DNA of 38,758 nt from Caulobacter sp. D5 (GTDB lineage: Bacteria > Pseudomonadota > Alphaproteobacteria > Caulobacterales > Caulobacteraceae). Under the pieces are notes generated by a model that ran no database searches, had not been told where the DNA came from, and saw only the letters and a list, made by a program, of their open reading frames with translations. Both the position numbers and the translations under genes were made by a program. This document shows positions 1-38,758 of the stretch, one piece after another (positions within the stretch are counted from its first letter, which is position 1; each line of letters starts with the position of its first letter). The stretch lies in contig NZ_QHJY01000070.1 in assembly GCF_003185805.1 (NCBI RefSeq), positions 1 through 38,758 on the forward strand, read 5' to 3'.

Positions 1-260
1 ACGAGGCCTATGTCGAGCACGACGGCGCCAAGAAGCTGATCGCCGAGATCGAGGAAATGCAGCCGGGCGAAGAGTTCTACGACGCCAAGGTCAAGGTCCT
101 GGGCGAATACATCAAGCACCACGTCAAGGAAGAGGAGCAGCCGGGCGGCATCTTCGCCCAAGCCAAGAAGGGCGATGAGGATCTGGACGCCATGGGCGAA
201 CGCCTGAAGGCTCGGAAGGAAGAGCTGATGGCGACCATGGGCGCCGAGCGAGCGAACTGA
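1..260 (+). CDS. Hemerythrin HHE-domain protein, C-terminal part (5' end outside window)
   Basis: The reading frame is open from the first bases and ends at TGA 258-260, so only the last 86 or so residues are present. They form an amphipathic, Glu/Lys-rich helical sequence with the pattern EAYVEHDGAKKLI near the start and YIKHHVKEEEQ further on. This is how the last helices of a hemerythrin HHE domain look: the E-H and H-H-x3-E residues are candidate ligands of the di-iron site. Family knowledge: such proteins bind O2, NO or iron and are common among stress proteins. CinA-like gene follows after 3 bases, so the two are probably cotranscribed. The start and the first iron ligands lie outside the window, so the assignment rests on the C-terminal half. 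Confidence 0.75.
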   Translation, partial: EAYVEHDGAKKLIAEIEEMQPGEEFYDAKVKVLGEYIKHHVKEEEQPGGIFAQAKKGDEDLDAMGERLKARKEELMATMGAERAN

Positions 261-263
261 CGG

Positions 264-776
264 GTGGCCCAGGCGCTAGACCCTATCCTGACGCCGCAGC
301 TGGACGCCTTGACGCGACGAGTTCTGGAGAAGGCCTGCGCCCAGGACTTGAAGCTGGGTACGGCGGAAAGCTGCACGGGAGGTCTGCTGGCCTCCCTGCT
401 GACCGACGTGCCCGGCTGTTCGCACGCGTTCGAACAGGGCTTCGTGGTCTATTCCGACCACGCCAAGCATCAGCAACTGGGCATTCCCCTCGAAAAGCTG
501 GTCGGCGGCGGCGCGGTGTCACAGGACGTCGTCGTGGCCATGGCCAGCGCCGCCCTGGCCCGCTCCCAGGCGGACATCGTCCTGGCGGTGACGGGCTGGG
601 CCGAGGACATGGGCGACCCTGAAAGGCCTGGCGGTCTGGTTCATTTCGCCTGCGCGCGACGCGACAGGCCGACCCAACATCGCAAGGTCGAACTTGGCGT
701 CATCGGCCGCCAAGCTTTTCGTCTGGCATGCCTGGCGATCGCCATGGACATGCTGGCCGTCGCGGTCTCCACGTGA
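264..776 (+). CDS. CinA C-terminal domain protein (nicotinamide-nucleotide amidase family)
   Basis: A 170-residue protein with the family signature AESCTGG at residues 34-40, followed by a helix and the segment FVVYSDHAKHQQLGI, as in CinA C-terminal domains. Known family activity: deamidation of nicotinamide mononucleotide to nicotinate mononucleotide in pyridine nucleotide salvage. The length fits the stand-alone amidase domain without the N-terminal COG1058 part. The segment that is normally TGIAGPGG reads TGWAEDMGDPERPGG here, so activity should not be taken for granted. The start is GTG 264, three bases after the preceding stop, which suggests translational coupling with the hemerythrin-like gene. 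Confidence 0.85.
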   Translation: MAQALDPILTPQLDALTRRVLEKACAQDLKLGTAESCTGGLLASLLTDVPGCSHAFEQGFVVYSDHAKHQQLGIPLEKLVGGGAVSQDVVVAMASAALARSQADIVLAVTGWAEDMGDPERPGGLVHFACARRDRPTQHRKVELGVIGRQAFRLACLAIAMDMLAVAVST

Positions 777-933
777 ATCCGGCTCGCGTTTGAAGCCGAA
801 GCTCAAGTTCAAAACCCTCAGAAGGTCTCTGGCGTGGTCTAGGTCAGTGGACACCGATGGTCGGCTGGCCGTGGGAGCTCCGGGCGCGACCCTCATTGAG
901 GTTTGAGCTAGGCGATCGCAATGCAACCTGGAG

Positions 934-961
934 CATGCTGAATTGTTTGCAGTGCAGCATG
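934..961. promoter_or_regulatory. Inverted repeat before the GFA-like gene
   Basis: CATGCTG (934-940) and CAGCATG (955-961) are perfect complements separated by 14 A/T-richer bases. The dyad ends at the Shine-Dalgarno sequence GGAGA of the gene that starts at 972. It could be an operator or a 5'-leader hairpin that occludes the ribosome binding site. No regulator can be named. Confidence 0.35.
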
Positions 962-971
962 GAGATTTAGC

Positions 972-1364
972 ATGCGTATCGCTCGATGCAGATGCGGGTC
1001 GGTGTCCGCCCAGTGCATGGGAGAGCCTGTGCGGGTTTCAGTCTGTCATTGTCTTGCCTGCCAGCAGAGAACTGGCAGCGTTCTGGCGTCCCAAGCCCGG
1101 TTTGAAGAAACCTCAGTCGCGATCGGCGGTCGGACCAGCACCTACATCCGGACAGCCGATAGCGGTTCCAGGGTCCTCTACATGTTCTGCCCGAACTGTG
1201 GCGACACGATCGCCTACGTCAATGAAGGCGAGCCTGATGTGGTGGCCATCCCCATCGGGGCATTCGCCGACCCTTCGTTCCCGGCGCCGACCGTGTCGTT
1301 TTACGAGCATCGCGCACATCGATGGGTCCTGATTGCGCTACCCGGCGGAGACCATCGCCATTGA
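972..1364 (+). CDS. GFA / CENP-V fold zinc-binding protein
   Basis: A 130-residue protein with the cysteine layout of the glutathione-dependent formaldehyde-activating (GFA) family: C6-x-C8, then C25-x-C27-x2-C30 in the segment CHCLACQQRTGS, and C73-x2-C76 in FCPNCGDTI. These bind two zinc ions in the family. True S-hydroxymethylglutathione synthase activity is disputed even for the founding member, and most paralogues have no known substrate. The start is supported by GGAGA located 7 bases before ATG 972. It stands alone: cinA ends 195 bases upstream and the next gene is on the opposite strand. A dyad (934-961) directly precedes the ribosome binding site. Confidence 0.88.
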   Translation: MRIARCRCGSVSAQCMGEPVRVSVCHCLACQQRTGSVLASQARFEETSVAIGGRTSTYIRTADSGSRVLYMFCPNCGDTIAYVNEGEPDVVAIPIGAFADPSFPAPTVSFYEHRAHRWVLIALPGGDHRH

Positions 1365-1717
1365 GGAAAGATCGTAGATCTTTGCCCCGGGTTCGCGCAC
1401 CACTTGGGCCTCGCACGAGGACGCTCAAGCGGCAGCCAAGAACGGAGCGGCCCTCTGCGCCAGAAGGCCCATGATCAGGCCGCCGAGAACGTCGCCAGAA
1501 CCTAAAATCAAGCTCCGCCCCACCGCCGAGGTAGCCCGCGCAGCAGCTTGGGCGTCAATCAAACGATCCCATAAATCGCGGCGGCAACGCGCTGGGCGTC
1601 TTCATCGGCCCGGCTCTCAGCTTTTGGGAGCGATCATGAGCTATTTGAGCGACTAGGCGGCCGGGTCCAGCGCGCCTTGCTGCACGGAGACGTAAAGGCG
1701 TTGTGGCCATTGGTCGG
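1365..1717. other. Gene-poor stretch, possible decayed sequence
   Basis: No convincing gene. Short frames on both strands have protein-like composition without Shine-Dalgarno sequences. On the + strand (about 1565-1656) the frame reads GGNALGVFIGPAL and, after a one-base shift, LGAIMSYLSD before TAG. This recalls the last membrane segment of AI-2E/PerM-type transporters. On the - strand (about 1435-1510) a frame contains GDVLGGLIMGLLAQRAA. Neither is long enough to call. Together with the neighbouring ardA remnant, the stretch may be degraded DNA. Confidence 0.4.
1367..1383 (+). terminator. Hairpin after the GFA-like gene
   Basis: AAAGATC (1367-1373), a 3-base loop and GATCTTT (1377-1383) form a perfect stem starting two bases after the stop codon. 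There is no T tract beyond the TTT in the stem, so it is a weak terminator candidate. Confidence 0.3.
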
Positions 1718-2704
1718 CTAGGCCACGCTTGACGGCTGGTCCTTAGGGCTTTGCAAGACTGCAAAGCGACATGGATCGCCGCTCTCATTTGCGACCTGGA
1801 CTTGGTGGGGTGAGTTCAGCGCCAGACAGTCTCCGGCGTTGAGGTGATGGTGTTCATCGCCGTCCATTACGGTTACGTCCCCGTGCAGCAGCCAAATGGC
1901 CGGCCGTGACGCCGTATGGGTGAGCGAGAGTTTGGAGATCGCACCGCCTGGCAAAGTGTAGTCCGCCAGCAGGATAGGGTGCCCGGGCAGGGCAAGTACT
2001 TGCGTGCGGCTGAGGCCTGTCTCCGGGTCGGTCCAGCGCGATTGATCGCGCGCCCGCGAGAGGCGGTCGGCATGCTCTGGCTTAATAAGAAGATCTGAGA
2101 GATTCAGCTCGAAAGCGGCCGCCAATCGAATGAGTAGGGCCGCCGTGGCGCCGGTCTGATTTCGTTCGATTTTACTGATCATCGCCTTCGATACGCCCGA
2201 GCGCTCGGCGACAACGGCCAACGACCATCCTCTTACTTCCCGCTCCAGGCGAAAGCGCCACGCCAGCAGCGGTCCAACGTCGGGCGCGGCCAGCGCCTTT
2301 CGGGGCTCAGGCCGCGGCGGGGGAAGGGGCGGCTCATTTAACGATGCTAACGCGTTCGGTGTGGACGAGCCGCTGTCGTCCGCCGGGGCTAGGCCTGGCC
2401 AGAGATCGTAGTCTTCCTGGCTCAACCACAGGCGTCCCTGCGGAATGAAGCGGGCCGGGGTATTCAGCATCAAGGGTTCGCCTGGCGAGACCTCCTGATT
2501 TTTCAAGAACCGGTACGGTGATGAGCCGGACCTGTGCAGGTCAAGCGTCGCCCAAATGCGGCCGATGCCGATGATCGTAACAGGATAGGGCTTGGACCTG
2601 ACCGTCGGGTCTGGATCCGTTGATTCCAGTAAAAGAACTTGGCCTACGTTGATCGCGACCTTGGCCTTTGTCGCAGCGGCAGGCCGGATGGAGGGGAGCG
2701 GCAT
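1718..2704 (-). CDS. XRE-family regulator with C-terminal cupin and an extra N-terminal domain
   Basis: A 328-residue protein in three parts. Residues about 147-208 are an XRE helix-turn-helix (SLAVVAERSGVSKAMISKIE is the recognition unit). Residues about 240-318 are a cupin beta-barrel with a G-D-x3-H-x-L stretch, as in the HTH-cupin sensors. Residues about 15-105 are extra: a beta-rich segment ending in GRLWLSQEDYDLW that resembles small beta-barrel proteins encoded on plasmids and phages. A proline-rich linker (125-140) joins the two halves. HTH-cupin regulators normally have about 190 residues, so this one is long by a whole domain. The ATG at 2702-2704 covers the full frame; a later start would drop the extra domain. 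The target is unknown. A decayed mobile region lies directly upstream. Confidence 0.8.
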   Translation of the reverse strand: MPLPSIRPAAATKAKVAINVGQVLLLESTDPDPTVRSKPYPVTIIGIGRIWATLDLHRSGSSPYRFLKNQEVSPGEPLMLNTPARFIPQGRLWLSQEDYDLWPGLAPADDSGSSTPNALASLNEPPLPPPRPEPRKALAAPDVGPLLAWRFRLEREVRGWSLAVVAERSGVSKAMISKIERNQTGATAALLIRLAAAFELNLSDLLIKPEHADRLSRARDQSRWTDPETGLSRTQVLALPGHPILLADYTLPGGAISKLSLTHTASRPAIWLLHGDVTVMDGDEHHHLNAGDCLALNSPHQVQVANESGDPCRFAVLQSPKDQPSSVA

Positions 2705-3195
2705 GATCAGCCCGAAATTGCCGAGAACGATCCAGCAAAGAAGCAGGTGATGAAACAGTGTCTACTATAGGCGATACGGTCAATTATAGAAGCCAATTCC
2801 ATGCATCGACTCGTTGCGTGTAGCTAAGGTCGAGTCGTTGAGCCTGGGCGCGGTGGGCGGCGACCCTTCGGCCAGAAATTCCTCGCAGACGGTGACCCTC
2901 TCCTGAAGCTCCAGGGTCAGCTCATAAGTTAGCGGATGCTGATCGTAGACACGCAGCGCCTCAAGTGGCGAAATTGAAGGCGCCAGGCCTCGCGTCCTCC
3001 CAAGCGTGTAAGCATCTTCTGACCGCTGCTGCGGCCCCAGCTTAGGGCGCCGCCCTCGGCGCGCTTCGGATCGGCTTCCGCCCAGCTTCGGTCCCTAAAG
3101 GGCCCTGCAGCCGGGTCCCCGCGAAGCCGCCCTCCGCTTGCACACCCGCTCTCGCCGAGGGGCAAGGGTTCGATGACGAACCCCTGCCTCTATGT
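2705..3195. other. Non-coding stretch upstream of the XRE-cupin gene
   Basis: About 490 bases without a supported gene. Bases 2750-2800 are A/T-rich and contain a perfect TATAAT on the - strand (2790-2785), about 80 bases before the XRE-cupin start, a candidate -10 box without a clear -35 box. A - strand frame stays open from 3094 to 2782 (about 104 codons) with plausible residue content (for example SPLEALRVYDQHPLTYEL), but it has no ATG near its beginning and no Shine-Dalgarno sequence. It may be a gene fragment or chance in GC-rich DNA. Confidence 0.45.
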
Positions 3196-3391
3196 GTGAG
3201 GATCATTGGACAAGCTTCTGAAAGCCTTGAGCCCCGCATCTATGTGGCGTGTCTTGCCGCCTATAATCGCGGCCTCCTCCATGGCGCCTGGATCGAGGTC
3301 GAGGACGACCTTGCGGCCATGCTGGCGGGGCTGCTCGCCGCCTCGCCTGGAGGGGGGCGAGGAGTACAGGCGCGGTGAGGAGGTGTGGTGA
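3196..3391 (+). pseudogene. ardA: Frameshifted remnant of an ArdA-type antirestriction gene
   Basis: Residues 13-47 of the first frame (PRIYVACLAAYNRGLLHGAW and on to LLAASP) match the N-terminus of ArdA, the DNA-mimic protein that plasmids and transposons use to block type I restriction enzymes. ArdA proteins have about 165-180 residues; here the frame stops at 3376-3378 after 60. The similarity appears to continue in another frame as LEGGEEY, where ArdA has an EEY/EEW-A-I-H-D segment, and that frame ends with TGA at 3389-3391. So the gene is both frameshifted and cut. The frame begins at GTG 3196, without a good ribosome binding site. Nothing else of a plasmid or conjugative element remains intact nearby. 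Confidence 0.72.
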
Positions 3392-3448
3392 AGGCGCAGG
3401 CCCCTGGAGATCGATCAGGTCGGGCCGGCGAGCCGCTGCGGCCGTGAG

Positions 3449-3473
3449 GGAACCGGCGGGCTCGCCCGTGGTT
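3449..3473 (+). promoter_or_regulatory. SigT/EcfG-type general stress promoter for the DUF883 gene
   Basis: GGAAC at 3449-3453, 16 bases, then GGTT at 3470-3473. The consensus in alphaproteobacteria is GGAAC-N16/17-CGTT. The -10 box lies 36 bases before ATG 3510, which leaves room for a short leader holding AAGGAGA. Confidence 0.65.
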
Positions 3474-3509
3474 GTGGCAGGCGAACCCAACATCCTGCAA
3501 GGAGACATC

Positions 3510-3809
3510 ATGACCGACACCGGTATTTCCCAGGCCAATGTACGCCATCGCGATAAGGCCAGGGATCAGCTTGGCGCGGCCGGCGCGTCGGCCAAGGACG
3601 CCTATGGCAGCCTCCGGACCGGCGCCGAAGAGCTCTATGCCGGCGGGCGCGAACATTTTCAGGACGGCCGCCAGGTCATCGAGGAAAAGGTTCGCGAAAG
3701 GCCGATCCTGGCGTTGACCGCCGCGATCGGCGTCGGCGTCCTGCTGGGCCTCCTGCTGCGCGGCCCGCGCACCGTCTATGTCCGCGTGCCTGCCACCACC
3801 CGGCCCTAG
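3510..3809 (+). CDS. DUF883 (ElaB/YqjD-like) membrane-anchored protein
   Basis: A 99-residue protein: a soluble amphipathic, Ala/Glu/Arg-rich helical part (residues 1-70), the tail motif ERPILALTAAIGVGVLLGLL as a single C-terminal membrane segment, and a short basic/polar end. This is the layout of the ElaB/YqjD/YgaM family, which in E. coli are stationary-phase, inner-membrane, ribosome-associated proteins. The start at ATG 3510 is fixed by AAGGAGA at 3499-3505. A longer frame extends upstream, but that part lies over the promoter. A paralogue with an added CsbD-like part sits at 35742-36086. The gene is single, with a stress-type promoter directly in front. Confidence 0.85.
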   Translation: MTDTGISQANVRHRDKARDQLGAAGASAKDAYGSLRTGAEELYAGGREHFQDGRQVIEEKVRERPILALTAAIGVGVLLGLLLRGPRTVYVRVPATTRP

Positions 3810-4139
3810 TCCTGGAGAGAAGCCCCGCGCCTTGATGGCCGGGGCGGGCCGCCCTGGATGAGACACCCAGAGCGGCTGGGCCAAACGGATCTGATAAGCG
3901 GCCTGCTCCTACAAGGCCGCATTGGCGCGACCAGTCCGCTGTCCTGGCTAAGCTCAGCCTCGGTGTGAAGGCCTAGCGCCGCCGGGTGGTCCGAAGTGTC
4001 CAGCCGTCCCGCGGGCCGAGGCGCTCCGCTGGCAGGATCGGCGCTCCCAAGGCGTGGAATGTTCGGCTCGCAGCGGCTCGACCACCTCGCCGTCGGCGAC
4101 GAGCCGCGCCTGGCGACCGTGCGCACGAACCTCGGATCT
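3810..4139. other. Intergenic stretch with a GC-rich hairpin
   Basis: No gene recognised on either strand. Just after the DUF883 stop, GCCCCGCGCC and GGCCGGGGC (3822-3845) form an imperfect stem-loop that may end transcription, though no T tract follows. Long frames here are antisense shadows or lack start signals. Confidence 0.4.
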
Positions 4140-4484
4140 TTAAGTCTCGGCGGCGTCGAGAGCGACCTTGAGAAGGTCCCGGCTCGCGCCTGCGCGGATG
4201 ATCGGAACGTCGATCAGCACATCGGCGGCAAAAACGCCGTCGTGCTCGATGGTTTCGGCCACCGCGACCAGCGGCAAATCAGGAGACAGGGCCTTGAGGA
4301 CGGCGAGCCGGCGCAGGTCATCCTCGTAATGGTCGGGCCGCAGACCGGCGATGACGAAATCCACCTGCGACAACGTTCCGAGACGATCCAGATCGGCCTG
4401 CTCGGCGTCGACGACCTCCCAGCCGCGCGCCTCCAAAGCCGCGCGGGTCTCGCCACCGCAATGGTCGGTCAATACCCGGACCAT
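4140..4484 (-). CDS. Receiver-like protein lacking the phospho-acceptor aspartate
   Basis: A 114-residue single-domain protein with alternating strands and helices like a response-regulator receiver: MVRVLTDHCGGETRAALEAR at the start, VDFVIAGLRPDHYEDDL at the third strand, LPLVAVAETIEHDG at the fourth. Where a receiver has an aspartate after the third strand, this has IAG, and the lysine expected near the end is missing, so classical phosphorylation is unlikely. The start ATG at 4482-4484 has a strong GGGAGG 5 bases upstream; the frame extends 20 residues further without one. A stress-type promoter match lies at 4552-4577. The family is not named with certainty; it could act as a protein-protein adaptor. 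Confidence 0.62.
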   Translation of the reverse strand: MVRVLTDHCGGETRAALEARGWEVVDAEQADLDRLGTLSQVDFVIAGLRPDHYEDDLRRLAVLKALSPDLPLVAVAETIEHDGVFAADVLIDVPIIRAGASRDLLKVALDAAET

Positions 4485-4551
4485 GAAACCTCCCAACCGC
4501 GCCTTCAGTCTGGACGCGCCAAAAGGTTTGGCCGTCCCGTTCATCAGGCCA

Positions 4552-4577
4552 AACCACAGTGCTCGCCAGACGGTTCC
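4552..4577 (-). promoter_or_regulatory. SigT/EcfG-type promoter for the receiver-like gene
   Basis: Read on the - strand: GGAAC (4577-4573), 17 bases, GGTT (4555-4552). The predicted transcript would start near 4545, about 60 bases before the start codon at 4484. Confidence 0.55.
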
Positions 4578-4745
4578 TGGCGAGGGGGCGGTGGGCGATG
4601 AAGGCGCGAGGCCACAGCTTCACTTCCTTTGTCGCAGCCATCTTTTGATAGGCGAGCAGGGTGGTTTTGGGCCCCGCCCGCTGCGGCGTGAAACCATCGA
4701 CGCCCCGATCGCTTATTGCGCCTGATGACAGACAGGTTGGCCTGA

Positions 4746-5024
4746 ATGACCACACATTTCGACGTCGTGGCGCTGATCGGACTGGGCGCGGCCCTCTGCT
4801 CGATGAGCAGCTTCGTGCCTCAACTGATCAAGATCTGGCGCGAGGGCGATGCTTCGGCCGTCTCGCTGCGAATGTTCGCCCTGACGGTCGCCGGCTTTAC
4901 GCTGTGGGCGGTCTACGGCGTCTTGCGGGGAGGCTGGCCGCTGGTGCTCAGCAACCTCGTCTGCCTGGGACTGTCGGCGACGATCCTGATTTCCAAGACG
5001 ATCCTGGAGCGGCGCTCAGCCTGA
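4746..5024 (+). CDS. SemiSWEET-type sugar transporter
   Basis: A 92-residue protein with three predicted membrane helices (about residues 7-25, 40-60, 66-86) and the PQ motif FVPQLIKIWREGDASAVS at residues 23-40, the hallmark of bacterial SemiSWEETs. These form dimers that let sugars such as sucrose or glucose cross the inner membrane down their gradient. The length is standard for the family. It is a single gene, with the receiver-like gene upstream on the other strand and the hybrid kinase convergent downstream (38 bases apart). The ribosome binding site is weak (AGG at 4734-4736). The substrate cannot be told from sequence. Confidence 0.9.
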   Translation: MTTHFDVVALIGLGAALCSMSSFVPQLIKIWREGDASAVSLRMFALTVAGFTLWAVYGVLRGGWPLVLSNLVCLGLSATILISKTILERRSA

Positions 5025-5061
5025 GGCCGACATCGCCGCAGCCGTCCAAGATGCTGGCGCA

Positions 5062-6861
5062 TCATGCCGCGCCAGCTTCGGGAACGCGGGCGTTCGAGCC
5101 AAGGCGGCTCATCACCGCGTGGAGCGCGGCAAACTGCACCGGCTTGGCCATGTACCCGTCCGCCCCCGCCTGCAGGCCCGCCGCCCGGTCGGTCTCCCCG
5201 GCGCTGGCGCTGAGCATCACGATGGGCACGCAGAACCCCTCGAACCGTATGGCCCGGACGGCCTCCAAGCCGTCCATGACCGGCATGTTGACGTCCATGA
5301 GCACCAGGTCGAAGCCGCCTTGACGGACAGCCGCCAGGCCTTCCGCCCCGTTCCCGGCCACGACGCACAGGTGCCCAAGGCCCTCTAGCCAGGCGGCGAG
5401 GATGCGCTGGTTGGCTGGGTGATCCTCGACGACAAGGACGCGGCGCGCCGGCGAGGCTGCATCTGGCGCCTCGGGCTCAGGGAGGATCTGGGGCGAGGCG
5501 CAACGAACCAGCGGCAGATCGATGACGAACCGTGCGCCCGCCTCGCTCGGCTCAAGGCGAAGATCGCCGCCCAAGAGGCCAGCCACTCGTCGCGAAATCG
5601 CCAGGCCAAGACCCGCGCCGCCATGGCGGCGGGTGCTGGAGCTGTCGACCTGGCTGAAAGCCTGGAAGAGGCGGGCCTGGCCAGCGGCCGTCACGCCCGG
5701 ACCGGTGTCGGCGACGGTAATCCGTAGGCGCTCGGACCCTGGCGACCGGGCTGCCTCGACATGGACGTTTACGGCGCCGGCGTCGGTGAACTTCACCGCG
5801 TTGGACAGCAGGTTGTGAAGCATTTGGCTGAGGCGGATAGGGTCGCAGAGCAAAGCCTCTGGGGCCTGCGGCGCAAACGTCACGTCAAGCGCCAGCCCCT
5901 TGTCCTGAGCCCTCGGCCTCCAAAGCGCCGCGATGCGGCGCACGAGCGGCGCAAGCTCGACATCGACGATCGCAACCTCGAGCTTGCCCGCCTCGATGCG
6001 CGCGAAATCCAAGATATCGTCCAGCAGGCACGCCAGGGTGCGACCCTGCTCGTCGATGACCGCAACCAGTTCCTGCGTCGGCGCGTCCAAGGCGCCGTTG
6101 CGCAACAGCTGCGCCGCCCCCAGCACCCCGTTCATGGGCGTCCTCAGTTCGTGGCTGATGACGGCCATGAACGCCGACTTTGCGTCGCTGGCGGCGGTCG
6201 CCTCGTCGCGAGCGATCTCCAGAGCCGCGATCAAGCGCGCCTGCTCGGCCTGGAAGGCGTCGATCTGCGCCTTGTGAACCCGTCCGAAGAAAGCCTTGGT
6301 GAGGATCGCCGAGCCCGCCACGCCGACGGCCGCCAGCAGCGCCAAACGTCCCGGCTCGCTGCGCGCCGTCGCCAGCACATAGGCCAGCACCGCCAGATAA
6401 GGCGTCGCAACGATCAAGGCGCGTCTGGGGAGATGCCGAAACTGGGTCGCGACCAGGAGGACCCCGGCGAACAGGAACGTGATGGTCGCGACCAGTGACC
6501 ACGGGCCATGGGTTCGCCACGCCAACAGTGGGGCCAAAGCCCAGGCCGCCGAGGTCACGGTGGCGATAACGGTAAGCTCGGCGCCGACGCTGACCCGGGC
6601 GCTCCGCGTCAGGGCGCGCTCGATGCGCCCCCGCACCAGCCCCAGGACGCAGCAGGCGATGAACCAGCCAAAGGCGAGATAAGGGCCGCAGGACACGCCG
6701 AGCAACAAGGCCCAGGCGCCCAATAGCCAATAGCGAAGACCCTGGGCGATGACGATCGTCGACACGCTCGGGCTGCCGTCGGTTTCTGCCGGGCCGACCA
6801 CCACGACATGGTTGGGCGGGTAGGGTCCCTGCGGGGACGGCGAGGTTGCGCGCGAGCTCAT
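5062..6861 (-). CDS. Membrane-bound hybrid histidine kinase
   Basis: With ATG at 6859-6861 the protein has 599 residues. An N-terminal block (about 40-195) holds several membrane helices with no recognised sensor domain. A short coiled coil follows, then HisKA with the phospho-accepting His237 in ISHELRTPMNGVLGA, the HATPase with N box (LLSNAVKF) and G boxes (DTGPGV, GGAGLGLAI), and a C-terminal receiver with Asp523 in LVLMDVNMP and a lysine in MAKPVQ. No output domain is present, so the phosphate would pass on by relay. The frame could extend 44 residues upstream, but that would run through the palindrome at 6889-6922. It is divergent from an OhrR-like regulator, and both promoters must share that palindrome. 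Confidence 0.9.
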   Translation of the reverse strand: MSSRATSPSPQGPYPPNHVVVVGPAETDGSPSVSTIVIAQGLRYWLLGAWALLLGVSCGPYLAFGWFIACCVLGLVRGRIERALTRSARVSVGAELTVIATVTSAAWALAPLLAWRTHGPWSLVATITFLFAGVLLVATQFRHLPRRALIVATPYLAVLAYVLATARSEPGRLALLAAVGVAGSAILTKAFFGRVHKAQIDAFQAEQARLIAALEIARDEATAASDAKSAFMAVISHELRTPMNGVLGAAQLLRNGALDAPTQELVAVIDEQGRTLACLLDDILDFARIEAGKLEVAIVDVELAPLVRRIAALWRPRAQDKGLALDVTFAPQAPEALLCDPIRLSQMLHNLLSNAVKFTDAGAVNVHVEAARSPGSERLRITVADTGPGVTAAGQARLFQAFSQVDSSSTRRHGGAGLGLAISRRVAGLLGGDLRLEPSEAGARFVIDLPLVRCASPQILPEPEAPDAASPARRVLVVEDHPANQRILAAWLEGLGHLCVVAGNGAEGLAAVRQGGFDLVLMDVNMPVMDGLEAVRAIRFEGFCVPIVMLSASAGETDRAAGLQAGADGYMAKPVQFAALHAVMSRLGSNARVPEAGAA

Positions 6862-6888
6862 CGTCCTAGTTCCCACGCAGTTGCTTAA

Positions 6889-6922
6889 GAGTCGATTATA
6901 TCGATGTCGATATTTTCGACTC
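6889..6922. promoter_or_regulatory. 34-bp palindromic operator between the kinase and the OhrR-like gene
   Basis: The outer arms GAGTCGA (6889-6895) and TCGACTC (6916-6922) and the inner arms TATCGA and TCGATA around the centre are complementary. By eye, 14 of 17 base pairs match, with mismatches at the second pair of A/T positions and at the centre. MarR/OhrR dimers bind such dyads. It lies 48 bases before the regulator's ATG and 27 bases before the kinase's ATG, so one bound repressor could control both genes. Confidence 0.7.
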
Positions 6923-6970
6923 CGGCAGACCTTTTTGATGTCTGGGCAAAGTTGGTCTAGAACCTGACAT

Positions 6971-7462
6971 ATGGCGCAGAAAGATCCTGTCACAGCGTTC
7001 CCGATCGGGTCGCAAGGCGCGTTCGACGAATTACGGGTCGATCAACAGCTGTGCCTGGCGCTGCAAACATCAGACAGCCTGGTGACGAGGCTCTATCGCG
7101 AGATGCTCGCGCCCTTGGGCCTCACCCATCCGCAGTATCTCGTTCTGATTTCGCTGTGGCAGGAGAATGGTCGGGCGGCGATGGGCGACCTTCGGCGGAT
7201 CCTGTGCATGGATACCGGCGCTGTCACACCGCTGGTCAAACGCATGGAGAGCAAGGGCCTGCTTGTCCGCTCGCGCGATGACCTGGACGAACGCAGGGTT
7301 TGGGTCGATCTGACGCCCCAGGGCTGGGCCCTTCGCGAGAAGGCCCTGGAGGCGCGGCGCTCCGTCGTGCGCCAGTTGCCGTTGACCGAGGCTCAAATCG
7401 CCGCCTTGCGCAGCGAGCTGCAGGCGATGAACGAGGCGCTGCTGACGGCTCTCCGAGACTAA
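6971..7462 (+). CDS. MarR-family regulator, OhrR-like (thiol peroxide sensor)
   Basis: A 163-residue winged-helix protein. The segment DQQLCLALQTSDSLVTRLYR carries a cysteine (C28) at the place of the reactive peroxide-sensing cysteine of OhrR (LCFALY in known members), followed by the LGLTHPQYLVL helix. The recognition helix region MDTGAVTPLVKRMESKG and the wing SRDDLDERRVWVDLTPQG are typical. Established knowledge: OhrR represses ohr, the organic hydroperoxide reductase, and is released when its cysteine is oxidised by lipid peroxides. No ohr gene is nearby. The divergent neighbour is a hybrid kinase, and a 34-bp palindrome lies between them, so autoregulation plus kinase control is the simplest reading. 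Confidence 0.85.
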   Translation: MAQKDPVTAFPIGSQGAFDELRVDQQLCLALQTSDSLVTRLYREMLAPLGLTHPQYLVLISLWQENGRAAMGDLRRILCMDTGAVTPLVKRMESKGLLVRSRDDLDERRVWVDLTPQGWALREKALEARRSVVRQLPLTEAQIAALRSELQAMNEALLTALRD

Positions 7463-7522
7463 GCCCCCGGCAGCTCGACGACCTTGCAGCGCGGGTATCA
7501 GGGTTCGGCCAGCGACAGCTCT

Positions 7523-7546
7523 GAACTTGGCGGCGTCTGGCGTGTT
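7523..7546 (+). promoter_or_regulatory. Weak stress-type promoter match before the DUF4126 gene
   Basis: TGAAC (7522-7526), then 17 bases and GTT (7544-7546). The first base of the -35 box and the base before GTT differ from consensus. The -10 box is only 8 bases before ATG 7555, so the transcript would be nearly leaderless. TGAAC and GTTCA also form a dyad. Low certainty. Confidence 0.25.
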
Positions 7547-7554
7547 CAGCCGAC

Positions 7555-8037
7555 ATGACCAACACCGCCCTGATCCCCTCCGCCCTCATCGGCGCCGTCG
7601 CCAGCGCCCGGTCGATGACCCCGATGGCCACCATCGCCGCGGCCCGCCTTGCCGGCCGCTCAACGCCCGGCAAGCTCGTCCTGCTCGACCATCCGCTGTT
7701 CAAGTTCGGCGCCCTGGCCATGGGCATCGGCGAGCTGCTGGGCGACAAGATGAAAACCGCGCCCGACCGCACGGTCTTTCTGGGTCTGCTGGCCCGGATC
7801 GCTAGCGCCGGCATCGCCGGCGCGGCCCTGGCCCCGCGCGGCCGTGAGAAGGCCGGGGCGGGCGTGGCGATCGCCACCGCGGTGCCGCTGGCCTACCTGA
7901 CCCTGGCCGGCCGCAAGCAGGCCATGGCCAAGTTCGGCCAGACCCCGAGCGGCCTCGTCGAGGACGCCTTGGTTGTCGCCGCGGGCGTGGCGACCATCGC
8001 CTTCTTCACGCACCAGCCGTGGGGCGCCCGCGGCTGA
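7555..8037 (+). CDS. DUF4126 family membrane protein
   Basis: A 160-residue hydrophobic protein with about four membrane helices. The segment FGALAMGIGELLGDKMKTAPDRT (residues 51-73) is the characteristic conserved piece of DUF4126 proteins, with an acidic-lysine pair after a helix and then a basic-aromatic loop. The function is unknown. No good ribosome binding site is visible before ATG 7555 (the upstream bases are CAGCCGAC), which fits a leaderless or nearly leaderless transcript. A perfect stem-loop at 8047-8066 follows, so the gene is probably monocistronic. Confidence 0.8.
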   Translation: MTNTALIPSALIGAVASARSMTPMATIAAARLAGRSTPGKLVLLDHPLFKFGALAMGIGELLGDKMKTAPDRTVFLGLLARIASAGIAGAALAPRGREKAGAGVAIATAVPLAYLTLAGRKQAMAKFGQTPSGLVEDALVVAAGVATIAFFTHQPWGARG

Positions 8038-8046
8038 CGGGGCGCA

Positions 8047-8066
8047 CCTTGCGATAGTCCGCAAGG
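8047..8066 (+). terminator. Stem-loop after the DUF4126 gene
   Basis: CCTTGCG (8047-8053), six-base loop, CGCAAGG (8060-8066): a perfect stem ten bases after the stop codon. No T tract follows, so termination strength is uncertain. Confidence 0.5.
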
Positions 8067-8108
8067 CCCTCGCGCAACTGCAATTCCACATCGCCTGATG
8101 GCCGCCCA

Positions 8109-8134
8109 GGAACCGACGGCCAAGCCTGACCGTT
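8109..8134 (+). promoter_or_regulatory. SigT/EcfG-type promoter for the TIGR02587-TIGR02588 pair
   Basis: GGAAC at 8109-8113, 17 bases, CGTT at 8131-8134: a full match to the general stress consensus. Because the -10 box ends at 8134, translation must begin downstream, which selects the TTG at 8163 preceded by GGAGGA (8150-8155). Confidence 0.72.
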
Positions 8135-8162
8135 GGCAAGGCGAGAGCTGGAGGACAGCGCC

Positions 8163-8978
8163 TTGGATGCGAACGCGGGTTATGCTCGGGCCTTGAGCCG
8201 GGCCTTCGGCGGGGCCTTGCTGTTTTCATTCCCGCTGCTGATGACCATGGAAATGTGGTCGCTGGGCATGGCGGTGGAGCGCTGGCGCCTGCTGGTCTTT
8301 CTGCTGCTGACGCTGCCGATGCTGATCGGTCTTTCCTACTACGCCGGCTTCGAGCCGACCTTCCGGCTGAAGGACGAGGTGCTGGACGCCTTGGCCGCCT
8401 TCGGCGTCGGCTTCCTGCTGGCGGCGGTCCTGCTGAGCGTCTTCGGCGTGCTGGGGCGCGACGACATCCTCACCCAGGCTGGCCTTGGCAAGATCGCGCT
8501 GTGCGCAGCGCCTGCGGCCGTAGGCGCGCTTCTGGCCGGCAAGCAGTTGGGCGAGCGAGGGCCGGGTGCGCGAGAGAAGGAGCGAGCCGGTCCGCTGAGT
8601 GAACTCTTCCTGATGGCGGTGGGGGCGGCCTTTCTGGCCTTCAACGTCGCCCCGACCGAGGAGATGGTCCTGATCGCCTACCAGATGGGGCCTTGGGCCA
8701 CACTGGCCCTGGTGGCGATCTCCATCCTGCTGCTGCACGTCTTCGTCTATCAGCTCGGCTTTCCGGGCGAGACGCGACGCCGGCAGGCCGGCGACTTTCG
8801 CCGAACCTTCGTGGCCTTCACCTGTCCCGGCTACGGGGTCGCCCTGGTGATGAGCCTCTATCTCCTCTGGACCTTCGGGCGCACCGATGGAGTCGCCGCC
8901 CACGAGATCGCCACCATGACCGTCGTCCTTGGCTTTCCTGCCGCAATCGGCGCGGCCACCGCGCGCCTGGTGGTCTGA
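8163..8978 (+). CDS. TIGR02587 family integral membrane protein
   Basis: A 271-residue membrane protein with about seven helices. Conserved pieces: SRAFGGALLFSFPLLMTMEM near the N-terminus, and FNVAPTEEMVLIAYQM in the middle, whose P-T-E-E in a membrane context is striking. The function is unknown; in other genomes the family is found next to TIGR02588, as here. The start chosen is TTG 8163 with GGAGGA 7 bases upstream. The TTG at 8133 lies inside the -10 box, and the ATG at 8098 is out of frame and upstream of the promoter. The stop overlaps the next start by one base (TGATG). Confidence 0.85.
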   Translation: MDANAGYARALSRAFGGALLFSFPLLMTMEMWSLGMAVERWRLLVFLLLTLPMLIGLSYYAGFEPTFRLKDEVLDALAAFGVGFLLAAVLLSVFGVLGRDDILTQAGLGKIALCAAPAAVGALLAGKQLGERGPGAREKERAGPLSELFLMAVGAAFLAFNVAPTEEMVLIAYQMGPWATLALVAISILLLHVFVYQLGFPGETRRRQAGDFRRTFVAFTCPGYGVALVMSLYLLWTFGRTDGVAAHEIATMTVVLGFPAAIGAATARLVV

Positions 8979-9427
8979 TGGCCCAGAAGCCCAAGGCCGC
9001 AAGTCGATCGCCGGCCTCCAGGCCGAAGGCCTCGCCCAAGCCGGCGCCGGCGCAGGAAACGCCGGCCCTGGAATGGGCCTCGGCTGCGGTGGGGCTGGTG
9101 CTGGCCGCCACGGCCATCAGCCTCACGGCCTGGGACGCCCTCTTCGGCGCCAAGGGACCGCCGGCCATCGCGGTGACGCTGGTCGAGGTCACGCCGACCG
9201 CTCACGGCTATGTCGCGCAGGTGGAGGCGTTCAATCACGGCGGCGAGCCGGCCGCCCAGGTCCAGATCGAAGGCGTGCTGTCGAGCGAGGGCGGGCAGCA
9301 GACCTCGGGCTTCACGATCGACTATGTCGCCGAGGGCTCCAAGGCGTCGGGCGGTCTGGTCTTCGAGAAGGATCCGAGGGCTGGCGACCTGAAACTGCGG
9401 GCGACGGGCTTCGCAGACGCGTCTTGA
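8978..9427 (+). CDS. TIGR02588 family single-pass membrane protein
   Basis: A 149-residue protein: a basic, Pro/Ala/Lys-rich cytoplasmic N-terminus (1-28), one membrane helix (about 31-50, WASAAVGLVLAATAISLTAW), and an outer beta-rich domain with alternating strands (AIAVTLVEVTPTAHGYVAQV, QVQIEGVLSS). It matches the TIGR02588 family, which pairs with TIGR02587. The ATG overlaps the preceding stop by one base, so translation is coupled and the products probably form a complex in the inner membrane. The role is not known; the stress-type promoter upstream implies expression in the general stress response. It converges with the oxidase operon 5 bases downstream. Confidence 0.82.
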   Translation: MAQKPKAASRSPASRPKASPKPAPAQETPALEWASAAVGLVLAATAISLTAWDALFGAKGPPAIAVTLVEVTPTAHGYVAQVEAFNHGGEPAAQVQIEGVLSSEGGQQTSGFTIDYVAEGSKASGGLVFEKDPRAGDLKLRATGFADAS

Positions 9428-9432
9428 GGGCG

Positions 9433-9738
9433 CTAGTAGCGCCAGAGGAACGGCGCCGATTGCCACAGGATGGCGATGGCCGAGAGCAACGAGGCCAGGG
9501 CTGAAAGGCGCTGGACGAAAGCCCCGCCGAGGCCCGGGCGGCCGGTGGCGCGCCAAGCCCGAACCCCCAAGGCGACTGCGGCCAGGACGCAGGCCAGTGT
9601 CAGGCCCGCGAGAAGCCAGGTCAGCGGCGCCTGGTGTTCGTATGGGGAGATGTCGGCCAGACTGGCGAGCGCATAGGAGGCCAGGAAATGCGCCGCCCAG
9701 AGCGCAAGACCGCCGAGTAGGGAAAGCCAGGTGTTCAC
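9433..9738 (-). CDS. Small membrane protein at the end of the caa3 oxidase operon
   Basis: A 101-residue protein with three predicted membrane helices (about 5-27, 38-60, 80-97). The start GTG overlaps the stop of the fused oxidase subunit (GTGA), so it is translationally coupled to it. No family is certain. Small hydrophobic proteins at this place in caa3 operons are usually subunit IV-like or of unknown function. The residues near the end, ILWQSAPFLWRY, are aromatic-rich. The assignment to the oxidase rests on the overlap only. Confidence 0.7.
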   Translation of the reverse strand: MNTWLSLLGGLALWAAHFLASYALASLADISPYEHQAPLTWLLAGLTLACVLAAVALGVRAWRATGRPGLGGAFVQRLSALASLLSAIAILWQSAPFLWRY

Positions 9739-12278
9739 GCCAGACCCGCGGGGAAGAGACGGGTGACGCCGAGCCCGACGAGACCCTGGCCGGCGGTGTA
9801 GGCCAGGAACAGGCCGACCAGCTCGAGGGTCGCCGGCCGGTCCGGGCCCACATAGCCGCAGAGGCGTCGCATCAGCACATAGAGCGCCATGATCGCCGCG
9901 ACGGCGACGAAGAAGCCTTGCCAGGCCAGGATGGCGTGGACGATCGCGCCCTGGGCGCTGGCCTGCGGCTCAAGGCCGGTCGTACGCCACGACGACAGAT
10001 CGACGCCGAAGGCGAGGGTCAGTAGAGCGGCCGCGGACAGGACCATGGCTGTGGCCAGCCAAGGGCGCGCGAGATGGCGCTTGGCCAGCAAGGCCAGGGC
10101 GCCGCCGGCTGCGGCCGACACGGTAGCGACGGCCAGTGAGGCCATATCCGGCGGCGGACGCCAGGCGTCGGGATTGCGGCTCCACAGGAAGACGTAGGAG
10201 AACACCGACATGGCCAGCACCATGCCGCCGACGACCAGGGTCACGACCATGGCCCACCAGCCGGTGCTCGACGGTCCGCTGGCGTAGGTCGGCAGCGTGA
10301 TCCCGGCGCCCACATCCACCGTCCGCTGGGGCAAGGGATGGTCGAGGAACCAGCACCAGCGCAGCACGCAGAGGATCGCCAGCACGCCGCTGAGCACCGA
10401 AGCGCCATAGGCCTGCACCGTCAGCAGCAGGAAGAAGCCGGCCGTGAACACCGCCGCCCAGACGTGCCAACCGGACGGAACCGGCATGTGCAGCAGATAC
10501 TGGGGCTCGGCGTTGATAGGGCTGGTGACCAGGGTCTCGCGGCCGCCGGTGGGCGCGCCGGGCAGGAAGTAGCGGCCGGCGGCGACGTCGCGGGCGAGGG
10601 TCTTCTGGTCCCACAGCGGATAGAGCGAGGTCACCACCGGGATGCTGCGGGTGGAGTAGAGGCCAGCCGGCAGCCACTCCAGTCCGCCGCCCTCATAGAC
10701 GTTGCCGGCCTCGCTTGCGCCGAAGGGGCGAAAGTTGCGGATCATGTCGATCAGCCAGATCAGCACGCCGGCGGCGAAGACGAAGGCGCCGATGCTGGAG
10801 ATGAGGTTCGGCCACTCCCAGTCACGGCCGGCGGCATAGGTGTAGACGCGCCTGGGCATGCCCATCAGTCCGGTCAGGTGCATGGGCAGGAAGGCCAGGT
10901 GCATGCCCACGAACATCAGCCCGAAGGTCCAGCGCCCTAGGCGCTCGCTCAAGGGCCGGGCCGAGACCATCGGCGTCCAGTAGTAGATCGCCGCGAACAG
11001 CGGAAAGACCATGCCGCCGATCAGCACGTAGTGCAGGTGGGCGACGATGAAATAGGTGTCGTGGGCCTGCCAGTCGAAGGGGACCATGGCGGCCATCACG
11101 CCGGTCAGCCCGCCCATCACGAAGATCAGCAGCGAGCCGAGCACGAAAAGGCCCGGGGCGTTGAACGTCATCCGACCCGAGGCGACCGTGGCGATCCAGG
11201 AAAAGACCTGCACGCCGGCCGGCAGGCTGACGGCCATCGAGGCGGCCGAGAACATCCCGACCGACACGCCGGGCAGGCCGGTCGTGAACATGTGGTGGGC
11301 CCAGACCCCGAAGCTGATGAAGCCGGTGGCCAGGAAGGCCAGCACCACCAGCCAGTGACCGACCAGCGGCGTGCGGGCCACCGCGGGCACGATGGTCGAC
11401 ATCGCGCCCGCCGCCGGCAGGAAGATGATGTAGACCTCGGGGTGGCCGAAGAACCAGAAGAGGTGCTGCCACAACATCGGATCGCCGCCGCGCGCGGCGT
11501 CGAAGAACGGCCAGCCCAGGGCGCGCTCAAGCTCCAGCAGCGTCGTGGCCAGGATCACCGACGGGAAGGCGATGATGATCATGCCGGCGAACACCAGCAT
11601 GGCCCAGGCGAAGACCGGCAGCTTGTCCAGGCTCATGCCCGGCGCGCGGGTCTTGAGCACGCCGACGATGATCTCGATGGCCCCGGCGATGGCCGAGATC
11701 TCGATGAAGCCGATGCCCAGCAGCCAGAAGTCGGCGTTGATCCCCGGCGAGTAGGTGGTCGAGGTGAGGGGCGGATACATGAACCAGCCGCCGTTCGGCG
11801 CCAGGCCGAAGAACAGCGAGCAGAAGAAGGCCAGGCCTCCGATCAGATAAGCCCAGAAGGCGTAGGCCGACAGGCGCGGGAAGGGCAGGTCGCGCGCCCC
11901 CAGCATCTGCGGCAGCAGCAGCACGCCCAGCGCCTCGACCGCCGGCACCGCGAACAGGAACATCATCACCGTGCCGTGCATGGTGAAGATCTGATTGTAG
12001 GTCTCCTGGGCCAGCACGCCCTGCATCGGCAGGGCCAGCTGCGTGCGCATCAGGAGCGCCAGCACCCCGGCCAGCACGAAGAACAGCATGGCCGCGCCGA
12101 CGTAGTAGACGCCGACATAGTTATTGTTGATGACGGTGATCCACTGCCAGCCCTTGGGCGCGCACCAGATCGCCTCCAGCTGCTCCAGCTCGCCCTTCGG
12201 CCGTCGCCCCTTGGTCGGGAAGCGTTCATAGAGGCTGGTGTCGAAGCCGGTCTCCGACGGCGGGGGAGGGCCGCTCAC
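9735..12278 (-). CDS. ctaD: caa3-type cytochrome c oxidase, fused subunits I and III
   Basis: An 847-residue protein. Subunit I occupies residues about 40-555 with all metal ligands: H101 (haem a, MHGTVMMFLF), H279 and Y283 of HPEVY (CuB and cross-linked tyrosine), H328-H329 (VWAHHMFTTG, CuB), H414 (haem a3) and H416 (haem a) in VAHLHYVL. The remaining 290 residues hold about six to seven helices of subunit III type, so the gene encodes a I+III fusion as known in Thermus caa3. It reduces O2 to water in the inner membrane and pumps protons. The GTG start overlaps the stop of subunit II (GTGA). A frame extends further upstream but is antiphase to subunit II and not real. Confidence 0.93.
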   Translation of the reverse strand: MSGPPPPSETGFDTSLYERFPTKGRRPKGELEQLEAIWCAPKGWQWITVINNNYVGVYYVGAAMLFFVLAGVLALLMRTQLALPMQGVLAQETYNQIFTMHGTVMMFLFAVPAVEALGVLLLPQMLGARDLPFPRLSAYAFWAYLIGGLAFFCSLFFGLAPNGGWFMYPPLTSTTYSPGINADFWLLGIGFIEISAIAGAIEIIVGVLKTRAPGMSLDKLPVFAWAMLVFAGMIIIAFPSVILATTLLELERALGWPFFDAARGGDPMLWQHLFWFFGHPEVYIIFLPAAGAMSTIVPAVARTPLVGHWLVVLAFLATGFISFGVWAHHMFTTGLPGVSVGMFSAASMAVSLPAGVQVFSWIATVASGRMTFNAPGLFVLGSLLIFVMGGLTGVMAAMVPFDWQAHDTYFIVAHLHYVLIGGMVFPLFAAIYYWTPMVSARPLSERLGRWTFGLMFVGMHLAFLPMHLTGLMGMPRRVYTYAAGRDWEWPNLISSIGAFVFAAGVLIWLIDMIRNFRPFGASEAGNVYEGGGLEWLPAGLYSTRSIPVVTSLYPLWDQKTLARDVAAGRYFLPGAPTGGRETLVTSPINAEPQYLLHMPVPSGWHVWAAVFTAGFFLLLTVQAYGASVLSGVLAILCVLRWCWFLDHPLPQRTVDVGAGITLPTYASGPSSTGWWAMVVTLVVGGMVLAMSVFSYVFLWSRNPDAWRPPPDMASLAVATVSAAAGGALALLAKRHLARPWLATAMVLSAAALLTLAFGVDLSSWRTTGLEPQASAQGAIVHAILAWQGFFVAVAAIMALYVLMRRLCGYVGPDRPATLELVGLFLAYTAGQGLVGLGVTRLFPAGLA

Positions 12279-13249
12279 TTCAGGCTCTCCAGATAGGCCG
12301 AGACGTCGCGCAGTTCCTTCCCCGTCAGCACCGGATAGGCGGGCATGCGGTTGCCCGGCTTGATCGCCTGGCTGTCGCCGATCCAGCCGGCCAGGGTTCC
12401 CTGGTTGTTGGGCAGGACGCCCGCGCCCAGGATGCGTCGGGCGCCGACATGGGTCAGGTCCGGACCCGCCAGGCCGTTGGCGTTGGTTCCTCGAATGGCG
12501 TGGCAGGCCCCGCAGCCGGCGCGCTCGAACACCGCCTTGCCGGCGGCATGGACCGGCGAAGCGACGGCGGGGGCGGCTTGCCTGGCTTTCCAGGTCTCGA
12601 AGTCGCCTGGCGCGTGGGCGACGACGACCAGGGCCATCAGCGCATGCGGCCCGCCGCAGAACTCGGCGCACTGGGCGCCGTACTCGCCGGGCTGGTCGGC
12701 CTGGATGCGCAGGATGTTGCGGCGGCCGGGGATCATGTCGAGCTTGCCGTTCAGCCGCGGGATCCACAGGCTATGGATGACGTCGGTCGACTCCAGTTCC
12801 AGCGCCACGGGGCGGCCGACGGGAATGTGGATCTCGTTGGCATCCTGGAAGGCCTCGGCGCCGGACGCCTCCAGATAGGCCACGCGCCACCACCACATCT
12901 CGCCGGTGACCCGGATGCGCAGCTCGCCCGGGCGGGGCGGCTCGCTGAGGCGATGGGTCAGGGAAAGGCCCCAAACGAGCAGGGCGCTCAAGACGACGAC
13001 CGGCAAGGCGATCCCGGCGATCCAGACGAGACGCTCGGCGCCCAGACGCCTGCGCCAGGCCCGCGGTGCGAACAGCGCCAGGGCCAGGGCGATGACGACG
13101 ATCGCCAGCACCGCAGCGGACATGGCCAGAAGGCCCCAGGTCAGGCTGTTCAGAGGCGCGGCGAATGGCCCGGCCGGGTCCAGGGCCGGCGGCGGCCAGC
13201 CCTTGAAGCTTTCGGAGGCGGGCGGCGTCTCAGTTGGCATCGGACGCAT
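12275..13249 (-). CDS. coxB: caa3 oxidase subunit II with fused cytochrome c domain
   Basis: A 324-residue protein. Two membrane helices (about 35-60 and 76-98) lead to a periplasmic cupredoxin domain with the CuA ligands H159, C194, E196, C198, H202 and M205 (CAEFCGGPHALM). A class I cytochrome c domain is fused at the C-terminus: C246-x2-C249-H250 and the axial M302 in NRMPAYP. This is the defining architecture of a caa3 oxidase, in which electrons from a cytochrome c pass through the fused haem to CuA. It overlaps the upstream cytochrome c gene by 20 bases and the downstream I+III gene by 4. An alternative ATG lies 3 codons later. No cleaved signal peptide is evident. Confidence 0.94.
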   Translation of the reverse strand: MRPMPTETPPASESFKGWPPPALDPAGPFAAPLNSLTWGLLAMSAAVLAIVVIALALALFAPRAWRRRLGAERLVWIAGIALPVVVLSALLVWGLSLTHRLSEPPRPGELRIRVTGEMWWWRVAYLEASGAEAFQDANEIHIPVGRPVALELESTDVIHSLWIPRLNGKLDMIPGRRNILRIQADQPGEYGAQCAEFCGGPHALMALVVVAHAPGDFETWKARQAAPAVASPVHAAGKAVFERAGCGACHAIRGTNANGLAGPDLTHVGARRILGAGVLPNNQGTLAGWIGDSQAIKPGNRMPAYPVLTGKELRDVSAYLESLK

Positions 13250-13619
13250 AGAGATAGGCCGCGATGTCGCGGGCTTGGGCGTCTGTCAGGCCAGACGCGG
13301 GCATGGCGGTGTCGGGGGCCATGGCCGGCGCATCGCGCAGCCAGGCGATCAGCACGCCTGGACGGTTGGGAAAGCGGCCGGCGATCAGCGCTTGACGCGG
13401 GAGATCGTCCAGCGCGCCGCCCACCGCGCCCTTGGGCCATGTCACGCCCGGGATGCGATGGCAGGCGCCGCAGCCCTCGGCCTTGATCAGGGCCAGGCCC
13501 CGGGCGGGGTCCGCGCCGGTCACCTGCCGTTGCGCAGCGGGTTTTTCGGCGCAGGCCAGCAGGCCCGCCCCGGCCAGGCCGATCATCGCTGCCTGCGCTG
13601 TCTTGGTTCCGCCGCTCAA
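13230..13619 (-). CDS. Small lipoprotein cytochrome c at the head of the oxidase operon
   Basis: A 129-residue protein with a lipobox (LLAC, cysteine 23) and one haem c site C50-GA-C53-H54, with M106 (TAMPAS) as probable axial ligand. It would be anchored by lipid on the periplasmic side of the inner membrane and could feed electrons to the caa3 oxidase or link it to other donors. The start is TTG at 13619 with AAGGGG upstream; the ATG at codon 12 would shorten the signal peptide to almost nothing before the lipobox. Its end overlaps the subunit II gene by 20 bases. A stress-type promoter faces it at 13664-13688. Confidence 0.88.
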   Translation of the reverse strand: MSGGTKTAQAAMIGLAGAGLLACAEKPAAQRQVTGADPARGLALIKAEGCGACHRIPGVTWPKGAVGGALDDLPRQALIAGRFPNRPGVLIAWLRDAPAMAPDTAMPASGLTDAQARDIAAYLYASDAN

Positions 13620-13663
13620 GCCTGCCCCTTCGAAGCCCCTGGCCCTTTCGAGCGCAAGGGCTC

Positions 13664-13688
13664 AACCCGCCGGAACAGTCGCGGTTCC
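13664..13688 (-). promoter_or_regulatory. SigT/EcfG-type promoter for the caa3 operon
   Basis: On the - strand: GGAAC (13688-13684), 16 bases, GGTT (13667-13664). It lies 45 bases before the TTG of the lipoprotein cytochrome c. It overlaps completely with a matching promoter on the + strand inside one dyad. Confidence 0.6.
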
Positions 13689-13696
13689 GCCGGGTT
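13672..13696 (+). promoter_or_regulatory. SigT/EcfG-type promoter for the dihaem cytochrome c
   Basis: GGAAC (13672-13676), 16 bases, GGTT (13693-13696), 8 bases before GTG 13705. The complementary arms 13664-13676 and 13684-13696 each contain a -35 box of one promoter and the -10 box of the other, so the two promoters are mutually exclusive by geometry. Confidence 0.55.
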
Positions 13697-13704
13697 TAGG
13701 CGGG

Positions 13705-14445
13705 GTGGGCCGCCCGACCGTCCTTTTGCTGATCTTCGTCGCCGTCGGGGTTCTGTTGGCCTGCGGTCGCGCGCCCGGCGAGACCGATCGACGCCTGAGC
13801 CTCGATGGCCGAACCATCGCCATGAGCGGCGGCGCGGGCGGAGCGGCCAAGGCCTGCTTTTCCTGCCATGGCCTCGATGGCCTTGGCGACGGCGTCTCGG
13901 TTCCGAGGCTGGCCGGTCTGGACGCCGGCTACCTGCAAAAGCAGATGGAGGACTACGCCTCGGGCATCCGGCCCGACAAGGTGATGGGACCCGTCGCCAA
14001 GCCGCTGGACGATCGGTCCCGGCGCGCCGTGGCGGCCTATTACGCCAGCTTTCCGGTCAGGGCGGCGCCGGCCTCCGGCGCAGCGCCGCCCCGGCTTTGG
14101 ACGCTCGGCGATCCTGCGCGCGGCCTGGCGCCCTGCGCCGACTGTCACGGCGCCCAGGCCCAGGGCGTCGGCGCGGGCCAGCCCGCCCTGGGCGGGCAGC
14201 CGGCCGCCTATACTCTGGATCAGCTACAGCGCTGGAAGCGCGCCACGCGGCGCAACGACCCGCGCGGCGTGATGACGACGGTCGCCGCCAAGCTCACCGA
14301 AAGCGAAGCCGCCGCCTTAGCGGCCTGGTCAGAGACGCAACCTGCTTCTCCAGCGCCCGCCAGCGGCGTTGCCAGCGCGTCCGCCGTCGCGGCCGCCGCG
14401 GCAGGATCGGCAGCATCCCGTGAAGCACGTCGTCGCGATCGATGA
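13705..14445 (+). CDS. Dihaem cytochrome c lipoprotein (c4/c553-like)
   Basis: From GTG 13705 the protein has 246 residues: a signal peptide with lipobox (VGVLLAC, cysteine 20), then two cytochrome c domains with C51-FS-C54-H55 and C144-AD-C147-H148. M94 (DKVMGP) and M190 (RGVMTT) are probable axial ligands. The two-domain layout, with YLQKQMEDYASGIR after the first haem, resembles cytochrome c4, which carries electrons to terminal oxidases. The last 35 residues are low-complexity Ala/Ser/Arg and lie antisense to the end of the cytochrome b561 gene. The transcript would be close to leaderless with the promoter at 13672-13696; a frame continues upstream but lies over that promoter. Confidence 0.82.
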   Translation: MGRPTVLLLIFVAVGVLLACGRAPGETDRRLSLDGRTIAMSGGAGGAAKACFSCHGLDGLGDGVSVPRLAGLDAGYLQKQMEDYASGIRPDKVMGPVAKPLDDRSRRAVAAYYASFPVRAAPASGAAPPRLWTLGDPARGLAPCADCHGAQAQGVGAGQPALGGQPAAYTLDQLQRWKRATRRNDPRGVMTTVAAKLTESEAAALAAWSETQPASPAPASGVASASAVAAAAAGSAASREARRRDR

Positions 14446-15004
14446 GGTGGTGCTTCAGCGCCGCGCCGACATGGATCGGGATCATCGCGACGAGACACAA
14501 CGCCAGGCCCCAGTGCAGCCACTCGGCGAGGGCCTCGATGGCCCACAGCGTCGCGTGGGGAAGCTCGCCGAACGGCAGCAGGGGCCAGGGCGCGAGGTTG
14601 AGCAGGGTCAGTTCCGTCTCGCGGCTAGTGGCCGACACCATCGCCCAGCCGGTCAGAGGCAGGCCGAACAGGCAGGTGTAGAAGACGTAGTGGGTGGTAT
14701 GGGCCGCCGTGCTCTCCCAGCCCGGTTTGTCGGCGTCATTGATGACGGCTGGGGCGAACAGCCGCCCGCCCACACGGCCCAGCACCAGGACCAGCATCAA
14801 CACGCCGATCAGGTAGTGCAGTGCGTAGGCCGCCTGCATCTGGGCGCCGGGCGCGGCGCGGCCCATCCACCAACCCCAGCCGAGCTGGAAGGCGACGAGC
14901 CCGGCCATTGTCCAGTGGAAGACGATGGCGACCGGCGAATAGCGTCCCTCGTCGGCATGGCCGGCGGCCCATTCGAAGAGGTTCTCGATCAGCCGGTCGA
15001 TCAT
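14294..15004 (-). CDS. Cytochrome b561 family membrane protein
   Basis: A 236-residue protein with four to five membrane helices and the histidines expected for two haem b groups: IVFHWTMAGLV (H30), AYALHYLIGV, TTHYVFY and LHWGLALCLVAMIPIHVGAALKHH. These diheme proteins of the bacterial b561 group pass electrons between quinol and periplasmic acceptors. The C-terminal 40 residues are very basic (GMLPILPRRPRRRTRWQRR). The ATG overlaps the stop of the CtaG gene (ATGA), so it is the third gene of the gcd-ctaG operon. Its 3' end overlaps that of the convergent dihaem cytochrome c by 152 bases. Confidence 0.88.
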   Translation of the reverse strand: MIDRLIENLFEWAAGHADEGRYSPVAIVFHWTMAGLVAFQLGWGWWMGRAAPGAQMQAAYALHYLIGVLMLVLVLGRVGGRLFAPAVINDADKPGWESTAAHTTHYVFYTCLFGLPLTGWAMVSATSRETELTLLNLAPWPLLPFGELPHATLWAIEALAEWLHWGLALCLVAMIPIHVGAALKHHLIDRDDVLHGMLPILPRRPRRRTRWQRRWRALEKQVASLTRPLRRRLRFR

Positions 15005-15714
15005 CGGGCGGCGACCGCCGCGCCGCGTAGCTGGCGCCCGAGCAGGGCCAGAGCCGCGGCTAGATAGACTCCGGCGGCCGGGATCCACATGACGAGACCC
15101 GCCAACTGCTGGTCGTCCAGCGGCGAGAGGCCCCAGGACGTGGTCGTCAGGGCGTGCGGCGCATACAGGGCGCGGGGCATGAAGGTCAGCAGGGCGCCCA
15201 GCAGGCCCATCTGCACGGTGGTCGCCAGCAGAGCGGCGACGGCGGCCGGCGCGGGGGCGGCTCGCACCGCGCGCCACAGCAGCGTCGCGCTCAGCAGAAG
15301 GCTCGCCTGCATCAGCCAGTAGACGCCGTCGCTCGCCAGCGCAGCGCCATAGAGCGCCGGGACGTGCCAGGCCCAGAACGCCGCCGCGAAGGCCAGGGTC
15401 GTCGCGGCCAGGCCTCCGGTCCGTGCGCGTGGAAGAGACCTGGCCAACAGCGGCGCGGCAAGACTGGTCAGCAGCACGTGATGCAGCGTCCGGGCCGAGA
15501 ATAGCGCCGAGCTCAGCGCGCACAGCGGCGAGACGAAGCTCAGCGCCAGCACCGCCATCGCCGCCACGGAGAGGCCGCGCCTTTTGGGCGCTGCAATCCA
15601 CAGCGCGCAAGCCGCCATCGCCAATGCGCCCATCAGCCACGGATCCAAGTTCCACCGGCTCCAGATCTCGGCCGGCGAGGGGCCGGCGCCGCAGTAGGGC
15701 GTCCAGGTCTCCAT
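15001..15714 (-). CDS. ctaG: Cytochrome c oxidase assembly factor, caa3 CtaG family
   Basis: A 237-residue protein with about seven membrane helices. Recognisable family pieces: SPLCALSSALFSARTLHHVLL (residues about 62-82), FWAWHVPALYGAAL, and LLTFMPRALYAPHA, with a DDQQLAGLVMWIPA segment near the end. In Bacillus this family is needed for caa3 oxidase activity; it is unrelated in sequence to the Cox11-type protein that is also called CtaG. It lies 3 bases after the glucose dehydrogenase gene and overlaps the b561 gene. Its presence beside, though not inside, the caa3 operon supports a joint role in building this oxidase. Confidence 0.87.
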   Translation of the reverse strand: METWTPYCGAGPSPAEIWSRWNLDPWLMGALAMAACALWIAAPKRRGLSVAAMAVLALSFVSPLCALSSALFSARTLHHVLLTSLAAPLLARSLPRARTGGLAATTLAFAAAFWAWHVPALYGAALASDGVYWLMQASLLLSATLLWRAVRAAPAPAAVAALLATTVQMGLLGALLTFMPRALYAPHALTTTSWGLSPLDDQQLAGLVMWIPAAGVYLAAALALLGRQLRGAAVAAR

Positions 15715-15717
15715 GCT

Positions 15718-18066
15718 TCAGCCCTTAGGCAGGGCGTAGGCGATCAGGTAGTCGCCCTCGGGCGTCTCCATGAAGTGATGGCCGCCGGCCATGATCACCA
15801 CATACTGGCGGCCGTCCTGCTCATAGACCATGGGATTGGCCTGGCCGCCGGCCGGCAGTACGTCGCTCCACACTGTCTTGCCGGTCTCGATGTCGATGGC
15901 GCGGAAGAGGTTGTCGGTCGCCGCTGCGATGAAGACCAGGCCGCTGGCCGTCACCGCGGAGCCGCCGTTGTTGGGCGTGCCGATGTCGACCGGCAGCATT
16001 GAGGGAACGCCGAACGGCCCATTGCGCCGCGCCGTGCCGAACGGACGGTCCCACAGCGTCGCGCCGCTCTTCAGGTCGATGGCGCGGATACCGCCGTAGG
16101 GCGGGCGCTTGCAAAGCATGCCCGTGCCCGGCATCCGCCAGCCGGCGTTGACGTCGATGGCGTAGGGAACGCCCGTCTGCGGATCGCCCGCGCCCTCGGC
16201 GCCGCCAGCCTTGGTCTTCTCGCGCGGATCACCGCGCGGGAACCAGCCCTTGGCGTCGGCCACGGCGCGCGGCACCAGTTGGTTGTAGTTGGGCATGTCG
16301 TTGTAGTTGGCGACGATCACGCCGCGGCGCGGGTCCAGCGCGATGCCGCCCCAGTCCGAGCCACCGTTATAGCCGGGATACTGGATCCAGCGGGCCTTGG
16401 CCTGCGGCGGCGTGTAGGGGCCGTCATAGATCGCGCGCTTGAACTGGATGCGGCAGATCATCTGGTCGATCGGCGACATGCCCCACATGTCCTTCTCGGT
16501 CAGACGAGGCTTGGCCAGGCTGTGATAGAGCGAGAAGGGCTGGGTCTTGGCCCGTTCGGCCGGCTCGCCCCCGCCGCCGGGAACCGGGCGCTCCTCGACA
16601 CCCGTCAGCGGGCGGCCGGTGCGGCGGTCGAGGATGTAGACCTCGCCCTGTTTGCTGGGCAGGATGATAGCCGGCACGGGGCCGCCCGCCGTGGGGAAGT
16701 CGACCAGCGCGCCCTGCGAGCCCAGGTCGTAGTCCCAGACGTCGTTGTGGGCGGTCTGGAACTTCCAGCGCGGCTTGCCGGTGGCCAGGTCCAGCGCCAC
16801 CAGGGCCGAGGACCATTCCTTCTCCGCCGGGCGGCGCAGCGAGCTGTAGTAGTCGGCGGCCGAATTGCCCATGGGCAGGTAGACGAGACCCAGGGCGTCG
16901 TCGCCCGTGGCCGTGGTCCACATGTTCGGCGTGCCAGGCGTGTAGGTGCGTCCTTGCGGCGGCAGGCCGGTGATGTCGGGCGCCATCATGTCCCAGGCAA
17001 AGCGCATCTGGCCGGTGACGGCGTCGTAGCCCTGGATGACGCCCGACGGCGCCCAGCGCTTTTGGCCGTCCAGCACCTGGTGGCCGGTGACGATGATCCC
17101 GCGCACGATGGTCGGCGCAGAGGTGATCGACACCATGCCGGGCACGACCTTGCCCATACCGATCTTGATGTCGACCTGGCCGCCTTGGCCAAAGCCCGCG
17201 CAGGGCTTTCCGCTGCGAGCGTCGACGGCGATCAGCCGGCCGTCCAGCGTGCCCTCGATGATCCGTGCGGCGCAGGCGGCGTCCGGCGCGGCGCCAGGCT
17301 GGACGAAATAGGTCACGCCCCGGCAGGCGGCGGTGTAGGGGATGGCGTCCTTGGAGACCTTCGGATCGTAGGCCCAGCGCTGCTTGCCATCGCGAGCGTC
17401 CAGCGCGAACAGCTTGTTCATCGCCGAGCACAGATAGACGCTGTCGCCGATCTTCAGCGGCGTGGTCTCGGCCCCGAACTTCTCGGGCAGGTCACCGGTG
17501 CGGAAAGTCCAAACGCGCTCCAGCTTGTCGACATTGGCCTTGGTGATCTGGGCGGCGGCCGAGAAGCGCTGGGCGTCGTGCGAGGCGCCATAGGCGATCC
17601 AGTCGGCGCCCATCGCCGCGCCGGGTCCGGCGAGCGCCGCGGGCAGGGGCTTGGCCGGCGTCGGGCGATTGGCGACGACGATGATCGCTCCGCCTGCGCC
17701 GACCAGAACGACGAACGCGGCCAGGCCGGCCAGCATTGGCTTGCTGCCCCGCCGGGTCAGCACCGGCAGCGACAGCACGACCAGCAGCAGGATCACCAGC
17801 GGCGCGACGAGACGCGGCACGAGGGCCCAGCCGTCCAGCCCGGTCTCCCACAGCGCCCAGACCAGGGTCAGGGCGAAGACGACGAAGTAGACGGTCGCGC
17901 CGGTCTGCTTCAGCCTGGCGATCAGCACGCCGGCGGCCAACAGGCCGATCCCTGCCAAGACGTAGTAGGGCGACCCGCCAAGGACGGCGAGCCACGCTCC
18001 GCCGACGCCCAGCACCAGACCGATCAGAACTAGGAGAGCGCCCAGTAGGCGAACCATGACCGACAT
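15718..18066 (-). CDS. gcd: Membrane-bound PQQ-dependent glucose dehydrogenase
   Basis: A 782-residue protein. Residues 1-140 form five membrane helices that hold the ubiquinone site, and residues about 160-782 form the periplasmic PQQ beta-propeller with repeated W-motif blades (WTFRTGDLPEKFGAETTP, RWKFQTAHNDVWDYDLGSQ). The end, GGHHFMETPEGDYLIAYALP, is the usual Gcd tail. It oxidises glucose to gluconolactone in the periplasm and gives the electrons to ubiquinone. The ATG at 18064-18066 follows GGAGAG; the frame runs 11 codons further back without a better site. It heads an operon with ctaG and b561. PQQ synthesis genes are not in the window. The promoter is probably the stress-type match at 18095-18120. 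Confidence 0.94.
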   Translation of the reverse strand: MSVMVRLLGALLVLIGLVLGVGGAWLAVLGGSPYYVLAGIGLLAAGVLIARLKQTGATVYFVVFALTLVWALWETGLDGWALVPRLVAPLVILLLVVLSLPVLTRRGSKPMLAGLAAFVVLVGAGGAIIVVANRPTPAKPLPAALAGPGAAMGADWIAYGASHDAQRFSAAAQITKANVDKLERVWTFRTGDLPEKFGAETTPLKIGDSVYLCSAMNKLFALDARDGKQRWAYDPKVSKDAIPYTAACRGVTYFVQPGAAPDAACAARIIEGTLDGRLIAVDARSGKPCAGFGQGGQVDIKIGMGKVVPGMVSITSAPTIVRGIIVTGHQVLDGQKRWAPSGVIQGYDAVTGQMRFAWDMMAPDITGLPPQGRTYTPGTPNMWTTATGDDALGLVYLPMGNSAADYYSSLRRPAEKEWSSALVALDLATGKPRWKFQTAHNDVWDYDLGSQGALVDFPTAGGPVPAIILPSKQGEVYILDRRTGRPLTGVEERPVPGGGGEPAERAKTQPFSLYHSLAKPRLTEKDMWGMSPIDQMICRIQFKRAIYDGPYTPPQAKARWIQYPGYNGGSDWGGIALDPRRGVIVANYNDMPNYNQLVPRAVADAKGWFPRGDPREKTKAGGAEGAGDPQTGVPYAIDVNAGWRMPGTGMLCKRPPYGGIRAIDLKSGATLWDRPFGTARRNGPFGVPSMLPVDIGTPNNGGSAVTASGLVFIAAATDNLFRAIDIETGKTVWSDVLPAGGQANPMVYEQDGRQYVVIMAGGHHFMETPEGDYLIAYALPKG

Positions 18067-18094
18067 CGAACTCTCCACCGACGCTTGGTGCGAC

Positions 18095-18120
18095 AACACC
18101 GGCGGAGGAGGGGACGTTCC
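18095..18120 (-). promoter_or_regulatory. SigT/EcfG-type promoter for gcd
   Basis: On the - strand: GGAAC (18120-18116), 17 bases, TGTT (18098-18095), about 29 bases before the gcd ATG. The base before GTT is T instead of C. Confidence 0.5.
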
Positions 18121-18173
18121 GTGGCCTGGTCCTCAATCTCCAAAGCGCCCACTGGGGTCGCGGAGGAGCGACG

Positions 18174-19073
18174 TCAGGCGATGCCGGCGCCGCCGGTCAC
18201 GCCATAGACCTCACCGGTCGTGAAGCTGGCCTCCTGCGAAGCGAGAAGCACATAGACCGGCGCGATCTCCACCGGCTGGCCGGGGCGGCCGAACTGGCTG
18301 TGTTCGCCAAAGTGCTGGACCTTCTCCTGGGTCTGGCCGCCGCTGGGCTGCAGCACCGTCCAGAACGGGCCGGGCGCGACGGCGTTTGCCCGCACGCCGT
18401 CCTTGATCAGCTGCTTGGCCAACGCCTTGGTGAAGGCGACGATGCCGGCCTTGGTGGTGGCGTAGTCCAAGAGGTTCTCGGACGGCTCGTAGGCCTGGAC
18501 TGAAGCGGTGTTGATCACCGCCGCCCCCGGCCTCAGGTGAGGCCGCGCTGCCTGGGTGATCCAGAACATGGCGTAGAGATTGGTCTTCAGCGTGTGGTCG
18601 AACTGCTCGCTGTCGATGGCGGCGATGTCGGGACGGCTGACCTGCTTGCCGGCGTTGTTGACCAGAATGTCGAGCCCGCCCAGACCCTCGACCGCCTTGG
18701 CCACGAGCTCACGGCAGAAGGCCTCGCCCTTGATGTCGCCGGGAAGGGCGATGGCCTTGCGACCCTCGGCCTCGATCAGGGCGATGACCTCGCGCGCGTC
18801 GCTCTCCTCGCTCGGCAGATAGCCGATGGCCACGTCGGCCCCTTCGCGGGCAAAGGCGATGGCGGCGGCGCGGCCGATGCCGGAGTCCGCGCCGGTGATC
18901 AGCGCCTTGCGGCCCACCAGCTTGCCCGCGCCGCGATAGCTTTCCTCGCCGTGGTCCGGCTTGGGATGCATCTTGGCGGCGAGGCCCGGCGCCGGCTGCG
19001 GCTGGGCCGGGAAGGGCGGCTTGGGGTACTGCTCGCGCGGATCCTGCATGCGCAGGCGATCGTCCTTGGTCAT
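18174..19073 (-). CDS. SDR family oxidoreductase with N-terminal extension
   Basis: A 299-residue short-chain dehydrogenase. The Rossmann motif TGADSGIG is at residues 60-67, the NNAG motif and the catalytic S-Y-K set (NTASVQAY, YATTK) follow in order. The first 50 residues are a proline-rich extension (PKPPFPAQPQPAPG) found in the YghA/YhdF-type group of SDRs, which often appear among general stress genes. Substrate unknown; the nucleotide preference is probably NADP. It is a single gene, with a consensus stress promoter 25 bases upstream (19098-19123) and gcd following in the same direction after 108 bases. Confidence 0.9.
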   Translation of the reverse strand: MTKDDRLRMQDPREQYPKPPFPAQPQPAPGLAAKMHPKPDHGEESYRGAGKLVGRKALITGADSGIGRAAAIAFAREGADVAIGYLPSEESDAREVIALIEAEGRKAIALPGDIKGEAFCRELVAKAVEGLGGLDILVNNAGKQVSRPDIAAIDSEQFDHTLKTNLYAMFWITQAARPHLRPGAAVINTASVQAYEPSENLLDYATTKAGIVAFTKALAKQLIKDGVRANAVAPGPFWTVLQPSGGQTQEKVQHFGEHSQFGRPGQPVEIAPVYVLLASQEASFTTGEVYGVTGGAGIA

Positions 19074-19097
19074 ATCAGTCTCCAGGGTGTGGGGATC

Positions 19098-19123
19098 AAC
19101 GGGAGCGCCGGCGACGGTGTTCC
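19098..19123 (-). promoter_or_regulatory. SigT/EcfG-type promoter for the SDR gene
   Basis: On the - strand: GGAAC (19123-19119), 17 bases, CGTT (19101-19098). This is a full match to the general stress consensus and leaves a leader of about 18-20 bases. Confidence 0.7.
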
Positions 19124-19207
19124 GCCACCGGCGCTCGGACCGGCGGGGGCGAGAACCTTGGCGGGAGCGTTGGGCGTTGTAGCGGGAACAGTCAGATGGA
19201 GACCGTC

Positions 19208-19387
19208 ATGCCCGCCAAGTCAGCAGCCCAGCAGAAGGCCGCCGGAGCCGCCTTGTCGGCCAAGCGCGGCGATACCCCCAAGAGCAAGCTCAAGGGCGCG
19301 TCCAAGTCGATGCTGTCGATGAGTGAGAAGCAGCTAGAAGAGTTCGCGCAGACCAAGCGCAAGGGCAAGCCCGAGCACGCGAGCTGA
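19208..19387 (+). CDS. DUF3008 family small basic protein
   Basis: A 59-residue protein beginning MPAKSAAQQKAAGAALSAKR and ending TKRKGKPEHAS, which covers the DUF3008 family from end to end. It is lysine-rich and helical, with a central KGASKSMLSMSEKQLEEFA helix. The role is unknown; the family is often seen in stress-induced gene sets. ATG 19208 is favoured over ATG 19196 because TGGAGA lies 7 bases upstream and the family begins with MPAKS. It diverges from the SDR gene. Confidence 0.9.
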   Translation: MPAKSAAQQKAAGAALSAKRGDTPKSKLKGASKSMLSMSEKQLEEFAQTKRKGKPEHAS

Positions 19388-19453
19388 TCTGCGCCGGTCG
19401 ACGGGAATATGGCGGCCGAACAAGCTGGAAAAGGGCTCGCTCAGCCATTCTGC

Positions 19454-20473
19454 TCAGCGCATGGATCCCAATGGCTCGGATGGAAATCTGATGTCGTACG
19501 CTGTGCCCGGCGGGCCGGATCGTTCGAGCTCACCATGCAGTTGCTGGACGAGCGAGTGGACCAGCCGCGTACCGCCGCCCTTGCGGCTTGAAGCAGGATC
19601 AAAACCTACCCCGTCGTCGGCGACGGCCAAGTGAAGCTTTCCCAGCCCGTCGCGGTCGAAGGCGACGGTGATCACGCCGGCCCGAACGTCGGGGAACGCG
19701 TATTTGAGGGCGTTCTCCACCAGTTCGTTGACGATCAAGCCGATCGGCACGGCCGCCATTGAGCCGATATCGATCCTGGCGACGTCCACGCGCAAGCCTA
19801 CGGGGCGAACCCCGATAACACCGTCGCGCAGGTCGTCGCAGATCGAGCAGATGTAGTCCCGCGCGCAGATGGAGGTCGCTTCATCGGAAAGGTGCAGGCG
19901 GCTGTAGAGCCTGCCCAGAACCCCGATGCGGCCGGTCGCCTCCTTTACTGCGCGCTGCGCGTCGGGATCGCTGATCTCCCTGAAGGACAGGTGCAAAAGA
20001 CCATTGACCGAGGCCAGGTGGTTCTTGACCCGATGGATGATGTCTTCGATCAGCAGCTTGTTGAAGTCGTTAGCGCGTTCCAGCGCTAGGCTTGTCTTGG
20101 CCAGGCGCTCGGCGGTTGAGCGCAAAGCCTCGACCGTCACGGCCAGGAACAGGCCGATAAGCACGTAGAGCGCCAGGGGCAGGGCGTCCTTCAGGTTCGG
20201 CAGCTCGAACGAGTGGAAGGTCGGGACGAAAAAGTACCAAGCCATACCGGCGCTCAGCAGGACGGCGAAGACCCCCGTCCCTCGGTCGAACAGCGCCGAG
20301 ATCAGGATGATCGCCGGAAAGAAAAGCAGGAATGGAAACCCGCCCATATAGGGCGCGGCCGCCAAGCGAAGCGCGAAGAACAGCAGGATGATGGCGCTCG
20401 CAAGCACGTAGCGCAGCACCACCGGCGCGGCCCGTAGCGGCGCCGAGACGCGGAAGATCCATTCCAGCTTCAA
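19454..20473 (-). CDS. Membrane histidine kinase, HisKA_2 (HWE-related) type with DUF4118 region
   Basis: From TTG 20473 (AAGGA eight bases upstream) the protein has 339 residues. The N-terminal part has four membrane helices of the DUF4118 type seen in KdpD-like kinases (PYMGGFPFLLFFPAIILISA). Then comes the HisKA_2 dimerisation domain with its phospho-accepting histidine in IHRVKNHLASVNGLL, and an HATPase with NELVENALKYAF and DDGVGF boxes. Kinases of this class commonly signal to PhyR in the alphaproteobacterial general stress response, but no PhyR, NepR or sigma factor is next to it. The frame extends upstream by 49 codons to an ATG at 20620 with no family match. There is no receiver. Confidence 0.87.
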   Translation of the reverse strand: MKLEWIFRVSAPLRAAPVVLRYVLASAIILLFFALRLAAAPYMGGFPFLLFFPAIILISALFDRGTGVFAVLLSAGMAWYFFVPTFHSFELPNLKDALPLALYVLIGLFLAVTVEALRSTAERLAKTSLALERANDFNKLLIEDIIHRVKNHLASVNGLLHLSFREISDPDAQRAVKEATGRIGVLGRLYSRLHLSDEATSICARDYICSICDDLRDGVIGVRPVGLRVDVARIDIGSMAAVPIGLIVNELVENALKYAFPDVRAGVITVAFDRDGLGKLHLAVADDGVGFDPASSRKGGGTRLVHSLVQQLHGELERSGPPGTAYDIRFPSEPLGSMR

Positions 20474-20851
20474 AGGCGGTGATCCTTGAAACGACGTCTG
20501 ACGATCAGGTTGCGCGCTCAAGGTATCAATATGCGGCTGTCGCCCAGTTGGACAGCCGATTTGGCGGATCTTGAAGCCAGGGGTTTTTGGCCTTGGCGCG
20601 AAAACCTGGAAACAGTCCATCCGTCACCGGCCGCGCCCACGGGTGGCGAAGGCAAGTCGCATGTGGGGGCGAACGTATAGCTTGGCTGCGTATCTAAGTC
20701 TCTGAAGGCGAATAGAAATCCAATTTAAGGCTAGGGCCCGGCCTTCCCGGCAGACGCCTACGTGTCTCCAGGGGGAGGTTGAGGCCGTATGTCGAAAAGG
20801 GGGCAGCGTCTTCCCTTTGTCAGACAGCAAGAGCACCATCTGACCATAAGT

Positions 20852-20876
20852 TTGAAAGTATCTTCGAGGCTTTCAA
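20852..20876. promoter_or_regulatory. Inverted repeat in the A/T-rich island
   Basis: TTGAAAG (20852-20858) and CTTTCAA (20870-20876) are perfect complements around 11 bases. It may be a protein-binding dyad or the stem of an RNA hairpin. Confidence 0.35.
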
Positions 20877-20987
20877 TTATCGTAGGAGTTAACGAAAAAG
20901 ATCCGCCTCGTGATAATGCTAGCGTATGTTAGAGTGAAATAGAGAATACGTAGTGCTCGTTATTGTGCATTGCGGCGCGCCAAGCCT

Positions 20988-21017
20988 ACGCCGCACTGCG
21001 CCGCACTGCGCCGCACT
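20988..21017 (+). repeat. 10-base tandem repeat, three copies
   Basis: CGCCGCACTG is present twice in perfect tandem and once with a final A instead of G (20988-20997, 20998-21007, 21008-21017). It lies at the edge of the A/T-rich island. Confidence 0.8.
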
Positions 21018-21108
21018 ACGCCAGAGCCGCCTGGGCTAGCAGAAATAGCGGGTCATGGTTGCGTGGCCGTGGCGGGGGCGTTGTGACCACACCAGGACGT
21101 CCGGGCGA

Positions 21109-21234
21109 TCAGGACTTGGTCCCGCGCAGGGCGTCGGGATCGATCGGGCGGGGCCTGGAGTTTTGGCTCGAGGTTGAGCGCGGATCGTTGCAGCCCTTTG
21201 GCGGGGATGAGCGCGTTCCGGGATAGGTTTTCAT
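21109..21234 (-). CDS. Possible 41-residue protein
   Basis: A short frame from ATG 21234 to TGA 21109, beginning MKTYPGTRSSPPKGCNDPRS and ending DPDALRGTKS. It has a weak AAAGGCG 5 bases before the ATG, and lies 40 bases downstream of the small gene at 21275-21382 on the same strand. The sequence is polar and Pro/Ser-rich with one cysteine. No family is recognised. In DNA this rich in G and C such frames arise by chance, so it is only a candidate. Confidence 0.2.
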   Translation of the reverse strand: MKTYPGTRSSPPKGCNDPRSTSSQNSRPRPIDPDALRGTKS

Positions 21235-21274
21235 CTGGTCGCCTTTCTTGGCGCGCCGCCATCGCGGCGGAGGA

Positions 21275-21382
21275 TCATTTTTTTCGCGATGCGGCCGTCG
21301 CCAAAGAGGCCGACGGCGTAGCGGTGATCACCTTGGGCTTGATTGCCTTGGGTTTGCGGACTTCTCGGTTGCCTTTGGACAA
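21275..21382 (-). CDS. Tiny lysine-rich protein of the MSKGNRE type (35 residues)
   Basis: From TTG 21382 the frame reads SKGNREVRKPKAIKPKVI and ends SLATAASRKK. Small proteins starting M-S/A-K/R-G-N-R-E-x-R-K-P-K are recurrent, uncharacterised products in alphaproteobacteria, which supports this as a real gene. AAAGGA lies 7 bases before the TTG. The product is strongly basic with no membrane segment, so it could bind nucleic acid or ribosomes, but the role is unknown. It is too short to be found by usual length cut-offs. It may be cotranscribed with the candidate at 21109-21234. Confidence 0.6.
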   Translation of the reverse strand: MSKGNREVRKPKAIKPKVITATPSASLATAASRKK

Positions 21383-21532
21383 GAGGCGTTCCTTTCGATG
21401 GCAATGAGGGCGCGACGAGCCGGCGGAGCAAAAGCTCCGTGGGGACGATAGCGAAGGTGATGGGCGGTCGACGCGTCGGGATCTTGGCGCTTAAGCGTCC
21501 GACGAACCGATCTGATGGCGTGACTGAGCGCC

Positions 21533-21757
21533 TCAAAGCGACATTAGCATGAACGCCCGGTCCTCAGGGAAATGATTGCGGCCTGGCGACGATCCTCCGG
21601 CTCCGAATAAGGGCTCCAGCACGGCTGTTTCGCCCTGCCTTTTGACGAGTCGCATCGGCCGCCGGCTGATCCACAGCAGGTCCATCTCGATGGCGGTCCA
21701 GCCGGCCGGCAACATGATGGTTCGTTCGGCCCAGCCATGCAGCGTTTCGGTTTTCAC
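21533..21757 (-). CDS. Hypothetical protein of 74 residues
   Basis: The frame from GTG 21757 to TGA 21533 gives a protein that begins VKTETLHGWAERTIMLPAGW, contains AIEMDLLWISRRPMRLVKRQ and ends DRAFMLMSL. The residue mix (balanced hydrophobic and charged, regular strands) looks coded, in contrast with the Arg/Ser-rich upstream extension of the same frame, which runs to 21955. No family is recognised. No strong ribosome binding site is seen before GTG 21757, so start and reality are uncertain. Confidence 0.4.
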   Translation of the reverse strand: MKTETLHGWAERTIMLPAGWTAIEMDLLWISRRPMRLVKRQGETAVLEPLFGAGGSSPGRNHFPEDRAFMLMSL

Positions 21758-21939
21758 TCGGTCGTTTGAACGCCGGAGGCGCTCTGTGAGCCCCCTCGTA
21801 TGGTCGGGCTTTGCCGCGAAATGACGATCAGTCTGCGCTGGACCGATTCCATGACTGCGAACCCGCCGTGAGTTTCGCGATGACGCGATAGCGGAACTTC
21901 CGCGAGACCGAGGCCTTTCTCCGTGCGAAGGAGAGCCAC

Positions 21940-22077
21940 ATGGTCGATCAGCCACGTTCGGAGCCCCAAGCTCGCCCCGCTCGCTGCTATTGGAGCCCGC
22001 TCATCGGAGTCGATCGCGCCTGGCTGGCGGCCTGCCTGGCCAGGCTGGACGAGGTTCGCCGGCCGGCCGTGGCCTAA
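21940..22077 (+). CDS. Small protein of 45 residues with a strong ribosome binding site
   Basis: ATG 21940 is preceded at the ideal distance by AAGGAG (21928-21933). The product starts MVDQPRSEPQARPARCYWSP, continues LIGVDRAWLAACLARLDEVR and ends at TAA 22077. The second half would form an amphipathic helix. Two cysteines and two tryptophans are present. No family is recognised. A GGAAC lies 43 bases upstream (21893-21897) with CCTT 16 bases further, one base off the stress consensus. The gene is too short for usual cut-offs, but the ribosome binding site makes it credible. The stress promoter of the next gene starts 21 bases after it. Confidence 0.5.
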   Translation: MVDQPRSEPQARPARCYWSPLIGVDRAWLAACLARLDEVRRPAVA

Positions 22078-22097
22078 TGGGGGGCGCGCCGTTCGGC

Positions 22098-22122
22098 GGA
22101 ACGCTTGCGGGTCGCCGGGGTT
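22098..22122 (+). promoter_or_regulatory. SigT/EcfG-type promoter for the catalase-fold gene
   Basis: GGAAC (22098-22102), 16 bases, GGTT (22119-22122), about 28 bases before ATG 22151. Confidence 0.6.
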
Positions 22123-22150
22123 GGCATGGGACGCCGACCCTGGAGCCGCC

Positions 22151-23266
22151 ATGACCCTTGACCCCGCCATTCGTCCGTTGCCCTACGACCCGTCGATCGA
22201 GACGCCCGAAAAGGGCGAGGCCGAGACGACCCAGGGCCTGATCGACCAGATGCGCAAGATCGCCGAGATCACCTACGAGGACGGCGGTCATGCGATGCGA
22301 GCGGTGCATGCCAAGCCGCACGGTGTCGTGCAGGGCCAGTTGATCGTGCCGCAGGACCTGCCGCAGGACCTGCCGCCGGTGCTAGCCCAAGGTCTCTTCG
22401 CCCAGGCCGGCGCCCACGACGTGGTGATGCGGTTCTCGACCTCGCCGGGCGATATCCTTGACGACAAGGTCTCCACCCCGCGCGGCCTGGCGATCAAGGT
22501 GTTCGACGTCGAAGGCGAGCGCCTGCCGGGGTCCGAGGGCGCGACGACCCAGGACTTCCTGCTGGTCAACGGCAAGGCCTTCGCCACGCCCAACGCCAAG
22601 GCGTTTCTGGCCAACGTCAAGCTGCTGGCGGCCACTACCGACAAGGCCGAGGGCCTCAAGAAGGTGCTGTCGGCGGTGCTGGGCGGCGCCGAGACCCTGG
22701 TCGAGGCGGCGGGCGGGCAGAGCGCGACCCTGAAATCGCTGGGCGGCCATCCCAGGACGCATATCCTGGGCGAAAGCTTCTTCAGCATGGCCCCGATCCG
22801 GTTCGGCGATCATGTCGCCAAGCTCGGCGTGCGGCCGATCGCGCCCGCCCTGACGGCTCTGACCGACAAGCCGGTCGACCTGGACGGCAAGCCGGACGGC
22901 CTGCGCGAGGCGGTCGCCGAGTTCTTCGCTGGCCAGGGCGGGGAGTGGGAGGTCGTGGTCCAGCTGCGCACCAACGCCGACACCATGCCGATCGAGGAGG
23001 CCCACAAGCCGTGGCCGGAAGACGAAAGTCCGTATCTGCCGGTCGCCCGTCTCGTGGCCGGCCCGCAGGCCAGCTGGGACGAGGCCCGCTCGCCTCGGAT
23101 CAACGACGCCTCGGCCTTCAGCCCCTGGCACGGCCTGGCCGCCCACCAGCCGCTCGGTTCGATCATGCGCGTGCGCAAGGCCGTCTATCAGGCCTCGCAG
23201 GAGTTTCGCCTGACGCGGACCGGCTGCCCGCTGCACGAGCCGGCCGCCGTTGCGGATCTCGGCTGA
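22151..23266 (+). CDS. Catalase-fold haem protein (small catalase-like, SrpA-type group)
   Basis: A 371-residue protein. The segment HAKPHGVVQGQLIV places the distal histidine at the catalase position, followed by the RFSTSPGD loop and SPRGLAIKVF-like strand (STPRGLAIKVF), and the central TTQDFLLVNGKAF. It is shorter than clade 1-3 catalases, and the canonical R-x3-Y proximal motif is not obvious, which fits the catalase-related group found in alphaproteobacteria whose members may be peroxidases rather than true catalases. It starts at ATG 22151 (GGAG 7 bases upstream) and ends two bases before the convergent molybdoenzyme gene. The stress-type promoter in front fits an oxidative-stress role. 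Confidence 0.85.
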   Translation: MTLDPAIRPLPYDPSIETPEKGEAETTQGLIDQMRKIAEITYEDGGHAMRAVHAKPHGVVQGQLIVPQDLPQDLPPVLAQGLFAQAGAHDVVMRFSTSPGDILDDKVSTPRGLAIKVFDVEGERLPGSEGATTQDFLLVNGKAFATPNAKAFLANVKLLAATTDKAEGLKKVLSAVLGGAETLVEAAGGQSATLKSLGGHPRTHILGESFFSMAPIRFGDHVAKLGVRPIAPALTALTDKPVDLDGKPDGLREAVAEFFAGQGGEWEVVVQLRTNADTMPIEEAHKPWPEDESPYLPVARLVAGPQASWDEARSPRINDASAFSPWHGLAAHQPLGSIMRVRKAVYQASQEFRLTRTGCPLHEPAAVADLG

Positions 23267-23268
23267 GC

Positions 23269-25569
23269 CTACCCAGGCACGATCCGCACGGGCACGCTCT
23301 TGGAGGCCGGGGTCATGCTGCCCTGGGCGTGGTGGCCCACCGGCACGAGGACGTTGCATTCGGGATAGTAGGTTCCCAGGCACCCGCGCGGAATGTCGTA
23401 GCCGGTGACGCGCAGGCCGCCCATCGTCCGCTCGACCCCGTCCTCGGCGACGGTGGCGAGGCCGGCGCGCTGGCCTTCGACCAGGCCGAGCGAGCGCATG
23501 TCGTCGCAGTTGACGAACAGCACGTCGCGGCCGCCGCTGACGCCTCGGAAACGGTCCTCGTAGCCATAGACCGTGGTGTTGAACTGGTCGTTCGACCGCA
23601 GGGTCATCAGGCGGAAGACGTCCGGGGCGTCCTCGAAGCCGGTGGCCGACAGGCTCGACGGCTTGAGAAAATTGGCCTTGCCGCCGGTCGCTTCGGAGAA
23701 GTTGCGCTGCCGGGCCTTGTTGGGCCGGTGGAAGCCGCCGGGTTGGTGGAAGCGTCGGTTGAAGCCCTTGAACCAGTCGGGGTAGGTCGCCTCGATGGCG
23801 TCGCGCACCAGGGCGTAGTCGGCTAGCCACCGGTCCCAGTCGAGTTTCGGGTTCTGCGGCAGGGTCGCCTTGGCGATGCCGGCGACGATCGCCGGTTCTG
23901 ACCGCAGGTTCGGCCCGGCCGGCGCCTTGTCGCCGAACGAGGCGTGGATGCAGCTGGAGCTGTCCTCCACCGAAACGGTCTGCGGACCGCTCGCCTGCTC
24001 GTCACGCTCGATGCGGGACAGGCACGGCAGCAGATAGGCCACCTTGCCGCAGACCAGATGGCTGCGATTGAGCTTGGTTGCGATCTGCACCGTCAGTCTC
24101 TGGCGACGCCAGGCGGCCTCGACGCGCGGGCTGTCGGGAACCGCGCGCAGGAAGTTGCCGCCCAGGCTGACGAAGCCCTGGGCCTCGCCTTTCAGCACCG
24201 CCTCGCAGACCTCGACCGTGTTCCAGCCCTTCTCGCGCGGCGGCTCGAAGCCGTACTGCGCCTTGAGGGTGTCGAGCGGCGCCAGCTCCGGCTTCTCGGT
24301 GATCCCGACCGTGCGCTGCCCCTGGACGTTCGAATGGCCGCGGACAGGGCAGGGACCCGTACCAGGCCGGCCGACATTGCCGCGCAGCAGCAGCAGGTTG
24401 CAGACCATGTGGACGTTCTCGACGCCGAGCACGTGCTGGGTCAGCCCCATGCCGTAGACGCAGATTGCGGCGGGTGCCTTGGCATAGATCGCGGCGGCCG
24501 CTTCGATCTCGGCGCGAGGCAAGCCGCTGGCCGCTTCGATCTCGTCCCAGCCCGTGTCCCGGCAGAAGGCGGCGAAGGCCTCGAAGCCCTGGGTGTGTTC
24601 GGCGATGAAGCCGTGGTCGAGCACCGGCAGGCCGCCGCTCGCCTGGGCCGCCTCGTCGGCGGCGATCACGGCCTTGCACAGCCCGGTCAGCACCCCCAGG
24701 TCCCCGCCGGCGCGAGGCTGGTGATACTGGACGCTGATCTTGGTCGCCTGGCCGGTGACCATCTGGAACGACTGCGGGTTCTGGAATCGCTCCAGCCCCG
24801 CTTCCCTCAACGGGTTGAAGGTCACGATCGGCACTCCGCGCCGCACCGCCTTCTGCAGGTCGTGCAACAGGCGCGGGCTATTGGACCCGACGTTCTGGCC
24901 GAAAAAGAAGATGGCGTCCGTGGCCTCGAAGTCCTCCAGCAGCACCGTGCCCACGGGCGAGCCGATGCTCTGCTTGAGGCCCACCGAGGTGGATTCGTGG
25001 CACATGTTGGAGCTGTCGGGCAGGTTCTGGCTGCCGTAGAGCCGCGCCATCAGCGCCCACATGTACGACGTCTCCAGCGATGCGCGGCCCGAGGCGTAGA
25101 AGGTCACCTTGGTCGGATCGAGCGCCTTGAGCTCGGCGCCAATCGCCGCGAAAGCCTCGTCCCAGCCGCAGGGAACGTAGCGATCGCTGGCGGCGTCGTA
25201 GCGCATCGCGTCGGGCAGGCGGCCGGCCTGTTCGAGATCATAGTCGCTCCAGTCCAGCAGTTCCGTCAGCGTGTGGCGGGCGAAGAACTCCGGCGTGCAG
25301 CGCCGACGGGTCAGGTCCCAGGCCGTAGCCTTGGCGCCGTTCTCGCAGAATTCCGCCGGATGCGGCTTGGCGGGCTTGGGCCAGGCGCAGCTGACGCAGG
25401 CGAAGCCCTCGGTCTTGTTCTGCCGCAGCAACTGCCGCGCCGCCTCTAACGGCGGCGGCGCAGCATGCAGGGCGACCTTGGCCATGCCGGAGAGCGATCC
25501 GTAGCCGCCGGCCGGCCCCTCATAGGGTTTGATGCGAGTCTTAGGCTTCGGCGGTGGGGAAGGGGGCAT
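23269..25569 (-). CDS. FdhF/YdeP-family molybdopterin oxidoreductase
   Basis: A 766-residue protein of the YdeP/FdhA-like branch of the DMSO-reductase family. Near the N-terminus C58-x2-C61 (GFACVSCAWPKP) recalls the family's CPGCAWP segment. The molybdopterin-binding region contains NMCHESTSVGLKQSIGSP, FFFGQNVGSNSPRLL and a C-terminal cofactor domain with MTLRSNDQFNTTVYGYEDR. In E. coli, YdeP contributes to acid resistance, but its reaction is unknown. Here the usual FdhD partner is absent from the window. It converges with the catalase-like gene two bases away. A weak stress-type promoter match precedes it. Confidence 0.9.
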   Translation of the reverse strand: MPPSPPPKPKTRIKPYEGPAGGYGSLSGMAKVALHAAPPPLEAARQLLRQNKTEGFACVSCAWPKPAKPHPAEFCENGAKATAWDLTRRRCTPEFFARHTLTELLDWSDYDLEQAGRLPDAMRYDAASDRYVPCGWDEAFAAIGAELKALDPTKVTFYASGRASLETSYMWALMARLYGSQNLPDSSNMCHESTSVGLKQSIGSPVGTVLLEDFEATDAIFFFGQNVGSNSPRLLHDLQKAVRRGVPIVTFNPLREAGLERFQNPQSFQMVTGQATKISVQYHQPRAGGDLGVLTGLCKAVIAADEAAQASGGLPVLDHGFIAEHTQGFEAFAAFCRDTGWDEIEAASGLPRAEIEAAAAIYAKAPAAICVYGMGLTQHVLGVENVHMVCNLLLLRGNVGRPGTGPCPVRGHSNVQGQRTVGITEKPELAPLDTLKAQYGFEPPREKGWNTVEVCEAVLKGEAQGFVSLGGNFLRAVPDSPRVEAAWRRQRLTVQIATKLNRSHLVCGKVAYLLPCLSRIERDEQASGPQTVSVEDSSSCIHASFGDKAPAGPNLRSEPAIVAGIAKATLPQNPKLDWDRWLADYALVRDAIEATYPDWFKGFNRRFHQPGGFHRPNKARQRNFSEATGGKANFLKPSSLSATGFEDAPDVFRLMTLRSNDQFNTTVYGYEDRFRGVSGGRDVLFVNCDDMRSLGLVEGQRAGLATVAEDGVERTMGGLRVTGYDIPRGCLGTYYPECNVLVPVGHHAQGSMTPASKSVPVRIVPG

Positions 25570-25595
25570 TGGCGTCCTGCGGGCTAGACTTTGGA

Positions 25596-25621
25596 AACAG
25601 CTTTGCGGGCCAGGCGGTTCG
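25596..25621 (-). promoter_or_regulatory. Weak stress-type promoter match for the YdeP-like gene
   Basis: On the - strand: CGAAC (25621-25617), 17 bases, TGTT (25599-25596), 27 bases before the start codon. One mismatch in each box. Confidence 0.3.
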
Positions 25622-25633
25622 ATGAAATCGGTG

Positions 25634-25651
25634 GCCCTGCCGCGACAGGGC
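25634..25651 (-). terminator. Hairpin after the Mfd-like gene
   Basis: GCCCTG (25634-25639), six-base loop, CAGGGC (25646-25651), ten bases past the stop of the Mfd-like gene and just before the candidate promoter of the next gene. No T tract. Confidence 0.35.
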
Positions 25652-25660
25652 GGGCGCGGA

Positions 25661-28600
25661 TCAGCCGGCGAGCGCCAGTAGTAGGCGTTCGACCAGATGG
25701 CGACGCTGATCGGCGTCTTCGGAGGCGCCGGCGATCAGCAATCGGTCCTCGTCCAGCCGAGCCTGAGGCGCGATGGACGCGACGCGGGCCAGCGCGCCCT
25801 TGGCCGCTTCCGGCGACAGGGTGAAGGCCAAGCCCTTGGGACCCGCGCCGACCTGGCGGACGTCCGCCGCGCGGGCCAGGATTTGCAATCGGGCGAGGTC
25901 CAGCAGGCTGGCGGCGAGATCCGGCGTGGGCCCAAACCGGTCGTCGAGCTCCTCCTCGAAGGCGTCGATCTCGGCCAGGCTCGAAAGGCGCGCCAGGCGG
26001 GCATAGAGGTTGATCCGCGTGACCGGGTCGGGAACGTAGTCCAGCGGGATGGCCCCGGCCTGGCCCAGGTTCAGCACAGGCGTCCATTCGGCTGCCTCGA
26101 CCTCGCCGCGCGCCACCCGCACCGCCCGCTCCAGCAGACGCTGATACAGGGCCGCCCCGATCATCTTGATATGTCCGGCCTGGTCGTCGCCGACCAGGTC
26201 GCCGCCGCCGCGCAGGTCCAGGTCGCGGGCGCTGATCGCCAGGCCCGAGCCCAGGCGGTCGAAGGCCTCCAGCGTCGACAGGCGCGCGCGGGTGGCCTCG
26301 GACATGTCGTCGTCCGGATCGGCCAGCAGATAGGCTATGCCCTGCACCCGCCCTCGACCGACCCGGCCGCGCAACTGGTGCAGTTGCGACAGGCCAAAGC
26401 GGTCGGGGCGCCAGACCAGCATGGTATTGGCCCGCGGCACGTCCAGCCCGCTCTCGATGATGTTGGTGGCCAGCAGCACGTCGCCGTCGCCATCGGCGAA
26501 CCCGACCATCACCGCGTCGGCCTCCTCGGCCGGCAGGGCCCCGTGGGCGATGCGCATGGAAAGCTCCGGCGCCAGCTCCGCCAATCGCTCGGCCAGGGGC
26601 GCGATGTCCTCGATGCGCGGCACAACGAAGAAGCTCTGGCCGCCGCGCCGCTTCTCGCGCATCAGGGCGGTGCGCAGACTGGCCGGATCGAACGGCGCCA
26701 GGAAGGTGCGGATCGGCCGGCGGCGGGCCGGCGGACTGGCGATCAGGCTGACATCCTGGATGCCGACCATGGCCGCCTGCAGGGTACGCGGGATCGGCGT
26801 GGCGGTCAGGGTCAGCAGGTGTCCGTCCTGTGCCAGGTCGCGCAGTTGCGCCTTCAGGGCGGCCCCGAACTTCTGCTCCTCGTCGATGATCATCAGGCCC
26901 AGGTTGTCGAAAACCACCTCCTTGCCTGCCAGGGCCTGGGTGCCGATGACGATACGGACCTCACCGCTTTCCAGGCCTTGCCTGACGACGCGGGCCTCGG
27001 CCGGCGTCACCAGCCGTGAGAGGTGGGCGACGCCGATCCCCGTGCCGGTGAAACGCCGGCGGAAGGTGTCGTAGTGCTGGCGGGCCAGCACCGTGGTCGG
27101 GGCGGCGATGGCGACCTGCCGTCCGCTCAGGGCGACGGCGGCTGCCGCGCGCAGGGCGACCTCGGTCTTGCCGAAGCCGACGTCGCCACAGACCAGCCGG
27201 TCCATCGGACGGCCGCTGGCCAGGTCGGCCAGCACGGCCTCGATGGCGGCCGACTGGTCGGGGGTCTCCGGATAGGCGAAGCGGGCGGCGAACTTGGCGT
27301 AGGCCGCCTTGGGCGGCGCGATGGGCTCACACGTCCTGGCCTGCCGCGCCTTGGCCAGGGCGACCAGTAGAACTGCCGTCTCGTCGACCTGGCGACTGAC
27401 CTGCGACCGCCGGGCTTGCCAGCCGTCGCCCTTAAGGCGGTCGAGGGTGACGGCCGAGGTCTCTGCGCCGTAGCGCCAGATGCGGCCGATCTCCTCGATC
27501 GGGGCCAGGACGCTGTCGCCGCCGTGATACTCCAGCTGCAGGGTGTCGCGGTCCAAGCCGTCGATCTCTACCGTCTTAAGGTCACGCAGCACGCCGACGC
27601 CATGGTCCTCGTGCAGCACCACGTCGCCGATCCGCAGGTCCGGCTCGCTCAGGAGATCCGTTGCGCTCGCCGCGCTTTTGGCCGCGATCCGGCCGCCGAC
27701 AACGTCGCTGGCGGCGATCACCGCCAGGCCGGCGGCTGCGGTGATGAAGCCGGCGTCGAAATCAACCTCCAGGGCGACCACTTCGCCGAGGTCGGCCGCC
27801 AAGGCGGCGGCCCAGTTCGCGACAGGTTTCGGCTTGAGGTCGAGGCCCCGCACCAGCGCCTTGGCCAGCGGCCGTTGCTCGTGCTTCAGGCCAGCCAGCA
27901 CCACACGGTGGTGGGCTTGGCGCTGGTCTTCGACCAGATCGCAGAAGGCCCGTCCCGGATTGCGCTGGATCGCCAGGTTCGGGATCGGTGCGACACCCGC
28001 CAAGTCGAGATCGCGCGCCTTCCAGCCCGCCAGGCCGGTGGCGAGCGCCGCGCCCAACAAGTAGAGGCCGTCGGGGGAGGGCGGCGACTGGCCGTCGATC
28101 CCGCCCAGGCTCTGCCGGGCCTCGAACGCCTCGATGACATGCAACTCGACATCCGCCAGGCGCTCGGCGGTCTTGCTGTCCTGGGAGACGCGCGCCTTGG
28201 GCAGCAAGTCGAACAGGGTTTCCAGGGCGCCGTAGCGATCGGCCAGGCTGTGCTCCAGGCCTTGCGGTCGGGGCGCGACCGGTTCGTCTTGGTCGGCGTC
28301 TCCATCCGCCGCATCTGCGATCCATTCGCTGGCGGGGCCGAGCAGCAGCGCCTCGACCTGTCCCTCCGTGCGCTGGCTCAGGGGGGCGTAGAGGCGGATC
28401 TCGGCGACCCGTCCGGCCTCGTCGAGAATGATCCTAACCGGGCGCGCGGCGTCGGCGGGGAAGATGTCGGTCACCTCGCCCAGGAAGGCGATCTCGCCGG
28501 GCTCGTCGATGCGGTCGTCGACGACATAGCCCGTGCGCGCGGCGAACCGGGCCAGGTCCGCCAGGTCCAGTGGCTCGCCGCAGCGCAGCGTCATGAACGC

Positions 28601-29008
28601 CGTCGTAAGGACGGTTCGCGGCGGCAGTTGCTGCACCAAGGCTTCGGGCGAGGCGATTAGGACGCGGGGACCGGCCGCCTTGGTCGCCAAGGCCCGCAAG
28701 GTTCGCATGCGGCGGCCCATGACGTCGCGCGAAGGCGAAGCGCGGTCGTAGGGCAGGCAGTCCCAAGGCGGTAGGATGAGCACCTCGATGTCGGCGGAAA
28801 GGCCCGCCAGGGCGCGTCCGATTTCCTCGGCCCGCCGCTCGCTCGAGGCGACATGAACAGCGACGCCACGCGCGGCGTCGGCCGCCAGGGCGGCGGCCAC
28901 GGCCGCGGCCGGCGCTTGGCCGGTGGTCTTGGCGCCCGCCCGCTCGGGACGCGCGCCGGGCGTCAGGATCTCGCCGACCGGCGGCTCGCCATCTTCGGTC
29001 CTGGGCAT
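25661..29008 (-). CDS. mfd: Mfd-like transcription-repair coupling factor
   Basis: With ATG at 29006-29008 (GGGGAG six bases upstream) the protein has 1115 residues. The N-terminal UvrB-like part includes LPPWDCLPYDRASPSRDVMG. The RNA polymerase interaction domain is near residue 450 (RIGDVVLHEDHGVGVLRDL). The translocase has Walker A GDVGFGKTEVALRAA near 606, box II DEEQKFG near 708, TATPIPRTL, and the TRG region with NIIESGLDVPRANT and QLRGRVGRG. Established role: Mfd removes stalled RNA polymerase from DNA damage and recruits UvrA. Box II DEEQ instead of DEEH also occurs in alphaproteobacterial Mfd. The N-terminus is somewhat short, and a second copy elsewhere in the genome is possible. 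It diverges from the DUF2252 gene. Confidence 0.88.
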   Translation of the reverse strand: MPRTEDGEPPVGEILTPGARPERAGAKTTGQAPAAAVAAALAADAARGVAVHVASSERRAEEIGRALAGLSADIEVLILPPWDCLPYDRASPSRDVMGRRMRTLRALATKAAGPRVLIASPEALVQQLPPRTVLTTAFMTLRCGEPLDLADLARFAARTGYVVDDRIDEPGEIAFLGEVTDIFPADAARPVRIILDEAGRVAEIRLYAPLSQRTEGQVEALLLGPASEWIADAADGDADQDEPVAPRPQGLEHSLADRYGALETLFDLLPKARVSQDSKTAERLADVELHVIEAFEARQSLGGIDGQSPPSPDGLYLLGAALATGLAGWKARDLDLAGVAPIPNLAIQRNPGRAFCDLVEDQRQAHHRVVLAGLKHEQRPLAKALVRGLDLKPKPVANWAAALAADLGEVVALEVDFDAGFITAAAGLAVIAASDVVGGRIAAKSAASATDLLSEPDLRIGDVVLHEDHGVGVLRDLKTVEIDGLDRDTLQLEYHGGDSVLAPIEEIGRIWRYGAETSAVTLDRLKGDGWQARRSQVSRQVDETAVLLVALAKARQARTCEPIAPPKAAYAKFAARFAYPETPDQSAAIEAVLADLASGRPMDRLVCGDVGFGKTEVALRAAAAVALSGRQVAIAAPTTVLARQHYDTFRRRFTGTGIGVAHLSRLVTPAEARVVRQGLESGEVRIVIGTQALAGKEVVFDNLGLMIIDEEQKFGAALKAQLRDLAQDGHLLTLTATPIPRTLQAAMVGIQDVSLIASPPARRRPIRTFLAPFDPASLRTALMREKRRGGQSFFVVPRIEDIAPLAERLAELAPELSMRIAHGALPAEEADAVMVGFADGDGDVLLATNIIESGLDVPRANTMLVWRPDRFGLSQLHQLRGRVGRGRVQGIAYLLADPDDDMSEATRARLSTLEAFDRLGSGLAISARDLDLRGGGDLVGDDQAGHIKMIGAALYQRLLERAVRVARGEVEAAEWTPVLNLGQAGAIPLDYVPDPVTRINLYARLARLSSLAEIDAFEEELDDRFGPTPDLAASLLDLARLQILARAADVRQVGAGPKGLAFTLSPEAAKGALARVASIAPQARLDEDRLLIAGASEDADQRRHLVERLLLALAG

Positions 29009-29122
29009 CGATACTCCCCCGTGCGGGTCCTTCAGATGGCCGCGTACGGAGCAAACACCGCCCGCTTGCAGGTCGTTGCACCGGCGAGACCGGGGAAACG
29101 GTCCGCGCCGGCGACCGGCGCA

Positions 29123-29147
29123 GGAACGCGACATCCGAACCGCCGTT
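29123..29147 (+). promoter_or_regulatory. SigT/EcfG-type promoter for the DUF2252 gene
   Basis: GGAAC (29123-29127), 16 bases, CGTT (29144-29147): a perfect consensus match 41 bases before ATG 29189. Confidence 0.72.
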
Positions 29148-29188
29148 GTGGTCATCCGCGCCCGACCGGGAGCGTCGAGGGGCAGGGC

Positions 29189-30421
29189 ATGGGCGAAGCG
29201 CGATTGGACAAGAGCCTGGCGGACAAGAGCAGCAGGGCGCCGCGACCCTCCGAACGCGGACCGATCCTGACCCGCACCCGTAACCTGAAGATGGCGCGCT
29301 CGGCCCACGCCTATGTGCGCGGCAGCACCGTCAAGTTCTACGAGTGGCTCGAGGCCAGCGGCGGCAAGCTGCCCAGCGGGCCGCCGGTCTGGATCTGCGG
29401 CGACTGCCATATCGGCAACATGGGGCCGCTGGCCGACGCCAAGGGCCGGGTCGATATCCAGATCCGCGATCTTGACCAGACGGTGATCGGCAATCCGGCC
29501 CACGACCTGATCCGGCTGGGCCTGTCGCTGGCCTCGGCGGCGCGCGGCTCGGACCTGCCGGGCGTGATCACCGCACGGATGATTGAGGGCGTCGTCGAAG
29601 GCTACGAGGCGGCCCTGGCCGAGGACTTCGAGGCCAAGTCGCGCCATCCGCCGATGATCGGCGCCGTGCTGGGCGAGGCCACCAGGCGCACCTGGAAGCA
29701 TCTGGCCGCCGAACGCCTCAACGGCGTCAGGCCCGAAATTCCGATCGGCAAGCGGTTCTGGCCGGTCAGCCGCGCCGAGCGACGCGAGCTCGAAGCGTTG
29801 TGCCTCGGCCAGCCGATCCGCGACCTCGTCACCGGCCTGAAGTCTCGCGACCGCAAAAGCGAAATCCGCATGCTCGACGCGGCCTACTGGATGAAGGGCT
29901 GCAGCTCGCTGGGGCGCCTTCGCTACGCTGTGCTGCTGGAAGTCGATGGTCGCGATGGCGGACCCGAGATCTGCTTCCTGGACCTCAAGGAAGCCGCAAA
30001 GGCCGCTGCGCCGCGCGATCCGGGCGCGGTGATGCCGCGCGACAACGCCGAGCGCATCGTCGCCGGCGCCCTGGCCTTGTCGCCGAACCTGGGCCAGCGC
30101 ATGGCCGCCTGCCGCCTGTTGGGCAAGTCGGTGATCGTGCGCGAACTGATGCCGCAGGACATGAAGATCGAACTGACGGGTCTGACTCCGGACGAGGCCA
30201 TGGCCTCGGCGCGTTCGCTGGCCCGCGTGGTCGGCGACGCCCATGGCCGGCAGATGGAGCCGCAGATGCGACTGGCCTGGCTGACCGAGCTGGCCCGCAA
30301 TCGTTCCGGGCTGCTGGATGCGCCGTCCTGGCTGTGGTCGAGCGTCGTGGAACTGACGGCCGCCCACGAAGGGGCCTATCTCGAACACTGTCGGCGTCAT
30401 GCCCTGGGACTGGACGCCTGA
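29189..30421 (+). CDS. DUF2252 family protein
   Basis: A 410-residue protein with the family segments MARSAHAYVRGSTVKFYEW, WICGDCHIGNMGPLADAKG and FDLNDFDQ-like DIQIRDLDQTVIGNPAHDLIRL. The G-D-C-H-x-G-N and following D-L-D residues recall the catalytic and metal-binding loops of protein-kinase-like folds, and DUF2252 is often grouped with these; no substrate is known. The C-terminal half has conserved VRELMPQDMKIEL and RVVGDAHGRQM segments, the second with a histidine. It starts at ATG 29189 with GAGGGG upstream; a longer frame passes through the promoter and is excluded. Single gene, probably SigT-controlled. Confidence 0.88.
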   Translation: MGEARLDKSLADKSSRAPRPSERGPILTRTRNLKMARSAHAYVRGSTVKFYEWLEASGGKLPSGPPVWICGDCHIGNMGPLADAKGRVDIQIRDLDQTVIGNPAHDLIRLGLSLASAARGSDLPGVITARMIEGVVEGYEAALAEDFEAKSRHPPMIGAVLGEATRRTWKHLAAERLNGVRPEIPIGKRFWPVSRAERRELEALCLGQPIRDLVTGLKSRDRKSEIRMLDAAYWMKGCSSLGRLRYAVLLEVDGRDGGPEICFLDLKEAAKAAAPRDPGAVMPRDNAERIVAGALALSPNLGQRMAACRLLGKSVIVRELMPQDMKIELTGLTPDEAMASARSLARVVGDAHGRQMEPQMRLAWLTELARNRSGLLDAPSWLWSSVVELTAAHEGAYLEHCRRHALGLDA

Positions 30422-30425
30422 CGAC

Positions 30426-30450
30426 GGAACGATCGGACTGAGCGCGGCTT
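30426..30450 (+). promoter_or_regulatory. Partial stress-type promoter match for the GlsB-like gene
   Basis: GGAAC (30426-30430), 16 bases, GCTT (30447-30450). The -10 box deviates from CGTT at two bases. It lies 38 bases before ATG 30489. Confidence 0.35.
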
Positions 30451-30488
30451 AACCCTGCACGCGATCCTCGCGTCTGAAAGGTATTCCG

Positions 30489-30746
30489 ATGTCAATTCTC
30501 GCGTGGCTCGTGGTCGGACTGATTGCAGGCTTCCTGGCCAGCAAGGTCATCAACAAGACGGGCTCAGGCATTGTCCTGGACATCGTGCTGGGCATCGTCG
30601 GTGCGCTGGTCGGCGGCTTCGTCTTCAATTCTCTGGGCCATTCGGCCCCGACCGGCATCAATCTCTACAGCATCTTCGTCGCCTTCATCGGCGCCGTGAT
30701 CGTTCTGGTCGTCTATCACCTGATCTTCCGCCGCCGCGCGCTCTAG
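30489..30746 (+). CDS. GlsB/YeaQ/YmgE-type stress membrane protein
   Basis: An 85-residue protein with three membrane helices (about 3-20, 27-48, 60-80), with the glycine-rich pattern LVVGLIAGFLASKV and DIVLGIVGALVGGFVF typical of the transglycosylase-associated (GlsB) family. These small inner-membrane proteins are induced by general, acid or envelope stress; their action is not known. AAAGG six bases before ATG 30489 supports the start. A strong hairpin terminator follows 20 bases after the stop, so the transcript is monocistronic. Confidence 0.92.
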   Translation: MSILAWLVVGLIAGFLASKVINKTGSGIVLDIVLGIVGALVGGFVFNSLGHSAPTGINLYSIFVAFIGAVIVLVVYHLIFRRRAL

Positions 30747-30766
30747 CGCGATCGACTGAACGACGA

Positions 30767-30796
30767 GGCGACGGGAAACCGTCGCCTTTCCTCTTT
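30767..30796 (+). terminator. Rho-independent terminator after the GlsB-like gene
   Basis: GGCGACGG (30767-30774), GAAA tetraloop, CCGTCGCC (30779-30786), followed by TTTCCTCTTT. It is the clearest intrinsic terminator of the window. Confidence 0.88.
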
Positions 30797-30847
30797 GGGC
30801 GCTCCCGGGCGCAGACATTGCGCCACGTCCTGAAACTGAACCTTACG

Positions 30848-30864
30848 CCCGGTGTTTCACCGGG
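30848..30864 (+). promoter_or_regulatory. Hairpin in the leader of the KaiC-like gene
   Basis: CCCGGTG (30848-30854), TTT, CACCGGG (30858-30864), a perfect stem 37 bases before ATG 30901. It may be an operator, a leader hairpin or a second terminator of the upstream gene. No SigT-type box was found here, unlike at its neighbours. Confidence 0.4.
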
Positions 30865-30900
30865 TATGCGCGCGGGTGGCGCGTCGTTTGCGGAGCCAGC

Positions 30901-32415
30901 ATGTCGGAAGCCTCGGTCGAAAATCATGACGTCCGGGTCAGCACCGGCGTGCCTGGCCTGGACGACATCCTCGGCGGCGGCCTGACCCGCGATCGCATCT
31001 ATCTGGTGGAGGGCACGCCGGGGTCGGGCAAGACCACCTTGGCGTTGCAGTTCCTGCTCAAGGGGCGCGAGGTCGGCGAAAGCGGGCTCTATATCACCCT
31101 GTCCGAGACCGACGCCGAACTGCGCGCCGCGGCCGCGAGCCACGGCTGGTCGCTCGACGGGATCGCGTTGTTCGAACTGGTCAGCGAAGAGGGCCTTGAT
31201 CCCGACAGCGAGCAGTCGGTGCTCCATCCCTCCGACGTGGAGCTTGGCGAGACGACACGCGGCGTGATGCGGCAAGTCGAGGAGACCAAGCCGATGCGGG
31301 TGGTCTTCGACAGCCTGTCGGAGATGCGGCTGCTGGCCCAGAATCCGCTGCGCCACCGTCGGCAGATCCTGGCGCTGAAGCACTTCTTCGCCACGCGCAA
31401 GTGCACCGTTCTGCTGCTCGACGATCAGACCGCCGAGGACGGCGACCTCCAGCTGCACAGCATCGCCCACGGCGTCATCAGCCTGCAGCGGACGACCCAG
31501 GAGTACGGCGCCCAGCGCCGCCGCCTGGAGGTCATCAAGATGCGCGGCATCAAGTATCGCGGCGGCTTTCATGACTTCGAACTGGATACCGGCGGCATCC
31601 GGGTGTTCGAGCGCCTGGTGGCGGCCAATCACCCGGCCCATTTCGACCAGCAGATGGTCTCGACCGGGTCGCCGGGCGTAGACGCCCTGATGGGCGGCGG
31701 CCTGGCGCGCGGCACCAACACCCTGATCAGCGGACCGTCAGGCGTGGGCAAGACCACGACCTCGGTGCGTTGCGCCCTGACCGCCCTGGCGCGCGGCGAG
31801 ACCGTCGCCTACTACCTGTTCGACGAAGGCCTGACGACTTTGCTGACGCGATCGAAGGCCCTGGGCATGGACTTGCGTCCGCACTTGGAGGCGGGGCGGT
31901 TGCTGATCCGCGCCATCGATCCGGCGGAGCTGTCGCCCGGCGAGTTCGCCTTCCATGTCCGCGACGCCGTCGAGCGTCAGGGCGCGTTGACCGTCGTGAT
32001 CGACAGCCTCAACGCCTATCTTCAGGCCATGCCGGGACAGAAGTTCCTGCTCCTGCAGATGCACGAGCTTCTCACCTACCTGAACCAGCAGGGCGTGGTG
32101 ACGCTGCTGATCCTGGGCCAGCATGGCTTCATCGGCGAGGTGCGCAGCGACATCGACCTCAGCTATCTCAGCGACGGCATCTTGCTGTTCCGCTTCTTCG
32201 AGGCGGCCGGTTCGGTGCGTACGGCGATCTCGGCGGTCAAGAGCCGCACCGCGGCTCACGAGAAGACCATCCGCGAAATCCGCCTGACAGAAGCGGGGAT
32301 CGAGGTCGGCGAAGCGCTGACCGACTTCCAGGGCGTGATGACGGGCCTGCCGTCCTACGAGGGCAAGGTCGGCATGCTCGGCGAGGGACGTGGCGATCGG
32401 CGTCCGGATGGATGA
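30901..32415 (+). CDS. KaiC-like double-domain ATPase
   Basis: A 504-residue protein with two RecA/KaiC domains. Domain 1 has Walker A GTPGSGKTT (38-46), a catalytic glutamate at E69 (ITLSET) and Walker B VVFDSLSE. Domain 2 has Walker A GPSGVGKTT (278-286), D308-E309 in YYLFDEGLTTLL where KaiC has the Glu pair, and Walker B VVIDSL. In cyanobacterial KaiC, Ser431-Thr432 of domain 2 are phosphorylated in turn; the aligned place here is S421-Y422 (DLSYLSDGILLF). No kaiA or kaiB is nearby. The gene overlaps the hybrid kinase gene by 8 bases, so the two are coupled. The length is near that of KaiC. Non-cyanobacterial KaiC homologues have been linked to stress adaptation and timing. Confidence 0.88.
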   Translation: MSEASVENHDVRVSTGVPGLDDILGGGLTRDRIYLVEGTPGSGKTTLALQFLLKGREVGESGLYITLSETDAELRAAAASHGWSLDGIALFELVSEEGLDPDSEQSVLHPSDVELGETTRGVMRQVEETKPMRVVFDSLSEMRLLAQNPLRHRRQILALKHFFATRKCTVLLLDDQTAEDGDLQLHSIAHGVISLQRTTQEYGAQRRRLEVIKMRGIKYRGGFHDFELDTGGIRVFERLVAANHPAHFDQQMVSTGSPGVDALMGGGLARGTNTLISGPSGVGKTTTSVRCALTALARGETVAYYLFDEGLTTLLTRSKALGMDLRPHLEAGRLLIRAIDPAELSPGEFAFHVRDAVERQGALTVVIDSLNAYLQAMPGQKFLLLQMHELLTYLNQQGVVTLLILGQHGFIGEVRSDIDLSYLSDGILLFRFFEAAGSVRTAISAVKSRTAAHEKTIREIRLTEAGIEVGEALTDFQGVMTGLPSYEGKVGMLGEGRGDRRPDG

Positions 32416-34459
32416 ACCTTTCCTGATCCTGGCGCCGCGAGGACGAGACGCGCTGGTGATCGCCGAAACCCTGGCCAATGTCGGCCACGCCTCGCAGATC
32501 TGTGCGGATCTCACGGCGCTGACGCAGGCGCTGGGGGACGAGGCCGGCGCGGCCGTGCTGACCGAGGAAGCCCTGGCCCAGGGGGCGACGGACGCCCTGA
32601 CCGACTGGCTGGCCGGCCAGCCCGCCTGGTCCGACTTTCCCTTCATCGTGCTCGTCACCAAGCAGCCGGGAAAACGAACCCAGGCCGATGCTGCGCGCCT
32701 GCAGGCGATCGGCAACATCGTGCTCCTGGAGCGGCCGATCAACGCCGAGACCCTGGTCAGCGCCGCCCATTCGGCCATCCGCGCCCGCCACCGCCAATAT
32801 CGGGCGCGCGATCATCTTTTCGCGCAGATGAAAGCCGAAGAGCAGCTGCGCTTCGCCCTCGAAGCGGGGCGGCTGGGCGCATGGGATCTCGATCTGGACA
32901 GTGGATCGCTGACGATGTCCGAGGCCGCGCGCGAGCACTTCGGGCGCGAGCCCGACCGTGTCCTTTCGCTCGCCGATGTGGAAGCGGCCGTGCATCCGGA
33001 TGATGCGGCCTCGCGCCGAGGCGCGCTGGAGGCGTCGGTCTCGGGCGGCGAGGACTACGACGCCGAATACCGCGTCGCCTGGCCCGACGGCTCCTGGCAC
33101 TGGCTGCAGGTGAGGGGGCGGCTCAATCGTCGGCGTGCTGAAGAGCCGCGCCGCCTGTCCGGGGTGACGCTGGACATCACCGCTCGCAAGACCGTCGAGG
33201 CCGAGCTGCGGCTGCTGAATGAGACGCTGGAACAGCGCATCGCCGACAGCGTCCGCGACCTCCAGATCGCCAATGAGCGACTGCTGGCCGAGATCAGCGA
33301 GCGGGAGCAGGCCCAGGCCGCGCTCGTCCAGGCCCAGAAGATGGACGCCATCGGCCAGTTGACCGGGGGCATCGCCCACGACTTCAACAACCTCCTGACC
33401 GCCATCGTCGGCAATATCGACATGATCGAGCGGCGCAGTCAGGACGCCCGGATCCAGCGCATGGCGCTCAACGCCCGCGAAGGCGTCGAGCGCGCGACCA
33501 AGCTCACCGCCCAGCTCCTGGCGTTCTCGCGCAGCCAGCAACTGGACTTGCAGCCCGTCGAGGTCGACGCCCTCATCGCCGGCATGGACGATCTCCTGAC
33601 CCGAACCCTGGGCCATACGGTCGAGGTGCGGATGGCGCTGGACGCCGGAGACGCCCGGGCCAAGGCCGACGCCAACCAGCTCGAACTGGCCGTGCTCAAC
33701 CTGGCCATCAACGCCCGCGACGCCATGGGCGAGGGCGGTAAGGTGACGATCTCGACCAGGCTGTCGGACGAATGGCGCGAGGGTCTCCAGCCCGGCGATC
33801 ACGTCGTGGTGGCCGTCGGCGATACCGGTCACGGCATTCCGCCCGAGCTGTTGCAGAAGGTCTTCGATCCCTTCTTCACGACCAAGAGCGTCGGCAAGGG
33901 CACGGGCCTGGGCCTCAGCCAAGTCTACGGCATCGCCACCCAGTCGGGGGGCGCGGTCCGGGTCGACAGCACGGTCGGTATGGGAACCACGATCGAAATC
34001 TGGCTGCCCGTCACCGATGCGGCCGAGCGCGTGCGTTCCGGCGACCTGACGCCGGAGGAAACGCCGCTCAGCCAGGGCGAGCGCATACTGGTGATCGACG
34101 ACGATCCCAGCGTTCGCCGCTTCATCGTCCAGTGCCTGCGCTCCCTCGGATACCGCGTCACCGAGGCGGCCGGCGGGCAGGAGGGACTGCAGCGGCTCGC
34201 GAACGACGCTCCGGACCTGCTGGTGGTGGACTTCGCCATGCCGGGCATGAACGGCGCGCAGGTGGCGTCGCGCGCCAGGAGCGCTTTGCCGAACCTCGGC
34301 GTGCTTCTCGTCACCGGCTATGCCGACGCCGCCGCCATCCGTGATCTCGTCAATTCCGAAGCGGTTCTGCGCAAGCCGTTCAAGGTCAGCGACCTGGCGG
34401 TGGCCGTGCGCACCGCGCTCACAGGAATGAAGTCGAAGCCGACTCCATCCATAGGATGA
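32408..34459 (+). CDS. Hybrid histidine kinase coupled to the KaiC-like gene
   Basis: A 683-residue soluble protein from ATG 32408, which overlaps the end of the KaiC-like gene; a GTG six codons earlier is also possible. The domains are a receiver-like N-terminus without acceptor Asp (about 4-125), PAS with PAC (about 145-265, ending in [13 protein letters not shown]), a coiled coil (268-310), HisKA with His324 in [17 protein letters not shown], HATPase ([27 protein letters not shown]) and a C-terminal receiver with Asp608 in [13 protein letters not shown] and a lysine in LRKPF. There are no membrane helices. The PAS domain shows no obvious haem or flavin motif. The overlap suggests the KaiC-like ATPase is its partner, perhaps binding the receiver-like N-terminus. 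Confidence 0.9.
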
Positions 34460-34509
34460 CGGCGAAGGCGCTCATTCGGAAGGCCCCGGCACGGTCTTCG
34501 ACCTTCGGA

Positions 34510-34803
34510 TCAGCGTCGCCGGGCGGGCAGGTACTGGCCGCCCGCCGGCGTTAGTTTCCAGCCCGACTGGGTTCGTTCCGCCAAGCCTAGCGCCGTCAGG
34601 CTTTGGGCGTCGCCTATGTTGAGCTGAATCTCGGCGCCCTTGGTGCGGCGGTCCAGCTCGCGGAGCGATTGGAGCTGACCGCTCGTCAGGTTGAGCGGGC
34701 CAGGATCGATCTCATCGTCCGACCGGACCAGGCGCAGATGGGCGGGGGCCTGGGCGAGAGGCCGCCTACTCCTGCTGCCGATGTTTGGATTTGAGGGTTT
34801 CAA
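34510..34803 (-). CDS. Hypothetical protein with winged-helix-like C-terminus
   Basis: A 97-residue protein from TTG 34803, with GGAGA nine bases upstream, overlapping the end of the upstream gene by 38 bases. Residues 37-97 (LTSGQLQSLRELDRRTKGAE, then NIGDAQSLTALGLAERTQSG and WKLTPAG) look like a small winged helix of the kind that ends with L-T-x-A-G. The first 35 residues are polar and basic. No family is named. The two overlapping genes at 34510-35038 probably form one transcript. Confidence 0.55.
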   Translation of the reverse strand: MKPSNPNIGSRSRRPLAQAPAHLRLVRSDDEIDPGPLNLTSGQLQSLRELDRRTKGAEIQLNIGDAQSLTALGLAERTQSGWKLTPAGGQYLPARRR

Positions 34804-35038
34804 GAGCGGTCTCCATCTTCTGTTGTCTGTGGATCACCATCCGCAGAAGCACCGCTCGCGCGGGGCTGGTGTCGGGCTTGGCCAGTTCCTGTCGCGCGCC
34901 TTCGACGATGCGGCCGCGATGGAGATGACCCAGCCGCCAGCTTTCCATTCGGACCTCGCCAGGCGAGTACCAGATGAAGCGGCGCATCGCGGCGGCGAGG
35001 ATGGGAAAGCGCTTGATGAGCCCAATCAGCGTTTTCAT
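34766..35038 (-). CDS. Hypothetical basic protein of 90 residues
   Basis: The protein begins MKTLIGLIKRFPILAAAMRR, has a central WYSPGEVRMESWRLGHLHRG and a long charged helix at the end (MVIHRQQKMETALETLKSKH). No family is recognised. AGG directly precedes the ATG at 35038, so the ribosome binding site is poor. The helical residue content and the coupled downstream gene speak for it. There is no stress-type box upstream. Confidence 0.45.
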   Translation of the reverse strand: MKTLIGLIKRFPILAAAMRRFIWYSPGEVRMESWRLGHLHRGRIVEGARQELAKPDTSPARAVLLRMVIHRQQKMETALETLKSKHRQQE

Positions 35039-35354
35039 CCTGACGACACGCTCGGGCGAGCCGAGCCGATCTCTGGTCGTTCGGGCGCGCCCGCGCGGTC
35101 CCCGCGCTGGTGACTCGGGATCTGGGGCATGGATTGTCCTGATCGACGCTCTAGAGGCGAGCTTCGCCGTTTTCAGTCACGGCGCACGCCAGCAGCGTAA
35201 TATAGAGTATGCGCCTTGGCGCTGTGAATAGATACATCAAACTCAAAAGGAAAATCCAAAGCTCAGGTTTAATTTTGTCGTCTACGGAATGTTACGATAC
35301 ACTTTCGGCGTAATGAGCACGCGGTCCTGCGGGTTGATCATGTTAGGCTGCGAA
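35039..35354. other. Intergenic region with an A/T-rich second half
   Basis: No gene supported. Bases 35195-35340 are A/T-rich for this window and hold the probable promoter of the gene at 35355. GGAAT and CGTAAT with 18 bases between them (35287-35315) resemble a poor stress-type promoter but miss the consensus in both boxes. Confidence 0.4.
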
Positions 35355-35645
35355 ATGAACGAGACCGAACGTGACAGACTGGCCCGCGATCGGGCCGAGG
35401 CCTATGCGCCACCGCCTGCCGGCGGCGCTTTGATGGCCGGCGTCTGCGGGGCAGCGCTCGCCCTGCTGGGTGTCATCGTCGCGGCGCGGTTCTATGGTTG
35501 GCTCGTGCGTGATCATATCGGCTTGGCCGCGATCTTGGTTGTGGGAGGCTTCGTCGTCGTATGCGGAGGCTACCTTCGGCTGGCGCGCACGAACCGCAGG
35601 GCGCGCCGCGCCGAACGCCTCCTGATCGATCGGGAGCACCGATAG
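35355..35645 (+). CDS. Small two-helix membrane protein
   Basis: A 96-residue protein from ATG 35355. A charged N-terminus (MNETERDRLARDRAEAYAPP), two membrane helices (about 27-45 and 54-75) and a strongly basic tail (RLARTNRRARRAERLLIDRE). No family is recognised. ATG codons at 35313 and 35340 are in frame and would add 14 or 5 residues; none has a good ribosome binding site. It lies 96 bases before the CsbD/DUF883 gene on the same strand. Confidence 0.6.
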   Translation: MNETERDRLARDRAEAYAPPPAGGALMAGVCGAALALLGVIVAARFYGWLVRDHIGLAAILVVGGFVVVCGGYLRLARTNRRARRAERLLIDREHR

Positions 35646-35741
35646 GTCTCCCTGCGCACAACCGTGAATATTCCCCGGAACGCCCCCCGGGTTCGCGGAT
35701 TGGTGTCTCGCCGCGTTCGGCGGCAGGCAAAGGACAGACCG

Positions 35742-36086
35742 ATGGACGACCAATTTACAGGCGCCGCCCGCGAGGGCGTCGGCCGGGTTCAGGACGCCGT
35801 CGGCGGGTTGACCGGCGACAGCGCCACCCAGATGAAGGGCAAGCTCAATCAAGCGGCAGGCGACGTCCAGCAGACCTACGGCAAGCTGAGCGAAGGCGTG
35901 CGCGACACGCTGGAGGGCGCTCTGGAGACGGTGCGCGGCGAGGTGCACGAGCGTCTCGACACCATCGAGACCTACGTGAAGGACAGGCCCCTTCCGGCCT
36001 TGGCGATCGCCGCGGTGGCCGGCATCGTGCTGGGGCTGCTCCTGCGTGGCGGCAGCAGGACCATCTATCTGCGCGATCCGCGCTAG
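35742..36086 (+). CDS. CsbD-like / DUF883 membrane-anchored stress protein
   Basis: A 114-residue protein. Residues 1-42 resemble CsbD (GRVQDAVGGLTGDSATQMKG, with KLNQAAGDVQQTYGK). Residues 45-114 are of ElaB/YqjD (DUF883) type with a C-terminal membrane helix PLPALAIAAVAGIVLGLLL and a short end. CsbD and DUF883 proteins are both general stress products. AAAGGA precedes ATG 35742 by 8 bases. A GGAAC at 35678-35682 has GATT 16 bases further, so only half a stress promoter. It shares its C-terminal design (RPxLALxAAxGxxLGLLLRG) with the protein at 3510-3809. Confidence 0.85.
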   Translation: MDDQFTGAAREGVGRVQDAVGGLTGDSATQMKGKLNQAAGDVQQTYGKLSEGVRDTLEGALETVRGEVHERLDTIETYVKDRPLPALAIAAVAGIVLGLLLRGGSRTIYLRDPR

Positions 36087-36095
36087 GTCGCTGAC

Positions 36096-36134
36096 GGGCG
36101 AGGTTCCAGGGTGCTCGTTCCTGGAGCCCCGCCC
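36096..36134. terminator. Bidirectional stem-loop between convergent genes
   Basis: The arms 36096-36110 (GGGCGAGGTTCCAGG) and 36120-36134 pair over 15 positions with two mismatches around a 9-base loop. It sits between the CsbD/DUF883 stop and the stop of the reductase gene, where it can serve both. No T tract. Confidence 0.55.
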
Positions 36135-36137
36135 AGT

Positions 36138-37055
36138 TCAGCGCAGAAACGGCCCCCGCTTGGCCAGATCGTTTCGCAGGGCCGTGGCCGCGACGCCGGC
36201 CTCGCCCATGGCGTGGCTGATCTGGTCCAGGCCCAGCACCACGTCGCCGGCGGCGTAGAGGCCCTCGATGTTCGTGCGCTGATGGGCGTCCACCTTGATG
36301 CAGCCGTCTTCCGTGACCGCCGCGCCCAGGCCGCGGGCGAGATCGGAGTGAACCTCCGATCCGAGCGCGGGATAGACCGCATCGAAGCGCAGGCGTCCCC
36401 TGGAGCAGGCCAGGCTGATGCTGTCGTCCTCCAACGCGAATTCCCCCGCAGGGCCGGCGATGCGCCTGACCCCGATCTCATCGAGCCGCCGACGCTGGCT
36501 CTCGTCGAGGCTGTCGTCGGCCTCCAGCGCGATCAGCGCGACGCTGGTTGTGTAGGCGCGAAGGAACTCCGCTTCGCCAGCGGCGCGGGCGCCGCCACCG
36601 ATCACCGCCACCCTCTGGTCGGTCACTTCATAGCCGTCGCAGACGGGGCAGTAGCGCAGGCGCCCCTGCGCGAGCGCCTGGGTATGCAGCGTCTCGTCAA
36701 TCGGCGGCCGGCGATTGGTCACCCCGGTCGCAAGCAGGACGGCTCGGGCTCGGAACGCGCCGGTCGAGCAGCGGACGAGGAAGTCCTCGGGCGCGATCTC
36801 CAGCGCTTCGACGCGGGCCGAGATCATGCGCGCGCCGTACAGCTCGGCTTGCTCGCGCATGCGCGCCAGCAGGGCCTGGCCTGATATCCCGTCGGGAAAG
36901 CCCGCATGGTTGCGGGTCAGCGGGATCAGCGCGGCGCGGCTGTCGCCGGCGTCGACGACGACCACCGACAGCCGGAACCGCGAAAGATAGATCGCGGCGG
37001 TCAGGCCCGCGGGCCCGCCGCCGACGATCAGGCAGTCGATCCTTCCGTCACTCAT
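36138..37055 (-). CDS. Thioredoxin-reductase-like FAD/NAD(P) oxidoreductase
   Basis: A 305-residue flavoprotein: FAD motif VGGGPAGLTAAIYLSR (11-26), redox pair C136-PV-C139 in YCPVCDGYEV, NAD(P) motif IGGGARAAGEA near 155, and the FAD end motif GLYAAGDVV near 270. This is the length and order of bacterial thioredoxin reductase. The usual CATC is CPVC, and the segment around the second nucleotide motif is less typical, so its partner may be something other than thioredoxin. It lies 13 bases downstream of the catalase gene on the same strand, which implies one peroxide-defence transcript. Confidence 0.88.
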   Translation of the reverse strand: MSDGRIDCLIVGGGPAGLTAAIYLSRFRLSVVVVDAGDSRAALIPLTRNHAGFPDGISGQALLARMREQAELYGARMISARVEALEIAPEDFLVRCSTGAFRARAVLLATGVTNRRPPIDETLHTQALAQGRLRYCPVCDGYEVTDQRVAVIGGGARAAGEAEFLRAYTTSVALIALEADDSLDESQRRRLDEIGVRRIAGPAGEFALEDDSISLACSRGRLRFDAVYPALGSEVHSDLARGLGAAVTEDGCIKVDAHQRTNIEGLYAAGDVVLGLDQISHAMGEAGVAATALRNDLAKRGPFLR

Positions 37056-37068
37056 GCTGGTCCATCGC

Positions 37069-38758
<1,690 letters not shown>

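Follow-up and report, generated by a model that had tools for sequence, protein, structure and literature searches.

A cluster of predicted EcfG-type stress promoters in Caulobacter sp. D5, three of which precede genes of a putative respiratory branch

The window, that is, the whole stretch of 38,758 nt analysed here, is best read as a cluster of general-stress transcription units under the sigma factor EcfG (SigT), in which three promoters would drive one respiratory branch; judging from the sequence, we give this reading a probability of about 0.88. The window is then an ordinary segment of the EcfG regulon with an unusual cargo.

A pattern scan of both strands of the window found nine exact matches to GGAAC-N16/17-NGTT (Table 1). 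They are exactly the nine listed in a preliminary description of this DNA, on the same strands and at the same coordinates (divergent pair counted, minus-strand sites named by their higher coordinate), and three of them, 8109, 19123 and 29123, are full matches with CGTT, as had been said. Where that description had estimated one or two chance matches, dinucleotide shuffles of the window contain a mean of 0.97 sites (SD 0.94, maximum 4, n = 100), and the density of the whole genome (5.29 Mb) predicts 1.13. The density in the window is eight times that of the genome (Poisson P for nine or more = 3.0e-6; by simple arithmetic P is about 4e-4 when corrected for roughly 136 windows of the same size), so that the claim withstands the proposed comparison with shuffled and unrelated sequence. 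The contig of the window is the richest in the genome (9 sites), followed by contig C414 (6), all others having at most 3; these tallies together account for all 154 genome matches.

Genome-wide, the 154 matches compare with 139 for the reversed pattern, indicating that exact matches across the genome are mostly chance, and ten other alphaproteobacterial genomes show no overall excess (2603 forward against 2654 reversed). These figures are what would be expected if GC-rich DNA simply yielded accidental GGAAC/GTT pairs and the cluster were random, as is the location in coding-like frames, by a crude test, of 19 of the first 30 listed genome matches and of two of the nine window sites (22098 and 29123, inside open frames extending upstream of the chosen start). 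Chance is nevertheless very improbable, given the density in the window, where the reversed pattern gives only 3 matches, the recurrence of the sites upstream of orthologues, and their placing: nearly all had been said to precede genes, and in fact all nine are correctly oriented and lie 33–93 bp upstream of a start, measured from the −35 box to starts that we chose. At 33 bp, site 13672 would leave almost no leader. Many window genes, among them those for Mfd, KaiC, both hybrid kinases, SemiSWEET and CinA, are without an exact site.

Three weaker sites proposed earlier, at 7522, 25621 and 30426, found no support. The first reads TGAAC-N16-TGTT and the second CGAAC-N17-TGTT, and the third has GGAAC and lacks GTT at the right spacing; of the 17 genes scanned, 13 have a match of this quality (7 of 9 bases, spacing 15–18) close to their start, the genes behind these three sites among them. 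Upstream of csbD there is GGAAC-N16-GATT, which may still be a site, since in a relative (G110) csbD is preceded by a full one.

Table 1 Predicted promoters and the associated genes in the window
Feature	Position	Strand	Remarks
EcfG-type promoter GGAAC-N16-GGTT	3449..3473	+	61 bp upstream of DUF883-like gene
DUF883/ElaB-like small membrane protein	3510..3809	+	DUF883_C E 0.0019, below cut-off
Single-domain receiver-like protein	4140..4484	-	Predicted model pLDDT 75
EcfG-type promoter GGAAC-N17-GGTT	4552..4577	-	93 bp upstream of receiver-like gene
EcfG-type promoter GGAAC-N17-CGTT	8109..8134	+	Upstream of DUF2391-TIGR02588
DUF2391/TIGR02587 membrane protein	8163..8978	+	TIGR02587 above cut-off; start uncertain
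TIGR02588-like protein	8975..9427	+	82.5 bits, below cut-off 95
101-residue protein, end of oxidase operon	9433..9738	-	Conserved downstream in G064, G071, G084
COX1 with long C-terminal extension	9735..12278	-	COX1 E 1e-140
COX2 with C-terminal cytochrome c (caa3 type)	12275..13249	-	COX2 and Cytochrom_C in one protein
Small cytochrome c, first gene of oxidase operon	13230..13619	-	Cytochrom_C E 2.6e-6; start uncertain
EcfG-type promoter GGAAC-N16-GGTT, oxidase operon	13664..13688	-	Interleaved with opposite promoter
EcfG-type promoter GGAAC-N16-GGTT, dihaem cytochrome c	13672..13696	+	Pattern match
Dihaem cytochrome c, probable lipoprotein	13705..14445	+	Two Cytochrom_C stretches; start uncertain
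Cytochrome b561	14294..14998	-	PF01292
CtaG caa3 oxidase assembly factor	15001..15714	-	PF09678
Membrane PQQ dehydrogenase, glucose/quinate/shikimate family	15718..18066	-	TIGR03074 above cut-off
EcfG-type promoter GGAAC-N17-TGTT, PQQ dehydrogenase operon	18095..18120	-	Pattern match
Short-chain dehydrogenase (SDR)	18174..19073	-	
EcfG-type promoter GGAAC-N17-CGTT	19098..19123	-	Upstream of SDR gene
EcfG-type promoter GGAAC-N16-GGTT	22098..22122	+	Upstream of catalase-like gene
Catalase-like protein	22151..23266	+	Pfam Catalase E 0.01, below cut-off
EcfG-type promoter GGAAC-N16-CGTT	29123..29147	+	Upstream of DUF2252
DUF2252 protein	29189..30421	+	PF10009 E 2.5e-70

For each of the nine sites, one or more orthologues have a counterpart upstream; some sites recur widely, others rarely. 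In the pooled upstream regions (52 rows, including five duplicate loci), 83% of motif bases are kept, compared with 72% in the spacer and 66% in the flank. The SDR site lies 49–57 bp upstream in eight of nine orthologues of at least 85% identity, with diverged spacers, and is missing from one close orthologue (97%); the DUF883-like site is in the same place in 3/3 orthologues of at least 85% and in 0/3 at 59–64%, and for both genes it is missing at that place in homologues below about 73%. The dihaem cytochrome c site is present in all five orthologues, a second genus included, the PQQ dehydrogenase site in three of four and the catalase-like site in both of two. The oxidase-operon site has the same offset in G064, G071 and G084, and four of nine homologues tested have a site. 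The receiver-like site was found in four of seven related loci (a single genome accounts for two of the four) and is lacking in one close orthologue (85%), and the 8109 site was found, with a changed spacer, in the single orthologue examined (G084). Counting against the general pattern, the DUF2252 site is directly upstream in only 2/8 orthologues, and for this gene alone motif bases are kept at 61% and the flank at 64%. Clustering around the shared genes is absent or weak in some relatives (G064, P 0.30; G071, P 0.09; G103, P 0.68).

The PhyR–NepR–EcfG switch is established. A genome search found one EcfG, identified by its place beside nepR and its sigma-70 domains, together with NepR and PhyR matches above cut-off. 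The core ecfG locus was not seen among the scanned frames of the window; NepR has its one match on C414, the ecfG-nepR-phyR contig, where six full consensus sites form three divergent pairs, and relatives G064 and G081 have six like-spaced sites. Real promoters might instead belong to a different ECF sigma factor that recognises a similar motif: the genome has seven further sigma-like matches (24–30% identical, one in PhyR's own place), and in S. meliloti the targets of RpoE6 (ECF26) and RpoE2 overlap (27/40; PMC6180224). We consider this improbable, as the identical full motif occurs six times on the ecfG-nepR-phyR contig, and GGAAC-N16-CGTT, with a variable −10, is the EcfG motif obtained from mutant transcriptomes in other alphaproteobacteria (PMC7083833, PMC3892343). 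From the sequence we infer that the nine sites depend on SigT/EcfG.

In motif, spacing, cognate ecfG-nepR-phyR locus and typical cargo the system resembles the EcfG/SigT (ECF15) general stress regulon, for which csbD, catalases and an HWE kinase (PMC7083833), catalases and single-domain response regulators (PMC6599016), the single-domain regulator MrrA (PMC5964349) and, under RpoE2, a short-chain dehydrogenase (PMC6180224) are reported. Here, the receiver-like protein has no Pfam match, its model matches receiver folds in the PDB from E 1e-4, and in an alignment the usual phospho-acceptor Asp seems to be missing. The catalase-like protein is presumably SrpA-like, and the TIGR02588-like gene is probably in the same operon as the DUF2391/TIGR02587 gene. 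Unlike in known EcfG regulons, many units share a stretch of 27 kb, among them those of a respiratory branch that the published cargo descriptions, as far as their accessible text goes, do not list; in the parts available, EcfG regulon papers have no cytochrome or oxidase in the main text or name one alongside other genes, which counts against our reading. No report that EcfG controls an oxidase or a PQQ dehydrogenase was found in what was mainly open literature, available in part, and earlier knowledge is possible.

With COX1, a COX2 carrying a fused cytochrome c, and CtaG, the oxidase is of the caa3 type (A-type). The C-terminal extension of COX1 has no Pfam match, and we infer it to be COX3-like; the 101-residue protein likewise has no Pfam match, and every NCBIfam match of the dihaem cytochrome c is below cut-off. 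The PQQ dehydrogenase scores 927 bits against a TIGR03074 cut-off of 833. Three of the sites seem to switch on a single respiratory branch, a complete back-up chain, which suggests that respiration changes under stress or starvation. In the mechanism that we propose, phosphorylated PhyR would, on stress, take NepR off the single EcfG/SigT, the parts being encoded, and EcfG–RNA polymerase would start at the nine promoters. Besides ordinary stress genes, one promoter would drive the PQQ dehydrogenase, CtaG and cytochrome b561, a second the dihaem cytochrome c, and a third the small cytochrome c, COX2–cytochrome c and COX1. The periplasmic dehydrogenase would feed quinone and a putative proton-pumping oxidase, and the branch may keep the membrane of starved or stressed cells energized, a role also proposed for the RpoS-controlled caa3 oxidase of Pseudomonas.

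Around this oxidase, 33 alphaproteobacterial loci have 117 motif sites against 35 for the reversed pattern, though three loci (L121, L130, L099) contribute 43 of the 117, which counts against the excess; 46 loci from other bacteria show no enrichment (19 against 30). Of the 33 alphaproteobacterial loci, 12 have a site upstream of a cluster gene, as does 1 of the 46 others (Fisher 6e-5); the reversed pattern is so placed in one and none. The remaining 21 of the 33, with no site directly upstream of a tested cluster gene, count against EcfG control and would fit an oxidase module governed mainly by oxygen, copper or redox signals, to which EcfG adds little; in P. aeruginosa RoxSR co-controls caa3 (PMC5436846). 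Sites at all three respiratory promoters here, and at the dihaem cytochrome in all five orthologues and in three sphingomonad loci, speak against such an arrangement, which we take seriously but think unlikely.

The promoters of the dihaem cytochrome c and the oxidase operon are interleaved and face each other, so that probably one polymerase can use them at a time. As a class, symmetric bidirectional EcfG promoters were rejected. Per site, the motif yields no more overlapping pairs in opposite orientation than its reversed control does (10 pairs among 117 sites and 6 among 35, respectively, in alphaproteobacterial loci; 4 among 78 and 4 among 30 in the family loci that were fetched). This indicates that the motif itself largely accounts for the palindromic form; all that favours such a promoter is the conserved position in the gap between cytochrome c and oxidase. 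Divergent pairs that do not overlap and lie within 120 bp amount to 6 and 7 in the two sets, against 0 and 0 for the reversed pattern. Nothing relevant on bidirectional ECF promoters was among the literature matches listed.

The preliminary description spoke of a stress-response island with respiratory genes. The cluster of sites, three of them before respiratory genes, bears this out, and a mobile element does not emerge: there is no tRNA in the window and no integrase among the scanned frames, and GC is ordinary (0.677; mean 0.687 in 30 loci of the same genome), though, as the cluster ends beyond the contig, the junction of a mobile island could be missed. It is fair to let "island" denote clustering of sites, not mobility.

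A close parallel is the P. aeruginosa caa3 oxidase (coxBA-PA0107-coxC), which is under RpoS and gives an advantage in carbon starvation (PMC5436846). Both are caa3-type oxidases under a general stress or stationary-phase sigma factor, here a predicted one; the sigma factors are unrelated, COX1 of the window has the long C-terminal extension, and the P. aeruginosa system, in the available part of its description, has no PQQ dehydrogenase or cytochrome b561. Another is the coxPONM alternative (aa3) oxidase of Rhizobium etli, up in stationary phase and (p)ppGpp-dependent, from which the operon of the window differs in subunit layout; EcfG control is not stated in the available part of its description (PMC3188799). 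We would give even odds to the wider proposal that EcfG controls a dedicated branch of PQQ dehydrogenase, cytochrome b561, dihaem cytochrome c and caa3-type oxidase throughout the Alphaproteobacteria, a convergent counterpart of the gammaproteobacterial RpoS-controlled caa3 in which face-to-face promoters balance the two arms.

Accounts of the general stress response usually centre on protective genes. Should a single sigma factor switch the cell to another respiratory branch as well, soil and water alphaproteobacteria would survive stress partly by actively changing their energy metabolism, in parallel to RpoS in Pseudomonas.

A scan of the window for the pattern GGAAC-N16/17-NGTT, the EcfG (SigT)-type promoter, recovered nine sites at exactly the positions of the preliminary description, and the excess over chance asserted there was borne out against both shuffled and own-genome sequence. 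Shuffled window sequence gave a mean of 0.97 matches and the genome-wide density predicts 1.13 (P = 3.0e-6). The whole genome (5,286,074 bases in 587 contigs) holds 154 matches, 64 with CGTT and 90 others, against 139 for the reversed control, so that single matches carry little meaning. The window's contig has the highest count of all contigs; contig C414 follows with six and every other contig has at most three. The motif itself, with a variable -10 box, is supported in the accessible parts of PMC7083833 and PMC3892343.

All nine sites lie 33–93 bp 5' of a same-strand start, in keeping with the idea that they precede genes, although the figure is slightly favourable because some starts were picked by family match and context. 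By a crude coding test the sites at 22098 and 29123 fall inside open frames 5' of the chosen start. The cognate regulators are encoded on C414 (6.7 kb), where a profile search located NepR; PhyR, scoring above the NCBIfam cut-off, and an ECF sigma factor lie beside it; six full GGAAC-N16/17-CGTT sites are arranged there as three divergent pairs. The related genomes G064 (contig C43) and G081 show six sites of similar sequence and spacing. The NepR model matched one of 14 control genomes, that of Caulobacter vibrioides. A genome search found no second EcfG, the remaining matches being 24–30% identical. From sequence, we infer that the window sites are used by EcfG during stress.

Conservation was counted as the pattern within 250 bp upstream of orthologues, leaving out rows whose alignment starts too far inside the gene. 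On this basis a site precedes the dihaem cytochrome c gene in 5/5, the oxidase operon (small cytochrome c) in 4/9, the PQQ dehydrogenase in 3/4, the catalase-like gene in 2/2, DUF2391 in 1/1 and DUF2252 in 2/8. The SDR gene keeps its site in eight of nine orthologues of at least 85% identity; below 73% the same-place site is found in 0/20, with one 158–168 bp upstream in 7/20. The receiver-like gene has a site in 4/7. For the DUF883-like gene, counted without eight further loci that gave no alignment, the site is present in 3/3 at 85% identity or more and 0/3 at 59–64%, and 13 of 15 distant homologues (34–44%) have one 131–203 bp upstream of the extrapolated start. A motif-blind pairwise alignment of 52 upstream rows, which are mutually related and include five duplicate loci of the same genome, kept 333/401 motif bases (83%), 636/889 spacer bases (72%) and 2234/3390 flanking bases (66%). 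As the rows are not independent, the P value of this comparison should be taken as indicative. For DUF2252 alone, the same pairwise alignment kept motif, spacer and flank equally (61, 62 and 64%).

Two of the promoters are interleaved (table), with an identical offset in the relatives G064, G071 and G084; at three sphingomonad loci the pair overlaps in a different register. The two in the window would be mutually exclusive.

Coordinates of individual features in the window
Feature	Position	Strand	Remarks
Two EcfG-type promoters	13664-13696	both	face to face, interleaved; each -35 within the other's spacer
Receiver-fold protein	4140-4484	-	114 residues; model pLDDT 75; PDB receivers from E 1e-4
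HPII-like catalase	37069-38758	-	model matched from position 202; frame open to contig end

Profiles from Pfam and NCBIfam named the cargo. The non-respiratory units with a site are DUF883-like, receiver-like, DUF2391-TIGR02588, SDR, catalase-like protein and DUF2252. The respiratory ones are the oxidase operon (small cytochrome c, COX2-cytochrome c, COX1), the divergent dihaem cytochrome c and PQQ dehydrogenase-CtaG-cytochrome b561, operons being predicted from spacing and strand. FdhF/YdeP-family oxidoreductase, DUF3008, Transgly_assoc, CsbD, an HWE-like (HisKA_2) kinase and the HPII-like catalase are in keeping with the theme, none of them having an exact site; the N-terminus and promoter of this catalase are beyond the contig end, the G084 copy being ~212 residues longer. 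CsbD, catalases, an HWE kinase, single-domain response regulators and a short-chain dehydrogenase are typical cargo of the general stress response (GSR) in the accessible parts of PMC7083833, PMC6599016, PMC5964349 and PMC6180224. The receiver-like protein appears, on reading the alignment, to have no phospho-acceptor Asp where strand 3 ends, and as a GSR-controlled pseudo-receiver it might have a modulating role in the PhyR relay. The stretch 20700–22000, which separates the catalase-like gene from the HWE-like kinase, is AT-richer (GC 0.61 in 20001–22000), and no convincing gene was seen in it.

The preliminary description took the window for a stress-response island that includes respiratory genes. 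In G084 the window's modules recur in a different order. Of 75 genus genomes, 19 have DUF2252, with an identity of at least 57% in 12, and seven have the receiver-like gene. Sites are enriched around the shared genes in G084 (P = 0.001; 9 in 80 kb), G087 (P = 0.0002; 7 in 40 kb) and G081 (P = 0.01; 5 in 40 kb), and show no significant rise there in G064, G071 and G103. Four further relatives, G080, G146, G113 and G022, have 7, 8, 5 and 3 sites (reversed 1, 2, 4 and 0), counts without a genome-wide baseline. The window resembles an accessory GSR gene cluster that has undergone reshuffling, and not a mobile element.

The best 80 of 589 loci encoding a COX1 relative comprise 33 with alphaproteobacterial names, 46 others and L083, which was set apart. 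In the alphaproteobacterial loci the pattern occurs 117 times (reversed 35) over 651 kb, against 19 times (reversed 30) over 806 kb in the others, and at least three sites occur in 17/33 and 0/46, respectively. Ten alphaproteobacterial genomes, picked mostly for many sites, show no genome-wide excess (2603 forward, 2654 reversed). The genes for small cytochrome c, dihaem cytochrome c, ctaG, cox2 and PQQ dehydrogenase, which are not all present at each locus (15, 7, 26, 31 and 4 alphaproteobacterial loci tested), were scanned over an interval reaching from 300 bp before the extrapolated start to 60 bp past it. A site near at least one of them was found in 12/33 against 1/46 (Fisher's test, P = 6e-5), and the reversed pattern in 1 against 0. 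Counting against this, 21 of the 33 have no site at any tested gene, and three loci supply 18, 15 and 10 of the 117 sites. These three, L121 (Stappia), L130 (Rhizobiales) and L099 (Bosea), carry them within ~22 kb each around the oxidase and are possibly large GSR clusters. The cytochrome c gap of a betaproteobacterial Variovorax locus (L102) that shares the window's gene order has no site. L083, on a contig titled Bordetella MAG, has the window's gene order and EcfG-type sites, and is possibly mis-named or mis-binned. The window's oxidase is matched at 74% identity on a contig named Brevundimonas, which, with the NepR match in C. vibrioides, makes Caulobacteraceae the probable family of the source.

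Control of a caa3 branch by EcfG is not stated in the accessible parts, supplements aside, of PMC6599016, PMC7083833, PMC3892343, PMC7713065, PMC2912261, PMC5436846, PMC3188799, PMC8092242, PMC6180224, PMC5964349, PMC4551563, PMC3989490, PMC9648850 and PMC8103513. As far as the accessible text goes, caa3 is controlled by RpoS in P. aeruginosa (PMC5436846) and coxPONM is induced in stationary phase in R. etli (PMC3188799). Since the oxidase, dihaem cytochrome and PQQ-dehydrogenase units each have a site, the three sites span the path from periplasmic dehydrogenase to terminal oxidase. These respiratory genes would work as a single branch.
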